Source: Sideroxydans lithotrophicus ES-1 (lineage in GTDB: Bacteria; Pseudomonadota; Gammaproteobacteria; Burkholderiales; Gallionellaceae). From it: 64,000 nt of DNA. The position numbers were made by a program, and so were the translations under genes. Below are positions 1 through 64,000 of this stretch, piece after piece; position 1 is the stretch's first letter, and every line of letters begins with the position of its first letter. The stretch covers positions 1,603,063 to 1,667,062 of the forward strand of contig NC_013959.1 in assembly GCF_000025705.1 (NCBI RefSeq), in the 5' to 3' direction. The notes under the pieces were generated by a model, which was not told the DNA's origin, searched no databases, and was given only the letters and a program-made list of their open reading frames with translations.

Positions 1-2001
1 ATGTTCGTTTCTTGTGCGCAGCGTCTGTATCCCGTAAGAAAGGTTGTCCGCTAAATCTTCCAGCAGCACCACCTCCCCCTTGCTGAAAGTAAAGGGGTCG
101 GCTGAATTTATCGTTAGAGCGCCTATCGCTTTGCCATTGATGACAAGCGGGATGCCAATACTCGATTGATAACCACGCTTGATCGCAGCTTCACGCCATG
201 GAGCCATATCCGAATTGAACTGGCAATCCTGATTCACGACTGTCTGCATGGTTCGAATCGCTTTTCCTGTAGGCCCCTGCCCACGTTCGGTATCAGCCCA
301 CGTCACATTGACGCTTTCCAGATACCCTTCTTCGTAACCGGTTTGGGCAACTGGACGAACTGTCTTGTTTGCATCATGCTCGGCGAAACCTATCCAAGCC
401 ATCAGGAAACCACCTGATTCAACTGTCAGGCGGCAGATGTCTGATAGCAAGGATTGTTCATTGTCAGCATGAATTACCAGAGCATTACATTCACTTACCA
501 GAACAAGCGCTCGATTAAGCTTTTGCCGTGTCTGTTCGGCATGTTTTCGCTCGGTGATGTCCTGATTGACTCCAAGTAGCCGGGTGGTGACTCCGTTGTT
601 ATCCTGTTCTATCTTGAACCGTACTAGCACCCAGCGAGTTTTTCCATCGCCACAGATTATTCTAGCTTCAGCCTGCAAATGTAGTTCTGGGGCTTTCACG
701 CTCAAGCTTCTCTGAATATATTCGTCAATCAGATGAGCATCGCCCGGATGGACAAGTCGTTGACTGAACTCAGCGGAACGCATACGGTAGCCGCCCATTT
801 TTTCAGCGCTAGTATGATGCAGCGAATAATATTGATCATTTAAAACAAATTCATCGGTGATCAATTCATATTCCCAGTGCCCCATCCGGGCTATCTTCAG
901 TGCTTCGGAAAGGTTGATCTCACTTTCTCGCAAAGCTGCTTCAGTGTGCCAGCGGATTTTGAGCATCTCATTGAATTCTTGTGCCACCTCTCTTATTTCT
1001 GGAGGTCCTACCAGCTCAGCCCTGGCAACTCTGCTGCCTTGACTGATTGCCCTAGTGACTGCGGTAAGCTGGCTAATTGGATTGGATATCCGGCGCGCTA
1101 TCAACCAGGCGACACCAAAAACAAATGACAGCATCGCCAGGCTAAACAGGATATTTCTGACTAGCATTTTGCGAAGTTGGGAGTAAAAAGGACTGGTTGG
1201 TATACCCACATACACGTACCAATCGGCCCAGGCTATGGGGGAGACATAATAAAATCTGGGAATGGAGTCGAAACCTTTACCCTCTATTGCGCCTTGTTTT
1301 ACTGCGAGTATCTTTTCGAATTCCTTGTTGTTGCTCAGATCCTTACCGATCCATTTGTCGGCATCTATGTTCCGCCATACTACTGCCCCCCCTGCTGTAA
1401 TGACGCCTATGGATGTACCAGGGACCAGTTGGGCATCAGAAAGATCGGGTTCATACAATGCCAGATCGAGCGGAAGGCCAAGAAAACCGATCTTGTTGCC
1501 GGCATCATCGTGGATTGGATAGGTCAACACCGTCACCCACCTGCCCGTGATCGGGCCGACGAATGGCTCACTCACTACCAAGCCATCAGTCGCAAGGGAT
1601 TTTTTGAACCATGCTGCATTTGCAACCGAAACCTGCTTGCCTTTTGTCTGTGGCACTACTGAACAGATCGCCGTACCCTGTATGTCGATCAAGGTCATGT
1701 TCGCTGATTTAGGGAACAAGTCGTGAAGATCCGACAACACCTGATCGCAATGTTTGCCGTCCATTTTGCGGATGAGAGATCGTTTTGCGATCTGCCTCAG
1801 CAGATCGCGGTTGGTGATCAACACATGATCAACGTCTGATGCAGATGCCACCACGAGAGTGCGCGCAATTGTCTGAGCCTCTACGATCTGTTGTTTGGCA
1901 TTGTCATAGATCGTGTAGGCAAGGATCCCAACCATAGGCAACGCAACAGCAGCCACCAATGCCATCAGTTGCGCTCGAATTGTGTAGGGCGATTTCATCA
2001 T
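1..2001 (-). CDS. Membrane sensor protein, Cache-HAMP-PAS-GAF (partial, C-terminus outside window)
   Basis: Reading the minus strand from the ATG pair at 2001/1998 gives 667 residues with no stop up to the window edge. A first membrane segment lies near residues 12-30, followed by a periplasmic Cache-like sensing region (about 35-275), a second membrane segment near 280-300 and a HAMP linker starting with ARRISNPISQL. A PAS/PAC module follows (about 370-480), ending in the typical GVNQDITERK, and then a GAF domain (about 500-660) with WIGFAEHD and GIPLVINGKAIGAL. The output module lies beyond the window; a histidine kinase or a GGDEF/EAL enzyme is equally possible. No good Shine-Dalgarno site is seen, so the start rests on the membrane helix position. 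The role (extracellular small-molecule sensing) is inferred from the family. Confidence 0.85.
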   Translation of the reverse strand, partial: MMKSPYTIRAQLMALVAAVALPMVGILAYTIYDNAKQQIVEAQTIARTLVVASASDVDHVLITNRDLLRQIAKRSLIRKMDGKHCDQVLSDLHDLFPKSANMTLIDIQGTAICSVVPQTKGKQVSVANAAWFKKSLATDGLVVSEPFVGPITGRWVTVLTYPIHDDAGNKIGFLGLPLDLALYEPDLSDAQLVPGTSIGVITAGGAVVWRNIDADKWIGKDLSNNKEFEKILAVKQGAIEGKGFDSIPRFYYVSPIAWADWYVYVGIPTSPFYSQLRKMLVRNILFSLAMLSFVFGVAWLIARRISNPISQLTAVTRAISQGSRVARAELVGPPEIREVAQEFNEMLKIRWHTEAALRESEINLSEALKIARMGHWEYELITDEFVLNDQYYSLHHTSAEKMGGYRMRSAEFSQRLVHPGDAHLIDEYIQRSLSVKAPELHLQAEARIICGDGKTRWVLVRFKIEQDNNGVTTRLLGVNQDITERKHAEQTRQKLNRALVLVSECNALVIHADNEQSLLSDICRLTVESGGFLMAWIGFAEHDANKTVRPVAQTGYEEGYLESVNVTWADTERGQGPTGKAIRTMQTVVNQDCQFNSDMAPWREAAIKRGYQSSIGIPLVINGKAIGALTINSADPFTFSKGEVVLLEDLADNLSYGIQTLRTRNEH

Positions 2002-2210
2002 CGCTCGTAATTTTGGGCTCAATTTTAGGAGGGAATATCTCGAAAATCCCATATTCTGATAACAACATACACCAAGTAATGCTGGAGCGATCCGTTCCAA
2101 TAACCGACTGGGCACAAATTATGAGTGAGTTTCTTCCGCTTTCATCAATGCCTTACATCTCGCCAGTTTCCACTGGCGGAAGTTTCGGTTCTACTTCTCC
2201 GCAGGAAATG

Positions 2211-2236
2211 AAAAAGGCTTCCATTGCTGGAAGCCT
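2211..2236 (-). terminator. Rho-independent terminator of the 180-residue gene
   Basis: On the minus strand a 9-bp perfect stem AGGCTTCCA/TGGAAGCCT with a 4-base loop (2215-2236) runs directly into a T5 tract. It lies about 60 bases after the stop codon at 2298. A separate 7-bp inverted repeat without a T tract (CGCCAGT/ACTGGCG) is at 2161-2178. The rest of 2002-2297 shows nothing else recognisable. Confidence 0.85.
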
Positions 2237-2297
2237 GAATGTGGTACGCCCAAAAGAGCAAATCCGGGCACTTGCAGGTAGCGATTTCGCCGGCAGA

Positions 2298-2840
2298 TCA
2301 GAGCAGATTGATTTCAGAAGCCAGGGATGCTGTCGTGATTTCCAGATTGCCCATGATTTGTTGCCAATCTTTTCCATGATGCGTTCCGATATATTCGAGG
2401 AACGAGGCATCCGGATCATTCAGGAGAATGCCGATAGCGTAACCATCGACATTGTCTGTGATCTTCATCAACGCATCATATTTGGTACCGCTCGCCAGTG
2501 CATCATCGATCACGACGGGGGCAGGATCGAAGAACACCCTGGGAATCTCCATGCGCAAGGCTTGCGTGAAATCGGTATGAATGGCTGATTTGGCTTCGTC
2601 GAAGCTGCGAAAGTCCGAGAAATGTCCGAAAGGCTTTACCTCGAAATACTGCCGCACAGGAGGCGGAACCTCCTGCTCATGCGCCGCTTCGAATACAGAG
2701 TCGATTTCCGGCCTGTCGCCCGCTTTCACGCGTATCCGGATAATGAGCGCTTCGGTTATCCCGGCGAATCCATTGGCCTGGAAATATCGAACAATGCGCT
2801 CTGCCGCTTCATTCCCCTGCAGAGGGTGAGTATTTTTCAT
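2298..2840 (-). CDS. Hypothetical protein, 180 aa
   Basis: Soluble protein of 180 residues with no signal peptide and no membrane segment, and no family I recognise. Visible features are an acidic first half (EVPPPVRQYFEVKPFGHFSD), a repeated theme of aromatic and acidic residues, and a centre reading FDPAPVVIDDALASGTKYDAL. It is monocistronic: it diverges from the exchanger gene across 138 bases and is followed by a strong terminator, so it is very likely an expressed gene. The start at 2840 is the first ATG; there is no strong Shine-Dalgarno site. No function is proposed. Confidence 0.7.
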   Translation of the reverse strand: MKNTHPLQGNEAAERIVRYFQANGFAGITEALIIRIRVKAGDRPEIDSVFEAAHEQEVPPPVRQYFEVKPFGHFSDFRSFDEAKSAIHTDFTQALRMEIPRVFFDPAPVVIDDALASGTKYDALMKITDNVDGYAIGILLNDPDASFLEYIGTHHGKDWQQIMGNLEITTASLASEINLL

Positions 2841-2978
2841 TGGAACTTGCCCTAAAACTCAAAGAGGAGCGCAGTTTACCTAAAGCGGACAAGGAGCGCA
2901 CTTTTCCCGAAAACGGTAAACGCGATTTCTCCTCAGGCAAGGTAAAATCCGGGCGGCTATTCAACCCTCAAGTCACAC

Positions 2979-3977
2979 GTGAACAACGCAATCCACAATA
3001 TCCAGGGCTATTTTGCCAACCCGCTAATGCTGCTTGCCCTGTTTGTGGTGGCAAGTTTTGTGATGATCTGGCGCCTGCACGCCATGGAGGGCAAAGGCTT
3101 TGAAGGTACCGTGCTCGGCACGCTGATCATGCCTTACTGCTCGGGATTCGCGAATCTGATCTTCGCCTATGTCATGAGCAGCTCTGCCGCCAATGGGGGC
3201 TTGGTCATCGAGAACTGTCTGGTCAACAATGCCACCAACCTCACGCTGATCCTCGGGCTGGCCGCGATCTTCGGTTCGGCCGCCGTCATGCAAAAGGGCG
3301 GTGGCTCAAAGCAAAAAGTAACGAAACAATCTGAATTCCATCGCATCAACAAGCTGAATCTGCTGTTCACCCTGATCGCATTGTTCCTGTTCACCGGCAC
3401 GCTCTGGGCCTTGGCAAAGGATGGAGTGCTGGATTTTTATGATGGCTTGGTGCTGGTCGGCCTGTTCCTGTTCTGGCAGATACTGCACGTATTCGAAGTG
3501 CTCAAGGACAATATCAGGAAAAACAAGGCGTTCCACTGGACGATCGTGATCGACCTGGCGCTGCTTGGGGTCAGCGCCTATTGCATCTATTACTCGGTCG
3601 ATCATCTCGTGACCTGGGTCTCGACAACGAACAACCCGTATTTCAGTTTTGCCAAGCTGGGCTGGTTCAGCGGTCTGCTGATGGTCGTGCCCAATGCATT
3701 CCTTGCGCTGTATTACACCCGCACCGGCAGGCAGGACATCGTGCTGACCTCACAGGTCGGGGACGGACATATCTGCATTCCGATGTGTATCGGCCTGTTT
3801 GCGCTGTTCAATCCCATCCAGGTACCCGCCTTCTTTCAAATGGGAACCTACATCATTCTAGGAGCGGGCGCGGTCCACTTCCTGTCCATCGCCCTCCTCG
3901 GGCGCGTCCCGCGTTTTGTGGGCTTCGGCCTGATTGGCGTCTACGCCTTGTTTTTGTATAAAGGACTGATTCAGTAA
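2979..3977 (+). CDS. Sodium/calcium exchanger-like (CaCA family) integral membrane protein
   Basis: A 332-residue protein with about ten hydrophobic segments. Two related blocks carry the alpha-repeat style signature of Ca2+/cation antiporters: GFANLIFAYVMSSSAANGG with ENCLVNNATNLTLILGLAA in the first half, and VVPNAFLALYYTRTGRQD with TSQVGDGHICIPMCIGLF in the second. A basic cytoplasmic loop (about residues 108-128) separates the halves. The start is GTG at 2979; the next in-frame ATG would remove part of the first helix. Transport of Ca2+ or another cation in exchange for Na+ or H+ is the family role; the substrate cannot be read here. The gene is convergent with the tolC-like gene, 39 bases away, with no obvious terminator between them. 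Confidence 0.8.
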   Translation: MNNAIHNIQGYFANPLMLLALFVVASFVMIWRLHAMEGKGFEGTVLGTLIMPYCSGFANLIFAYVMSSSAANGGLVIENCLVNNATNLTLILGLAAIFGSAAVMQKGGGSKQKVTKQSEFHRINKLNLLFTLIALFLFTGTLWALAKDGVLDFYDGLVLVGLFLFWQILHVFEVLKDNIRKNKAFHWTIVIDLALLGVSAYCIYYSVDHLVTWVSTTNNPYFSFAKLGWFSGLLMVVPNAFLALYYTRTGRQDIVLTSQVGDGHICIPMCIGLFALFNPIQVPAFFQMGTYIILGAGAVHFLSIALLGRVPRFVGFGLIGVYALFLYKGLIQ

Positions 3978-4016
3978 GGAAGCAGTTTCGACTGGCAAAT
4001 CCGGAGTGCATTGCTA

Positions 4017-5378
4017 TTACTGCCCCAGCAAGCCATTGATCACCTGCACATCCGATTCGGACAACACGCCAGCTGCCGCCTTCAGCTTCAATCCGGCGAA
4101 CAGGGTGTCGTAACGCGCCTTGGCCAAGTCGCGTTTCGAGGCAAACAGTTGCTGCTGGGCATTGAGCACGTCGCTGTTGATGCGCAGGCCGAGCCTATAG
4201 CCTGCCTGATTCCCCTTTACCGAACTTTCTCCCGACTCCACTGCAGATTGCAGCGCTTCGGTCTGTGCCACGCCATTGACGATACCCATATATGCCTGCT
4301 TGGCCTCGGCTCCGGCCTTGCGCCGTGCCTCTTCCAGTTGCGCACTCAGCTTGCCCTGGTTGGCGACTGCCTCGCGCATATGAGAGCTGTTGAGCCCGCC
4401 AGCAAAGATCGGCATGGTGAACTGGATGCCCGCTACGCTGGACTTGACCCTTGTTTCATACGGGGTGGGTATCGTGAGATTCCCCGAGGAGTAGTTGGCA
4501 CCATAAGAGCCGACGAAATCCAGCGTCCAGAAGTTCTCGGCCTTGGCTTTGGTGACGGTATATCCGGCGGCACGCAACGATGCGAACTGTGCACGAACTG
4601 TCGGGTTGTTGTCCTTCGCTTGCTCGACCCACTGGCTGACATCGGCAGGTTCCGGTTTGGGCGCCACCACCGTCGGCTTCAAACCGGACAGCATTGCGAC
4701 AGGCTTGCCTGTCAGCTTCTCGATCTCGGCGAGCTTGGTTTCGAGATCGTTCTGGGCAGCGATGAGCTGCGCACGCGCCTGTTCAGCCTTTGATCTGGCT
4801 TCGTCGGAATCGGTAATGCTGACTGTCCCCAGTTCAAAGCCCCGCTTGGCCACTGCTTCCTGTGCCTGCATGGCTTGCAACTGGGCCTCTGCCGTGGCAA
4901 CTGTTTCCTGCGCGACTAGTGCATCGAAGTATGCCTGAGCCACGCGCAGGATCATGTCTTGTTCGGCTTGGGAGAATTCGGCCTGGGCCGCATCGACCTG
5001 TGCTTCGGATTCATAGTAGGCCAAGATGTTTTGCGGACGCATGATGGGCTGGGTCAATTGCAATTGCCATGTCCACGCATAGACGCCTTGCTTGTTCGGT
5101 GTCGAACCGTTGAAACTTGCCCGCGCATCGGTAAAGTTGCGATTGCCCGTCAGGGTGACTGTAGGCAGATTGCCGGCGCGTGCCTGGGGAAACTTCTCTT
5201 GCGCTGCTTCGTATCCATGTAGCGAGGCCTCGAAGGTTGGATCGTTGGCCTGTGCCAGGTGATAGATTTCGAGCAGGTCGACAGCATCGGCCTGCATGTT
5301 GATGCCGGACATGAGCACGACCACTATGACATGCTGCACGAAATGCAGACATCGCGATGAACCCGATTCAATTCTCAC
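4017..5378 (-). CDS. TolC-family outer-membrane protein of the type I secretion system
   Basis: 453 residues. A signal peptide (hydrophobic stretch about residues 12-30, cleavage after QADA) precedes DLLEIYHLAQANDPTFEAS, the standard opening of TolC-type channels, and two long alpha-helical hairpin repeats follow (AQAEFSQAEQDMILRVAQAY; KAKAENFWTLDFVGSYGANY). It would form the trimeric outer-membrane duct for the giant RTX protein. Its ATG overlaps the stop of the HlyD-like gene by four bases (5375-5378), so the two are translationally coupled. It is the last gene of the secretion unit on this strand. Confidence 0.93.
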   Translation of the reverse strand: MRIESGSSRCLHFVQHVIVVVLMSGINMQADAVDLLEIYHLAQANDPTFEASLHGYEAAQEKFPQARAGNLPTVTLTGNRNFTDARASFNGSTPNKQGVYAWTWQLQLTQPIMRPQNILAYYESEAQVDAAQAEFSQAEQDMILRVAQAYFDALVAQETVATAEAQLQAMQAQEAVAKRGFELGTVSITDSDEARSKAEQARAQLIAAQNDLETKLAEIEKLTGKPVAMLSGLKPTVVAPKPEPADVSQWVEQAKDNNPTVRAQFASLRAAGYTVTKAKAENFWTLDFVGSYGANYSSGNLTIPTPYETRVKSSVAGIQFTMPIFAGGLNSSHMREAVANQGKLSAQLEEARRKAGAEAKQAYMGIVNGVAQTEALQSAVESGESSVKGNQAGYRLGLRINSDVLNAQQQLFASKRDLAKARYDTLFAGLKLKAAAGVLSESDVQVINGLLGQ

Positions 5379-6733
5379 CGCTCGTGTCCACTTTCGTCGA
5401 AGGTCTTGGTGACAGGAGACAGCAGGTATTGCATGACGGTGCGCCTGCCCTGGTTGATCTCGGCCACGACCTGCATGCCGGCAACAAGTTTGTGCTGCTT
5501 GCCATCGGCATCCAGTGTCTGTTGATCCAGGGCGACGATGGCTTTGTAGATGGAGGGTTGCTGCTGTTTGTTGGTATTGCTGTCTTTGCCTTGCGCATCG
5601 GGCGTCGAGGCATCCGGGCCGATGTGGATGACTTCTCCGTCCAGCATGCCGTATTCTTCAAAGGGATAGGCCGCCAGTTTCACCTTGACCTTTTGTTTGG
5701 GGTAGACGAAGCCGACGTCGTCGTTCTTGACGCTGATCTCCGCGATCAATGGTTCGTTCTCCGGCACGATGGATAGCAGGACGGTGCCGGGCGAGACTAC
5801 AGTACCTGCAGTGTGGGTGGCCAAGTCGTTGACGATGCCGGCCTGCGGTGCCCTGAGTTCCAGCAGTCCGTTCTTGTGCTCCTGCTTGACCCAGTCCTGT
5901 CCCAGCTTGCGGTACTGCCCTTCCGCATCCATACGTTCGTTACGCAGGTCGCTGCGGTATTTGGAGGTGATCATGTCGATCTGCTTTTTGGCTTGGTTGA
6001 TGGCAGCCTCCAGGCTGGCGACGGTCGATTCCTGTGCACGCAGGTCCCTGGCTTTTTCCAGATACTCGCGTTGCTTGTCGCGCACCGTCACCTGCGGTGC
6101 GTAGCCTTCTTTGCCCATGTCCGCATAGGCCTCTGCCTGTTGCTTGAGGATCGGGGTGGTTTCTTCCAGCTTGGCCAGAACATCCTTCGCGGAATCGTAT
6201 TCGCGCTGCGCCTTGCTCAGGGCAGCCTGCGCCTGTTCCAATGCATCCAGATAGGATTGGCGATGGTCGCGGTATTGCGCATCGACTTGCCGGAACAGGT
6301 CCGCTGGATCGTCTGCCTTCCTGAGTAAAGGAGTGCCGTTAAGCTCGGCATCGATGCGGCGTAGTTGCAAGGAGCGTATGGACAGGTCGTTGCCGATGGT
6401 CTTGGCATCGGCTTCGGCCAACTTGGTATCCATGCGCATCAATACCTGTCCCGCTTCTACCTTTTGCCCTTCCTTGACCAGGATCTCCTGCACGATGCCG
6501 GCATCGGCAGGCTGCACGATCTTGACGTAGGTCTGCGGCACCAGGCGCCCTTCGGCGCTGGCGATGATGTTGAGTTTGCCGAAGACAGCCCACAGTACAA
6601 GGATGGTGAACAGTGCTGCAACTGTGTACATCACCGACCGCGGAAGGCGTGCCGGCGGGCTTTCCTGGATGGCCAGCAACCCCGGGGCAAAATCCAGTGC
6701 CTCCGGGGACAGGACGGGTGACTTGTTCGTCAT
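5375..6733 (-). CDS. HlyD-family periplasmic adaptor of type I secretion
   Basis: 452 residues. A short cytoplasmic N-terminus and one membrane anchor (about 36-54, VMYTVAALFTILVLWAVFG) lead to a lipoyl/barrel-sandwich half-motif (PADAGIVQEILVKEGQKVEA). A long coiled-coil hairpin (about 120-280) follows, then the second half-motif (LRAPQAGIVNDLATHTAG) and a beta-barrel C-terminus with GMQVVAEINQGRRTVMQYLL, the HlyD hallmark ending. It bridges the inner-membrane ABC transporter and the TolC-like channel. It starts three bases after the RTX stop codon and overlaps the tolC-like gene by four bases, so substrate, adaptor and channel are almost certainly one transcript. Confidence 0.95.
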   Translation of the reverse strand: MTNKSPVLSPEALDFAPGLLAIQESPPARLPRSVMYTVAALFTILVLWAVFGKLNIIASAEGRLVPQTYVKIVQPADAGIVQEILVKEGQKVEAGQVLMRMDTKLAEADAKTIGNDLSIRSLQLRRIDAELNGTPLLRKADDPADLFRQVDAQYRDHRQSYLDALEQAQAALSKAQREYDSAKDVLAKLEETTPILKQQAEAYADMGKEGYAPQVTVRDKQREYLEKARDLRAQESTVASLEAAINQAKKQIDMITSKYRSDLRNERMDAEGQYRKLGQDWVKQEHKNGLLELRAPQAGIVNDLATHTAGTVVSPGTVLLSIVPENEPLIAEISVKNDDVGFVYPKQKVKVKLAAYPFEEYGMLDGEVIHIGPDASTPDAQGKDSNTNKQQQPSIYKAIVALDQQTLDADGKQHKLVAGMQVVAEINQGRRTVMQYLLSPVTKTFDESGHER

Positions 6734-6736
6734 TGT

Positions 6737-9700
6737 TTACCCCAATTTTGCCGTTGTGGTCTGCAGCCCCGCAAAAGGATGCAGTTGTTGGGGTATACCA
6801 CCGAAGTTGGTGTCATTGATGGCCGTCTGCGATGAGGCCAGTGCAATAGCGGCCAGACTCCCGTTCTGGTTGAACTGGTTTGCCAGGTCCCCGCCCAGGG
6901 TGGAAGAGTCGCAACCTTCCAGATGTGCACTCAGCAAGGCATCGGTCATGCTCCACGCATTCAGTGCCGGATTGGTAGTCAATGCCTGATCAAAGGCGTT
7001 GACCACCGCAGTGAAGTCGAAATGCCGGATCGACAAATGATCGTCGTGCTTGCCGTGGTGATTGTCTTCGCCAAAACCGGACATCGCATTGGAGATGATC
7101 TCCAGGTTCAGCACGCTCTTATGGTTGACATTGGTGTCATACCAGTTCTTGAAGGTGATCTGGTCGTTGTTGCCGGATTCGAGGATGAGATCGTTACCCT
7201 GTTTGGAGAGTGCGATATCAGCCATCTGGATACCACCACCTAGCACCACGGTGTTGTCGGTGCCGATGCTGCCATAAACCTTGTCTTGGCCATAGCCGCG
7301 CATAAAGACGATGGTATTGGCGCCGTTACCGGTGTGGATGATGTCGTTCACCGAACTGCTGGTGATGATTTCGTCCTGGGTGGTGTCAATTGGCAGCACT
7401 TGATCGTCATGGCACTTGTCGCGATGATCGTCGCCAGAACTCAGGTTGAAGACTTGCGAGACACTGGCGCCGGCCCGGTCGGTGACAGTCAGCAGGATGT
7501 CCCAGTTACCGGAGTCCTCCGCTCTGCCGCTGAAAGTGCAGGTGGCTGCATCGAACTTGAGCCAGCATGGAAGCTTTTCTCCATCCGCCATGGTGGCGCT
7601 GTAGGTAAGACTGTCGCCATGGACGATATCCCAGTCGTCAAAAGTGTTGGCTGGCACGGCAAAACTGAAACCGTGGTGGTCATCACAATGGCTCTCGGCA
7701 ATATGCTGGTCAGCCATGTGGTTGAGCACGACCGGTGCATCGTTGACGTTCTGCACATCGAGCGTAAAGGTGTCAGTTGCCGAAAGTCCGCCGGTATCGG
7801 TCGCAGTCACAGATACGTTGAACACACCCACATCCCAGTTGGAAGGCACGCCGCTGAAGGTCAGTGTGGTTGCATCGAACGTGAGCCAGTCGGGCAGTAC
7901 GGAGCCATCGGCCATCGTGGCGTGGTATGTCAACACGTCGCCCTGGTCGATATCGGTAAAGGTATCGGCTGGCACCTGGAAGTGGAAAATCTGGTCTTCA
8001 AGCGTACTGCTATCCGGCAACGGAACAGCGACTATCGGTGCATCATTCGTACAAGTAATGGTGACTGTGAGGGAGGATGGGGTAGATACCAATCCATCGG
8101 TCGCCTGGTAGGCAAAAGTCTCAGTGATGACTTGTCCGGCAGCCAGTGACTGGACTGCAGACGAGGCGTTGTCCAGCACATAGGTGTAGCTTCCGTCGGC
8201 TTGCAATGTGAGCTGACCATACTGGCCCGCAAATTCACCAGCGTTTGCTACGCCAAGAACGGTGCCTTGATCTACATCGCTGTCGTTTGCCAACACATTG
8301 CCACTTGCCGCGATACTGATATCTTCCTGCACCGCAGCAGTATCAACCGTGGTAACCGGTGCATCGTTGGTGCCGGTGATAGTGACGGTCAGAGTGGATG
8401 GCGTAGAAGTGATTCCATCGGTCGCTTGATAAGCAAAGGTTTCGGTGACCACCTGCCCTTCAGCAAGACTCTGTACGCCGAGTGAGGCATTGTCCAAAGT
8501 GTAGGTGTAACTGCCATCTGCATTCAAGTTGAGCTGGCCATAATGACCTGCAAACATTCCGGTATTGGCCACGCTCAGCACCGCTCCCTGATCGATGTCG
8601 ATGTCGTTCGCCAGCACATTGCCGATTGCAGTGATACTCAGGTCTTCCTGCACGGCTGCCGTGTCGGCAGCAACTACCGGAGCATCGTTTGTACCGGTGA
8701 TGCTGATAGTCAGCGTTGATGGTGTGGAAGTGATGCCATCTGAAGCTTGGTACGCAAAAGATTCTGTCACCACTTGGCCTTCGGCGAGCGATTGAACAGC
8801 GAGCGCATTATTATCCAGCGCGTAGGTGTAACTGCCGTCGGCATTCAGGGTCAACTGACCAAACTGACCGATGAATACGCCCACATTCGCCACGCTGAGC
8901 ACGGTGCCCTGATCCACATCCGCGTCATTGGATAGCACATTGCCGCTTGCTGTAACGCTGACATCTTCCTGCACCGTAGTAGTATCAACCGTGGCAATTG
9001 GAGCATCGTTGGTGCCGATGATGGTGACGGTAAGTGTCGATGGTGTTGCCACGAGCCCGTCAGTCGCCTGGTATGCAAATGTTTCGGTGACAACCTGTCC
9101 TTCAGCAAGACTCTGTACACCGAGTGAGGCATTGTCCAAAGCGTAGGTGTAGCTGCCATCTGCATTCAGCGCGAGCTGACCGTACTGGCCAGCAAATGTG
9201 CCTGCATTCGCAACCGCAAGGACAGTACCTTGATCTATATCGGTGTCGTTCGCCAGCACATTGCCCATTACCGTAACGGCTAGGTCTTCCTGCATGGCAG
9301 TCGCAACATCAGCGGTAGTCACAGGTGCGTCATTCACGCCAGTGATAGTGGCAGTGACTGTCGCTGTAGCAGTGGCTCCCGAACCATCAGCCACCGTGTA
9401 ATTGAAAGTGTCTATTGCAGTCTGGCCAGCGCCCAACAATTGATATTTGTTGCCGATGTCGAACACAACATCGCCTGCCGCCCCCAGCATCACTGAATTA
9501 CCCAATGCGCTTGTCGCATCGACAGAGACGATATTGAGAGTATCGCCCATATCTGGATCGGTATCGTTTGCCAACAATGATGATGCAGTGATGATCGACT
9601 GCCCACTATTTTGATCCAGCGTCACCGTATCACCATTGGCAACTGGCGCCTGATTGCTTGGAGCAACACCAGCAATATCCAATCTGAACGTTGTCGAAGC

Positions 9701-12700
9701 CGTCAACCCATCGATATCGGTCGCTGTTACCGCAACATCAAGAACACCCACATCACCGTGTGCCGGCACTCCACTGAATACACCAGCCCCTGCATCGAAA
9801 GTCAGCCATGCAGGCAAAGCAGAACCATCAGTTAATGTGGCACTGTAGATCAGGCTATCTCCATAATTCATGTCTATGTCAGTAAAAGCGCCATCGGGCA
9901 CAGCGAAAGTAAATTCCGCACTTTCCTGCACTGTCTGATCAGTAAGTGCCATTGAAACCACGGGAGCATCATTCACATTCAGCACGTTTAAAATAAATGT
10001 ACCGCTCGTTGATAGCCCTCCCGCATCGGTAGCGGTCACAGATAGATTGAGACTGCGGACATCAGCATTTTCAGGTGTACCGGTGAACGTCTGCGTCAGA
10101 GGATCGAATTGAAGCCATGCTGGCACAGCAGAACCATCAGCCATCGCGACGCTATAACTCAGCCTATCTCCATTAGGGTCGGCAAACACGGAGTCGGGTA
10201 TCTGGTAAGTAAAGGCCTGGTCTTGCGTAGCATCCTGATCCAGCAGCGCACCGGATTGCGTCGGTGCCAGATTATTGCCATTTCCGCCAGGTAGATGTGC
10301 TATGACGCCCCACTCATCCCATGACGTGCCATCTGCAAACTGAACCTTCTGCACTGAAAAAGCACCCGGCTGTCCGAGATCGATGCTTCCGCCATCCGCC
10401 ATTTTCAGCACGATGCTGCCAGTATCTGCATTGAAACTCACTGATACATTGGACTGGTCGATACCGCTGCCAAGCTGGAGTGTGTTTTCGTCCGCCACCA
10501 AGACATTACCATTCCAGTGCCAGCCCTGATCAATGATGGTATCTGTGCCATCCCCGAGGTCGTACGCGTAAGTATCACCGCCCTCGCCTCCGCGCAGAAT
10601 GTCGTTCCCTTTGCCGCCAATGATTGTGTCGTTGCCGTCAAGCGCGTCAATCCGATCATTGACGGCCGTTCCTTCGATGACTTCCGAAGCGGCTGAACCC
10701 TGCATATCGATTCCGCGTGTCAGAAGTTGATCGTAGGTAAGCGCCGTGCCATCGGCAAACTTGAAGGAATCTATCGAACAGGAAGCCTGCGGATCATTCG
10801 GATCGAATCCACCCAAGCGAACCGTTGCTCCGTTATCAAAATTCAGCGTCAGCCCACTTTCGTTCGAAAGCGTAAAGTTCGAATCTGCATAGTTCCAGGC
10901 GAATTCGACAGTATTGTTGCCACTGCCAACACCGCAAGAATCCGTGATGGTGTAATCGCCAGATTCGCTGATCACATAGGTATCGTTCCCCAACCCGCCT
11001 GACAGCACCGAATTCCCGGCATAAGCAAAGATACGATCGTTATATCCCGTTCCTGTCACAAGTGCCGATGCCGCATCTTCCACAATATGCGTAGCGTGGG
11101 CCATGATGTCCTCGTAATTCCATATGACACCATTGGCGAACTCGATCTTACGAATGCTTTGTATGGTCTGCGCTTCTCCACTCCACCAATCCCAGGCACT
11201 TGGCAGCGAGCCGGGAACCTGATTCTGCCCGGCCTGGAATGTATATGCATCCTGAATGAACACCTGATCGCCCTGATTGCCATAGCCGATGCTGATATCC
11301 TGCGAATCCAGCCCAAGCTGACCTTGCCTGGACCAAAGTTGACCGGTATTTTTCTTTTCAATGACTTCAATATTGAAAGAGGCGTCCGGAGTGATTCCCG
11401 TTCCAAACAACAACGTCATTCCGGAATCATTATATGAGCTGCCCCAACCTTTATTTTGTATCGTGTCCTGACCGTCACCCACGTTGAACAGGAAGGTACT
11501 GTTTGGGCCGTACATGACATCGTCACCCTTGCCGCCTACGACAACAGCAGCTCCAGATGATGCCGACACATCCGAATTGATCGTATCGTCGGCATTCGAA
11601 CCCATCAGCAAACCCGAGTTATACGAATATAGCGACTTGGGTATATCCGGCGTAACAGGCGGCAAGCCGCCTTGCTGAGCCAACAATTGATCGAAAGTGA
11701 TCGCCGTTCCATCGCTGAAAACAAAGTTCTGGATTATCCCCTGCTCGCCATTGGCGATCGCGATCGAGTCGCCATACGGCCCTACATTCAGAACGAATGG
11801 TGTCGCACTGGCCGGATCGTAATTCCAGGTGATGTCACTGGCTGTGATTCCCGCCCCGAATCTGATGTCATTCCAGCCACCCAAATCTGCAATGACATCC
11901 TGGCCATCGCCAAGATTAAAGGTATACGAATCATATTGATCACCGCCGATGACAATGTCGTTACCCGCCCCACCGTTAAAGACTGCGGAAGTCCCGATAC
12001 CGTCCAACGTGGACGCCCTCCAGGGATCGTTGATCGTGTCATTGATAGTCGGCAACCCTGCATCCTGCCAAGTGATCAATTCATTCAACGTAAATTCAGA
12101 TCCGTCTGCGAATTTAAATTTGCCGATGGCATTCATGCCTGACATCACTTGAATCGCATCGCCCTGTGCACCCACAGAAATGGTCATCACCTGACGGGTC
12201 GTTTCGTTCGGGGCCATGTCAGCTGCAGTGGATGGAAATGATGGCGTATTTCCATATCCCGTACGCCAGGCATCGGTTGCCTGAACGACCTCCATATTGA
12301 AGGAAAGCATATCCGGCGTAATTCCAGCGCCAAAAACGATCGAATTATCAGTTGCGGGATTTCCCAGACCTGACAACTCGTAAATCTGATCCACACCATC
12401 ACCCAGATTGAACAGGTATGTATCGTTACCAGTGCCACCGATCAGTGTATCGTTGCCTTGTCCGCCTGCCAGCGTATCGTTCCCGACACTGCCGGTCAGT
12501 ATGTCGTCCGCCACGGTTCCCACAATTGGCACATCCGCAAACGACGGTTCCATGGCACGCAAATCGAGTGAAGTTCCATCGTTAAAAGTCAGTGTCTCAA
12601 TCGAGTTTCCGGCAAACCAATCCACTACGCGGATACGATCCGTACCATTGGAGAAATCGATTTGCAGATCTGAACCGAACTTGCTGAAGGTCACATCGGA

Positions 12701-15700
12701 AGCGAAAATTCCTGCACCGAATTGCAAAGTGTTGCTGCCCTGGTTATCGATGATGCGATCCTGCCCATCACCGTAATTGAAGACATAGGTATCGTTGCCG
12801 GTGCCGCCATACAAAACATCGTAACCAATGCCGCCTTGCAATATATCGTTGCCACCTTCACCGCTCAGAACATCGTTGCCGTATCCGCCATCCAGAGCAT
12901 CATCGCCCGCTCCTGCCAGCAATACATCGTTACCGTCGTCACCAAACATATAATCCGTTGAACTGGAACCCAGGAGCACATCGTCGCCAGTTGTACCATC
13001 GACATTGATACCAAGATCAACCAACTGTTGCGCTGTCATTACGGTGCCATCGACAAACTCGAAGCGCTGTATGGACAACCCGGCAAGCAAATCATTCCTG
13101 TTGAAACCACCGATCACGACTGCATCGCCATTGCCGAAATCCAGTGTCAATAACCCATTGTCTTGAGTCGTAGCCAGACGCAGCATCGGTACTGTCAATC
13201 CGGCACCCAGCCGCAGCGTATTGATCTGCCCGGCAGTATTCGAATCAGCTATCAGATCAACACCATCACCCTGATTAAATATGTATGTGTCGCTTCCTTC
13301 GCCACCAAAGAGGGTATCGTTTCCAGCACCGCCAGTCAGCACGTCGTTGCCGTAGCCGCCGGACAACTGATCGTTCCCGGCACCACCATTCAGCGTGTCG
13401 CTACCAAGTCCGCCGTCGAGCCAGTCGTTACCATCCCCGCCATCCAATATGTCGTTAATGCTTCCGCCCGACAAACTGTCGTCACCGGCACCTCCTTGCA
13501 TCCGATTGGTCCAGTTTGCAGCTCCTTGCAAAACATCGACCATATCTCCACCGATGACATCAAGCCCTTTTTGGGCGAACAATTCAAACGGAGTGATTGT
13601 CGATCCATCGGCAAATTTCAACTGCTCGATAGAGATGCCATTCAAGTCGTTTGTGTTTAAATCGATTTGACCTATCGTGACACTGTCGCCGCCACCCAAA
13701 TCGAGCGTGACGTCACCGAATTCACCATCGAGTTGTACAGTAATCATGTCTGCCGTAATGCCAGCGCCGAAACTCAATACATTGATACCAAGGCCATGTG
13801 CCATATCACTAACACCGGTATCAATAATATTGTCGGCCCCGTCCCCAAGATTGAAAACATAGGTATCGTTTCCACGACCGCCGATCAATAGGTCGTTACC
13901 AGCTCCACCAATTAAAGTGTCGCTATAACTTGACGAGTTGCTTCCGTACAAAACATCCGATCCGCTGGTACCAACCTCGGTCAATGTCTTCTGACCAAGA
14001 AAATCATTCAGATTCATTGTTGAGCCATCAGCAAACTTCAATTGCTGAATAGTCAGTGCATCTGCAGCACCCACATTGATCGAATCGCCGTTGCCCAAAT
14101 CCAGCACAATTGCGTTTACGCTTCTGTCATAGCGAGGCGTGACCATGTCAGCCGTAATGCCCGTACCAAAACTCAAAGTATTGGTTCCTGCCACCCAACC
14201 CGAAGCAGTCTGCGTTCCACTGGGATAATCAACAATCTGATCAGCGCCGTCCCCAAAGTTGTATATATAAGTATCGCTACCACCCATCCCGATCAGTACA
14301 TCGTTACCCGCTCCACCGCTCAAGATGTCGTTACCTTCCGTTCCGGTCAATGTGTCATCCCCACCCATCCCTTGCAGATTGTTTCCATAGAAATGATTGA
14401 ATCCGGTCATGCTTTCCGCTGTGGCAGTACCTTCCACATAGAACTTGTTGCGGCGCAACATTTGATCGATCGTAAAACTTGAGCCGTCCGCAAACTGGAC
14501 TGTTTGAACAGAAAGGTTGTAGTTACTGCTTGTCTGAATACCGCTGCCGACATTGATTGTGTCGCCATTTCCCAAATCGAATACGATGGAGCCAGTACTT
14601 CCTGTTGGGTCTGCCGGGTCGGGTACAAAACGGATCTTGACCATATCCGGCGTAATTCCGGAACCAAAGCTAAGCGTGTTTATGTCAGGAGTTGGCCATT
14701 GCCCCCACCCTTCAGGATGAGTACCAACCAGATCAATGATCGTATCTGCGCCATCTCCAAGGTTGTATACATAAGTATCGTTACCACCGCCACCGGACAA
14801 AGTATCGTTGCCCGTCCCTCCGATGAGAATGTCATTACCGCTTTGGCCGTATAAAGTATCGTTGCCGGCACCGCCATCCAGCGTGTCGCCGCCTGCCCCG
14901 CCATAGAGTGTGTCGTCCCCGCCCAAGCCCTGGATCGAATCCCTGAACATAATCGAATCAGAACCCGTCAGTACATCGTTACCTTCTGTACCCACCTGCG
15001 TCAACGTCTGTTGTCCGACCAAGGTATTCACATCCAGCGTACTGCCATCGGCGAATTGCAATGTCTGGATCGCCAGATTATCCGGCGCACCGATTTCGAT
15101 GGTGTCGCCGTTGCTTAGCACCAGTGTTGCAGCAAGCGTCACGCTGTCGTAGCTCACCGTCAGCATATCGGCCGTGATACCTGCGCCGAATGACAAAACG
15201 TTGGTGTCCGCATTACGGTACTGTCTTGTCTGCCAGTCATAATACTGACGACCGCTATCGGTGATCCGATCCGAACCATCGCCCAGGTTGTACACGTACG
15301 TATCACTGCCTGTACCGCCATTCAACACATCGTTGCCCGTGCCTCCGTTCAGCACATCATTACCGGCACCTCCATTCAGGATATCGTCGCCTGCACCTCC
15401 ACTGAGGACGTCTGCATAAGCCGAATCCGAGCCCTGCAAGATATCCGCGCCATCGGTGCCGTTCTGTACAAGGGAGCGTTGTCTTAGCAGCGTATCGACA
15501 TCCAGCGTGCTGCCGTCCGCCAGTTGTATCGTTTGAATAGCAAGATCGGTCGGACTGCCGATGTGGATGCTGTCGCCATTGCCCATGTCCAGCAGCACCG
15601 TCACGGCAACGCTGTCGTAGGTCACGAAGAGGGTGTCTGCGGTGATGCCTGCCCCCAGTTGAAGGATGTTGTTTGCAGTGTGGTAGTAGCTGTTGTCGAT

Positions 15701-18073
15701 GATGATGTCTGCACCATCGCCTTTGTTGTAGACATAAGTGTCGTTGCCGGAGCCGCCTTGCAGGATGTCGTTGCCAGTCCCTCCAGTGAGCACATCGTTG
15801 CCCGTATCGCCATTCAAGATGTCATCACCTGCCCCGCCATCCAGAACATCGTTTCCCCATCCACCATCCAGGTTGTCGTTACCATCACCACCTTGCAAAG
15901 TGTCGTTATACCAACCGCCCTTGAGTACATCATCCCCTGCTCCACCTTGCAGGATGTTGGTAGCCAACATCCCACCGGTAATTACATCGTCGCCCGCGCC
16001 GCCCAGCAGGATGTTGTTGCCGTAATACCCGCCGTTCAGCACGTCGTTGCCATCGTTACCCACCAGCACCCCACCGTTCCATAACCCATTGAGCGTGCTG
16101 CCGTCTTTTTTGGCGATCTGAACTTCAGCATTGGCTTTCTGGTTTGGCTGTCCATCCATGTTGATATTGAAATCGGCAAGAGTCTTCTGGATGGCGGGGG
16201 TAAGTGTGGGGTTGGTCAGCGTAATATCGTTAAGGGTATCGCCCAGCAGTTGCCAGCCCTGTGTCTCCCAGTCGCTGCTCTTGAAGTAATCCTTGCCGTA
16301 GCGGTTGAATTCGACGAGGTCAACGATGGCTTTGTCGGGGTTGGCAAGTATCTGTGCCAGAAAGAGCTCTTGCACGTTAACAAAGTCATACACCAGATCG
16401 CCGTCCTCTTGTTTCAAACCCACTGCATCGAGATACGGCAATAGACGGGTTTGCGGCAGCAATGCTTGATATACCGCGTCACGCAGAATGGCATAAGTGT
16501 CATCCAACATCCTGGTTTGCCCGAAGCGCGGCGAGAGGTCGATGCGGATGTGCTTGGGATTGCCATCGTAGCAGACCGTCATGCCTTGCGATGCACCCAT
16601 AGCACCTGAGTTGCCCTCCCACGGCATGCGGAAATAACTGCTTCCGGTAAATTGTTCAAGCACTGAAAGGTGGGCTTGCTGAGTCGGCGTAAGACCGGCA
16701 TACACCAGGGTGTAGCCGTTTGCCGCCGCCCTTGTTTGCATGTCCGCGAAGCCGCTGCTTTTTCCCCATTCCGCAATCAGGTTATCGATGAGGGCATATT
16801 GCTCATCTCGGGTGCCCGCATTGCTGTATTGGGTGAGCGCGGCTTCCAGGCTACTGCTCAGGCTCACGGCTTCACTCAGGTCGCGCACTTTGCCGCTGCC
16901 CTGCATGTCGGGCAGTTGTTCCGCGGCGGGTGTCAAGGGAATTGGGGTGACGAAAGTACGGTGGAAAGTATCCAGTGCCAAGTTGATGTCGGCCATGTTA
17001 CTGACGGAGCCGGTGGCGCCAGTACTGCCGTCGGCATAGGTGAAGCTGCCCAGGTCAGCCATCTGGTTGCCGCTGGCGAGCATCTGGCTGTGCTGGGTGG
17101 CAGCGACGTTGATGCTGGTGATGTTGAGGTCGTCGGCCAGATAGCGGAGTTCGTTTGCCTGCGAGATTCCATCCTGATTCAGGTCTTGCCAGACTTGCAG
17201 GTCGAAGAAGTTGGCATCCTGAGCATCCACGATTCCGTCGTGGTTAGTGTCTAGCTGAGCGAGCGCATCGAAGCCGTTTTTCGCTTTGCCGATGACGTTG
17301 CCATTCGCATCAAGTATTGGTGTGCTGTCGCCGAAAAGTTCGGTACCGTTGTCGATGGTGCCGTTCCCGTTCCTATCCAGTACGAGAAAGCCGTCGTCTG
17401 GAGCGATCCAGCCGGTGCCAGTCTTGATGCCGCTGCCGGTGTGGTCAAACAGGATGGGCGGATTGGTCAGGGGAACGGTGTTGATGCCGTCGCCGTTCAG
17501 ATCAAGCGTAAGCGGGTCGCCGAAGCGTTGGTTGAATTGTTTAGTGGCGTTAAGACTGGTACTAAGCTGTAAAGGCATACCAGGTGATGGTAAATCGCAG
17601 GTGCCAAAGAGTTCAGGCCATGGATTTACACGATCCACTTTACCTGGATACCCCATCGCACCAGTTGTGTTCCATTTAATTTCAGTTTTTGATTTAATAA
17701 CTTCAAAATGTAGATGCGGATCTTGGCTACTACCTGATCCGGGGGCTCCTTTTTTTCCACCACTAAGCCCAAGTGGCTGCCCAGCAGCGACCACCTGCCC
17801 CACAGCAAGAGCGGAATCAAACTCGCTTAAGTGTGCATATAACGAATAAACATGTTCACCTTCAATAATCCCATGATCAATCACCACCACATTTCCATAA
17901 TTATGCGGACCTGGATTGTCGGACGCACGAACAACAGTGCCAGCGCCACTGGCAAACACGCCAGTACCCACACTTGCTCGAATATCTATTCCAGCGTGAT
18001 TCGTACCACTCCTCATTCCAAAAGGGCTTGTAATTTTTACTGTTCCAGCAATCGGCAAAGACGTGAGGCACAT
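6737..18073 (-). CDS. Giant RTX protein with N-terminal M23 endopeptidase domain (3778 aa)
   Basis: No signal peptide, as expected for a type I secretion substrate. Residues 10-130 form an M23/LytM domain with the full metal and catalytic set visible: H26xxxD30, H81 in SLYAH, and H120-L-H122 in DPHLHFE. EF-hand-like calcium loops follow (about 190 DLNGDGINT, 234 [11 protein letters not shown], 277 [11 protein letters not shown]). From about 660 to 2490 many GGxGxD nonapeptide blocks alternate with RTX-associated domains of the form GNGDSI...[12 protein letters not shown]. Two He_PIG/cadherin-like domains (about 2600-2810), one Ig-like domain, four VCBS repeats (about 2915-3345), two more He_PIG-like domains and a final RTX remnant (about 3560-3650) complete it. 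The last ~100 residues, Cys-poor and amphipathic, should hold the secretion signal. The likely role is a calcium-folded surface or released peptidoglycan hydrolase or adhesin; target unknown. Confidence 0.92.
8040..9326 (-). repeat. Four tandem VCBS units, 321-bp period, inside the RTX gene
   Basis: The repeated start GCATCGTT/GCATCATT recurs at 8040, 8361, 8682 and 9003, exactly 321 bp (107 codons) apart, with a diverged boundary near 9327. Each unit encodes a VCBS-type domain with NVLANDxDxDQGTVL, [16 protein letters not shown] and a closing GTNDAP. Units are highly similar but not identical at DNA level, typical of repeats kept alike by recombination. Copy number is likely to vary between strains. 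Confidence 0.9.
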
Positions 18074-18097
18074 AATTATTCTCCTAATTTCTAGAAA

Positions 18098-19216
18098 TTA
18101 TTTCAGTGGCATAATATAAGCATCATCAACACTCTGCCCCACGCCTTCAGTATTTCCGGCCCTTAGGCGATAGAACACAACATTTCCCCCATCCGGCGAG
18201 ATTGATGGATATCCTTCAACTTTTTCAGCCAAGCGTTTAGTTTTCTGGGTAGCTATATCAACAGAATAAAGCTCGGAGTGATCTGGATTCACATAAACCA
18301 ATTGATGCCCATCTTGCGAAACATCAAAAGTAATGACACCTGCAGAGGAGCCAGCAATCTTGATGCAATTTATTTGCGTCAAGTTTATTGAGCACTTGAA
18401 TAGCTGATACATCATCGCCAAGGTTTTGGTATCGGTAGTGGAAACATAAATATGTTCTTGACTATCGATTTTGATCTGAACAATGGCTGGAAAATTCTGA
18501 GGTGACATTACGTCGAGAGTCGTTAAATCCTGCCCACGCTGTAAAAAGAACTTACCTCTATGCCCCAGAAAAAGTGTTTTGGAATCTGGCATCCACGCAG
18601 CGACACCGCCAGTACCCGATGGCCAATCATGTGACCAATAGAATTCCCATTTAGTTGTTGTTTGTTTAATTGAAAGCTGCGGTGCTTTGCCAAGAAACAA
18701 TATTTTGCTACCGTCTGGAGACAAGACCCCGCCGCCTTGTGCAATAGCAAAGCGTTCTTTTTTTCCACTGACAAGATCAATTCTAGAATAGTCCTGTACA
18801 GAATGAGCATAATCAACATGCCCTGAAGCATCCCTATCAGCTCGAGCTGTGCGTGTATCAACAATAATTAACCATTTGCCATCGATTGAACAACTGGTTG
18901 CTCCGATATAGCCACTGTTTGACACCTTGCGTCGAGCGCCATTTGGTAGTTCGAATAGAAATGAACCTGATTCTCCTACATCTAAAACAAGAGCATTATT
19001 TCCGCACCAAACTGCTTCCGTATAAGTCACATTCTTAGCTAACAACCGTTCCCTATTATTCGTCGCTTCTGTTGCACCCAATACGACATCGGCTGCGAAA
19101 CTTTTTGGCTGAAAAAGTAATACAACAATTGCTATGGCATGGCATAAACCGCGAAACTTACTTATGCTCTTCACATCCACATTGTTCATCACTTGCTGTT
19201 CTCTCATGCTAACCAT
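18098..19216 (-). CDS. Exported beta-propeller (TolB/PD40-like) protein
   Basis: After a signal peptide with hydrophobic core GLCHAIAIVVLLF and probable cleavage after KSFA, the mature part is about 330 residues of WD40-like PD40 blades: SIDGKWLIIVDT, LSPDGSKILFLG, WMPDSKTLFLG, SQDGHQLVYVN and ISPDGGNVVFYRL. The frame is open up to an ATG at 19324, but residues 17-36 of that longer reading match the C-terminal tail of the nearby ABC transporter (SAVSDSND), so they look like a scar. I place the start at 19216, next to a purine-rich GGGAGGGGG; 19207 and 19189 are alternatives. It lies 24 bases upstream of the RTX gene on the same strand, suggesting a periplasmic or surface partner of that protein. 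No enzymatic motif is seen. Confidence 0.75.
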   Translation of the reverse strand: MVSMREQQVMNNVDVKSISKFRGLCHAIAIVVLLFQPKSFAADVVLGATEATNNRERLLAKNVTYTEAVWCGNNALVLDVGESGSFLFELPNGARRKVSNSGYIGATSCSIDGKWLIIVDTRTARADRDASGHVDYAHSVQDYSRIDLVSGKKERFAIAQGGGVLSPDGSKILFLGKAPQLSIKQTTTKWEFYWSHDWPSGTGGVAAWMPDSKTLFLGHRGKFFLQRGQDLTTLDVMSPQNFPAIVQIKIDSQEHIYVSTTDTKTLAMMYQLFKCSINLTQINCIKIAGSSAGVITFDVSQDGHQLVYVNPDHSELYSVDIATQKTKRLAEKVEGYPSISPDGGNVVFYRLRAGNTEGVGQSVDDAYIMPLK

Positions 19217-19292
19217 GCCCCCTCCCTCAACTTCCTGTTTGATTTGATCGTTTGAATCACTCACCGCACTAACCAAAGTGGTCCGCATCGCA

Positions 19293-19979
19293 TTAAGTTT
19301 TTTCATTTCGCATCCCTTGTTCATCGATTACCCTGACATCATCCTTCCCGCCTACCGCACTCAACGCCCCCTTGCCTATCCTTACAATCTCATCCACCAA
19401 TAGACTCTTCGGCATGGCGTGGGTGATGAAGATCATGCCGACCTTGCCCTTGAACTGGTTAATGGTGCTGGCGAAGTGTTCTGCCGTGTTCTGGTCCAGG
19501 CTGCTGGTCGCTTCGTCAAAGATGAGTATTTTGGGTTGCTTGATCAATGCCCGCGCAATGGCCAGCCGTTGTTTTTGTCCGCCAGAGAGTCCTGAGCCGC
19601 GCTCCCCGATCTCGGTCTGGTAACCCTGCGGGAGTTCTTCGATGGCAGAGTGGATCTCGGCCATGCGGCAGGCATTCACGATCTGTTCGAAGGTGGCATG
19701 CGGGTTGGCCATCAGCAGGTTGTCGTAGATGGTGCCGGAGAACAGCACGGTCTCTTGCGGCACCACGCCGAAGTAGTGCCGCAGTTCGTTGGCGGAGAGA
19801 TAGCGGATGTCGGTGCCGTCGATCTTGATGGTGCCGCCTGCAGGTTGATAGAAACCTTGCAGCAGTTTGGTGAGCGTGCTTTTGCCGGAACCGGATGGCC
19901 CCATGATGGCGACGACTTTGCCGGGCGCAACACTGAGGTTGAAGTTCTCGTACAGGAAAGGCCTGTCCTCGGCATAGCG
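19293..19979 (-). pseudogene. 5'-truncated type I secretion ABC transporter (ATPase domain only)
   Basis: Homology to the full-length transporter at 21715-24057 begins abruptly at the codon for R of RYAEDRPF (19979) and runs to the end of the ATPase. Walker A GPSGSGKST, Q-loop VVPQETVLFSGT, signature LSGGQKQRLAIARAL, Walker B ILIFDEATSSLD and the H-loop ITHAMP are all intact. All membrane and C39-like parts are missing, and seven bases upstream of the break the terminal motif of a RAYT element begins (19986). An internal ATG at 19904 could still start a 203-residue soluble ATPase fragment, which would lack part of the domain's first strands. It sits where the ABC gene would be expected in a canonical secretion operon. 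Confidence 0.88.
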
Positions 19980-19985
19980 GCAATC

Positions 19986-20145
19986 AAAGGGGTCAGCCTC
20001 GCATTATGTTTTCGCATCTCAATGTTCCCGTTCAAAATCCAAAATCACTTTGATCTTCAACTTGCACGCTTAGGTCGCTCATTACCATCGGCCTGCCCGG
20101 TTTCCTATGGGCTCGCCTCACTCCGAGCGGGATATCGGCAGAATT
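19986..20145 (-). repeat. Remnant of a RAYT element end, tandem with the intact one
   Basis: The sequence starts AAAGGGGTCAGCCTCGCATT, identical to the intact element end 160 bases to the right at 20146. On the minus strand it still encodes about 27 codons of a related transposase C-terminus (KPGRPMV ... VEDQSDFGF, stop at 20032-20034), then homology fades. So two RAYT elements, or an element and a partial copy, once lay side by side here. Confidence 0.8.
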
Positions 20146-20963
20146 AAAGGGGTCAGCCTCGCATTAAGTTTTCGCATCTCAATTCTCCTATCAGAATCCA
20201 AAATCACTTTGATCTTCAACCCGCTCACCCTGGTCGCGCTTTACCATCGGCCTACCCGGCTTTCTCTGCGCACGCCGCACACCAACTGCTGCACACATCA
20301 TTTCGCTGAACCGCTCGCTTCCCAACGGTTGCCCCTGTGCCAGTGCAAGCCGGATATCCGCTATCGCTGCGTCATCCAGTTCACTACGGAACAGCCCACG
20401 ATATTCAGTCAGTCGTTCAGTCTCTTCCTTGCCCAGTGCCAGATACAGCGAATGGGGCGTAATGCGCTCGTCTGTTTGTCCCAATCCGTTATGCCGATAG
20501 CTTGACCACCGATATTGCGCAGGGTCGTTCACCATGTTTGCGCGCACCGGGTTGAGTTCGATGTAGCGCATGCAGGTCAAAAGGTAATCTTCGGCTTGCA
20601 CCAAACTGGATTTGAAGCGCCCTTCCCATAAACCGCCCGTGCGGCGATAGCTGCGGTTGATGTATTGCACGTACCGACGTCCGATGGATTGCATCATCTT
20701 TGCGATGCCGTCCGGCCTGTCTGATGTCACCAGCAGATGTACATGGTTGGTCATCAGTACATAAGCGTGTATGGCGCAGTGCCAATCGCCAGCCGATTTC
20801 TGTAGCCAGTGGAGGTAGCAGTGATAATCCTCTTCGGCAAAGAAACACGGTCCGCGATTGATTCCGCGCTGCACGATGTGCTGCGGGACTTCGGCTAATC
20901 TAATGCGTGGGCGACGGGGCATGGTTGTCTAAAATTAAATGCGAGGCTGAGCCAACTCCTTTT
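20146..20963. mobile_element. RAYT element (REP-associated tyrosine transposase with its inverted ends)
   Basis: The left end on the plus strand is AAAGGGGTCAGCCTCGCATT at 20146. The right end at 20936-20963 is its imperfect inverse, reading AAAAGGAGTTGGCTCAGCC then TCGCATT on the minus strand. The transposase gene fills the inside. AAAGGGGTCAG-type ends are a familiar mark of this single-strand-transposing family. The element lies between the truncated ABC copy and brnT. Confidence 0.82.
20191..20922 (-). CDS. REP-associated tyrosine transposase (Y1_Tnp/IS200-like, RAYT)
   Basis: 243 residues. It opens with MPRRPRIRLAEVPQHIVQRG, the normal start of this family. The HuH pair is in YVLMTNHVHLLVT (about residue 55), and the candidate nucleophile tyrosine is in the helix QSIGRRYVQYINRSYRRTG (about 85-103). 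Conserved GGLWEGRFKSSLVQ and CMRYIELNPVRANMV follow. The length and motifs appear complete, so the protein may be active. It is expected to nick and process palindromic repeats as single-stranded DNA. The gene lies inside its own inverted ends. Confidence 0.93.
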   Translation of the reverse strand: MPRRPRIRLAEVPQHIVQRGINRGPCFFAEEDYHCYLHWLQKSAGDWHCAIHAYVLMTNHVHLLVTSDRPDGIAKMMQSIGRRYVQYINRSYRRTGGLWEGRFKSSLVQAEDYLLTCMRYIELNPVRANMVNDPAQYRWSSYRHNGLGQTDERITPHSLYLALGKEETERLTEYRGLFRSELDDAAIADIRLALAQGQPLGSERFSEMMCAAVGVRRAQRKPGRPMVKRDQGERVEDQSDFGF

Positions 20964-20984
20964 ATTTCCACTTTAGGCCCCCCA

Positions 20985-21023
20985 TTGACGGTACATACGT
21001 TTGTGCATATCATATTTATATGA
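20985..21023 (+). promoter_or_regulatory. Promoter and palindromic operator of brnTA
   Basis: A -35 box TTGACG (20985-20990), a spacer of exactly 17 bases and a -10 box TATCAT (21008-21013) stand only six bases before the brnT ATG at 21020. The transcript should therefore start at or next to the start codon. A perfect 6-2-6 palindrome TCATAT-TT-ATATGA (21010-21023) covers the -10 box and the ATG, a fitting site for autorepression by the BrnA ribbon-helix-helix protein. Binding is inferred. Confidence 0.7.
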
Positions 21024-21295
21024 ACATTGAGTTCGATCCGAAAAAGGCTGCCGGTAACTTGAAGAAACACGGCGTGCCGTTTGATGAAGCGGCGAGTTGT
21101 TTGCTGGATCCGTTGGCGCTGGCGCGTGACGACCCCGATGCGGGAGGTGAGGTGCGCTTGGTGCTATTGGGGATGAGCCATGCGGGGCGGTTATTGACGG
21201 TGTGTTATACCTTGCGCGATGCGGAAACGGTTCGTTTGATTTCGGCGCGCAAGGCCACGAAAAAAGAGGAGAGTTATTATGCGCAAGGAATATGA
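21020..21295 (+). CDS. brnT: BrnT family toxin
   Basis: 91 residues with the BrnT pattern: FDPKKAAGNLKKHGVPFDEA at the N-terminus, DPLALARDDPDA in the middle, and RLLTVCYTLRDAETVRLISARKATKKEE at the end with the conserved R-[IL]-I-SAR-[KR]AT signature. The family are RelE-fold ribonucleases that block translation. The start ATG has no Shine-Dalgarno site and sits six bases after a strong -10 box, so translation may be leaderless. It overlaps brnA by 17 bases. It lies next to the RAYT element, in a region reshaped by recombination. Confidence 0.92.
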   Translation: MNIEFDPKKAAGNLKKHGVPFDEAASCLLDPLALARDDPDAGGEVRLVLLGMSHAGRLLTVCYTLRDAETVRLISARKATKKEESYYAQGI

Positions 21296-21542
21296 TTTTA
21301 CGGGCGCCAAGCGCGCCAAGGATGTGGCCCATCTGGCCAAGCTGCAAACCGAAATGGCGGGCAAGACGCGCATCACGATGCGTGTAGATAATTCGGTGCT
21401 GGCTTTGTACAAGGCGCGCGCCGAGACAAGCGGCGGCAGTTACCAGACCATGATGAATGAAGCGTTGAAACAGTACGCGCTGGGTTTGTCGCTGGCGGAA
21501 GTGGTGCGCGATACGATACGCGAGGAAATGCATTCTTCCTGA
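21279..21542 (+). CDS. brnA: BrnA antitoxin (ribbon-helix-helix)
   Basis: 87 residues. It ends in the typical BrnA half: KTRITMRVDNSVLALYKARA (ribbon and first helix) and SGGSYQTMMNEALKQYALG (second helix). It should bind BrnT and repress the shared promoter through the palindrome over the brnT start. The ATG lies inside the 3' end of brnT; AAGAGGAGAG just upstream is a strong ribosome site, so antitoxin is probably made in excess of toxin. Confidence 0.92.
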   Translation: MRKEYDFTGAKRAKDVAHLAKLQTEMAGKTRITMRVDNSVLALYKARAETSGGSYQTMMNEALKQYALGLSLAEVVRDTIREEMHSS

Positions 21543-21546
21543 AGGA

Positions 21547-21574
21547 ACCAAATTATGGTTTGGTCGTTTCTTTT
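21547..21574 (+). terminator. Weak terminator candidate after brnA
   Basis: Stem ACCAAA/TTTGGT with a 6-base loop (21547-21564), then CGTTTCTTTT. The stem is short and AT-rich, so it is only a candidate. Confidence 0.4.
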
Positions 21575-21616
21575 GTCCGCTTTGCTGAGCTTTTATTTTT
21601 GCTGGATTCCGGCCTG

Positions 21617-21672
21617 CACCCGCAAGAGGTACGCCATGGTTGTAAGGGGCTAACGCCCCAACAACACACGCA
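21617..21672 (+). repeat. Structured repeat family B, copy 1
   Basis: Begins CACCCGCAAG, then GGTACGCC, then an outer stem GTTGT/ACAAC enclosing an inner stem GGGGC-TAAC-GCCCC. The same layout with different stem bases recurs at 39812 and 43345. It lies between brnA and the ABC transporter gene. Confidence 0.7.
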
Positions 21673-21714
21673 GCGCCAGAATGACGGAGTATTGGATTTA
21701 TTTGGTTCATGAAG

Positions 21715-24057
21715 TTACCCATGCACTCCACCGTCAGCTTCCTTCTTGGGTGAGTCGTTCGAGTCACTCACCGCACTAAGCGACCCCTGCCCTATCCGCA
21801 CCACCTCATCCACCAGCAGATTCTTGGGCATGGCGTGGGTAATGAACAGCATCGAGACTTTGCCCTTGAGCTGATTGATGGTGGCGGCGAAATGTTCGGC
21901 GGTGTTGGAATCCAGACTGCTGGTGGCTTCGTCGAAGACGAGTATTTTGGGTTGTTTGATGAGGGCTCTTGCGATGGCCATACGTTGCTTTTGTCCACCG
22001 GAGAGTCCCACACCGCGTTCGCCGATCTCGGTCTGGTAGCCTTGCGGCAGAGCTTCGATGGCGCTGTGGATTTCGGCCATCTTGCAACACTGCACGATCT
22101 GGTCGAAGGTGGTATGCGGGTTGGCCATCAGCAGGTTGTCGTAGATGGTGCCGGAGAAAAGAACCGTCTCCTGCGGCACCACGCCGAAGTAGTGGCGCAA
22201 CTCATTCGCTGAAAGGTAGCGAATGTCATTGCCATCGATCTTGATGGTGCCGCTGGCGGGCTGGTAGAAGCCTTGCAGCAGTTTGGTGAGCGTGCTTTTG
22301 CCTGAGCCCGATGGCCCCATGATGGCGACCACCTTGCCGGGGGCGACCTTGAGGTTGAAGTTCTGGTACAGGAAAGGCCTATCTTCGGCATAGCGGAAGC
22401 TCAAGGCTTCGATGTCGATCTGGCCCTTGCCTTCGCGCATGCGACTGGGCAGAACCGAATACGGTTCCATCGGGGCGTTCATGATGTCGCCCAGGCGCTG
22501 CACGGACATATTGGCTTGCTGGAACTGCTGCCACAGCCCCACCAGCCGCAGCATGGGTTGCGACACTTTGCTGGCGTACATCTGGAAGGCGATGAGCATA
22601 CCAATGGAGAAGTCGCTGCTGTTCATCACGGTATAGGCACCCACGATCAGGATGAGCAGGGTCATCATTTGTTCGAGGCCGTTGGAGATGACGTTGTAGG
22701 TGTTGCCGATCTGGCGGACGTTGAAACCGGTACGTAGGTATTCGGCCAGGTAGTCGCTATAACGGGCATTGAGCTGGGGTTCCATTTGCAGGCTCTTGAC
22801 GGTTTCCAGACCTGATACGTATTCGGTGGTAAATGCCTGGTTGCGCGCACCGAGCATGAATTGTTCGTTCAACCGGGTCCTGAACAAAGGGGCGACGATG
22901 AAGCTCATGATGGTGATCACACCCATGATGGCCAGTGCAATACAGGTCAGCAGCACGCTGTAGTAAAGCATCATGGCGAGGAAGATCAGCAGGAACGGAA
23001 AATCCAGGATGAGGGTGACGGCGGCACTGGCAATGAATTCGCGTATGGTTTCCACCCCATGCAGGCGGGCGGCGATGACACCGGTCGGGCGCTGTTCGAA
23101 GTAGCGCGGCGGGAGCTTGAACAGGTGCTCGAACACGGCATGCCCCAGCACGGCATCCACCCGGTTGCCGGTATGCAGGATGAGGTACTGGCGCACCCAG
23201 GACAGCAAGGCTGAGAACACCATGAATACGGCCAGTGCGATGCCGATGACGATCAGGGTGCTTTCGGTTCGGTGGACAACAACTTTATCGATGATGACTT
23301 GGGTGAATAGCGGCGTCACCAGCCCCAGCAACTGGATAATGAAGGAAGCGATCAGCACGTCGCGCCAGATGCGCTTGTGTTTCAGCAATTCAGGGATGAA
23401 CCAGTTGAAGCCGAATTCAGCTTGTTTGTTTAATGCACCATCGGGGTCCTGGATGCCCTTGGTTTCGAGTGCCAGCTGGAAGGCTGTGCCTGCAAAACGC
23501 GTGGCGAATTCTGCTTGCGTCAGGGTCTTGGGGGTGTTGGTGCCGACCTCGAACAGGATCACGCTCTCGGCAGTCATCTGCACGACGATGGCGGGATGGA
23601 ATTTGGGTGGTGCGGGTGGTAGTTCTACCGGTAGGATGCCAACGGTTTCTGCAGTTTCTTCTTGGACCGCTGCGAGGCCAGGTGTACCTGGTTGCTCTGG
23701 CGCTGTGTGCTGAGCAACCGGAACAACTTCGGCTTCAGCGTCAGACTGCATGACCGGTTCGGCCTCATTCAGTACAACCAGACACGGCAGGTTGAGGCTG
23801 GATAATCCGGCGCACTCGATATCCCTTCGTTTGATCCGAAAACCCAACGCTCTTGCAGCATGGATAAAGGAATCCGAGGTGTAGGGTGGTGGAAATTGCT
23901 TGGCCAGCAACTCGGCATCGAAGGGCTTGCGGTTCAGGGCGCAAAAACTGCCCATGGCCCAGACCATGTCTTCAAGTGCAAAAGTGAATATGGGTGAAGG
24001 ACGGGAAGGCTCCCGCGACAGGCTGCTGGAAACGATCTTGAGCAGCCGCCGCGGCAT
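21715..24057 (-). CDS. Type I secretion ABC transporter/permease with C39-like domain
   Basis: About 780 residues from the preferred ATG at 24057, ten bases after GGAG; the frame is open to an ATG at 24162 with no ribosome site. The N-terminal ~140 residues resemble a C39-like domain (LEDMVWAMGSFCALNRKPFD). I see no catalytic Cys at the expected place, so it should bind unfolded RTX substrate rather than cut a leader. Six membrane helices follow (RDVLIASFIIQLLGLVTPLF onward). The ATPase has Walker A GPSGSGKST, signature VGLSGGQKQRMAIARAL, Walker B ILVFDEATSSLD and H-loop FITHAMP. It is the only complete inner-membrane exporter for the RTX protein in the window. It is separated from the rest of the system by RAYT, brnTA and a truncated paralogue. 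Confidence 0.92.
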   Translation of the reverse strand: MPRRLLKIVSSSLSREPSRPSPIFTFALEDMVWAMGSFCALNRKPFDAELLAKQFPPPYTSDSFIHAARALGFRIKRRDIECAGLSSLNLPCLVVLNEAEPVMQSDAEAEVVPVAQHTAPEQPGTPGLAAVQEETAETVGILPVELPPAPPKFHPAIVVQMTAESVILFEVGTNTPKTLTQAEFATRFAGTAFQLALETKGIQDPDGALNKQAEFGFNWFIPELLKHKRIWRDVLIASFIIQLLGLVTPLFTQVIIDKVVVHRTESTLIVIGIALAVFMVFSALLSWVRQYLILHTGNRVDAVLGHAVFEHLFKLPPRYFEQRPTGVIAARLHGVETIREFIASAAVTLILDFPFLLIFLAMMLYYSVLLTCIALAIMGVITIMSFIVAPLFRTRLNEQFMLGARNQAFTTEYVSGLETVKSLQMEPQLNARYSDYLAEYLRTGFNVRQIGNTYNVISNGLEQMMTLLILIVGAYTVMNSSDFSIGMLIAFQMYASKVSQPMLRLVGLWQQFQQANMSVQRLGDIMNAPMEPYSVLPSRMREGKGQIDIEALSFRYAEDRPFLYQNFNLKVAPGKVVAIMGPSGSGKSTLTKLLQGFYQPASGTIKIDGNDIRYLSANELRHYFGVVPQETVLFSGTIYDNLLMANPHTTFDQIVQCCKMAEIHSAIEALPQGYQTEIGERGVGLSGGQKQRMAIARALIKQPKILVFDEATSSLDSNTAEHFAATINQLKGKVSMLFITHAMPKNLLVDEVVRIGQGSLSAVSDSNDSPKKEADGGVHG

Positions 24058-24233
24058 CAGATGGATGCTCCGCAGGCATAACAATTGACACGAGCTGCTC
24101 TGATGGTTGTCACCATGGGCGCTTCCCTGAACAAGTTTCTGTGTACGCATCATTTGATGCACTTGCCACTCGGGAAAACCCTATCTGGCATCAGGGCAAC
24201 ACCCTACTTGATTGCAATTGTTAAAACAACGTT

Positions 24234-24252
24234 AAAAAAGGCCTATGCCTTT
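24234..24252 (-). terminator. Terminator candidate upstream of the ABC gene
   Basis: Minus strand: AAAGGC-ATAG-GCCTTT stem-loop followed by a further T run. It would stop transcripts arriving from the thioredoxin side before the secretion island. Confidence 0.5.
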
Positions 24253-24509
24253 CTATATATATTGACTGAAAATTTCTCCAAATATGCTGCTGGAAAAGGG
24301 TTTAAGAGGATATATATCCCGCCAACAATCCCGAGTGAACTATGAGGAAACTGACAAATATTCCTGCTTTGCTCTTAAATGTAAATTAAGTTGCTCACAG
24401 CTCTCCTTATGCAAGTCAGCTCGCTTTCAAATCTATATTTTTATGATGAAAATATAAATTGATCTGAAACGAAACAGCACGGGTTCGACAACAAGCCCGA
24501 AGCGGCTTG

Positions 24510-24570
24510 TTGCGGCGTAGGCTAACGTGAGCTTGCGAACGTTAAGCGCGAAGAGCGCGGCCGAAGCCAC
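24510..24570 (+). repeat. Structured repeat family A, copy 1
   Basis: TTGCGGCG, AGGCTAAC, stem 1 AACGT/ACGTT, stem 2 GCGC/GCGC, and the closing hairpin GGC-CGAA-GCC then AC. It is shared with copies at 46328 and 46474, where stem 1 is AACTTGG/CCAAGTT and AACAT/ATGTT. The conserved parts are the boxes; the stems vary in a paired way. Confidence 0.72.
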
Positions 24571-24675
24571 CAGCCGCTCGCGCAGGATGCCGAAGGCAGT
24601 CCCGAGTTCCACGAGGGATGAGGTTTTCGCGGAGGCAACGCGAAAGCTGAGCAATCCGCCCTCTCCGCCAAATAC

Positions 24676-24702
24676 AAAACCGCCCACAAAGGGCGGTTTT
24701 TT
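24676..24702 (-). terminator. Terminator after the thioredoxin gene
   Basis: Stem ACCGCCC/GGGCGGT flanked by an A run on one side and T6 on the other, so it can act in both directions. On the minus strand it follows the thioredoxin stop codon (24729) by about 25 bases. Confidence 0.8.
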
Positions 24703-24728
24703 CATTCAGCGATGCCGTCGCAAACGAT

Positions 24729-25097
24729 TCACGCACCGGACTGATGATGCGAAATCAGCTTGTCGATGAACTGGCGCAAGAAGTGATCCGGCTGCGAACT
24801 GTGGAAACGGTCGAACTCTGCACCGCGGCTGTAGGCGATGACTGTCGGGAATCCCCTGACCTTGTGTTTTCCGGCGATGCGCATGTTCTCGTCCGCATCG
24901 ACTTTCGCCAGCAGGAACTTGCCGCTGTATTCCTTCGCCAGGCGCTCCAGATGCGGGCCGAGGACTTTGCACGGTGCGCACCACTCGGCGCCGATGTCGA
25001 GCAGGATGGGAGCATCCTGCGAACGGGCAACGACCCGCTCGTCAAAATTGGCTTCTTCCACGTCGTATGAATAAGGATGGGGATCGTGCATGTGCAT
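24729..25097 (-). CDS. Thioredoxin-like protein with WCAPC active site
   Basis: 122 residues, no signal peptide. Active site AEWCAPCKVLGPHLERLAKE near residue 40 (classical thioredoxins have WCGPC), catalytic-face KVDADENMRIAGKHKVRGFP with the cis-proline in RGFPT, then the last strand and helix. The N-terminus is His-rich (MHMHDPHPYSYD), an unusual extension. It diverges from hoxF across 86 bases, which makes shared control with the soluble hydrogenase likely. A role in keeping hydrogenase cysteines reduced is only a guess from position. Confidence 0.85.
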   Translation of the reverse strand: MHMHDPHPYSYDVEEANFDERVVARSQDAPILLDIGAEWCAPCKVLGPHLERLAKEYSGKFLLAKVDADENMRIAGKHKVRGFPTVIAYSRGAEFDRFHSSQPDHFLRQFIDKLISHHQSGA

Positions 25098-25183
25098 AAC
25101 TATTCAGTTCCTGTGAGTGCTGTTTAGATTGTTTAGGGGTAAACTGTCCGGACACATTTCGGTGAAGCATCAATTTCCACCAT

Positions 25184-26995
25184 ATGCTACCAGACAACGA
25201 TATTCGTTTTGACGTTTCCGATCTGTCATGGCTGGATAAATTGGTCATGCGTCACGGGCGCGACGCGACCCGGTTGTTGCAGATACTCCGGGAGATACAA
25301 GAGTCTTTCGGCCATATTCCGCAACAGGCCGTTTCCGTACTCGCGGCAAAACTGTCCATACCCCGTTCCCGCATCGAAAGCGTGGCTTCGTTCTATTCTT
25401 TCCTGCACCTGAAACCGCACGGCGAATATCGCGTGCTGTTCTCCGACAACATCACCGACCGCATGCTGGGCAGCCAGGACCTGATGGACCAGATGTGCCA
25501 ATTGTTGTGGCTGCAACCGGGCAAGGTCTCCGAAGACGGCCTGGTCAGCATCGGCACCACATCCTGCACCGGCATGTGTGACCAGGGGCCGGCGCTGCTG
25601 GTCAACGGACGCGCCATCACACGCATGACTCACCAGCGCGTGCAGGAGATCGCACAACTGATCCGCAACCGCACCCCTGTTGCCGACTGGCCGTCCGATT
25701 TCTTCAGGGTGGAAGACAACATCCGGCGCAGCGGCCTGCTGCTCGGCAACACCATTCCCTACGGCGCAGCGTTGGCAGCTGCGATATCGTCCGGGGCGCA
25801 CATCATCGAACCGATCAAGGCATCGGGACTGCGCGGACGCGGCGGCGCCGGCTTCCCAACCGGCTTGAAATGGGAAGCCTGCCGCGATGCACCGGGCTCT
25901 GAACATTATGTGGTGTGCAATGCCGACGAAGGCGAACCGGGCACATTCAAGGACCGCGTGCTGCTCAACTCGCACGCCGACCTGGTGTTCGAAGGCATGA
26001 CGATATGCGCCCTGGCCGTCGGTGCCCGCAAAGGCTTTCTGTACCTGCGCGGCGAATACCGCTACCTGCTCGAACCTTTGCACGCGACATTGCAGCGCCG
26101 CCGCGAAAGCAACCTGCTGGGCGAGAGCATCCTGGGACGGGCCGGATTCGATTTCGACATCGACATCCATGTTGGCGCAGGCGCCTATATCTGCGGCGAG
26201 GAATCGGCGCTGATCGAATCGCTGGAAGGCAAGCGCGGCGTACCGCGCAACCGCCCGCCGTTCCCGGTGACGCACGGATACCTGCAACAACCGACTGCGA
26301 TCGATAATGTCGAGACCTTCTGTCAGGCCGTGCTGGCTCTGTACTTGGGCGCCGAAAGATATCGCGCCATCGGCACAGCCAAATCCACCGGCAGCAAGCT
26401 CATATCTGTCTCCGGCGATTGTCCCCGTCCCGGCATCTATGAGTATCCCTTCGGCGTCTCGGTGCGCGAAGTGCTGCAGGATTGCGGTGCGGTGAACACG
26501 ATCGCAGTGCAGGTCAGCGGTCCGTCCGGTGCGTGTGTCGGGGAAAGCGAATTCGACCGCAAGCTGGGTTTCGAGGACCTGCCGACCGCCGGAGCATTCA
26601 TGGTCTTCGACGACAGCCGCGACATGTTCGAAGTGGCCCGCAACTATGTGCATTTCTTCGCGCATGAGAGTTGCGGCTTTTGCACGCCGTGTCGTGTCGG
26701 CACTTCGATGTTGAAATCCACCATGGACAAGATCGCCAACGGCCACGGCACGCGCTACGACCTGAACGAGGTCGAGAACCTGGACCGTGTGCTGCAGACC
26801 ACGTCCCACTGCGGCCTGGGGCGTACCGCCTGCAACCCGGTGCTGCATACGCTCAAGCATTTCCGTCCCGCCTACGAGAACAGACTGAAATCGCTGATGT
26901 TCTCGCCCGCCTTCGACCTCGACGGTTCCCTGGCGCGCGCACGGCAGATGACCGGCCGCGACGATGCCGGAGCCCACCTGAAGGAGGTCGAGTGA
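25184..26995 (+). CDS. hoxF: NAD-reducing hydrogenase diaphorase subunit HoxF
   Basis: 603 residues joining a NuoE-like part (1-170) and a NuoF-like part. The FMN/NADH region has GRGGAGFPTGLKW (about 217) and CNADEGEPGTFKDR (about 245); GAGAYICGEESALIESLEG follows. The 4Fe-4S ligands are in ESCGFCTPCRVG (about 496) with a late Cys in SHCGLG. It passes electrons between NAD(H) and the hydrogenase module in the cytoplasm. In the NuoE-like part only CTGMC (about 127-131) of the usual four cysteines is present, so that 2Fe-2S cluster may be absent. First gene of hoxFUYH; hoxU begins inside its stop codon region with AAGGAGG in front. Confidence 0.96.
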   Translation: MLPDNDIRFDVSDLSWLDKLVMRHGRDATRLLQILREIQESFGHIPQQAVSVLAAKLSIPRSRIESVASFYSFLHLKPHGEYRVLFSDNITDRMLGSQDLMDQMCQLLWLQPGKVSEDGLVSIGTTSCTGMCDQGPALLVNGRAITRMTHQRVQEIAQLIRNRTPVADWPSDFFRVEDNIRRSGLLLGNTIPYGAALAAAISSGAHIIEPIKASGLRGRGGAGFPTGLKWEACRDAPGSEHYVVCNADEGEPGTFKDRVLLNSHADLVFEGMTICALAVGARKGFLYLRGEYRYLLEPLHATLQRRRESNLLGESILGRAGFDFDIDIHVGAGAYICGEESALIESLEGKRGVPRNRPPFPVTHGYLQQPTAIDNVETFCQAVLALYLGAERYRAIGTAKSTGSKLISVSGDCPRPGIYEYPFGVSVREVLQDCGAVNTIAVQVSGPSGACVGESEFDRKLGFEDLPTAGAFMVFDDSRDMFEVARNYVHFFAHESCGFCTPCRVGTSMLKSTMDKIANGHGTRYDLNEVENLDRVLQTTSHCGLGRTACNPVLHTLKHFRPAYENRLKSLMFSPAFDLDGSLARARQMTGRDDAGAHLKEVE

Positions 26996-27744
26996 GCGAC
27001 ACATTCCAGCTCGATGGCAGCACAGTGCCGTTTGAATCAGGTCAGACCGTGATGCAGGCCGCGCTGGCAGCCGGACATTACATCCCGCACCTGTGCTACC
27101 ACCCGGAGTTCAAACCGCACGGCAGTTGCAAACTGTGCACGGTCAAGGTCAACGGGCGCACGACCGCCTCATGCACCATGCCGGCCGAAGCCGATCTCAA
27201 TGTCGAAAGCAATATCGAGGAACTGAATGCCCTGCGCCGCTCCCTGGTGCAGATGCTGTTCGCCGAAGGTAACCATTTCTGTCCCTCTTGCGAAAAGAGC
27301 GGCAATTGCGTGTTGCAGGCGCTGGGTTACGATCTCGAAGTTCACGCCACCGGCTTCCGCCACCTCTATCCGGATCGCCCGCTGGACGCCTCGCATCCCG
27401 ACATCCTGCTCGACTTCAACCGCTGCATCCTGTGCGAACTGTGCGTGCGCGCCTCCGGCGAAGTGGATGGCAAGAACGTGTTCGCCCTGGCGGGGCGCGG
27501 CATCGACAAACATCTCATCGTCAATGCCGAATCGGGCTTGCTCAAGGATACCAACATCGCGCTCACCGACAAGGCGATGCAGGTCTGCCCGGTGGGCGTG
27601 ATTCTGCCCAAGCGCATCGGCTTCAGCGTGCCTATCGGCGAGCGGCGTTACGACCAGCGCCCGATCAGCGCGCAGGCGCTGGACGACGCTCCGCGCCAAC
27701 TCGACGCCAGCGGCAATTGCGATGCCTGCGAGGGAATGCCATGA
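26992..27744 (+). CDS. hoxU: NAD-reducing hydrogenase diaphorase subunit HoxU
   Basis: 250 residues from GTG at 26992, preceded by AAGGAGG and overlapping the hoxF stop by four bases; the open frame runs further upstream but only as hoxF shadow. 2Fe-2S ligands: CYHPEFKPHGSCKLC (about 36-49) plus SCTMP (about 60). A His-Cys3 4Fe-4S site is in HFCPSCEKSGNC (about 94-106). A further 4Fe-4S site is made of CILCELC (about 145-151) with a distant CPVG (about 200). It corresponds to the N-terminal part of NuoG and wires HoxF to HoxY. Confidence 0.95.
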   Translation: MSDTFQLDGSTVPFESGQTVMQAALAAGHYIPHLCYHPEFKPHGSCKLCTVKVNGRTTASCTMPAEADLNVESNIEELNALRRSLVQMLFAEGNHFCPSCEKSGNCVLQALGYDLEVHATGFRHLYPDRPLDASHPDILLDFNRCILCELCVRASGEVDGKNVFALAGRGIDKHLIVNAESGLLKDTNIALTDKAMQVCPVGVILPKRIGFSVPIGERRYDQRPISAQALDDAPRQLDASGNCDACEGMP

Positions 27745-28280
27745 GCAAGAAACTGCGCGTCGCCACCACTTCGCTAGCCGGTTGCTTCGGCTGCCACATG
27801 TCCTTGCTCGACATCGACGAGCGTCTGTTCCCGCTGCTTGAGCTGGTCGAGTTCGACCGCTCGCCGATCACCGACATCAAACATTGCGGGCCGTGCGACA
27901 TCGGCATCGTCGAAGGCGGTGTCTGCAACGCAGAGAACGTGCATGTGCTGCATGAGTTCAGAAAGAACTGCAAGATCCTCATCGCCATCGGCGCCTGCGC
28001 CATCAACGGCGGGCTGCCGGCACAGCGCAACCATCTCGATCTGGCCAGCTGTCTCACCGAGGTGTATCTCACCGAACCCGGGCTGGAACATGGGCATATC
28101 CCCAACGATCCCGAGCTGCCGCTGCCGCTGGACAAGGTGCATCCGCTGCACGAAGTCGTGAAGATCGATTACTTCATCCCCGGCTGCCCGCCCTCGGCTG
28201 ATGCCATCTGGAAATTCCTCACCGACCTCATTGCGGGCAAGACGCCGGAACTGGGGCACGGGTTGATTAAATATGATTGA
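27741..28280 (+). CDS. hoxY: NAD-reducing [NiFe] hydrogenase small subunit HoxY
   Basis: 179 residues, ATG overlapping the hoxU stop (ATGA). Ligands of the proximal 4Fe-4S cluster are visible: GCFGCHMSLLD (C14-C17 area), GACAING and PGCPPSAD; CGPC near residue 50 is also present. It has no Tat signal and no distal clusters, as expected for the short cytoplasmic small subunits of group 3d enzymes. Confidence 0.96.
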   Translation: MSKKLRVATTSLAGCFGCHMSLLDIDERLFPLLELVEFDRSPITDIKHCGPCDIGIVEGGVCNAENVHVLHEFRKNCKILIAIGACAINGGLPAQRNHLDLASCLTEVYLTEPGLEHGHIPNDPELPLPLDKVHPLHEVVKIDYFIPGCPPSADAIWKFLTDLIAGKTPELGHGLIKYD

Positions 28281-28290
28281 AAGACATTTA

Positions 28291-28359
28291 GCCACAGAGA
28301 TCACAGAGCACACAGAGAAAAGCAGCGAAGTTCTCTGTGGTCTCTGTGTACTCTGTGGC
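28291..28359. repeat. CACAGAG palindrome between hoxY and hoxH
   Basis: Two 29-base arms, GCCACAGAG + ATCACAGAGCA + CACAGAGAA (28291-28319) and its near-perfect inverse (28331-28359), around an 11-base loop. Each arm is itself built of CACAGAG units about 9 bases apart. It resembles the CACAGAG-type intergenic palindromes common in proteobacteria. It splits an otherwise tightly packed operon, so it may form a hairpin that sets hoxH mRNA level. Confidence 0.85.
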
Positions 28360-28373
28360 AAAGGATTTTGAAT

Positions 28374-29861
28374 ATGGGTAATGATCTGGAAACCGCCGCC
28401 CACCCCGAGAACCTGCGCCGCGTCGCCATCGACCCGGTGTCGCGCGTCGAAGGCCACGGCAAGGTGACCTTGCTGCTCGACGAGAACGACCGTGTGCACC
28501 AGGTGCGGCTGCATATCGTCGAGTTTCGCGGCTTCGAGAAATTCATCCAGGGCCGTCCCTACTGGGAAGCGCCGGTCATGGTGCAGCGGCTGTGCGGTAT
28601 CTGCCCGGTGAGCCACCATCTTGCGGCATCCAAGGCGATGGACATGATCGTCGGTGCGACGCTCACGCCCACGGCGGAAAAGGTGCGGCGGCTGATGCAT
28701 TACGGCCAGATCCTGCAATCGCATGCGCTGCATTTCTTCCACCTGTGTTCGCCGGACCTGTTGTTCGGTTTCGATTCCGATGTCGCTAAGCGCAACATCG
28801 TCGGCATCGCCGCCGCCTATCCGGACATCGCAAAACAGGGGGTGCTGCTGCGCAAGTTCGGGCAGGAAGTGATCCGCATCACCGCAGGAAAACGCATTCA
28901 CGGCACCGGTTCCGTTCCCGGCGGGGTCAACAAGAACGTCAGCTTCGAAGAACGCGATTACCTGCTCAAGGACATCGAACAGATCGTGGCCTGGAGCAAG
29001 GATGCCGTTGGCATCGCGCGACAACTGTTCGAGCAGAATCTCGACCTGTACAACGATTTCGGTCGCTTCAAGGCGCACACGCTCAATCTGGTGCGTGCCG
29101 ACGGTGCGCTGGACCTGTACCACGGCGGATTGCGCGCGCGCGACATGGAAGGTCAAACGCTGTTCGATCATCACGACTATGGACATTACTGGGATGTGAT
29201 CTTCGAGGACGTGAAGCCGTGGTCGTACATGAAATTCCCGTTCCTACGCAGCCTCGGACCGGAGAACGGCTGGTATCGCGTCGGACCGCTGACGCGCGTG
29301 ACCCAGTGTGACTTTATTCCCACGCCGCTGGCCGAAGCGCAGCGCCAGGAATTCCTCGCCTTCAACGGCGGCTCTGCGACAGGCGCGACGCTCGGTTTCC
29401 ATTGGGCACGCATGATCGAGATGCTGCACTCTGCCGAAGTGATCCGCGACCTGCTGCACGATCCTGACCTGCAAGGCAGCGAGCTGGTCAGCCAGGGCGC
29501 ACGGCAGGAACGCGGCGTGGGCGTGATCGAAGCGCCGCGCGGCACGCTGATCCATCACTACAAGGTGGACGATAACGACCAGATCGTGCGCTGCAACCTG
29601 ATCGTTTCCACCACCCACAACAACCAGGCGATGAACGAGGCCATCCGCTCCGTGGCAAGGCAGTACATCGACGGAAAGAAGCTCACCGAAGGGCTGCTCA
29701 ACCATATCGAAGTCGCCATCCGCGCCTTCGACCCCTGCCTCTCCTGTGCCACGCATGCCTTGGGCAAGATGCCGCTGGAAGTGGAACTGCTGGATGCAGA
29801 AGGTGCCCGCGTAGATGTGCTGACGCGTTCATCCGACGGTTCTTTCAGCTGCGCTGCCTGA
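28374..29861 (+). CDS. hoxH: NAD-reducing [NiFe] hydrogenase large subunit HoxH
   Basis: 495 residues from ATG at 28374 (AAAGGA in front; a TTG two codons earlier is less likely). The Ni-Fe site cysteines are C74/C77 in RLCGICPVSHH and C455/C458 in DPCLSCATH. The 34-residue tail after H461 (ALGKMPLEVE...) should be removed by the maturation protease once nickel is in. DPVSRVEGHGK near the N-terminus is the family signature. It forms the H2-activating centre with HoxY. The tail is longer than the ~15 residues seen in the membrane enzyme of this window. Confidence 0.96.
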   Translation: MGNDLETAAHPENLRRVAIDPVSRVEGHGKVTLLLDENDRVHQVRLHIVEFRGFEKFIQGRPYWEAPVMVQRLCGICPVSHHLAASKAMDMIVGATLTPTAEKVRRLMHYGQILQSHALHFFHLCSPDLLFGFDSDVAKRNIVGIAAAYPDIAKQGVLLRKFGQEVIRITAGKRIHGTGSVPGGVNKNVSFEERDYLLKDIEQIVAWSKDAVGIARQLFEQNLDLYNDFGRFKAHTLNLVRADGALDLYHGGLRARDMEGQTLFDHHDYGHYWDVIFEDVKPWSYMKFPFLRSLGPENGWYRVGPLTRVTQCDFIPTPLAEAQRQEFLAFNGGSATGATLGFHWARMIEMLHSAEVIRDLLHDPDLQGSELVSQGARQERGVGVIEAPRGTLIHHYKVDDNDQIVRCNLIVSTTHNNQAMNEAIRSVARQYIDGKKLTEGLLNHIEVAIRAFDPCLSCATHALGKMPLEVELLDAEGARVDVLTRSSDGSFSCAA

Positions 29862-30322
29862 TGCCTGCCCCGCTGCTCGTCTTCGCCATCGGCAACGAAT
29901 CGCGCGGCGACGACGCACTGGCCCCGCTGCTGCTGCGACAACTCGCAGCGCAAGATTTTTCCCAAGCCGAGTTCATCGAAGATTTCCAGTTGCAGGTCGA
30001 GCACGTCACCGACCTCGCCGGGCGCGATGCCATCCTGTTCGTGGATGCAGACATGTCCTGTGCAGCCCCATGCCTGCTGCAACCCATCGCTGCTGCGCAT
30101 GACCACAGCTACACCAGCCACGCCATGACACCCCATTCCTTGCTGCATGCCTTCCACCAGTTCTATGGCAAAACAGCTCCGCCCAGCTATCTGCTACGCA
30201 TCCGGGGATATGGATTTGAATTGGGAGAGGGATTGAGCCCGGAGGCGAGAGCGAATTTGCAGCAGGCTTATGCGAAGGCACAAGAGTGGATCGCTGAAGT
30301 CGGGACGGTTCAAATTCGATAA
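29861..30322 (+). CDS. hoxW: [NiFe] hydrogenase maturation protease (HoxW-like)
   Basis: 153 residues. FAIGNESRGDDALAPLLL carries the acidic nickel-sensing residue (D17/D18), LFVDADM has D62, and the SHAMTPHSLL region gives a histidine (H87 or H92) in the place of HybD His93. The gene starts on the last base of the hoxH stop, so it is co-translated with its presumed substrate. It should clip the HoxH C-terminal tail. Last gene of the hox unit; no terminator is evident behind it. Confidence 0.88.
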   Translation: MPAPLLVFAIGNESRGDDALAPLLLRQLAAQDFSQAEFIEDFQLQVEHVTDLAGRDAILFVDADMSCAAPCLLQPIAAAHDHSYTSHAMTPHSLLHAFHQFYGKTAPPSYLLRIRGYGFELGEGLSPEARANLQQAYAKAQEWIAEVGTVQIR

Positions 30323-30487
30323 TTAACCGGCAGCATGGTGCCCACCAAAGCGGTCGTCGAACGTCAAAAGATTGATAGCCTTCTACCGACTGTTCCTAAC
30401 CCAAAGCGGTTATTCGCCTCTTCTCGATTTTTGACATTCAAAACAAATCGGGCCTAGTTAGCTGCCGAGCTAGCCTTCAATAATTTC

Positions 30488-31330
30488 TTAGTCTTTGGTT
30501 GGCGTAGCGGTCAGTTCGAATATTCGGTTTATGTAAGTTTCCTTCATACAACCGATGTTTTGGCATTCATTGCGCTTCTTCATCCATTGTCTTTGCATTT
30601 CTCGAAGAGAATTACTTCTCCTGTCCTGCTTCAACATATTCCTGTAGATAGCATCTAACAATCTGTCGAGTGACTTCATCTCATTTTCGCTGCATATTAG
30701 TTTTTCAACTTGGCTCTCGGCCTTACTGCAATTAAAGCTCGCGTAGCTTCTCTCCGGAATATTTTCAATTTTTTGTGCCGGATCGCATTTCTCTGCTTCA
30801 GTTAATTGGTCCAAACAGGTGTATCGCGTTTTTACTTGCCCATCGCTAGGGACTTCAACTTGTTCAACAATGGTCTGTTCCTTCCCTGTTGAATAGTATG
30901 GGAAAAACCTCACATCATTCACCAGTACACCTCCTCTCCAAATTACGCTAAGTTCGGGAGAAACGTGGGTGGTGTTATATGCATAACTCTGAATAATTAT
31001 TTTGTATACATTGTTATTAATGCGGCATTCCCTTACTGCCATTCTGCCCGCATATATCACTCCAGATGGATTGGATGGGCTTACATATGTATCAAACGCC
31101 ATTGAGTAAATATCCAGCGTGTTTGGCATCTGACTCTTTTCTTTCCCTGCTTCATTCCAATCCGAATTATTTCTGATGATTAAGGCATTGGAGTCCTGGT
31201 CGCAATCGACATTTATGAGTGTGTAAAATATATCGGCAACTGCCACATTTGATCCAAGAATGAAAATAATTGCTAATACATTCCTCATTAAACGGGGCAG
31301 CACCGAATTAATCTTTAGATTGTTTCTCAT
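30488..31330 (-). CDS. Exported protein with C-terminal LprI-type domain
   Basis: 280 residues. A signal peptide with core NVLAIIFILGSNVA ends near VAVA. About 130 residues with the look of surface-adhesin-E-type domains follow (YSMAFDTYVSPSNPSGVIYA, ECRINNNVYKII). The C-terminal ~90 residues match the LprI (DUF1311) pattern: FNCSKAESQVEKLICSENE, LDRLLDAIYRNML, QRQWMKKRNEC and CMKETYINRI, with paired cysteines. LprI proteins inhibit lysozyme in some bacteria, so cell-wall protection is possible. The gene is AT-richer than the hydrogenase genes on both sides, which suggests acquisition. Confidence 0.7.
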   Translation of the reverse strand: MRNNLKINSVLPRLMRNVLAIIFILGSNVAVADIFYTLINVDCDQDSNALIIRNNSDWNEAGKEKSQMPNTLDIYSMAFDTYVSPSNPSGVIYAGRMAVRECRINNNVYKIIIQSYAYNTTHVSPELSVIWRGGVLVNDVRFFPYYSTGKEQTIVEQVEVPSDGQVKTRYTCLDQLTEAEKCDPAQKIENIPERSYASFNCSKAESQVEKLICSENEMKSLDRLLDAIYRNMLKQDRRSNSLREMQRQWMKKRNECQNIGCMKETYINRIFELTATPTKD

Positions 31331-31581
31331 AGGAGACTGCTATCCGAGTAGGTGATGTCCGAAAACTATCCCGCCCTTGCAGCGGAGTCAACCAGCAAGA
31401 ATATCTATATCCGGCCTATAGTCGTTCGTTAACTGTCATGCCTGCAAGCTCAGAGTCTTTAGTCATGTCTAACCCAAATTAGAGTACAACCTCGAACGGC
31501 TGCTTGTGGCCGATTTTTGCCCTTTGCTAAATACTATTCCAGTGTCCGTTGTTTCACCGTTAGCGGATGTCAAAACATCGG

Positions 31582-31812
31582 CTACCTGCGGGACTGCTGC
31601 AGACGTGCGAGCTTTTCCGCCCTTCGGATGTTTCTTGTCAGTGCTTTTTGTACCAACGCATAAAATCCGACCAAGTCATGCTCTGGATGATCATCCAGCA
31701 CGCCACAGTCTTGATAGAATTCCGCGATCCATAGTGAATCGAGTTCATCTTTACCTGTTTCTTGCCAATATTCCTCTGCGGCAATTTCCACATAGTCACT
31801 TAGTTTACGCAT
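31582..31812 (-). CDS. Small hypothetical protein, 76 aa
   Basis: 76 residues, acidic in the first half (DYVEIAAEEYWQETGKDEL) and basic at the end (RNIRRAEKLARLQQSRR). No domain, signal peptide or membrane segment is recognised. It stands alone between the LprI-type gene and the killer/antidote pair on the same strand. It could be a small accessory gene of this patch. Confidence is limited by its length. The flanks 31331-31581 and 31813-31932 show nothing else. Confidence 0.5.
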   Translation of the reverse strand: MRKLSDYVEIAAEEYWQETGKDELDSLWIAEFYQDCGVLDDHPEHDLVGFYALVQKALTRNIRRAEKLARLQQSRR

Positions 31813-31932
31813 CGAGCCCCCAGTGAAGTTTTCTGGAAGAATTAAAACGATCGTGACCTTCTGCGTCTGGCCGCAAAATGACTCGCATACGCCGGTTGGC
31901 GAAAGTCCGTTCCCAGTTTGGATGCGGTCGAG

Positions 31933-32223
31933 TTATACGCTGGCGTGAAGTTTCATGCCAAGGGCCTTCGTTACCTTTAGAATAGTGTCAAAGGTTGGCG
32001 CTCTTTCGCCTGAAAGAGCCTTGTACAAACTCTCTCGTGAAAGGCCAGTATCTTTTGCGACCTGTGACATACCACGAGCGCGGGCTATATCACCAAGAGC
32101 TTTTGCGATGAATGCGGCATCACCATCAGCCTCTTCGATGCATGCATCAAGGTAGAGTGCCATTTCTTCTGGCGTACGGAGATGTTCTGCAACATCGTAA
32201 CTTGAAGTTTGAGTTTTATTCAT
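31933..32223 (-). CDS. Addiction module antidote protein (HTH, HigA-like)
   Basis: 96 residues. An N-terminal stretch DVAEHLRTPEEMALYLDACIEE precedes a helix-turn-helix (MSQVAKDTGLSRESLYKALSG) and the end TFDTILKVTKALGMKLHASV, the usual layout of antidotes in the killer/antidote family. It should neutralise the upstream toxin and repress the pair. It begins 8 bases after the toxin stop. Toxin-first order is as in HigBA. Confidence 0.9.
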   Translation of the reverse strand: MNKTQTSSYDVAEHLRTPEEMALYLDACIEEADGDAAFIAKALGDIARARGMSQVAKDTGLSRESLYKALSGERAPTFDTILKVTKALGMKLHASV

Positions 32224-32231
32224 ATTGCCTC

Positions 32232-32522
32232 CTACAAATTCTCCGCAAGGCGCAAAGCAGTTTTAATGTCTGCTTCTTGAGTTCGTTTATCTCCACCCGC
32301 TAGGAGAACAATCAATATCTCACCATGTTTAATGAAATAAACTCTGTAACCAGGGCCGTAATCAATCCTCAATTCAGACACCCCAGATCCAACTGGTTTT
32401 GCATCTCCTGGATTGCCAGATCGTAACCTTTCAATTCGAACTAAAATTCTCGTTCGTGCCTGCGGGTCTCGTAGATCGTCAATCCATTTTGCGTATTCGG
32501 CTGTTTTGCGAATTTCAATCAT
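32232..32522 (-). CDS. Addiction module killer protein (RelE/HigB superfamily toxin)
   Basis: 96 residues. MIEIRKTAEYAKWIDDLRDP, RARI-like core ARTRILVRIERLRSGNPGDA, and the closing SELRIDYGPGYRVYF with ILLLxGGDK-like IVLLAGGDKRTQEADI are the signature of this toxin group. Likely a ribosome-dependent or free mRNA interferase. First gene of the pair, with the antidote 8 bases downstream. Lies between the two hydrogenase loci. The 197 bases upstream to 32719 contain only a possible stem-loop behind hynL. Confidence 0.9.
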   Translation of the reverse strand: MIEIRKTAEYAKWIDDLRDPQARTRILVRIERLRSGNPGDAKPVGSGVSELRIDYGPGYRVYFIKHGEILIVLLAGGDKRTQEADIKTALRLAENL

Positions 32523-32687
32523 AGCAAAGTGTAGCCAGTAGGCTACGACATGTCAATCATTGGACGATCTCGTTGAATGTCTCAATTGGGCAACCGATTC
32601 CTGTCTGTTTCCTATTTCAGCCGTAAGAGACTGCTATTGGGAACAAGCAGTCTACCCCCAACAACTTACCAGAATGATAGATGAGAC

Positions 32688-32711
32688 GGCGATGACCGGC
32701 CAGCCATCGCC
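32688..32711 (-). terminator. Stem-loop downstream of the large-subunit gene
   Basis: GGCGATG/CATCGCC, 7 perfect pairs with a 10-base loop, 9 bases after the hynL stop. There is no T tract, so it is a possible 3' stabilising hairpin or a weak terminator. Confidence 0.35.
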
Positions 32712-32719
32712 ACAAGAAG

Positions 32720-34489
32720 TTAAACCACCTTCACCTGCACCAGTTCTTCTCCGTTCGGGTCGGTGACATGCACTGCGCAGGCGATGCATGGATCGAAACT
32801 GTGGATGGTGCGCAGGATCTCGATGGGTTGTTTCACATCATGCAGCTGGTGGCCTTTCAAAGCTGCCTCGTATGGCCCCTGATTCCCCTGGGCATCGCGC
32901 GGGCCGGCATTCCAGGTACTGGGCACGATGGCCTGGTAGTTATCGATCTTCTGGTCCTTGATGACGATCCAGTGCGAAAGCGCACCGCGCGGCGCTTCCA
33001 TGACACCGACGCCCTGCGCATGGCTGGGCCAGGTCGATGGGTCCCATTTGGTTTCGTTGAAGGTCTTCACATCGCCAGCCTTGATGTTGGCGACCAGCTG
33101 GTCGTACCAGCCCTGCATCGCGTCGGCAACGATCTTGGTCTCCAGCGTGCGCGCTGCCGTGCGCCCCAGTGTCGAATACAACGCCTGTACCGGCACATCG
33201 AGTTTCTTCAGTGTCATGCCAACCAGCTCCCTGGTCTGTTCATGGCCGGAGGCATACAGCATCAACACGCGCGCCAGCGGCCCGACCTCCACCGCCTTGC
33301 CTTTCCAGCGTGGCGATTTCAGCCATGAGTATTCCTTGTCCACATCCAGATGGTCATACGGCGGTTTCGGGCCGGTATAGTCGAGCTTTGTCTCGCCCTT
33401 GTAGGGATGCAGTCCCTTTTCTTTTCCCACGGAGTAGTCGTACCAGGCATGGCTGACGAACTCCTGGATCTCTCCTTCCGCATCCATGTCGATAGGATGG
33501 ATCTTGCTCAGGTCGCGATCCAGTATCACGCCGGATGGGATCAGGTAGGAGGACGGATCGGACATGCCCTTGGCCGGAAAATCTCCGAAGGTGAGGAAGT
33601 TGCCCACGCCCTCGCCCTGTTTCGCCCAGTCCTTGTAGAAACCGGCGATGGCCAGCGTATCCGGCACATAGACCTGGTCGACGAAGCTGCGCATCTGGTT
33701 GATCGCGTTCTGCACCGTTTGCAGGCCGACCACATTGAGCGCGGTGCCGGAGTTGCCGCCGTGGAAATGCGGGCCGTTGCCTTGTCCCGGATGATTCGGG
33801 TCGATGCTGATCGCGCACGGTACGCCGCCGACCAGGAACATCGGGTGCGGGTTCTTGCCGCCGAACACGGCATGCAGTTTGACCACGTCGCGCTGCCAGG
33901 CCAGCGCATCCAGATAATGCGCCACCGCCATCAGGTTCGCTTCCGGCGGCAACTTGTAGGCTGGATGCCCCCAGTAGCCGTTGGCGAAGATACCCAACTG
34001 GCCGGCATCGACGAAACCTTTCAGTTTCTTCTGCACATCGCTGAAATAGCCGGGAGAGGATTTGGCGTAGCCGGACAGGCTCTGTGCCAGCGCTGAGGTC
34101 GCTTTGGGATCGGCCTTCAATGCCGAGACCACATCCACCCAGTCCAGCGCATGCAGGTGATAGAAGTGCATCACGTGGTCGTGAATATATTGCGCGCCGA
34201 TCATCATATTGCGGATCAGCTGCGCATTGCTCGGCACTTCGATCTTCAGCGCATTTTCCACGGCACGCACGGAGGCGATGCCATGCACCAGCGTGCACAC
34301 GCCGCAGATGCGCTGGGCGAATGCCCAAGCCTCGCGCGGATCGCGTCCGCGCAGGATGATCTCGATGCCGCGCACCATGGTCCCTGCGGATGAGGCGCGC
34401 GAGATGCGGTTGTCCGCGTCCATTTCCGCCTCGATGCGCAAGTGGCCTTCGATGCGGGTGATCGGGTCGACTACGATGGTTTGCGTCAT
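32720..34489 (-). CDS. hynL: Membrane-linked [NiFe] hydrogenase large subunit (group 1e, Isp type)
   Basis: 589 residues. Ni-Fe ligands C62/C65 in RICGVCTLVHG and C568/C571 in DPCIACAVH; the 15-residue tail after H574 (VTDPNGEELVQVKVV) is the protease target. Family signature VDPITRIEGHLR is at the start, and the middle has GNGPHFHGGNSG. It pairs with the Tat-exported small subunit. Assignment to group 1e rests on gene order: small subunit, Isp1, Isp2, then this gene. A 145-residue unknown protein is encoded directly upstream, ending 11 bases before this start. Confidence 0.95.
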   Translation of the reverse strand: MTQTIVVDPITRIEGHLRIEAEMDADNRISRASSAGTMVRGIEIILRGRDPREAWAFAQRICGVCTLVHGIASVRAVENALKIEVPSNAQLIRNMMIGAQYIHDHVMHFYHLHALDWVDVVSALKADPKATSALAQSLSGYAKSSPGYFSDVQKKLKGFVDAGQLGIFANGYWGHPAYKLPPEANLMAVAHYLDALAWQRDVVKLHAVFGGKNPHPMFLVGGVPCAISIDPNHPGQGNGPHFHGGNSGTALNVVGLQTVQNAINQMRSFVDQVYVPDTLAIAGFYKDWAKQGEGVGNFLTFGDFPAKGMSDPSSYLIPSGVILDRDLSKIHPIDMDAEGEIQEFVSHAWYDYSVGKEKGLHPYKGETKLDYTGPKPPYDHLDVDKEYSWLKSPRWKGKAVEVGPLARVLMLYASGHEQTRELVGMTLKKLDVPVQALYSTLGRTAARTLETKIVADAMQGWYDQLVANIKAGDVKTFNETKWDPSTWPSHAQGVGVMEAPRGALSHWIVIKDQKIDNYQAIVPSTWNAGPRDAQGNQGPYEAALKGHQLHDVKQPIEILRTIHSFDPCIACAVHVTDPNGEELVQVKVV

Positions 34490-34499
34490 GTCTTATCCC

Positions 34500-34937
34500 T
34501 CAAACGTTCAAAAAATCCGCCAGGATGCGGTATTGCGCCGAGGTCTCGGCATTGTCCGTTCCCCGGCCAGTGGCGATGCTCTCGCAGGTGCGTGCCATGC
34601 GCGCGTGCATCGCAGCGTCCCATGCAGGAGCATCCGCAGTCTTGAAACAGGCCAGCACTGCCTGCGCAACGAAATGGCCAGCCTGGTCGTTCCAGTCGCA
34701 TTCATGTCCGCACTGAGTGAAACTGTCTACGCTGGCTTTACCGGCCGACTGATGTGCGGCGGCAAGCTCGTCTTCGGTTATATCGGAACGTTTGGCCGCA
34801 TTCACCGCGTTCCTCACTCTGGCGTCCTTGCTCAGTGCAAGCACGTTTTCCGCAAAGCGCGCGGCAACCTGACGCTGCCCGGCTCTGGAAAGGCCGTTCA
34901 GGGCAAGCTTGAATTCGTTGTCGTTATTGATGGCCAT
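34500..34937 (-). CDS. Unknown protein inside the Isp-type hydrogenase operon, 145 aa
   Basis: 145 residues from ATG at 34937, with AAGGAG nine bases upstream; it starts 4 bases after the isp2 stop and ends 10 bases before hynL, so it is a real operon member. It is mainly helical (LSRAGQRQVAARFAENVLAL), soluble, with four cysteines in the second half, two of them in SFTQCGHECDWND. No signal peptide or known domain is recognised. A chaperone or adaptor for the large subunit is possible from position only. Confidence 0.8.
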   Translation of the reverse strand: MAINNDNEFKLALNGLSRAGQRQVAARFAENVLALSKDARVRNAVNAAKRSDITEDELAAAHQSAGKASVDSFTQCGHECDWNDQAGHFVAQAVLACFKTADAPAWDAAMHARMARTCESIATGRGTDNAETSAQYRILADFLNV

Positions 34938-34941
34938 CGCA

Positions 34942-36204
34942 TCATTCTCCTTCAACCAGATGATCGGCGAGCAACTCAGTCAGGCCGATCACATCGACCT
35001 TCATGTGATAGTGCTCCAGGCCTTCTTCCAGCACGATGCGGCAGTTGGCACACGCGGTGACCAGCGTATGCACGCCGGTGGTTTCGAGCTGGCGTTTCTT
35101 GACCTTGAACGCCTCCAGGCGCAACGGTTCGGCGCGCGAGTTGGCCGACACCCCGCCACCACCACCGCAACACCAGTTCATCACGCCGGCATCCGGCATC
35201 TCGCGAAAATCCGCGGCAACATCGCCAAGCAGGCGGCGCGGCTGCTCCACCACCCCGCCGCGGCGGGTGATCTGGCAGGGATCGTGGTATGTCAACGGAC
35301 GTGCATCCTTGCCCGTGGTCTTGATCTTGCCAGCCGTGCGCAGTTCGTCCAGCACTTCGAGAATATGCTTCACTTCGAAGCCGAATGGTCTGCCCATCAG
35401 GTTCGGCCCTTCCCAGCGTATCGCGGTGAAGGCATGGCCGCATTCCGGGCTGATCACGCATTTGACCTTCAGGCGCTCGGCTGCCACCACGATGCGGCTG
35501 ACGATCTCGCGCGCCAGATCCGACGCCCCAATCTGGATGCCGCTGTTGGTCGCCTCGAACGCATCCTGCGCCAAGGTCCAGCTCACGCCGGCCTGCTTGA
35601 AGATGCGGCACAGTGCAGAAAGGTATTCGGGGAAGTTGATGATTTCCATCGAGGACATCAGCACCAGGTAGTCGGCACCCTCGCGTTCCACCGGCACCTC
35701 GATGCCGGTCTCGGCCTGCACATGCTTGATCTGGGCCAGTACCGCCGGCCACTTGATACCCATCGGGCTGCCGATGTTGACGGCACGCGTCGTCGCACCG
35801 ATCAGGTCTTCCTGTGCATGGCCGGATGCCGCCATGCCTTCGCGCATCTTGCGGATCATGTAGGTGATGTCGTTGCCGACCGGACAGACCATGGAACAGC
35901 GGCCGCACATCGTGCAACTGTCGTAGACCAAGGGCTCCCACTCGGCCAGTTCCGCATCGGTCACCGGCTTGGACAGACCCAGCATCTTTGCGAGCTTGCC
36001 GAGCAGCGTGTATTCCTGCTTCCACACACGGCGCAACGGTTCCAGCTTGTGGATCGGCGTGTACTTTTCTTCGCCGGTTTCGTTATAGAACAGGCAAGCC
36101 TCGGCACACAATCCGCAATGCACACAACTGGAGAAATAGCTGGCGATCGGCGTATCGATCACTTCCTTGAAGGCGTTGAGGCCTTTCTCTAAAGTCGCAC
36201 TCAT
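34942..36204 (-). CDS. isp2: Isp2: HdrD/DsrK-like iron-sulfur protein of the hydrogenase
   Basis: 420 residues. Two ferredoxin-type sites, CVHCGLCAEACLF (about 27-39) and CTMCGRCSMVCPVG (about 95-108), are followed by two CCG-type domains: the first is degenerate (CVISPECGHAFTAI), the second has NWCCGGGGGVSAN and TACANC. It resembles the catalytic subunit of heterodisulfide reductase and DsrK. It should take electrons from the hydrogenase and exchange them with Isp1 heme or a thiol/sulfur carrier on the cytoplasmic side. Start ATG at 36204, 15 bases after the isp1 stop, with CGGGAGAG ahead. Confidence 0.93.
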   Translation of the reverse strand: MSATLEKGLNAFKEVIDTPIASYFSSCVHCGLCAEACLFYNETGEEKYTPIHKLEPLRRVWKQEYTLLGKLAKMLGLSKPVTDAELAEWEPLVYDSCTMCGRCSMVCPVGNDITYMIRKMREGMAASGHAQEDLIGATTRAVNIGSPMGIKWPAVLAQIKHVQAETGIEVPVEREGADYLVLMSSMEIINFPEYLSALCRIFKQAGVSWTLAQDAFEATNSGIQIGASDLAREIVSRIVVAAERLKVKCVISPECGHAFTAIRWEGPNLMGRPFGFEVKHILEVLDELRTAGKIKTTGKDARPLTYHDPCQITRRGGVVEQPRRLLGDVAADFREMPDAGVMNWCCGGGGGVSANSRAEPLRLEAFKVKKRQLETTGVHTLVTACANCRIVLEEGLEHYHMKVDVIGLTELLADHLVEGE

Positions 36205-36219
36205 CTTCAGCTCTCCCGG

Positions 36220-36879
36220 TTAAGAAGCCACACCCTTGCGTCCAAAGAAATCACCGTTGTACCAGCGCGAGATGAACAACGAGAACGTGTGGAACAGCTT
36301 GGTGAACGGCAACAGCACCAGCAACAATTCGACAGAAAAGATATGCAATGCAAGCATCAGGGTGTACTCGACGAACAGGTGGTGATAGGCCATGTAGCCA
36401 GTCAGCAACGGCAGGAAGGTCGCCGCCCAGGCAACATAATCGCCGACGCCTGACAGCATGCGCTTCACCTTGTTGTTGAGCCGATGCGCCAGCGATACGC
36501 CCAAGGCCAGCATCGCTGCGACGACCGAAGCGTCGACCAGCGCGGTCGGCAAGCCGGGCCAGTGCAGCCCTGTCACGCTGCGGAAGAATGCGATATGCGG
36601 GACAAAAAAGAGGATGGCCAGGAACAACCCAGCATGGAACACATAGCCGCTGATATAGGTCACCGGATCGCGTTTCAACATGCCTTCGGCCGGCAAGGAA
36701 CGCGTGAACACGGTGCGCCAGCCGCTGCCCACACTGTCGGTCCGTGGTCTTGCCAGATCGGCTTTGCGGCCCAGACCGAAGATCTCGAACAGGCGCAGTA
36801 CGACGCCAACCAGAAAGATCATCATTGCCCAGTTCAATGCGCTGCCGCGTGCAAAGGTCAGGAGTTCGAGGTGGTTCAT
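36220..36879 (-). CDS. isp1: Isp1: membrane cytochrome b-like subunit (NarI/DsrM type)
   Basis: 219 residues from ATG at 36879, which overlaps the small-subunit stop (ATGA); the open frame upstream of this is shadow. About five membrane helices: NWAMMIFLVGVVLRLFEIFG, FHAGLFLAILFFVPHIAFF, DASVVAAMLALGVSLAH, WAATFLPLLTGYMAYHH and LMLALHIFSVELLLVLL. Histidines in YVFHAGLF, MAYHHLF and LALHIF are candidate heme ligands. It belongs to the respiratory nitrate reductase gamma/DsrM group and ties the hydrogenase to the quinone pool, with Isp2 as partner. Confidence 0.92.
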   Translation of the reverse strand: MNHLELLTFARGSALNWAMMIFLVGVVLRLFEIFGLGRKADLARPRTDSVGSGWRTVFTRSLPAEGMLKRDPVTYISGYVFHAGLFLAILFFVPHIAFFRSVTGLHWPGLPTALVDASVVAAMLALGVSLAHRLNNKVKRMLSGVGDYVAWAATFLPLLTGYMAYHHLFVEYTLMLALHIFSVELLLVLLPFTKLFHTFSLFISRWYNGDFFGRKGVAS

Positions 36880-37991
36880 TTTTCCTCCCGCGTCAGCTCT
36901 TCCACCGTCACCTTTGCATGCGCTGCCTTGGCCGCCGACTTGGTCGAACGGTTGTGCCAGGTGATGACGGCCCCTGCCGCCACACCCACTGCGGCAGCAC
37001 CGCCCAGCATGGCGGTCGTCGCCGATACCGGCATCGACAGGGCCTTGTAGAACGGCCCGGCATCCCAGAACTTTGGCTCGGAACAGCCGATGCAACCGTG
37101 GCCGGACTCGATCGGGAAACTGGTGCCGTCGTTCCACTTCGTCGTGGCACAGGCGTTGTAGGTCACCGGCCCCTTGCAACCGAGCTTGAACAGGCACCAG
37201 CCATTCCGCGCAGCCTCGTCGTCGAAGGTCTCGGCGAACTTGCCCTGGTCGTAGAACGGGCGGCGATAGCAACGGTCATGGATGGTCTCGCCATAGAAGG
37301 ATTTCGGCCTGCCCAATGCATCCAGCTCGGGGATCCCGCCGAAAGTCAGGAAGTGCGCCAGTACCCCGGTCATCACCACCGGGATGGGCGGACAGCCGGG
37401 TACGTTGATGATGGGTTTGTCCTTGACGATGTCGCTTACCGGGACTGCACCTGTCGGGTTTGGATCGGCCATGGGAATGCCGCCGTAGGTCGCGCAGGTT
37501 CCCACTGCCACGATGGCGGCCGCGCCTTTGGCGGTCTCGACCAGCATGTCGTGGTTGCTGATGCCGGCAATGGCGGAATATCCCGGATTGCCCATCGGGA
37601 TCGACCCGTCGACGATCACCAGGTACTTGCCCTCATTGTCTTTCATCGCCTGCAAGCGGGCATGTTCGGCAGCCTCGCCGGAGGCGGCTTGCAGGGTATG
37701 GTGGTAATCGAGGGAGATCATTTCGAAGATCAGGCTTTCCAGCGTCGGCGAATGCGAGCGCGTGATGGATTCGGTGCAGCCGGTGCATTCCTGGAACGAG
37801 AGCCAGATCACCGATTGTCGTCGCGCCTTGCTGATCGCTTCCGCCATCACGCTGGCCATCGACGGAGGCAACGCCAGCAGTGCGGCCAGAGAAGTGCAGA
37901 ACTGGAGGAATTCGCGGCGGGAAATGCCGCGCTGAGCCAAACCTTCACCAACTGTTCCGGGGATGACTTCCGGTTGATGTGTTCTTTTCAT
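36876..37991 (-). CDS. hynS: Membrane-linked [NiFe] hydrogenase small subunit (Tat-exported)
   Basis: 371 residues from ATG at 37991 (AGGGAG ahead; the frame is open to 38060). A Tat signal has the twin arginine R25-R26 in ISRREFLQF and a hydrophobic core SLAALLALPPSM. Cluster ligands: ECTGCTES, GTCATYGG, PGCPPIPV (proximal), then HDRCYRRP, CLFKLGC, and NACATTKWN/GCIGCSEPKFW (medial and distal). A C-terminal membrane helix (TAMLGGAAAVGVAAGAVITW) precedes a basic tail. It should be carried across the membrane with HynL and anchored beside Isp1. Confidence 0.95.
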   Translation of the reverse strand: MKRTHQPEVIPGTVGEGLAQRGISRREFLQFCTSLAALLALPPSMASVMAEAISKARRQSVIWLSFQECTGCTESITRSHSPTLESLIFEMISLDYHHTLQAASGEAAEHARLQAMKDNEGKYLVIVDGSIPMGNPGYSAIAGISNHDMLVETAKGAAAIVAVGTCATYGGIPMADPNPTGAVPVSDIVKDKPIINVPGCPPIPVVMTGVLAHFLTFGGIPELDALGRPKSFYGETIHDRCYRRPFYDQGKFAETFDDEAARNGWCLFKLGCKGPVTYNACATTKWNDGTSFPIESGHGCIGCSEPKFWDAGPFYKALSMPVSATTAMLGGAAAVGVAAGAVITWHNRSTKSAAKAAHAKVTVEELTREEK

Positions 37992-38056
37992 GTCGACTCC
38001 CTGTGTTCGATGAACCATGGAATGCGCGTGGATTCTGCGCGCACATTCCTGCCTGG

Positions 38057-38860
38057 TCAACTCATCTGATCAAGTGCCTGCAAACCCGCGCCAAGTCTGA
38101 AACGTCCGATGATCCCGGCTGCGGCGTTGCAGATATCCGGCAATGCCGTTGCAACAGCTGGCGTCAGCGCTTCTCCCCAACCCACGAAGGCTGGCTGGAT
38201 GCCGATCAAGGCGCGCCGTTGCGGCCAGTACCCGGTCAGCAGCGAGATAGACCTCAGGTCGAGCAATCCCACTTCATGCACGCTGCTTTTGCGGTTCTCG
38301 CCGAGGAAACGGTCCATCGCTTCACCCTCGAAACTGCGCACTGTGCCCGGCGTTGCGCCAAGTTCGGCTGCGTCGATCACCAACAGCGCATCGCATTCGC
38401 TGATCGGTACTGCCAGCGTAAAGGACAGCGTGCCACCGTCGAGGAACTCGATATCTTCATCTGCCCCCAAGCGCGCTTTCAACTCCTGCATCACAACGAT
38501 ACCGACGCCTTCATCGGCAAGCAGCGTGTTGCCGATCCCGAGCACCAGTATCTTCAAGCCGCTCTTCCCGCTCTTGTCCGGCATATCCGGCAACTGCGGT
38601 GCAGCAGGAGCCGGAAAATAGGCCTCCAGATCCGTTTCGCCCTGCAATGCCGCGGCAAGTCCATCGAGCGCAAGGCCGATCTCTTCCGCACGCTGTGCAG
38701 TGATCCTTTCGCGGGCGTGCCCGAGCGTCGCATACACCCAGTCTCCGGGAGACACCTCTTCCAGCAAGATGACGTTCAGGCGTTCACGCCGTCCGCGTCC
38801 TTCGCACCAGGCAAAGGCACCTTCGACTTCGACGACCTGCATGGGTATGCCGATACACAT
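38057..38860 (-). CDS. Fusion of HypC-type chaperone and hydrogenase maturation protease
   Basis: 267 residues. Residues 1-85 are HypC/HybG-like: MCIGIPMQVVEVEG with the essential Cys2, and SPGDWVYATLGHARERI. A Pro-rich linker (82-100) leads to a HybD/HyaD-like protease: GIGNTLLADEGVG (108-120), VIDAAELG and SSVHEVGLLD. Nickel-binding candidates E117, D163 and H195 keep the spacing of HybD E16/D62/H93 within one residue. So one protein may both deliver the Fe(CN)2CO unit and cut the HynL tail. It is the first gene of the operon, 65 bases before hynS. In most bacteria these are separate proteins. Confidence 0.92.
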   Translation of the reverse strand: MCIGIPMQVVEVEGAFAWCEGRGRRERLNVILLEEVSPGDWVYATLGHARERITAQRAEEIGLALDGLAAALQGETDLEAYFPAPAAPQLPDMPDKSGKSGLKILVLGIGNTLLADEGVGIVVMQELKARLGADEDIEFLDGGTLSFTLAVPISECDALLVIDAAELGATPGTVRSFEGEAMDRFLGENRKSSVHEVGLLDLRSISLLTGYWPQRRALIGIQPAFVGWGEALTPAVATALPDICNAAAGIIGRFRLGAGLQALDQMS

Positions 38861-38912
38861 AGCGGAATCCTACTAGCAAAACGTGACAAAGACATGACCC
38901 CGACGGGTACGA

Positions 38913-39698
38913 CTAAAGTCGCTGCCGCGAGGCCTCGAACAGGCAAACCGCAGTAGCCGCCGCGGCATTGAGCGATTCGATCTTGCCCTGCATGGGAATG
39001 ATGAAATGCTGCTGTGCCGCAGTCAACAATTCGGGCGACAGCCCTGCTCCTTCGTTGCCGATGGCGAACGCCAGTTTTCCGCGCAGGTTGCAGTCATACA
39101 ACGATTTCCTTGCATGCAGCGATGCTGCCAGTATCTTGCCGGTGAAACCGGTCGCGACCTTGAGCAGGTCGGCCGACTCCAGAATGCTCAACGCGAAATG
39201 CCCGCCCATCCCGGCACGCAACACCTTGGGCGACCATGCATCGGCACAGCCTGGCGACATGAACACCGCATCGCAACCTGCCGCTGCAGCCGAACGCAGG
39301 ATGGAACCGAGGTTGCCGGGATCCTGAATATCTTCCAGCAGCAGTGCGAACTGGCTGTGCGCTACTTCGACCTGGGCGGCGGGAATATCGATCAGCGCCA
39401 GCAAACCGTTCGGTGTCTTGAGTTCGGAGAGTTGCGCGAACAATGCGTCCTCGAATTGGGTCTGCGGCACATCGACGCAGGCATCAAGCAAGGCGACGAT
39501 CTCGGCATCCTGCTGCGCCTGCTCGTTGAGCAGCAGGTGTTTCGGTTTGCCGCCGTTGTCCAGAAAGGCGCGCAGCAGGTGCGAACCATCGAGCAGCGTC
39601 TGCCCTGCTTCGCGCCGCTCGCGGGCAGAAGATGAAATCCGGTGCAGCGACTTGTAGAACGGATTGTCGCGCGAGGTGATGCGCTTGATCGCAGTCAT
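38913..39698 (-). CDS. TrmH/SpoU-family RNA 2'-O-methyltransferase
   Basis: 261 residues from ATG at 39698 (MTAIKRITSRDNPFYKSLHR). An RNA-binding SpoU-sub-binding-type N-terminus (HLLRAFLDNGGKPKHLLLN) is followed by the SPOUT knot: EDIQDPGNLGSILRSAAAAG, FAIGNEGAGLSPELL and IPMQGKIESLNAAAATAVCL, the three classic motifs. It methylates a ribose in rRNA or tRNA; RlmB is the closest well-known relative but the exact site cannot be read. Monocistronic or last in its own transcript, with 52 bases to the HypC-fusion gene. Confidence 0.92.
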   Translation of the reverse strand: MTAIKRITSRDNPFYKSLHRISSSARERREAGQTLLDGSHLLRAFLDNGGKPKHLLLNEQAQQDAEIVALLDACVDVPQTQFEDALFAQLSELKTPNGLLALIDIPAAQVEVAHSQFALLLEDIQDPGNLGSILRSAAAAGCDAVFMSPGCADAWSPKVLRAGMGGHFALSILESADLLKVATGFTGKILAASLHARKSLYDCNLRGKLAFAIGNEGAGLSPELLTAAQQHFIIPMQGKIESLNAAAATAVCLFEASRQRL

Positions 39699-39727
39699 TA
39701 GTATGAAATTCGCGAAGCGTTTCGTTT

Positions 39728-39777
39728 GCCTCCTCTCCCGCAAGCGGGATAACCAGCGACTTGCCCGCTTGCGGGCT
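39728..39777. repeat. Palindromic CTCTCCCGCAAGCGGG-type repeat
   Basis: CTCTCCCGCAAGCGGGAT followed by a second inverted CCCGCTTGCGGG unit in the 228-base gap between the methyltransferase and scpB. Related to the palindrome at 43262 and 61241. Confidence 0.6.
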
Positions 39778-39811
39778 TAGTCGAATGGCTAGTAGTTCCA
39801 CCAGAGGATTG

Positions 39812-39868
39812 CACCCGCAAGGGGTAGGCCGTGGTTGTAAAGCCGATAAATCGGCAACAACCACGCAC
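39812..39868 (+). repeat. Structured repeat family B, copy 2
   Basis: CACCCGCAAG, GGTAGGCC, outer stem GTGGTTGT/ACAACCAC (8 perfect pairs), inner stem GCCGAT/ATCGGC. Same order as at 21617 and 43345 with other stem bases. The most regular of the three copies. Confidence 0.75.
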
Positions 39869-39926
39869 AGGAGAGGGAGCGGACATGGTGTGTTTCATAA
39901 TCAGCACAGGCTATTCACCACATCCG

Positions 39927-40580
<654 letters not shown>

Positions 40581-41369
40581 AGATATTCCCCAAGCTTTCG
40601 GTTTGTGTGATCTCGACCAGGTTTTCCTTGGCGAGTTCGAGAATGGCGATGAAGGTGACAACCAGCAACGGGATGCTGGCTTCGGCTTCGAACAGGCTCT
40701 CGAAGGCGATGAAGTCGGTATTGCGCAGCTGGCGCAGCACCTTGGTCATCTGTTCGCGCACCGACAGTTCCTCGCGGCGCACCCGGTGATGCGCGTTGAC
40801 CTTGGCGCGTGTAAGCAATGCCAGCCAGGCATGGCGCAGGTCTTCCACCGAAACGCTGGGCAGGCGTTCGATCACCGTGCGTTCGATCAACACCTGCACC
40901 AGTTCGAAGTCGCGCCCCGCTTGCGGCACTTCGTTGAGCTGCTGCGCGGCCAGTTTCATCTGTTCGTACTCGAGCAAGCGGCGCATCAGTTCGGCGCGCG
41001 GGTCTTCGACCGCCTCTTCCTCGTTCACCTTGGGCGGGCGCGGCAGCAGCATGCGCGATTTGATCTCGATCAGCACCGCCGCCATCAGCAGGTACTCGGC
41101 TGCCAGCTCCAGACGATGCTGCTGCATCGCCTCGATATAGGTCATGTATTGCTGGGTGAGCGCAGCCATCGGAATGTCGAGCACATCGAGGTTGTGCTTG
41201 CGGATCAGGTACAGCAACAGATCGAGCGGACCCTGGAAGGACTCCAGCACCACCTCGAGCGCGTCCGGCGGGATGTACAGATCCTGCGGCATCTCCAGCA
41301 TCGGTTCGCCGTGGACATGTGCCACGGGACTTGCCGGTTGCATCTCGACTTGTGTTTCCGCTTCGGTCA

Positions 41370-42572
41370 TCAGTTGTAGCCCAGCCCCATCGCTTCACGC
41401 ACATCGCGCATGGTCTCGCTGGCCAGCTTGCGTGCCTTTTCGCAACCGTCGGCGATGATGTTACGCACCAGGCTGGGATCATCCAGATAGAGCTGCGCGC
41501 GTTCGCGCATCGGTTTCTGCTCTTCCAGCACGGCAGTAATGACAGGCTGTTTGCATTCGATGCAGCCGATGCCGGCACTCCTGCAGCCCTGTTGCACCCA
41601 TTGTTTGATCGCATCGCTGGAATAGACCTGATGCAATTGCCACACCGGGCATTTGTCCGGATCGCCGGCATCGGTACGGCGGATGCGCGCGGGGTCGGTT
41701 GGCATGGTCTTGATCTTTTTCCCTACCTCGGCCTCGTCTTCGCGCAGGCTGATGGTGTTGCCGTAGGACTTGGACATCTTGTTGCCGTCCAGCCCCGGCA
41801 TGCGCGAAGCCACAGTCAGCATGGCTTGCGGCTCGGACAATATCATCTTGCCGCCGCCCTCAAGGTAGCCGAACAGACGCTCACGGTCACCCAGGCTCAG
41901 GCTCTGCTGTTCGTCGAGCAATGCCTTGGCCGATTCCAGCGCCGCATCATCGCCCTGCTCCTGAAAGCGGGTACGCAACTCGACATACAGCTTGGCTTTC
42001 TTGCCGCCGAGTTTTTTGATCGCAGCCTCGGCCTTTTCCTCGAAGCCCGGTTCACGTCCGTAGATATGGTTGAAACGGCGCGCAATCTCGCGCGTGAATT
42101 CGATATGCGGCACCTGGTCCTCGCCGACCGGCACTTGCGTGGCACGGTAGATCAGGATGTCCGCGCTTTGCAGCAAGGGGTAACCGAGAAAGCCGTAGGT
42201 GGAAAGATCCTTCTCGGAAAGCTTCTCCTGCTGGTCCTTGTAGGTCGGCACGCGTTCCAGCCAGCCCAGCGGCGTGATCATGGAAAGCAGCAGATGCAAT
42301 TCGGCATGCTCAGGCACGCGCGACTGGATGAAAAGCGTTGCCTGTGCAGGATCGACACCTGCCGCCAGCCAGTCGATGACCATGTCCCACACGTTCTGTT
42401 CGATGATCTGCGGCGTGTCGTAATGGGTGGTCAGAGCATGCCAGTCGGCCACAAAGAACAGGCACTCGTACTGGTGCTGCATCTGCACCCAGTTCTTCAG
42501 CACACCATGGTAATGCCCCAGGTGCAGACTGCCTGTGGGGCGCATTCCGGATAACACGCGATCAGCAAACAT
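41370..42572 (-). CDS. trpS: Tryptophanyl-tRNA synthetase
   Basis: 400 residues, about 65 longer than the E. coli enzyme. HIGH-type motif is in GSLHLGHYHGVLKNW and the KMSKS loop in GLDGNKMSKSYGN. The extra length is a charged insertion (about 190-260, including LGGKKAKLYVELRTRF and LGDRERLFGYLEGGGKMIL) before the KMSKS loop, a form I associate with betaproteobacteria. Late cysteines are present in KCPVWQLH and GCIECKQP. Charges tRNA-Trp. First gene of trpS-scpA-scpB. Confidence 0.96.
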   Translation of the reverse strand: MFADRVLSGMRPTGSLHLGHYHGVLKNWVQMQHQYECLFFVADWHALTTHYDTPQIIEQNVWDMVIDWLAAGVDPAQATLFIQSRVPEHAELHLLLSMITPLGWLERVPTYKDQQEKLSEKDLSTYGFLGYPLLQSADILIYRATQVPVGEDQVPHIEFTREIARRFNHIYGREPGFEEKAEAAIKKLGGKKAKLYVELRTRFQEQGDDAALESAKALLDEQQSLSLGDRERLFGYLEGGGKMILSEPQAMLTVASRMPGLDGNKMSKSYGNTISLREDEAEVGKKIKTMPTDPARIRRTDAGDPDKCPVWQLHQVYSSDAIKQWVQQGCRSAGIGCIECKQPVITAVLEEQKPMRERAQLYLDDPSLVRNIIADGCEKARKLASETMRDVREAMGLGYN

Positions 42573-42586
42573 AGCTCAACTTCACA

Positions 42587-43243
42587 TTAAAAAATCGTTT
42601 CGACAAACTGGATGAACGAGGTTACCAGCGGCGACAATATCCAGCTCAATATCGGTTGGCCCCCGATCGGCACCACGGCCAGCAGGATCAGTATGACCAT
42701 GCCGTACGGTTCGACCTTTGCCAGCTGGAAGGCCTGGCGGTGCGGCAGCAGGCTGATGGCGATGCGTCCGCCGTCCAGGGGCGGCAACGGCAACAGGTTC
42801 AACACCAGCAAAACGGCGTTGATTGTAACTCCGATCTGCGCCATGCCTATCAGCGGCTCGGCAAAATAGTTCTCAGGGAACATCAGCGCCACCTTGATCA
42901 TCCCGCCCCAGAACAGCGCCATCACCAGATTGGCAAGCGGGCCGGCCAGCGCGACCCACAGCATGTCCTGCTTGGGTCGGCGCAACGCGGAAAAATTGAC
43001 CGGAACCGGCTTCGCCCAGCCAAACAGGATACCGCCCACGAACAGCGTCAGCAGAGGCAGCAGGATCGTGCCCACGGGATCGATATGGTGCAAGGGATTC
43101 AGCGATATCCGCCCCTGCTGATACGCCGTCAGATCGCCGAAATGACGCGCCGCATAACCATGTGCGGCCTCATGCAAGGTGATGGCAAACAGCACAGGTA
43201 TGGCTGCAAGCGCGATGGTCTGTATCAATGCATCAAAGTTCAT
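42587..43243 (-). CDS. Site-2 protease family membrane metalloprotease (M50)
   Basis: 218 residues with about six hydrophobic segments. The zinc site is TLHEAAHGYAARHFGD (H24-E25-xx-H28) and the third ligand region is NLLPLPPLDGGRI. No PDZ domain, unlike RseP at 54794, so it belongs to the small Rip/S2P branch. Substrate unknown. It lies 14 bases upstream of trpS on the same strand and probably heads that transcript. Confidence 0.92.
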   Translation of the reverse strand: MNFDALIQTIALAAIPVLFAITLHEAAHGYAARHFGDLTAYQQGRISLNPLHHIDPVGTILLPLLTLFVGGILFGWAKPVPVNFSALRRPKQDMLWVALAGPLANLVMALFWGGMIKVALMFPENYFAEPLIGMAQIGVTINAVLLVLNLLPLPPLDGGRIAISLLPHRQAFQLAKVEPYGMVILILLAVVPIGGQPILSWILSPLVTSFIQFVETIF

Positions 43244-43261
43244 TTGTTTTCCTCGTTCGTT

Positions 43262-43303
43262 CCCTCTCCCGCAAGCGGGAGAGGGTTAGGGTTAGGGTGA
43301 GGG
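43262..43303. repeat. Palindromic repeat CCCTCTCCCG-CAAG-CGGGAGAGGG with GGTTAGGGTGAGGG tail
   Basis: Perfect 10-bp stem (43262-43285) followed by a doubled GGTTAGGG and GTGAGGG. The same design, with a shorter centre, is at 61241-61273. This is a widespread REP-like intergenic element; here it lies between the M50 protease and YciO-like genes. Confidence 0.8.
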
Positions 43304-43344
43304 ACGATATCGCGGGCCTCGCGAACCCTCATCATCTGCCCTTC

Positions 43345-43400
43345 CACCCGCAAGCAGTACGCCGGTGGGTACCCCGCTGCTACGCAGCGCCCCATCCGCA
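43345..43400 (+). repeat. Structured repeat family B, copy 3
   Basis: CACCCGCAAG, AGTACGCC, outer stem GGTGGG/CCCATCC (imperfect), inner stem GCTGC-TAC-GCAGC. Most diverged copy; followed by a further CAGTCCCGACTG inverted repeat. Confidence 0.6.
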
Positions 43401-43430
43401 GTCCCGACTGCGGGAAAAGGGAGTGATTCA

Positions 43431-44060
43431 TCATTCCTCGATTCCTAAATGTGCGACCTCCCCGATACCGCGCCGTACCAGCACTGGTGTTGCGTCGGTC
43501 AGGTCGATGACCGTGGTCGGGCCGATACCTACCGTGCCGCCTTCGATGACGAGTTCGACCAGGCGCTCGAGTTGTTCCCGTATCACGTCCACATCGGTCA
43601 GCGGTTGTTCTTCGTCCGGCAGGATCAGTGTGGAACTCAGCAACGGCTCGCCCAACTCCTCCAGCAAGGCCAGCGCGATGGGATGATCCGGGATGCGCAA
43701 ACCGACGGTACTGCGCTTGGGATGCTGCAAGCGTCGCGGCACTTCCCTGGTCGCTTCCAGGATGAACGTGTAGCTGCCCGGCGTGTTGTTCTTCAGCAGG
43801 CGGAACTGAGCGTTGTCCACCCTGGCATAGTGAGACAGCTCGGACAGATCGCGACACATCAAGGTCAGAAAATGCTTGTCGTCGAGCCCGCGTATCTGGC
43901 GGATCCGGGTCACCGCATCTTTGTCGTCCAGATGGCAACCGAGCGCATAACCGGAATCGGTGGGATAGACGATCACGGCGCCGTTCCGCAACATCTCCGC
44001 TGCCTGCTTGATCAAGCGCGGCTGCGGGTTTTCAGGATGGATGGTAAAGAATTGCGCCAT
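43431..44060 (-). CDS. YciO/Sua5/YrdC family protein (threonylcarbamoyl-AMP synthase fold)
   Basis: 209 residues. AAEMLRNGAVIVYPTDSGYALG is the standard opening of the fold, followed by RGLDDKHFLTLMCRDLSELS, LKNNTPGSYTFILEA, STVGLRIPDHPIAL and GIGPTTVIDLTDATPVLVRRG. The KRSTVGLRIPDHP form and length favour the YciO branch over TsaC proper, so a role in t6A tRNA modification is possible but not certain. It starts 3 bases after the PHP gene stop and is co-transcribed with it. Confidence 0.9.
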   Translation of the reverse strand: MAQFFTIHPENPQPRLIKQAAEMLRNGAVIVYPTDSGYALGCHLDDKDAVTRIRQIRGLDDKHFLTLMCRDLSELSHYARVDNAQFRLLKNNTPGSYTFILEATREVPRRLQHPKRSTVGLRIPDHPIALALLEELGEPLLSSTLILPDEEQPLTDVDVIREQLERLVELVIEGGTVGIGPTTVIDLTDATPVLVRRGIGEVAHLGIEE

Positions 44061-44063
44061 AGT

Positions 44064-44924
44064 TCAGGCTGCCGCCTTTTCCCACTCTGTCCACACCGGT
44101 CGGCATTCCAGCGGAAAATCCGGCAAGCGCCCGAGGTCCCGGTAGCTCTCTCCGGGCCCGTGGAAATCCGAGCCGCAGGAGCACAGCAAGCCGAACTCCT
44201 TGGCGTAGCGTGCGAACTCGGCATATTGCGGCGGCGTATGGCTGCCGCTCACCACTTCGATGCCGCGTCCGCCTGCTTCGACGAATTCTCGCAGCAGTTC
44301 CTGCAAGGTCGTCTTTCCCATCGCCTTGCGTCCGGCGGTATAGCGGCCCGGATGCGCCAGCACTGCAACGCCGCCGCTGCCGCGTATCCAGCTTACCGCA
44401 TCCTGCAGATGCGCCCATTCGTGCGGCACATAGCCGGGCTTGCCCTTGACCAGATAGCGGCTGAACACGCTGCGCACATCCTTGCAATAACCCGCTTCGA
44501 CCAGATAACGCGCGAAATGGGTACGCCCGATGATGTCCGGATTGGCCGCATACCGATACGCCCCCTCCAGCACGCCACCGATACCGCTGCGCGCCAGCGA
44601 TTCCGACATCAGCTCTGCGCGATGCTTGCGACCGCTGCGGATCGCGCGCAAACCATCGACCAATGCAGGATATTGCGGGTCGATATGCAGCCCGACGATG
44701 TGTATCGTGTGGCTACGCCAGCTCACCGATATCTCCACCCCATTGATGAATTCGATACCGTGCGCAGTGGCGGCTTGTTCTGCCTCTGTCAGGCCATCCA
44801 CTTCGTCATGATCGGTCAATGCCAGCACCTTCACTTCGCGCGCGGCGGCGCGCGCCACCAGTTCGGTCGGAGTGAGCGTCCCGTCGGACACATTGGAATG
44901 GCAATGCAGATCGTAATCGAGCAT
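44064..44924 (-). CDS. PHP-domain phosphoesterase (YciV/RNase AM type)
   Basis: 286 residues. Metal ligands of the PHP fold: DYDLHCHSNVSDGTLTP (H8, H10, D15 area), LTDHDEVDGL, GVEISVSW, VLAHPGRY, and CSCGSDFHGPGE near the end. The TrpH/YciV branch includes a 5'-3' exonuclease acting on short RNA and rRNA ends and 3',5'-bisphosphate nucleotidase activity. Starts on the last base of the rnfH stop. A YciV-YciO neighbourhood is a familiar arrangement. Confidence 0.9.
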   Translation of the reverse strand: MLDYDLHCHSNVSDGTLTPTELVARAAAREVKVLALTDHDEVDGLTEAEQAATAHGIEFINGVEISVSWRSHTIHIVGLHIDPQYPALVDGLRAIRSGRKHRAELMSESLARSGIGGVLEGAYRYAANPDIIGRTHFARYLVEAGYCKDVRSVFSRYLVKGKPGYVPHEWAHLQDAVSWIRGSGGVAVLAHPGRYTAGRKAMGKTTLQELLREFVEAGGRGIEVVSGSHTPPQYAEFARYAKEFGLLCSCGSDFHGPGESYRDLGRLPDFPLECRPVWTEWEKAAA

Positions 44925-45238
44925 CAGAGGTCGCCGCCGCCTTTCTTCATCGCTTTGCCTTCTTCGGCGCGCTTGCGCCGCACCTCTTTCGGATCGGCGA
45001 TCAATGGACGATAGATCTCGATACGGTCTTTCTCGCGCAATACGGTATCGGTCTTGCTCAACTTGCCGAAGATGCCGAATTTGCCTTTTTCAAGGTCGAT
45101 CTCGGGATGCTTGTCCAGCATGCCGGAAAGCCTGACTGCCTCGGCAATGGTCGTTCCCCTGGGCACTTCCGACTTGATCAGGAACTGCTCGGCAGGCAAG
45201 GCATAGACCAATTCCACATCGATTTTTTCGTCGCTCAT
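44924..45238 (-). CDS. rnfH: RnfH-family ubiquitin-like protein
   Basis: 104 residues: KIDVELVYALPAEQFLIKSE, VPRGTTIAEAVRLSGML and LREKDRIEIYRPLIADPKEV-type ending are the UPF0125/RnfH beta-grasp pattern. Function is not settled. It overlaps ratA by four bases, the usual partner of this gene. The C-terminus is basic (RRKRAEEGKAMKKGGG). Confidence 0.92.
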   Translation of the reverse strand: MSDEKIDVELVYALPAEQFLIKSEVPRGTTIAEAVRLSGMLDKHPEIDLEKGKFGIFGKLSKTDTVLREKDRIEIYRPLIADPKEVRRKRAEEGKAMKKGGGDL

Positions 45239-45672
45239 TTTTTTACATAAACCTTGTCTGCACGTTGGATAAAGGCATCCACAAAACTGTTGGCGATATG
45301 GTGAAACACCGGGCCCACCAGCTTCTCCAGCAGCTTGCTGGAAAACTCATAATGCAGGCGGAACTCTATTTTACAGGCTTCGTCGCTCAAGGGGATGAAT
45401 CGCCAGCTTCCATCCAGGTGCCGGAACGGGCCGTCTGTCAGCTTTATATCGATCTGGTGCGGCGGAGTGCGCCGGTTCTCGGTGCTGAAATGCTGTTTGA
45501 TATGGTGATAATCGATATGGATCGTGGCATGCATGGTCGTACCCTGCATGTCGTTGATGCTCCCGCCGCCGCACCAGGGCAGGAACTGCTGATATTCCTC
45601 CACCCCATCCACCAGCTTGAACATCTGCTCCGCCGTGTGCGGAACCAGGACCGTCTTTTCTACCAGAGCCAT
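45235..45672 (-). CDS. ratA: RatA-like START/SRPBCC domain protein
   Basis: 145 residues from ATG at 45672 (MALVEKTVLVPHTAEQMFKL). Conserved VDGVEEYQQFLPWCGGG, TFHGPFRHLDGxW-like LTDGPFRHLDGSWRFIPL and FVDAFIQRADKVY. E. coli RatA was described as a factor blocking 70S formation; mitochondrial relatives (Coq10) bind quinone, so a lipid role is also possible. Diverges from smpB across 189 bases, the normal smpB-ratA arrangement. Confidence 0.93.
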   Translation of the reverse strand: MALVEKTVLVPHTAEQMFKLVDGVEEYQQFLPWCGGGSINDMQGTTMHATIHIDYHHIKQHFSTENRRTPPHQIDIKLTDGPFRHLDGSWRFIPLSDEACKIEFRLHYEFSSKLLEKLVGPVFHHIANSFVDAFIQRADKVYVKK

Positions 45673-45861
45673 TGCTTTACGAAGCCGCCAAATCAAAGAC
45701 TGGTAGAATATCGCAACACACCTCAAAACTCACCTTATTCCAGTTCAATTTCGAAGGTCAAACAAGGCGATGACGAACGAACGACGCGGGCAGTGCTGAT
45801 GCATGACTAGGAGTGAGTGAGGAAATCAACGCAGTTTCACCGAAGAAATTGGATTGGAATC

Positions 45862-46311
45862 ATGAGCATCATCCAGAACAAAAAAGCCTTTCACGAGTAC
45901 TTCATCGAAGAAAAACATGAAGCCGGACTCATGCTGGAAGGCTGGGAAGTCAAAGCCATCCGCGAAGGACGCGTGCAGCTGAAGGAAGCCTACGTCCTCG
46001 CCAAGGACGGTGCACTCTACCTGTTCGGCTCGCACATCAGCCCGCTACTGAACGCCTCCACCCATATCCACCCCGACCCCGTGCGCACCCGCAAGCTGTT
46101 GCTGCACAAGCACGAGATCGACAAGCTCATCGGCAAGGTGCAACGCGCCGGTTACACCATCATGCCACTGGACATGCACTACAAGGGCGGACGCGTGAAG
46201 CTGGAGATCGGCCTCGCAAAAGGCAAGAAGGAGCATGACAAACGCGCAACGGAACGAGAAAAGGACGCGAAGCGTGAAGCAGCCTCCGCAATGAAGAAGG
46301 AGCGCCGCTAA
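45862..46311 (+). CDS. smpB: SsrA-binding protein SmpB
   Basis: 149 residues from ATG at 45862 ([17 protein letters not shown]); the frame is open 15 codons further but the family starts here. [20 protein letters not shown] and [13 protein letters not shown] are typical, and the C-terminal basic tail [23 protein letters not shown] is the part that enters the ribosomal mRNA channel. It delivers tmRNA to stalled ribosomes; the tmRNA gene is not in the window. A second copy of the tail lies downstream at 46389. Confidence 0.96.
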
Positions 46312-46327
46312 GGCAAGCCTTGCGCGC

Positions 46328-46389
46328 TTGCGGCGCAGGCTAACTTGGCGTAGCCAAGTTAAACGAACGAAGTGAGTGGCCGAAGCCAC
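46328..46389 (+). repeat. Structured repeat family A, copy 2
   Basis: TTGCGGCG, AGGCTAAC, stem 1 AACTTGG-CGTAG-CCAAGTT (7 pairs), a weaker stem 2 (ACGAAC/GTGAGT with tandem G-A mismatches), closing hairpin GGC-CGAA-GCC. It starts 17 bases after the smpB stop. Confidence 0.75.
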
Positions 46390-46460
46390 AAAGAGCCACC
46401 GAACGCGAAAAAGATTCGAAACGTGAAGTCGCTATGGCTATGAAAAAGGAACGCCGCTAG
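46389..46460 (+). pseudogene. Relic of a second SmpB C-terminal tail
   Basis: 24 codons ending in TAG read [23 protein letters not shown] and align without gaps to the last 24 codons of smpB (46240-46311). About a dozen of the codon differences are silent and only five or so change the residue, so this tail was under protein-level selection for a long time after it diverged. It has no start codon and is out of frame with smpB, so it is not expressed as such. Confidence 0.85.
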
Positions 46461-46473
46461 TTGAGTGGCTCAC

Positions 46474-46537
46474 TTGCGGCGCAGGCTAACATGGGCACAG
46501 CAAATGTTGAGCTCGCAACGCGAGCGGCCGGAGCCAC
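46474..46537 (+). repeat. Structured repeat family A, copy 3
   Basis: TTGCGGCG, AGGCTAAC, stem 1 AACAT/ATGTT, stem 2 GCTCGC-AAC-GCGAGC (6 perfect pairs), closing GGC-CGGA-GCC. It begins 14 bases after the relic tail stop, the same relation as copy 2 to smpB. Confidence 0.75.
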
Positions 46538-46609
46538 AAGCATGCGACCAGCCTTTAAAAGGCGCAATTCGATTTCCCCGCACCATTCCGCCAACCGAAA
46601 GGAGCCGCC

Positions 46610-47119
46610 ATGACCGACATCTACCAAACCGCCTATCTCTCCGGCGGCTGTTTCTGGGGCATGGAAGAGCTGGTGCGCCAGATTCACGGCGTGCTGGAAA
46701 CCGAGGTCGGCTATACCGGCGGCGATATACCAGACGCGACTTACGAGATCGTGAAGTCCGGGCGCAGCGGCCATGCCGAATCGCTGAAGGTCGTGTTCGA
46801 TCCCGGGCTGCTGACTTACCGCCATTTGCTGTTCGAGTTCTTCCGCATGCATAACCCCACCACCCGCAACCAGCAGGGTAACGACATCGGCACGCAATAC
46901 CGTTCGGCGATCTTCTATCTGGATGAAGAACAGAAACGTACTGCGGAAGAGGTCATCAGTACCGTGGATGCATCAAGAGGCTGGAGCGCAAAGGTGGTCA
47001 CGGAGGTCGTACCATTCAAGGACTTCTGGCGTGCCGAGGAGTACCACCAGAGATATCTGGTCAAGCACCCGCACGGCTACACCTGCCACTATGTGCGTCG
47101 CATGCAACTCGGCGAGTAA
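46610..47119 (+). CDS. msrA: Peptide methionine (S)-S-oxide reductase MsrA
   Basis: 169 residues. The catalytic Cys14 is in SGGCFWGMEEL, followed by VLETEVGYTGGDIPDATYE, the HAESLKVVFDP core, PTTRNQQGNDIGTQYRSAIF and AEEYHQRYL. AAAGGAGCC lies just before the ATG. Repairs oxidised methionine S-epimers in the cytoplasm. The short C-terminus (CHYVRRMQLGE) has few resolving cysteines. Convergent with the next gene, 3 bases away. Confidence 0.96.
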   Translation: MTDIYQTAYLSGGCFWGMEELVRQIHGVLETEVGYTGGDIPDATYEIVKSGRSGHAESLKVVFDPGLLTYRHLLFEFFRMHNPTTRNQQGNDIGTQYRSAIFYLDEEQKRTAEEVISTVDASRGWSAKVVTEVVPFKDFWRAEEYHQRYLVKHPHGYTCHYVRRMQLGE

Positions 47120-47122
47120 CGT

Positions 47123-47365
47123 CTATTTCTTCATCCTGAAGGTCAGCAGCACACCCGCCACAGCGCCCGCAGCACCGCACAGCAATATCTTGTTGCGCAT
47201 ATCGTCGATGCCGGAAACGGACTGGAATGCACGATGGAATGCATTTCCTCCGAAAGAGAACAGCGTTTGCAGGCTGACGTATTCACCAGCCCACTTTCCG
47301 AAGATGGCGTAGCCGATGATCAAACCCAGGGCGGTGAAGGATGCGACGCTGAGCAGGTTCTTCAT
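47123..47365 (-). CDS. Small membrane protein, 80 aa, unknown
   Basis: 80 residues from ATG at 47365, with AGAGGA nine bases before it. Two membrane helices: LLSVASFTALGLIIGYAIFG and ILLCGAAGAVAGVLLTF, with a soluble loop (QTLFSFGGNAFHRAFQSVSG) and a basic end RMKK. No family recognised. It follows the CopD-like gene after about 43 bases on the same strand and may be co-transcribed. Confidence 0.65.
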   Translation of the reverse strand: MKNLLSVASFTALGLIIGYAIFGKWAGEYVSLQTLFSFGGNAFHRAFQSVSGIDDMRNKILLCGAAGAVAGVLLTFRMKK

Positions 47366-47408
47366 ATCTGGTGATTCCTCTTGTACAAGGGATGTTTGCG
47401 ATCTCCGC

Positions 47409-47873
47409 CTAGCGGGTGAATCCACCGGCCATGCCAATAAGCGCCACAGAGACGGTGATCAGCCCCAGCGTGAGGTTGACCGCCACCAGCTTGCGTATCT
47501 TGCCGAGCATCGCACCCGCTTCTTTCCAGCGTTCCTTGGCGACATGCAGACTGAGCGGCACGTAGCAGGCGAAGAACACGTAACCGTAGACCGCCACCAT
47601 CACCAATCCCAGCAGCAGCATGATGTGAACATAGGGCGGCACATGCGCCATGCCGCCGAACAGGTAGATCATGTAGAAGCCGCTGGCCAGTATGGCGCCG
47701 ATCGCACCCCACACCCAGTTGAAGAAACGGCGGAACACATTGTCCCAAAGGCGCAGGCGTTCGGGCGGCTGCAACACATCGACAGCAGCTGGACGCAGCA
47801 CCATATAGGCGAAGAACATGCCGCCGACCCAGATGAGCACGGCAAGCAGATGAATGAGTTTGAACAGGGTCAT
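47409..47873 (-). CDS. CopD-like membrane protein
   Basis: 154 residues from ATG at 47873. Four to five helices: LFKLIHLLAVLIWVGGMFFA, WVWGAIGAILASGFYMIYLF, HIMLLLGLVMVAVYGYVFFA and LVAVNLTLGLITVSVALIGM. The opening KLIHLLAVLIWVGGMFF and the later histidines are shared with CopD and related heme or copper membrane proteins. Substrate not known. Between rnhB (69 bases upstream) and the small membrane protein. Confidence 0.8.
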   Translation of the reverse strand: MTLFKLIHLLAVLIWVGGMFFAYMVLRPAAVDVLQPPERLRLWDNVFRRFFNWVWGAIGAILASGFYMIYLFGGMAHVPPYVHIMLLLGLVMVAVYGYVFFACYVPLSLHVAKERWKEAGAMLGKIRKLVAVNLTLGLITVSVALIGMAGGFTR

Positions 47874-47941
47874 GATGTCTCTGGATTGGTTGTGCAGGAG
47901 CAAAAGGATAACCGAAAAATCCTTCGCTTAATCCCCTGTTT

Positions 47942-48517
47942 TCAAGGGGACAAAAGTTCGCGCACGGGCCTGAAACTGCGGCGATGCACGTCGGAAACGC
48001 CATGCTGGCGAAGGGCAGCGAGGTGCGCGGCAGTCGGATAGCCCTTGTGGCCGTCGAACCCGTACTGCGGATATTGCTCATGCATCTTCAGCATGAGTTC
48101 GTCGCGCGCAGTCTTGGCGAGTATGGAAGCAGCGGAAATGGCGGCGACCTTGCTGTCGCCCTTGACGATGGCCTGGCTGGGAATGCCGGTCTGCGGGCAA
48201 TACAGGCCGTCCACCAGCACCTGTTGCGGTTGCGTATGCAGCGCCAGCACGGCGCGCTTCATCGCCAGCAGGGTCGCCTGCAGGATGTTGAGGCGGTCGA
48301 TCTCTTCGACTTCGGCATAGGCGACCGCCCAGGCCAGCGCGCGTTCCCGGATAAGCGGCGCAAGCTGGTCGCGTTGTCTTTCGGACAGTTTCTTGGAGTC
48401 CGCCAGCCCCTCGATCGGGCGCGATTTGTCGAGAATGACTGCAGCCGCACTCACCGGCCCGGCCAGCGGCCCCCGCCCTGCTTCATCCACACCGCAGATG
48501 AGCAGGACATGGCTCAT
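47942..48517 (-). CDS. rnhB: Ribonuclease HII
   Basis: 191 residues from ATG at 48517, overlapping the lpxB stop (ATGA). Metal-binding acids in [17 protein letters not shown] (D10, E11 area), VLVDGLYCP and [20 protein letters not shown]; the conserved [18 protein letters not shown] follows. It removes ribonucleotides from RNA-DNA hybrids. Last gene of the lipid A cluster, its usual place in proteobacteria. Confidence 0.96.
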
Positions 48518-49665
48518 GCCAGGAACGGCAGGATGGCCGCCGCCGCCTTCTGTGCAGTGTCCTGGCGCAAGGTCCGATGGATAGCACCGAAGGTCTGCTC
48601 CAGTTCGGCCACAGCATGTTTGTTGCTGACCAGGTTGAGTAGTGCCTGGGACAGGTTCTCCGGCGTGGCATCGTCCTGCAGGATCTCGGGCACGACGAAC
48701 TTCCCGGCGAGGATATTGGGAAGCCCCACATAAGGCAGGTATTGCTTGCGCTTTGCCAGCCAATAAGTCAGCGCGGGCATCTTGTAGGTGATGACCATGG
48801 GGCATTTGAGCAATGCGGCTTCCAGCGTGGCCGTGCCAGAGGCGACCAGTGCGCCGTCGGCGGCGATCATCGCGTCATGCGCATGGCCGAAAAGCAGCGT
48901 GATAGGCAATTGCTGCGCTTCCTGCTTCCATATCTCGTTTTCGAATATGGTGCGCGTCTCGCGGCTGGCGAGCGGCACCAGAAACTGCGCTTCCGGCACT
49001 TTCTGCAGAATCAATCTGGCTGTCTCGATGTATGTCCTGGCCAGACGCCGTACTTCGCCCTGGCGACTGCCCGGCAGGAAGGCGAACACCTTGGCATTCC
49101 TCGGCATGATGCGCATCTGCTCGCGCATCTCGGAACGATTGGGCGCCTCCGGCAGCATATCCGCCAGCGGGTGGCCGACATAGGTGACCTGGACACCGGC
49201 CTTCTGATACAGCGGCGCCTCGAACGGAAACAAGGCAAGCATGTGCGACACCGCCTGTTTGATCTTGTGGATGCGCTCGCCGCGCCAGGCCCAGATGGAA
49301 GGGCTGACGTAATGCACAGTGGGAATGCCGTGCTGCTTGAGCGCCAGTTCAAGATCGAGATTGAAGTCAGGCGCATCGATGCCGATGAAAAGATCCGGCG
49401 GCTCGGCAATGAAGCGCTCGCGCAGATTGCGGCGGATGCCAATGAGTTCGCGGTAATGGCGCAGGACTTCGATATAGCCGTTCACCGACAGCTTTTCCAG
49501 CGGGAACAATACTTCCATGCCCTGCGCCTGCATCTTCGGACCGCCGATACCGATGAAGCGGACATTGGGGAAAGCTTGCTTGATCGCATCCAGCAGCAAA
49601 CTGCCCAGCAGGTCGCCCGAGGCTTCGCCCGCCACGATGGCGATGGTTTTCACAGAATTAGTCAT
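48514..49665 (-). CDS. lpxB: Lipid-A-disaccharide synthase
   Basis: 383 residues. [20 protein letters not shown] at the start, [58 protein letters not shown] and the UDP-sugar end [20 protein letters not shown] are complete. It joins lipid X and UDP-diacylglucosamine at the inner membrane. It starts 5 bases after the lpxA stop. Confidence 0.97.
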
Positions 49666-49670
49666 ACCGG

Positions 49671-50462
49671 TTACCGCACGATGCCGCGGCTGGCGTGGCT
49701 CAGGAATGTCAGCATGTTCTCGATGTCCGCGTCGGCATCCGTCGCTTGTCCGCGCAAGGCTTCGATCTCCTTTTTTGCCGTATCGAAACTGCTGCCTGCA
49801 CGATAAAGAGTGCGGTACATCTGCTTGATCATGTCGAGGCGTTGCGCTGAGTAGCCTGCACGGCGTGGTCCTTCCTGATGCGGCCCCTTGGCTTCGGCCG
49901 GATTCCCGACTGCAGTCACAAACGGCGGAAGATCCTGGGACAAACGCGTCTGGAAGCCAATCATGGCAAAGTCGCCGATGCGCACGAACTGGTGTATCCC
50001 GCTCATGCCGCCGATCAGGGTATGGCTGCCTACAGTCACATGGCCCGCGAACTGCACCGAATTGGCGATCACGTTATGGTCGGCGATATGGCAATCATGC
50101 GCCACATGCACATAGGCCATGATCCAGTTGTCGTTGCCGATGGAGGTGACGCCGCCGTCCTGTATGGTGCCCAGATTCAGGGTGCAACTCTCGCGGATGG
50201 TGTTGTTGTCGCCGATGATCAGCCTTGTCGGCTCGCCCTTGTATTTCTTGTCCTGGGGAATCTCGCCGATCGAACTGAACTGAAAGATGCGATTGCCTTT
50301 GCCGATCGTGGTATGTCCATCGACGACGACATGCGGGCCGATCACCGATCCCGCGCCGATCTCGACATGCTCGCCGATGATGGAATACGGGCCGACTGAA
50401 ACGTCGTCGGCCAGTCTGGCATTCGGGTGGATGATCGCGGTCGGGTGACGCAAGCTGTCCAT
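49671..50462 (-). CDS. lpxA: UDP-N-acetylglucosamine acyltransferase
   Basis: 263 residues from ATG at 50462 overlapping the fabZ stop by one base. Left-handed hexapeptide helix from IIHPNARLADDVSVGPYSII; the catalytic His is in ANSVQFAGHVTVG/YVHVAHDCHI region, and HQFVRIGDFAMIGF is typical. The C-terminal helices (LDMIKQMYRTLYR) close the domain. First step of lipid A synthesis. The open frame upstream to 50543 is shadow. Confidence 0.97.
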   Translation of the reverse strand: MDSLRHPTAIIHPNARLADDVSVGPYSIIGEHVEIGAGSVIGPHVVVDGHTTIGKGNRIFQFSSIGEIPQDKKYKGEPTRLIIGDNNTIRESCTLNLGTIQDGGVTSIGNDNWIMAYVHVAHDCHIADHNVIANSVQFAGHVTVGSHTLIGGMSGIHQFVRIGDFAMIGFQTRLSQDLPPFVTAVGNPAEAKGPHQEGPRRAGYSAQRLDMIKQMYRTLYRAGSSFDTAKKEIEALRGQATDADADIENMLTFLSHASRGIVR

Positions 50463-50908
50463 TATTTGTCCCGCAGCGTGCAAATCAGCTCTGCTTCTGC
50501 GGCGACCTGCCCGTCCACTTCTGCCTTGCCGTTGAATTTCCACATGCCGCGACGGTTCATGCCTATCGACACTTTCAGGATCAGTTGGTCGCCGGGGCTG
50601 ACCGGGCGCTTGAATCGAGCATTCTCGATACCGACGAAGTAATACACCGAATCGTCGCTCGGCAAGGTACCCATCGTCTTGAAGGACAGGATGGCCGCCG
50701 CCTGCGCCATCGCTTCGATCACCAGCACGCCCGGCATCACCGGATGGTGCGGGTAGTGACCGGGAAAGAAGGGCTCATTCATGGTGACATTCTTAAGCGC
50801 CACGATCCTCTCGTTCGGCACGACTTCGAGCACGCGATCTATCAGCAGGAACGGATAACGGTGCGGCAGATGCTCCAACACCTCGTGGATGTCCATCACG
50901 GTACTCAT
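50462..50908 (-). CDS. fabZ: (3R)-hydroxyacyl-ACP dehydratase FabZ
   Basis: 148 residues. [16 protein letters not shown], then [20 protein letters not shown] with the active-site His and Glu, then [20 protein letters not shown]. Hot-dog fold enzyme that supplies unsaturated and saturated acyl chains and shares the hydroxyacyl pool with LpxD and LpxA. ATG overlaps lpxD stop by four bases. Confidence 0.97.
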
Positions 50909-51951
50909 ACTTTCTCCCCTTTTAATGTTGCTATCTCTTTTTCCAGTGCTTTGACACGTTTGACCAGGTCACCCAGGTGCCGCAGATGTACGGCGTTGTT
51001 GCGCCATTCGTCGTTCTTGCTGAACGGATAGATGCCCGCATAGCTGCCCGGTTCGGATATGGATTTACCGACCAGCGTGAACGAGGCGACCTCGACGTTG
51101 TCGGCGATCTGCAAATGGCCCAGGATGCCGGCGCTGCCGCCGATGCGGCAATACTTGCCGATGGTCGCGCTGCCGGCGATCCCCACGCAGCCGGCGATGG
51201 CAGTATGCGCGCCGATACGGACGTTGTGGGCGACCTGGATCTGGTTATCCAGTTTCGCCCCCTCTTCGATCACCGTGTCGTCCAGCGCACCGCGATCGAT
51301 GGTGGTGTTCGCCCCGATCTCGACATGATCGCCGATGACCACGCGACCGATCTGCGGGATCTTCAACCACCTGCCTTCATCCATCGCGATACCGAAACCG
51401 TCCGCTCCGATCACTGCGCCGGAATGCACGATGACGTCGCTGCCGATGAGGCAGCCGTGATAGATCGTCACTCGCGGATAGAGCCTTGTGTTCCGCCCCA
51501 GTGTCACGCCTTCGCCGATGCAGCATCCGGCCATCACCACAGCCCCTTCGCCGATGACGGCGCCGTCGCCTATCGTCACCAGCGGTCCGATGTAGGCTTG
51601 CGCAGATATCTGAACGTCTTTGCCGATGATGGCGGAGGGATGAACGCCAGGAACATACCGGGCCAGGGGATTCAGAAAGGCGGAAAGCCTGGCGAAATAC
51701 GAATAAGGGTTGTCGCAGACGATGCGCGGCAACCCGGTAGCATCGACATCGGCCCTGGACAGGATCACGGCGGAAGCTTTGCTGCCTTCCAGTTGACTGC
51801 GATATTTCGCATTGGCAAGAAAGGCGATCTGGCCTGCCGTCGCGTGCTCCAATGTTCCGATCTGCTGCACTCGCGTATCGGCATCGCCCATCACCTGCCC
51901 GCCGAAGCGCGCTACGATGTCTGCCAGTCGGTAGGCTGTACGTTCCATCAA
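50905..51951 (-). CDS. lpxD: UDP-3-O-(3-hydroxymyristoyl)glucosamine N-acyltransferase
   Basis: 348 residues. The N-terminal uridine-binding domain ([20 protein letters not shown]) precedes a long hexapeptide helix ([40 protein letters not shown]). The catalytic His is in [20 protein letters not shown] and the trimerising C-terminal helix ends [10 protein letters not shown]. Third acylation step of lipid A. Two adjacent ATGs (51951 and 51948) are possible. It follows skp after 15 bases. Confidence 0.96.
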
Positions 51952-51966
51952 GACAACTCTTTCAGA

Positions 51967-52482
51967 TCACTTCTCGGATTTTTCGGGAGCCTCGTTGGCA
52001 AGGTATTTCAGCACCTTGTCGGTGATGTCCACTTTGGGATTGCGATAGACTGCTTCCTGCAGGATGATGTCGTACTTTTCGCTCTCGGCGATCTCGCGTA
52101 TCGCCTTGTCGGCACGGGCCAGCACCACCGCCAACTCCTCGTTCTTGCGCAGATTCAGGTCTTCGCGAAATTCGCGCTGCAGGGTCTGCAAATTCAGGTT
52201 CAGGTTGGCCAGCTCGCGTTCCTTGCCGCGGCGCACTGCATCGGACATGGTAGAACCGTCCTTTTCCAGTGATGCCTGCAGGTCCTTGCTCTGCTTGATC
52301 ATCTTTTTGATCTCCTGATCCCGCGCGGAGAACTCCCGTTCGATCTTCTTCTCTGCACGGATCGCCTGGTCCGATTCGCGCAGGATACGCTCGGTATCGA
52401 CCACCCCGATACGGAAACCATCTGCATTTGTCTGCGCGACACATGCGAAGAACAACAGGCCCGCACAAAGTAACTTCTTCAT
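51967..52482 (-). CDS. skp: Periplasmic chaperone Skp/OmpH
   Basis: 171 residues from ATG at 52482, with AAGGAG seven bases before it. Signal peptide KKLLCAGLLFFACVAQTNA, then FRIGVVDTERILRESDQAIR and long charged coiled-coil arms (KKIEREFSARDQEIKKMIKQ), closing with KYDIILQEAVYRNPKVDITD. It carries unfolded outer-membrane proteins to BamA, whose gene is next upstream. Frame is open to 52611 but only as bamA shadow. Confidence 0.95.
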   Translation of the reverse strand: MKKLLCAGLLFFACVAQTNADGFRIGVVDTERILRESDQAIRAEKKIEREFSARDQEIKKMIKQSKDLQASLEKDGSTMSDAVRRGKERELANLNLNLQTLQREFREDLNLRKNEELAVVLARADKAIREIAESEKYDIILQEAVYRNPKVDITDKVLKYLANEAPEKSEK

Positions 52483-52502
52483 CTCATACTCCTTCGAATA
52501 GG

Positions 52503-54797
52503 TCAAAACATCGAACCCAACGTAAACTGGAGATTCTGTATCTTGTCCTGCGGTTGCTTGTTCAACGGCCTGGCCCAGCTCAGTTTCAGCGGGCCGGCAG
52601 GCGAAAACCATGTCAAAGCAAGGCCTGTAGAATAGCGCATTCCGTCCGTGCCCGGTACCTGTCCTCCCGAGCCGAATATCTCGCCGCCGTCCAGGAAGGC
52701 GCTCAAGCGCAGCGATTTCTCCTTTTCCATGCCAGGCATGGGGAACAACAACTCGATATTGCCGACCGCCAGCTTGTTGCCGCCCAATGAATAGTTATTG
52801 ATGTCTCGGGGACCCAGAGAATTCGGATCATAGCCACGCACCGAACCGACCCCGCCCGCGTAGAAGTTCTTGAAGAACGGCAGCGGCATACCGCCGTATC
52901 CGCCTGCCACGCCGAAATTCGCATTGGTCATCAGGGTAAAACTGCGGCTCAGCGGATGGAACCACTGGTTCTGATAAGTCCACTTGTAGTAGCGCTGGTC
53001 GGATGACGGAATGCTGAGCTCGATATATGAGTTCTGCATCACGCCCTCGGTGGTAAATATTGCGCTATCGCGCGTGTCTTGCGACCAGCCTATCGTGCCG
53101 AGCTCGTTCCTGTTGGTCGGGCCAAATGTGTTGATGTAGTCAACGAAGCGCTGCGGACTGAGCGAAGTCAAACCGATCGTGGTCTGCTCGAACGACAAGC
53201 CGTAATGGAACATCTGGTCATCGGTGATCGGCACACCATAGCGCACCCCGGCACCATAGGTATCCGACGTATATTGACTGACCGTTATCTGGGTCGCGTT
53301 GGTTCTGCGCTTGTAAACGTCAAACCCGCGGCTGATGCCATCATCGGTGTAATAGGGATTGGTATAGGAAACCGAATAGACCTGGTTTAGCTTGCTGGTG
53401 TTGATTTGCGTGGACAGCGAGTTTCCCGTGCCGAACACGTTGGATTGAGTGACGCCAGCCATCAGCGTCAATTTTTCCAGGCTGCTGTAACCGGCGCCGA
53501 TCGAGAAGTTGCCGGTGGATCTTTCCGCCACCTTGAGGTTCAGGTCCAATTGATCGCCGGTTCCCTGTACCGGCGAAGTATCGACATTCACATCCGAGAA
53601 GAAGCCCAGCCGATCGAGACGCTGCTTGGATTTCTTTATCTTCGAAGTGGCGAACCAGCCGCCTTCCATCTGGCGGAATTCGCGGCGGATAACTTCATCC
53701 CTGGTCTTGTCGTTGCCGGTGATATTGATACGCCGGATATAGGCGCGCTGCAGCGGATCGACCACAAAGGTGAATGCCACCTGGTGTTTGGCCTTGTCAA
53801 TTTCCGGTGCAGCATTCACGTTGGCAAATGCATAGCCTTCCTCGCCAAGCCGTTCGCCGATCTTGCGCGTGGATTCAGTGATCGCGTCGCGCGAGAACAC
53901 ATCGCCCGGCTGTATGCCTATCAGCTTGCGCATTTCCTCATGCGAAAGCACGGCCTGCGTTCCGGCCACCTTGATGTCCGAAACGGTATATTTGTCGCCT
54001 TCCGAGATATTCAGGGTGATAAAGATGTCTTTTTTGTCCGGCGAAATGGAGACTTGCGTCGATTCGATGGTGAAATCCATATACCCAGAGTTCATGTAGA
54101 AGGTACGCAGACTCTCCATGTCGGCAGACAGTTTTTGCTTGGAATACTGATCGTTCTTGCTGAACCAGGAGAACCAGCCGGGTGTGGTCAGCTGCATGGT
54201 ATCGAGCAAGTCCTTTTCGGAGTATGCCTTGTTGCCCACGATATTGATGAGACGAATCTTGGATGCCGAACCCTCTTCCACATTGAAACTCACCGCCACA
54301 CGGTTGCGTTCCAGGTCTTTCACGGTCGTCTTCACCACGACGGAGTATTTTCCGCGCGCTATGTACTGGCGCTTGAGTTCGTTTTCGGATTTCTCCAGCG
54401 CAGACTTGTCGAAGATGCGCCCTTCCGCCAAACCGACATATTTGAGATTGTCGAGCAATTGCGACTTGGGGAAATCCTTCACGCCGTTGATCTCGACGCT
54501 GGCGACGGTCGGACGCTCTTTCACGACGACGATCAGCACGCTGCCCTCTGCCTTCAACTCCACATCCTTGAAGAATCCGGTTGCGAACAAAGCATGCAGC
54601 GATGCGGTCGCATGTTCGTCATCCATCGTATCGCCGACCTTGACCGGCAGGTAGCTGAACACCGTGCCGGGCTCGGTACGCTGGATGCCCTCGACGCGGA
54701 TGTCCTTGATGGTGAAAGGCTCTATCGCCATAACAGATGTGCTGTACAACAGTGCAAACAGACCCGCCAGTTTTATCAAATTCATTATTGTGTTCAA
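52503..54797 (-). CDS. bamA: Outer-membrane protein assembly factor BamA
   Basis: 764 residues. Signal peptide ending SVMA, then five POTRA domains (first FTIKDIRVEGIQRTEPGTVF; last PLQRAYIRRINITGNDKTRD) and a 16-strand barrel with the loop-6 motif VRGYDPNSLGPRD and C-terminal signature ending in F (KIQNLQFTLGSMF). Core of the machine that inserts beta-barrel proteins, including the TolC-like channel in this window. It overlaps the rseP stop by four bases. Confidence 0.97.
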   Translation of the reverse strand: MNTIMNLIKLAGLFALLYSTSVMAIEPFTIKDIRVEGIQRTEPGTVFSYLPVKVGDTMDDEHATASLHALFATGFFKDVELKAEGSVLIVVVKERPTVASVEINGVKDFPKSQLLDNLKYVGLAEGRIFDKSALEKSENELKRQYIARGKYSVVVKTTVKDLERNRVAVSFNVEEGSASKIRLINIVGNKAYSEKDLLDTMQLTTPGWFSWFSKNDQYSKQKLSADMESLRTFYMNSGYMDFTIESTQVSISPDKKDIFITLNISEGDKYTVSDIKVAGTQAVLSHEEMRKLIGIQPGDVFSRDAITESTRKIGERLGEEGYAFANVNAAPEIDKAKHQVAFTFVVDPLQRAYIRRINITGNDKTRDEVIRREFRQMEGGWFATSKIKKSKQRLDRLGFFSDVNVDTSPVQGTGDQLDLNLKVAERSTGNFSIGAGYSSLEKLTLMAGVTQSNVFGTGNSLSTQINTSKLNQVYSVSYTNPYYTDDGISRGFDVYKRRTNATQITVSQYTSDTYGAGVRYGVPITDDQMFHYGLSFEQTTIGLTSLSPQRFVDYINTFGPTNRNELGTIGWSQDTRDSAIFTTEGVMQNSYIELSIPSSDQRYYKWTYQNQWFHPLSRSFTLMTNANFGVAGGYGGMPLPFFKNFYAGGVGSVRGYDPNSLGPRDINNYSLGGNKLAVGNIELLFPMPGMEKEKSLRLSAFLDGGEIFGSGGQVPGTDGMRYSTGLALTWFSPAGPLKLSWARPLNKQPQDKIQNLQFTLGSMF

Positions 54798-56149
54798 CCT
54801 AAAATCAGGCGGCTGATGTCGTTATATAACGCAAAAGCCATCATGGTAACCAACAGGGCGATACCTACTTTTTGTCCCGCTTCCCACAGGCTTTCCGAGA
54901 CCGGGCTGCCTTTGACCAACTCGACCGAATAATACAGCAAATGTCCGCCATCCAATAAAGGTATGGGCAACAGATTCAATACGCCCAGGCTGATGCTGAT
55001 GAGCGCAAGAAAACTGATATACGCTCCTGCCCCCAATTGTGCCGACTGCCCGGCGTAGTCCGCGATGGTGATCGGACCGGAAAGGTTTTTCAGCGACACC
55101 TCGCCCTCCACCATCTTGCCCATCATTTTCAAACTGACGATGGCAGTCTCCCAGGTCTTGCGCAATGCTTCCTGCAAAGCCGCGAGCGGCGGGTAACTCA
55201 CCTGGGTCAGCATCGCTTCAAACGCCGTCTTGTCGATAAACGCCGCCGCGCCGATACGGCCTATGGTCTTGCCGCCCTCGACAATGACCTCGGGCGTCAG
55301 GCTAAGTTTCAGGACTGCGCCCGCACGTTCGATCTCAATATCCAATGGCTTGCCGGGGTGGCTGCGCACCGCGTTCACCCAGTCGTCCCACAAGGGGACT
55401 TTCTGCCCATCCGCCAGCAGCACCCGGTCGTTCACCTGCAACCCGGCACGCTGCGCCACACCGCCCTCGACCAACTTGCCGATGACGGGATAGATCGGCG
55501 GCTGGAATGGTTGCAAGCCGAGTTTCTGCATGAAATCGCCGTCCAGATCCGCAGCCTTCAGGCTGCTCATCTCCAGAACACGGAACGACCTTTCGCCCTG
55601 GACATCCAGCAGCTCGACATTGGCCGCTTTCTGCTGCAGCACCAGATCGAGCAGTATCCAGCGTATCTCCTGCCAGCTCGGGGTCGGCTGCCCATTGATG
55701 CTGACGATGGTCTGTTTGCTTTGCAGTCCGGCAACAGCTGCAGGCGAATTCGGCACGATCTCGCCCAATACCGGCTTGAGGCCCGGCACGCCGTGTATGA
55801 AAAGCATGAAATACAGGACGACAGCCAGCAGCAGGTTGGCGATCGGGCCCGCTACCACGATGGCCATGCGCTGCCACACCGGTTTGCGGTTGAAGGCACG
55901 CGGCAACTCATGCGCGGCAACCTCGCCCTCATTCTCGTCCAGCATCTTGACGTAGCCACCCAACGGGATCGCCGAAATCACCCACTCCGTCTCGCTATTG
56001 CTGAAGCGTTTTGTATACAGTGCATTGCCGAATCCGATGGAGAACTTCAGCACCTTCACATCGCACAGTCGCGCCACCACGTAATGCCCCAGTTCATGGA
56101 ACACCACGAGGATAGCGATAGCAACAATGAATGCGATCAGCGTGGTCAT
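54794..56149 (-). CDS. rseP: RseP-type intramembrane site-2 protease
   Basis: 451 residues from ATG at 56149 ([14 protein letters not shown]). Zinc site [14 protein letters not shown] near residue 18, [15 protein letters not shown], two PDZ domains ([40 protein letters not shown]) and the third ligand region [16 protein letters not shown]. It cuts anti-sigma factors to start the envelope stress response. ATG overlaps the dxr stop (ATGA). Confidence 0.96.
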
Positions 56150-57327
56150 TTTGCGATCCACTCCCTGGCTGCATCGCGTGCCGCGGCATCCGCAGCCAGC
56201 ACATCCTGCAGTGTGTGCACTTCAACGCGGGTGATCTTATTCAGCACTGCTTCGATCAGGCGCGGGATATCGAGAAAGGATATGCGCCGTTCGAGGAATG
56301 CAGCTACTGCCTCTTCATTTGCTGCGTTCAGCAATGCCGGCGTGGTGCCGCCCGCACGCAAGGCATGGTACGCCAAAGCAAGGCAAGGGAAGCGCGTGAA
56401 ATCGGGAGCGGCAAAATCGAGTCTTGCGATCTGGAACAGGTCGAGCGCTGCAACGCCGGCATCGATGCGCTCGGGATAAGCCAGGGCATAAGCGATCGGT
56501 GTGCGCATATCCGGGTTGCCGAGTTGGGCCAGTACCGAGCCATCGACATACTGGACCATGGAATGAATCACGCTCTGCGGATGGACCACCACCTGGATGT
56601 CATCGGCAGATGCATTGAACAGCCAGTGCGCCTCGATCACTTCCAGCCCCTTGTTCATCATGCTGGCGGAATCGACCGATATCTTGCGCCCCATGCTCCA
56701 GTTCGGGTGTGCGCAGGCCTGCTCCGGCGTGACCTGCTGCAACTGCTCCAGCGGCGTATTGCGGAACGGCCCGCCGGACGCGGTGAGCAATATCTTGCTC
56801 ACCCCGCCCTGCTTCATGTCGCCTGAATAGCCGCGTGGCAGCGCCTGAAAGATCGCGTTGTGCTCGCTGTCTATGGGCAGCAACACCGAGCCGCTGCGAT
56901 GCACCGCCTCCATGAACAGATGTCCGGCCAGCACCAGGGTCTCTTTGTTGGCCAGCAATATCTTCTTGCCGGCCTGCGCAGCAGCCAGGGTGGGAGGCAT
57001 GCCTGCCGCACCGACGATGGCCGCCATCACCGCGTCCACTTCGGGCAAAGTCGAAACGCGTTCAAGTTCTGCCGCCCCGCACAGCACTTCGACATCCAGC
57101 CCGGCTGCAGCGATGCGCCGGCTCAGGCGTTCACCGGCAGCCTCATCCAGCAATACCGCATAGCGCGGCTGGAAACGCTGGCATTGTTCGAACAGCAAAC
57201 CGTCCTGTTGTTGCGCGGTCAGTGCGACGATCCGGTATTTTTCGGGATGACGCGCCACCACGTCCAGCGTGCTTTTGCCGATACTGCCGGTAGAACCGAG
57301 TACGGTAAGTCGGGTGATCTTGTTCAT
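56146..57327 (-). CDS. dxr: 1-deoxy-D-xylulose 5-phosphate reductoisomerase
   Basis: 393 residues from ATG at 57327, overlapping the cdsA stop. NADPH loop [59 protein letters not shown], and [20 protein letters not shown] with the metal and substrate residues. Second step of the MEP route to isoprenoids, feeding UppS upstream. The longer frame to 58041 is cdsA shadow. Confidence 0.97.
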
Positions 57328-58148
57328 TCCAGCCTTTGCAGAACGAGTACGATCGCGGCAAAGGGCAAGGTGGACGTCAGGGCATCGATGCGATCCAGCA
57401 GACCGCCATGTCCGGGCAGCAGCGCACCGCTGTCCTTGACGCCCGCCTGACGCTTGACGGCAGATTCGAACAGGTCGCCGATCACCGCCAATGCCACCCA
57501 CCACCATCCGGCCACGACGACTCCCGGCAGCATCGGATACTGCTTGTAAAACCCGCTCGCCCAATAGACCGCGACCACGTACACGGTCACACCGATCATC
57601 GCCCCGATCACGCCTTCCCAGGTCTTGCCGGGACTGATCGCCGGAGCGAGCTTGTTCTTGCCGAAACGCTTGCCGGCAAAGTAAGCCGAGATGTCCGCCA
57701 TCATCACCACTGTCATCACGAACAACAGCAGCCAGGGACTGGAAGCGCGCAGATCCAGCATCGCCAGCCCGGTCGGCAGCAACACGATCCAGCCGACCAC
57801 ACCCATCAGCCATGCATTGCGGGGACGCCATCCCGCGATCAACCACGCGGGAACCACGAACACCCAGAGCAGCACTGCCAGGACGTACCAGACCAGGTGC
57901 AACAATGTCTGTTGCTGCTGCGCCAAGCCATAGTCGAGCATTACCATACCGGCCATCATCGCCAGCGTCAGCAGCCAATATACGGTGGCAGCGCGCCCGT
58001 TCAAACCGGCCAGCCGCGACCATTCCACTGCGCTCTGCCATACCACAGCCAGCACCAGTACCTGCCAGCCCAAAGTCGGCAGACCGAACAAGGCTGCCAG
58101 AAACAGCACAAACAGGATGCTCGCAGTGATGACGCGCTGTTTAAGCAT
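57324..58148 (-). CDS. cdsA: Phosphatidate cytidylyltransferase
   Basis: 274 residues, about eight hydrophobic segments ([20 protein letters not shown] at the start). C-terminal signature [17 protein letters not shown] then [18 protein letters not shown] and [20 protein letters not shown]. Makes CDP-diacylglycerol for all phospholipids. Overlaps uppS by 8 bases. Confidence 0.97.
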
Positions 58149-58908
58149 TGGTCTTGCCCTCGGTCAGTTGTTCGCTGGTCCGCCCGAAACGACGTTCGCG
58201 CTTTTGATAGGACTGGATGGCCGATTCCAGCGCGGCCCGGTCGAATGCGGGCCACAGGGTATCGGTGAAGTACAGTTCGGTATAAGCCAGTTGCCATAGC
58301 AGGAAGTTGCTGATGCGTTGCTCGCCGCCGGTACGGATGAACAGATCCGGTTCCGGCGCATAGGGCATGGAAAGATAAGGGGTAAGCTCTTCTTCGCCGA
58401 AGGCCGTAGCGCGCTCCGGGTGGGCCTGGCTCAAGGCATGCATCGCCTGCATGATGTCCCAGCGGCCGCCGTAATTGGCGGCGATGGTCAGCGTGAGGCT
58501 GGTGTTGTTCGCGGTAAGCAGTTCCGCCTCTTCGATGTGGCGCACGAGTTGCGCTTCGAAGCGGCTGCGGTCGCCGATGACCTTGAGGCGAATGTTGTTC
58601 TCGTGCAGTTTGCCGACTTCGCGTTCCAGCATCTTCATGAACAGCTGCATCAGGAAAGACACTTCATCCGCGGGACGCCGCCAGTTCTCGCTGCTGAATG
58701 CAAATAGAGTCAGATATTCGACGCCAAGCTGGCGGCATGCCTTGACCATCTCGCGCACCGTTTCCACGCCGCGCTGATGCCCCATGACACGAGGCATGAA
58801 GCGCTGCTTCGCCCAGCGGCCATTGCCATCCATGATGATGGCGATGTGACGCGGGACAGCAGTGATGTCGGGGATGGTGCGGGTGGAACTGAAGAAAGGC
58901 AGCGCCAT
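58141..58908 (-). CDS. uppS: Undecaprenyl diphosphate synthase
   Basis: 255 residues. [16 protein letters not shown] with the catalytic Asp, [40 protein letters not shown] and the closing [34 protein letters not shown]. Makes the C55 carrier for peptidoglycan and O-antigen. 18 bases after frr. Confidence 0.97.
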
Positions 58909-58926
58909 TATCGTATCGATGGCCGC

Positions 58927-59484
58927 CTATACTGCCATCAGATCGGTTTCTTTTGCCTGCAGTGCCTTGTCGATCTCGGCAACGAAGCGGTCAGTCAGTT
59001 TCTGCACATCCTCTTGTGCGCGACGCTCCTCGTCCTCACCGACCGCTTTGTCCTTGAGCAGCTTTTTCAGCTGTTCGTTGGCATCGCGACGGATGTTGCG
59101 CACGGCGACCTTGGCATCCTCGCCCTCGCTCTTGACCACCTTGATCAGGTCGCGGCGCCGCTCTTCGGTCAGCATCGGCATCGGCACGCGGATCAGGTCA
59201 CCATTGGTTGCCGGATTCAATCCAAGGTCGGAGTCGCGGATGGCTTTTTCAATGGGACCGACCATGTTCTTTTCGTAGGGCTGCACGCCGATGGTGCGCG
59301 CATCGGTCAGCGTGATGTTCGCGACCTGATTCACGGCTGTCGGACTGCCGTAGTAGTCCACCATCACGTGATCCAGCAAACCGGTATGCGCGCGCCCGGT
59401 GCGAATCTTGCCCAAGTCGGTCTTCAAAGCTTCCAGCGACTTGGCCATCTTTTGTTCTACGTTCTTCTTGATGTCAGCAATCAT
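58927..59484 (-). CDS. frr: Ribosome recycling factor
   Basis: 185 residues, the standard length. [60 protein letters not shown] and [20 protein letters not shown] are all canonical, as is [19 protein letters not shown]. Splits ribosomes after termination together with EF-G. AACGGAGAACG ahead of the ATG. Confidence 0.98.
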
Positions 59485-59511
59485 TTTCGTTCTCCGTCAA
59501 GAATGCTTTAT

Positions 59512-60231
59512 TCAGTCGCAATGTACCAGCGTTCCTTCATCCTGCCCCATCACCACACGCTTCAAAGCGCCTTCCTTGAAGATGCTGAACACGATGATGG
59601 GCAGCTTCTGGTCGCGGCACAGCGTCAATGCGGTGGCATCCATCACTTTCAGGTCCTTGCCGATGGCCTCGTCGAAACTCACCTTCTGGTAGCGCGTGGC
59701 CTTCGGGTCCTTCTTCGGATCGGCGGTATACACGCCATCCACCTTGGTGGCCTTGATCACCACGTCGGCAGACATCTCCACGCCGCGCAATGCGGCCGCA
59801 GTGTCGGTGGTAAAGAACGGACTGCCGATCCCGGCTGCGAAGATCACCACCTTGCCGTCTTCCAGATAACGCAAGGCCTTGCCGCGGATGAACGGCTCGG
59901 CGACCTGCTCCAGACTCAATGCAGACTGCACACGGCATTCCAGCCCGGCGCGGGTCATCGCGTCCTGCAATGCCATGGAATTCATCACCGTCGCCAGCAT
60001 GCCCATGTAATCCGCATTGGCACGATCCATGCCTTCTGCAGCAGGCGCCACGCCGCGAAAGATGTTGCCGCCGCCTACCACCATCGCCACCTCGACACCC
60101 AGCTCGGTCACTTCCTTGATCTCGGCCACGATGCGCTCGACGACCACGCGGTTGATACCGTAGCTGTCATCGCCCATCAGGGCTTCACCGGAAAGTTTGA
60201 GCAGGATGCGTTTGTAGGCGGGTGCAGTCAT
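59512..60231 (-). CDS. pyrH: UMP kinase
   Basis: 239 residues. [80 protein letters not shown] and [18 protein letters not shown] are the amino-acid-kinase motifs of hexameric bacterial UMP kinase. Makes UDP for nucleotide and cell-wall synthesis. 13 bases after tsf. Confidence 0.98.
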
Positions 60232-60244
60232 GGATTCCTTTCGA

Positions 60245-61144
60245 TTATTTCTTGGCTGCAGCAGCTGCAGCAGCGACTTCAGCAGCGTAGTCTTCCACTT
60301 TCTTCTCGATGCCTTCGCCGACGATGAACATCTGGAAGGCAGAGACCGTTGCGCTCTTGCTCTTCAGCAATTGTTCGATGGTCTGCTTGCCGTCCTCGGC
60401 CTTGACGAACACCTGTCCAAGCAAGGTGACTTCCTTGAGGAACTTCTGCACGGTACCTTCGGCGATCTTTTCCAGCATGGCTTCCGGCTTGCCGGATTCC
60501 TTGGCCTTCTCGATCGCGATGCGGCGCTCGGTGGCGATGTCTTCCGGATTCACGCCGGATGCATCGACCGATTTCGGCTTGCTTGCTGCGATGTGCATCG
60601 CCAGATCCTTGCCCAGGGCTTCGTCGCCGCCGGTGAAGTTCACCATCACGCCGATCTTGTTGCCGTGCAGGTAGGTCGCCAGCTTGCCGGTGGTGGTTGC
60701 ATAACGTTCGAAACGGCGCACGGTCAGGTTCTCGCCCAGCTTCATCACCAGCGCCTTGCGGTCTTCTTCGACCGTACCGGTTCCATTCGCCAGCTTCATC
60801 GCCAGCAGCGCGTCGATGTCCGCCGGGTCGTTCTTGACCACGGTTTCTGCAACGTTTTTGGCGAACGCCATGAAATCGTCGTTCTTGGCCACGAAGTCGG
60901 TTTCGCAATTCACTTCCGCCACCGCGCCGGTCTTGCCGTCAGCGGCGAGGAACGAACCGATCACGCCTTCTGCCGTCACACGCGATGCCGCCTTGCTGGC
61001 CTTGGCGCCGCTCTTGATGCGCAGCAACTCTTCCGCCGCCTTGGCGTCGCCATTGGTCTCGACCAATGCCTTCTTGCATTCCATCATGCCGAGGCCGGTA
61101 GCCTCGCGCAGCTCTTTCACCATGGTTGCGGTGATCTCTGCCAT
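60245..61144 (-). CDS. tsf: Elongation factor Ts
   Basis: 299 residues. [20 protein letters not shown] then [20 protein letters not shown] and the [10 protein letters not shown] motif that contacts EF-Tu ([19 protein letters not shown]), then [20 protein letters not shown]. Guanine nucleotide exchange on EF-Tu. TAGGAGTG before the ATG. A terminator-like hairpin sits between rpsB and this gene, which may set the ratio of the two products. Confidence 0.98.
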
Positions 61145-61181
61145 GTCACACTCCTAATGATTTCAACTAAATTCAAGTTAC

Positions 61182-61204
61182 AAAAAAGGGGGCTTGCGCC
61201 CCCT
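61182..61204 (-). terminator. Intrinsic terminator/attenuator between rpsB and tsf
   Basis: Minus strand: AGGGGGC-GCAA-GCCCCCT, 7 perfect pairs, followed at once by T6. It lies 38 bases before the tsf start, so part of rpsB transcription would stop here and part read into tsf-pyrH-frr. Confidence 0.88.
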
Positions 61205-61240
61205 CGAAAATATGAAAACTCGCGTCGCGACTCGTTTGTC

Positions 61241-61273
61241 CCCTCTCCCCCCGGGAGAGGGTTAGGGTGAGGG
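61241..61273. repeat. REP-like palindrome CCCTCTCCC/GGGAGAGGG with GTTAGGGTGAGGG tail
   Basis: Same design as 43262-43303, lying in the rpsB-tsf intergenic region between the rpsB stop and the terminator hairpin. Confidence 0.8.
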
Positions 61274-61340
61274 AAAACGGCGATGGCGAATTCACTATCT
61301 TAAAGATGGCTACTTGCCACAGCCGTTGCGGGTAGGCTGC

Positions 61341-62063
61341 TTACGCTGCACTTTCCGCGACTTGCGCCGTCAAGTCGTTGAGCGCCTGCTCGCGTCCTTC
61401 CAGGATCGCATCGGCCACGCCGCGCGCATACAGGCGGATCGCCTGGCTGGAGTCGTCGTTGCCGGGAATCACGTAATCCACGCCGAGCGGACTGTGGTTG
61501 GTATCCACCACGCCGATGACCGGGATGCCCAGCTTCTGCGCTTCGGTGACGGTACCCTTCTGGTAGCCGACGTCGATCACGAAGATGGCGGAAGGCAGGC
61601 CTTGCAGATCCTTGATGCCACCCAGGCTGCGATCGAGCTTTTCCAGCTCGCGGCGCAGAACCAGGCCTTCTTTCTTGGAAACCTTCTCGATGCTGCCGTC
61701 TTCGATCATCGTTTCCAGTTCGCGCAGGCGCTTGATGGAAGTCTGGACGGTCTTGAAGTTGGTCAGCATGCCGCCGAGCCAACGGTGATCAACGAAGGGG
61801 GAACCGCAACGTTGCGCTTCCTCGCGGATGATCTCGCGCGCCTGGCGCTTGGTTGCCACGAACAGGATGGTGCCCTTCTTCGCGGCGATCTTGCGCACTT
61901 CCTTCAGCGCGTCGTTGAACATCACGACGGTCTTTTCCAGGTTGACGATATGAATCTTGTTGCGATGACCGAAGATATACGGGGCCATCTTGGGATTCCA
62001 GAAACGGGTCTGGTGTCCGAAATGGACGCCCGCTTCCAGCATTTGACGCATGGTTACTTGCAT
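61341..62063 (-). CDS. rpsB: 30S ribosomal protein S2
   Basis: 240 residues. [20 protein letters not shown] at the start, [60 protein letters not shown] and [20 protein letters not shown] are canonical. Head of the rpsB-tsf-pyrH-frr-... cluster with its own promoter and leader. Confidence 0.98.
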
Positions 62064-62158
62064 TTAGTGCTCCAATCGTTAAGGGTTAAGTCTTCCACCC
62101 GTCAGCCTGATCCTTTAATCCAAAGGACACCCCAACATGAACGGATGTGCGAATTACC

Positions 62159-62184
62159 GTTTATTCGGCGGATGCCGGATAAAC
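62159..62184 (-). promoter_or_regulatory. 5' leader hairpin of rpsB
   Basis: Near the predicted 5' end of the transcript, GTTTATCCGGC-ATCC-GCCGAATAAAC forms an 11-pair stem with one mismatch. Its place, about 95 bases before the rpsB start, fits a leader control element, possibly for feedback by S2; this is inferred. Confidence 0.55.
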
Positions 62185-62193
62185 AGGGCGCGC

Positions 62194-62222
62194 ATTGTAA
62201 CCGAAGCGGCCCGCGGACTCAA
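62194..62222 (-). promoter_or_regulatory. Sigma-70 promoter of rpsB
   Basis: Minus strand: TTGAGT (62222-62217), 17-base spacer, TACAAT (62199-62194). A GC-rich stretch (GCGCGCC) follows the -10 box, like a stringent-control discriminator. Transcription would begin about 62187. Confidence 0.8.
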
Positions 62223-62262
62223 CGGCTGGATGCATGATGAACTTGGCTGGCTTCAGGCGCAG

Positions 62263-63198
62263 CTAAACCAGCATGTGCGGGTTCTCGATCAGTTGCTGAT
62301 AGATCAGACTTTGCAGGATGACGCTGTCATTCGGCGGTAAATCCTGGAATTCGATGCCGTGGCGCACCAGGGGCGGCTTCGCAGTACCATCCTGCCCGGT
62401 GGTGAATGTTGCCCGAATGATGCCCTTTAGCGACAGGTATGCATCGATATTGTGCAGCTGTACCCGGAACGACAAATTAAGGGTATCTCCTTTACCACCC
62501 AGTGCACTCCTCGATTCCAGGGAAACCCCATTGGCGCTGATGTCGGAAATAAGCGCCGATATTTGCTCTGCCTCCCCGCTCTTGCTACCCCTGACTGCCG
62601 CAATGATCCGCGTCCTGACGCGTGGCGCCTTGCGGATCATGATTCCCTGGATGTCCCCTGGAATCGAGAGATGCATATATTCATAAGGGATCTTGCATAT
62701 CTTCAGGATGGTACAGGCGAAGCCAAAGGCATTCTGGCCAGAAAAAGAGCGCATGACGACCTTTTCCTTTTCCCTGAGTTGCAGCCGAAGTCCGTTGGCG
62801 GTGATCGGCATGGATACCAGCAGGCTGGATCCCCTGAGAAATCCGATCACCTTGACTGTGAAGCGTTCATGGGACAATTGGGCCGGCGGTTCAAGTTGCA
62901 GCCTGTCTTCCGATTTCAGATTCAAGTCGTCAAAACCAAAGGAGGTCTTCGCTCCATTGGCTCCAGACGCCCCGGTAGCCGCCTCTTCCAGGGCGGAAAA
63001 ACGCTCCTCCTCCACATTGTCCGGCACTTCCCACGACAATTCGTGGCGGGCGCCGCCAGCAAGCAGTGCATCAAGGTGTTCCTCGTCCCGTACAAGCTCG
63101 CCCCGCCCAAGCAATAGCGTGTAGTTCTGGTCATACAGCGGCCACGGGGCCGGCTTGCCGACCATGACCTCATTGGGCTTTAGCAGTATCAGGCTCAT
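62263..63198 (-). CDS. PilZ-domain protein, YcgR-like flagellar brake
   Basis: 311 residues. A variable first 110 residues, then a YcgR-N-like beta domain (FTVKVIGFLRGSSLLVSMPI, VVMRSFSGQNAFGFACTILK) and a PilZ domain with RKAPRVRTR (the RxxxR c-di-GMP site) and DISANGVSLES (the D/NxSxxG motif). It should bind c-di-GMP and act on motility or surface behaviour. It stands alone between glnB and rpsB. Confidence 0.88.
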   Translation of the reverse strand: MSLILLKPNEVMVGKPAPWPLYDQNYTLLLGRGELVRDEEHLDALLAGGARHELSWEVPDNVEEERFSALEEAATGASGANGAKTSFGFDDLNLKSEDRLQLEPPAQLSHERFTVKVIGFLRGSSLLVSMPITANGLRLQLREKEKVVMRSFSGQNAFGFACTILKICKIPYEYMHLSIPGDIQGIMIRKAPRVRTRIIAAVRGSKSGEAEQISALISDISANGVSLESRSALGGKGDTLNLSFRVQLHNIDAYLSLKGIIRATFTTGQDGTAKPPLVRHGIEFQDLPPNDSVILQSLIYQQLIENPHMLV

Positions 63199-63268
63199 GC
63201 AACAGGATCAGCCGGAATGGTCATGGCAGATGGATATTCAATCCTGCCGTGCATGGCGGCTAGGTCGA

Positions 63269-63640
<372 letters not shown>

Positions 63641-64000
63641 CTAAAAGTCGTCCTGATAACGTACCGTAATCGGGTAGCGCCAGTCTTTACCGAATCCGCG
63701 ATCCGTGATGCGGACTCCGACCGGGGCTTGGCGGCGCTTGTACTCCGCTATCCGGATGAGTCTCACCACTCGCAGAACATCTGCGCTGGCGTATCCCAAG
63801 TCCTCGATTTGCGCGATGTTCATGTTCTTCTCGACATAACAGGCCATGATCGCATCCAGCACGTCATACAGAGGCAGGCTATCCTGGTCGGTCTGATCCG
63901 GCTTCAGTTCGGCACTGGGCGGTCGCGTGATGATGCGCTCCGGGATCACCCTGCCCATGCTGTTGCGCCAGTTGGACAGGCGATATACCCAGGTCTTGCT
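63641..64000 (-). CDS. nadE: NAD+ synthase, glutamine-dependent (3' part only)
   Basis: The last 119 codons of a frame that continues past the right edge. KTWVYRLSNWRNS, VIPERIITRPPSAELKPDQT and DQDSLPLYDVLDAIMACYVE are the C-terminal signature of the synthetase domain; it ends PVGVRITDRGFGKDWRYPIT. It makes NAD+ from the deamido form, needed by the HoxFU diaphorase among others. The N-terminal glutaminase part is outside the window. Confidence 0.95.
   Translation of the reverse strand, partial: SKTWVYRLSNWRNSMGRVIPERIITRPPSAELKPDQTDQDSLPLYDVLDAIMACYVEKNMNIAQIEDLGYASADVLRVVRLIRIAEYKRRQAPVGVRITDRGFGKDWRYPITVRYQDDF

What the first reader, a model, noticed from the sequence alone, without database searches (positions are those of the whole stretch)
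24510..46537. Repeat family A: three copies with compensatory stem changes
Copies at 24510-24570, 46328-46389 and 46474-46537 share TTGCGGCG(C/T)AGGCTAAC and GGCCG(A/G)AGCCAC, but the region between keeps only pairing. Stem 1 is AACGT/ACGTT, AACTT/AAGTT and AACAT/ATGTT, so one position shows three different Watson-Crick pairs. Stem 2 is GCGC/GCGC or GCTCGC/GCGAGC in two copies. This is the signature of a selected RNA or hairpin DNA, not of random decay. I do not recognise the family.
Basis: seen in the sequence. Interest (0 to 1): 0.75.

Follow-up and report, generated by a model that had tools for sequence, protein, structure and literature searches.

The report
Hairpin elements that replace gene ends
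A tiny folded DNA element, found in about a third of the sampled genera of its bacterial order, sits at precise points inside essential genes together with a second copy of the gene part it cuts off, so an intact gene remains; what moves it is unknown.

Summary
The repeat ('E', mostly 47-62 nt) folds into a three-way junction and matches no Rfam family: 12 matches at E<=0.01 in this genome, all 34 congeneric genomes, 28/91 sampled genera of the order. Stems covary. E marks one end of a unit at [G/C]A|[A/C]AA: the base before E is C in 193/199, after E is A in 197/199; a 12-nt arm beside E has its complement upstream in 95/195 cases versus 44/3900 shuffles. In genes (smpB, argF, proB, ftsW, metK, nuoD, galU, tRNAs, near 5S rRNA) the severed part occurs twice: one copy keeps the gene intact, the other is a remnant beyond E. 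Of 13 smpB and argF loci with E, two clearly carry a working end of another lineage beside the native remnant; three look like local duplications; the rest are mixed, conflicting or eroded. Window copies 2 and 3 read as two successive insertions in smpB. E can be antisense to the gene (nuoD, galU), pointing to a DNA mechanism. The enzyme is unknown; RAYT/IS200-type transposases lack support.

The parts
24489..24513 (+). Copy 1 upstream hairpin P0 (CAACAAGCC-loop-GGCTTGTTGC) after the junction GA|CAA
24514..24568 (+). Copy 1, three-way-junction element E (GGC GTA GGC ... GGCC GAA GCC)
   Evidence: 42.8 bits, E 4.6e-11; folds as P0 plus three-way junction with DNA parameters
24569..24569 (+). 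A after E (right boundary of the unit)
   Evidence: A in 197 of 199 copies
45817..46311 (+). smpB; its last 73 nt (46239-46311) are the cargo of the outer unit
46239..46388 (+). Outer unit in smpB: working gene end (CAAACGCGC...TAA), arm, E copy 2, A; begins at GA|CAA
46332..46387 (+). E copy 2
   Evidence: 52.2 bits, E 4.3e-14
46389..46536 (+). Inner unit, read as older: displaced gene end (CAAAGAGCCACC...TAG, 54 of 73 aligned columns identical to the outer end), arm, E copy 3, A
   Evidence: start resembles the CAAGAGAGCCAC ends of G030, G018, G007, G032 and E-less G008a
46478..46535 (+). E copy 3
   Evidence: 37.0 bits, E 3.3e-9
46537..46549 (+). CAAGCATGCGACC, possible decayed stub of the original smpB end
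   Evidence: inference from likeness to ends such as CAAGCGCGC

Best explanation
E is the conserved right end of a small, non-autonomous mobile DNA element. Shown: the unit begins after [G/C]A at a site [A/C]AA and ends with E plus one A; in about half of the copies its left part pairs with an arm next to E (hairpin P0); in genes the severed terminal part is present twice, so that an intact copy remains and a remnant lies beyond E; relatives show the site without E. Inferred: the unit is recognised and inserted as folded single-stranded DNA by an enzyme acting in trans; the arm, complementary to the unit's own left end and, less well, to the target next to E, acts as an address. This would explain why the same genes are hit in many species and how a unit carrying a gene's end can home to that gene. 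How a unit first acquires a gene end (local duplication at insertion, or a left end chosen by arm pairing) is not settled.
For: Family, fold and covariation. Boundaries and arm statistics. Sites without E and displaced ends: smpB in 30 loci, argF in 30 loci. Two clear cases of an end from another lineage: smpB G018, displaced end 58-61/66 to the E-less relatives G006, G033 and G009 and working end 47-48/66 to them (nearest relative G022 ties at 48/48); argF G030, displaced end 45-49/51 to its four nearest E-less relatives, working end 37-43/51 to them and 48/51 to E-carrying G010 and G001 of another supported clade. Antisense cases with duplicated gene starts. tRNA and 5S cases. Tandem identical units. 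Distribution.
Against: No mobilising gene was found. Two smpB cases are mixed: in G030 the nearest E-less relative G005 is closer to the working end (55 versus 51) though G002 and G008b are closer to the displaced one (57 versus 45-46); in G007 G008a favours the working end (54 versus 47), G008b, G017 and G021 the displaced one. argF G010 conflicts: its nearest E-less relative G020 is closer to the working end (45 versus 36). smpB G029 and G019 (64/66, 65/66) and argF G001 (50/51) look like local duplications; argF G031 (46/51 between ends), G000 and G015 and smpB G000 and G032 do not discriminate. The EREKD type of smpB end also occurs in E-less genomes (G005, G008a, G013, G016, G024). 100 of 195 units have no good arm complement within 250 nt. 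At 12 of 14 tRNA loci the intact gene lies on the other side of E.
Confidence: 0.64

Rival explanations
1. E is an ordinary small insertion, and the duplicated gene ends come from separate processes: tandem duplication tolerated by selection, then homologous recombination between E-carrying alleles of different species. The unit as a whole does not home.
For: Nearly identical duplicates in smpB G029/G019 and argF G001, tandem arrays, duplicated part on either side of E at tRNA genes, mixed or conflicting origins in smpB G030 and G007 and argF G010.
Against: At protein genes the duplicated part starts at the [G/C]A|[A/C]AA boundary (93 of 95 arm matches preceded by GA or CA); in smpB G018 the change of type begins at that point.
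Confidence: 0.25
2. E is a selected structured RNA (3' UTR element, terminator or small RNA) inherited with the genes.
For: Covariation; frequent position just after stop codons.
Against: Patchy presence at the same site in relatives, antisense orientation at nuoD and galU starts, insertion in tRNA genes, no Rfam match at threshold.
Confidence: 0.06
3. E is a REP-like sequence moved by a RAYT or other Y1 (IS200/IS605-type) transposase.
For: Hairpins, GNAG motifs, no target duplication beyond one A; 11 of 15 E-carrying genomes tested do have a Y1_Tnp match; a RAYT-like gene lies in this window at 20191-20922.
Against: G056, G125, G136 and G071 show no Y1_Tnp match although one search finds 28, 13, 5 and 6 E copies in them (G125 is a draft, 85% complete); no confident E in the 30 loci fetched around Y1 genes (best E 0.044; not every Y1 match was fetched). 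Old or imported copies could outlive their enzyme.
Confidence: 0.08
4. Target-primed reverse transcription of a transcript ending in E, as in non-LTR elements.
For: Precise right junction, variable left junction and duplicated target fit such a scheme.
Against: Antisense cases exclude the gene's own mRNA as template there; tRNA units have two precise ends; no gene cluster recurring near E was recognised as a reverse transcriptase (3 kb around E; no family search for reverse transcriptases was made).
Confidence: 0.05

Closest known systems
REP/BIME sequences and their RAYT transposases
   Same: Short interspersed hairpins at or near gene ends, GNAG motifs, probable dependence on a gene in trans
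   Different: E is a three-way junction with a GNA/GNA internal loop, has no GTAG head outside the palindrome, was not seen next to RAYT genes, and comes with second copies of gene ends
IS200/IS605 family (Y1 HUH) non-autonomous derivatives
   Same: Hairpin at the end next to the junction, short target motif, no long fixed target duplication (features recalled)
   Different: No Y1 match in several E-carrying genomes; left end variable and paired with an arm
Integron cassettes with attC hairpins (recalled)
   Same: Unit made of coding sequence plus hairpin, tandem arrays, GTTAA-type box in the hairpin
   Different: Junctions lie outside the hairpin at A|[A/C]AA, not inside a GTTRRRY box; cargo is a gene end, not a gene
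Integrative elements that restore the 3' end of their target gene (recalled)
   Same: Insertion in a gene end with a replacement copy supplied
   Different: About 80-150 bp, no integrase gene, same end sequence E at many unrelated genes and also at gene starts
AAV integration at AAVS1 (recalled)
   Same: T-shaped hairpin end and local duplication that preserves the target gene
   Different: No Rep gene or replicon known here, bacterial

Membership tests
REP/RAYT | RAYT gene flanked by two copies in inverted orientation (PMC2817692, passages seen) | tested here: not met
   30 fetched loci around Y1 genes, best hit E 0.044; no recurring mobile gene recognised within 3 kb of E
REP/RAYT | GT(A/G)G head followed by a palindrome (PMC2817692, passages seen) | tested here: not met
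   GNAG is inside an internal loop of a three-way junction
IS200/IS605 derivative | Y1_Tnp present in the host genome | tested here: inconclusive
   11 of 15 E-carrying genomes have it; G056, G125, G136 and G071 do not, but copies may have outlived or been imported without the enzyme
IS200/IS605 derivative | Insertion without target duplication next to a short fixed motif | tested here: inconclusive
   motif [G/C]A|[A/C]AA and no duplication beyond one A, but the gene-end copy can be read as a long duplication
Integron attC | Recombination inside G|TTRRRY of the hairpin (recalled) | tested here: not met
   junctions are outside the hairpin
Integron attC | IntI integrase in the host | not tested
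   no search made
MITE | Terminal inverted repeats of a parent IS and a fixed-length target duplication (recalled) | tested here: not met
   for E itself, by inspection; in G056 and G078 E lies inside repeats that do look like MITEs
Rfam structured RNA families | Score above the gathering threshold | tested here: not met
   window, 0 matches; 4 loci, 8 weak matches, none above threshold

The most novel reading that the evidence does not exclude
A self-addressing homing element without its own protein: the arm next to E pairs with a 12-20 nt address, which sets the unit's left end and picks the target, so any gene end lying between an address and E becomes cargo that can be excised as folded single-stranded DNA and placed into the same gene of another bacterium, where it takes over as the working gene end.
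Probability: 0.22. Interest if true: 0.95.

Novelty: new variant of a known kind. Interest (0 to 1): 0.78.

Why it matters
Essential genes are normally closed to mobile DNA. This family sits precisely inside them and an intact gene remains because the severed part is present again; in at least two cases examined that part comes from another lineage. It could be a natural way of exchanging gene ends between species, and its arm-based addressing can be tested directly with short oligonucleotides. It also means that C-termini of housekeeping proteins (SmpB, ArgF, ProB, FtsW) and tRNA loci in Betaproteobacteria can be mosaics, which matters for phylogeny and annotation.

Tried and rejected
RNA family: Rfam gave nothing at threshold and only weak hits. 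RAYT/Y1 transposase: no support, not excluded. A recurring mobile gene near E: clustering of 582 ORFs within 3 kb of E (123 loci offered) gave 24 clusters seen in 3 or more loci; by my reading of the printed starts these look like neighbourhoods of target genes or reading-frame shadows, but they were not scanned for families. Plasmid and phage records: one plasmid query and one phage query, no match; viral contigs gave 4 loci, one of them with a bacterial rpoD end by my reading. mRNA-based copying of gene 3' ends: rejected because of antisense cases. Integron attC: rejected by junction position. One origin for all duplicated ends: rejected. Literature: 87 papers hold one of six sequence words; the 25 listed do not concern bacterial repeats by title; 0 papers; 3; 20, of which 10 listed; 2. 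None of these listings describes this family; nothing else was searched, so it may be in print elsewhere. The host is probably Sideroxydans lithotrophicus ES-1 (3.00 Mb single chromosome in the abstract of PMC3770913 as listed; the match of the exact length is recalled), not proven here. Script errors: one search found no argF with E because of my regular expression and was redone; one search labelled smpB ends in a wrong reading frame, so only its tree and DNA rows are used.
Full report
What was checked. The three copies exist as described. The own genome (3,003,656 bases, one contig) was first searched by DNA similarity, which gave two further sites outside the window. Alignment and folding gave a clear plan (seen best in L003 and L004): outer stem GGC/GCC, a 3x3 internal loop GNA/GNA, a second GGC/GCC, then stem 1 (TAAC...GTTA), one unpaired A, stem 2, one unpaired G. 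The hairpin loops are often GNA closed by C-G. That such loops and GNA/GNA pairs are unusually stable in single-stranded DNA is recalled knowledge, not a result. Copy 1 folds as hairpin P0 plus the three-way junction with DNA parameters; copy 2 alone does not fold into the full junction, keeping stem 1 and a GTGGC hairpin, and copy 3's centroid keeps both inner stems but not the inner GGC/GCC stem.

Family. A covariance model from nine 52-nt copies of this and related genomes, none from the window, finds exactly the three window copies in 64 kb, 12 copies at E<=0.01 and 15 at E<=1 in the own genome, copies in 34 of 34 genomes searched in the genus at E<=0.01 (some short, weak hits may be spurious), and at E<=1e-5 in 40 of 150 genomes and 28 of 91 genera sampled from the order. 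First-look candidates were capped, so copy numbers are lower bounds. Rfam has no match at threshold. Short forms of 33 nt without stem 2 lie near full copies in L050, L053 and L057.

Covariation. On a MAFFT alignment of 23 copies that I chose for diversity, 98.4% of 322 cells are standard pairs, 6 of 14 pairs change on both sides, and 0 of 500 shuffles reach the covariation score; the count of further pair types is reached by 17 of 500. The larger set of 50 distinct rows agrees, but that alignment was fitted to the structure. Copies share ancestry, so shuffle counts are not probabilities.

Boundaries. Among 199 distinct E candidates collected without any flank requirement, the base before E is C in 193 and the base after E is A in 197; the four bases before are TTTC (100) or TTGC (67); the four after are AAAA (80), ACAA (48) or AACA (25, often seen inside MITE-like repeats). 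The 12 nt before that C have their reverse complement (at most 2 mismatches) within 250 nt upstream in 95 of 195 cases, against 44 of 3900 for shuffled arms. That complement, T1, is preceded by GA in 80 and CA in 13 of the 95 and mostly begins AAA (50) or CAA (36) (several loci come from the same genome or hotspot, so cases are not independent). At proB this hairpin, made of the last codons and an arm after the stop, keeps 97.7% of 128 pair cells over eight species, with 7 of 16 pairs changed on both sides (0 of 500 shuffles; further pair types reached by 176 of 500).

Gene ends. Beyond E lies a second version of the severed gene part at many loci. Examples: smpB, argF, proB, metK, the ftsW/murG junction, serS, rpoD. 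Only smpB was named by a family search; the other names are my reading of the translated ends. At nuoD (L067, L070, L123, L142, L155, L172) and galU (L033), also named by reading, E is antisense to the gene and the duplicated part is the gene start, for instance MAEIKNYTMNF before the site (in L142 the script picked another frame for the intact gene). So the copying does not follow the mRNA there. ARAGORN finds an intact tRNA in 14 of 17 loci examined: Leu(CAA), Ser(CGA), Ser(GGA), Ser(UGA), Phe(GAA). At 12 of the 14 the intact tRNA lies downstream of E and a broken 5' half upstream, cut mostly in the anticodon loop (in L037 in the D arm); in L165 the intact tRNA is upstream and an identical 3' half follows E; in L065 E lies beyond the tRNA gene. 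In the own genome E matches lie about 100 nt after two 5S rRNA genes and are followed by sequence like the 5S 3' end.

Where the ends come from. smpB: 29 of 34 genomes gave 30 loci: 7 carry E with a recognisable displaced end, G014 a truncated E, 22 are without E. In G018 the displaced end is 58-61/66 identical to the E-less relatives G006, G033 and G009, the working end only 47-48/66; the very nearest relative G022 ties (48/48); the working end matches E-carrying G032 of the same clade (61/66), then E-less G008a and E-carrying G007 (57/66) and G030 (56/66) of another clade. G030 and G007 have two different ends (45/66) but their nearest E-less relatives disagree about which is native. G032's displaced end is truncated, G000 cannot be scored without gaps, and G029 and G019 have two almost equal ends (64 and 65 of 66). 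The EREKD type of end also occurs without E (G005, G008a, G013, G016, G024). smpB gene bodies separate the clades weakly (G018 versus G006 and versus G030 both 178/198) and several branches of the tree are weak. argF: 30 of 34 genomes, 6 with E. G030 is clear (displaced end 45-49/51 to its four nearest E-less relatives, working end 37-43/51 to them and 48/51 to E-carrying G010 and G001 of another supported clade); G001 is self-like (50/51); G010 conflicts (nearest relative G020: displaced 36, working 45); G031 and G000 are ambiguous; G015's remnant is eroded. So of 13 loci two are clear imports, three self-like, two mixed, one conflicting and five uninformative.

In this window. The smpB locus holds two units one after the other: outer 46239-46388 (working end, stop, arm, E copy 2, A) and inner 46389-46536 (displaced end with a one-base gap, 54 of 73 columns identical, arm, E copy 3, A). 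I read them as two successive insertions at the same point. Copy 1 is a unit with a small P0 hairpin (24489-24569); similar copies downstream of a tRNA-Ser or its remnant are seen in L065 and L313.

Age. Identical tandem copies occur: three E copies at 75-nt spacing in a tRNA-Leu (L232) and three at 141-nt spacing in smpB of G104, followed by a native end without E (L324); in the latter the arm matches its left end only partly, by my reading. This shows recent amplification, not necessarily recent insertion. In G056 and G078 many copies lie inside other repeats that look like MITEs.

Who moves it. G056, G125, G136 and G071 show no Y1_Tnp match (G125 is an incomplete draft); the 30 loci fetched around Y1 genes hold no confident E; no mobile gene recurring near E was recognised. 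The motor is unknown. My preferred picture, a trans-acting enzyme joining the 3' end of the folded strand to a cut A|[A/C]AA site, is inference from the junctions alone.

Limits. Patterns used to collect copies fix part of E's sequence; old insertions and recombination between species blur the origin of ends; no transcription data were available.

Noticed in passing
window 20191-20922 (-): A REP-associated tyrosine transposase-like gene (NCBIfam NF047646 73.7 bits, below its cut-off of 80; Pfam Y1_Tnp over its cut-off), 3.6 kb from copy 1, with direct repeats beside it at 19982-20283.
   Followed up: partly
window 6737-18073 (-) and 19293-24162 (-): A 3778-aa ORF with 27-nt-spaced repeats (likely an RTX-type protein, inference) near ABC exporter genes; one exporter stretch is partly duplicated (19354-19653 and 21770-22069, 79%).
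   Followed up: no
window 24651-24670: Sequence like the 3' end of a tRNA-Ser gene (CCCTCTCCGCCA) downstream of copy 1, while ARAGORN finds no tRNA in the window; possibly a fossil of a tRNA locus.
   Followed up: partly
L044, L045 (own genome, about 362.7 kb and 1923.0 kb): E matches about 100 nt after 5S rRNA genes, followed by repeats of a 5S-like 3' end; another kind of target.
   Followed up: partly
L227-L242 (G056) and L319-L322 (G078): E sits in the middle of MITE-like repeats with inverted ends (such as TTAGCAGGCCGTTGAAAAA) and seems to spread with them.
   Followed up: partly
L050 1429-1461, L053, L057: 33-nt short forms without stem 2, close to full-length copies.
   Followed up: no
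L074, L075, L076 (viral contigs): E copies in contigs classed as viral; the genes around them were not identified.
   Followed up: no
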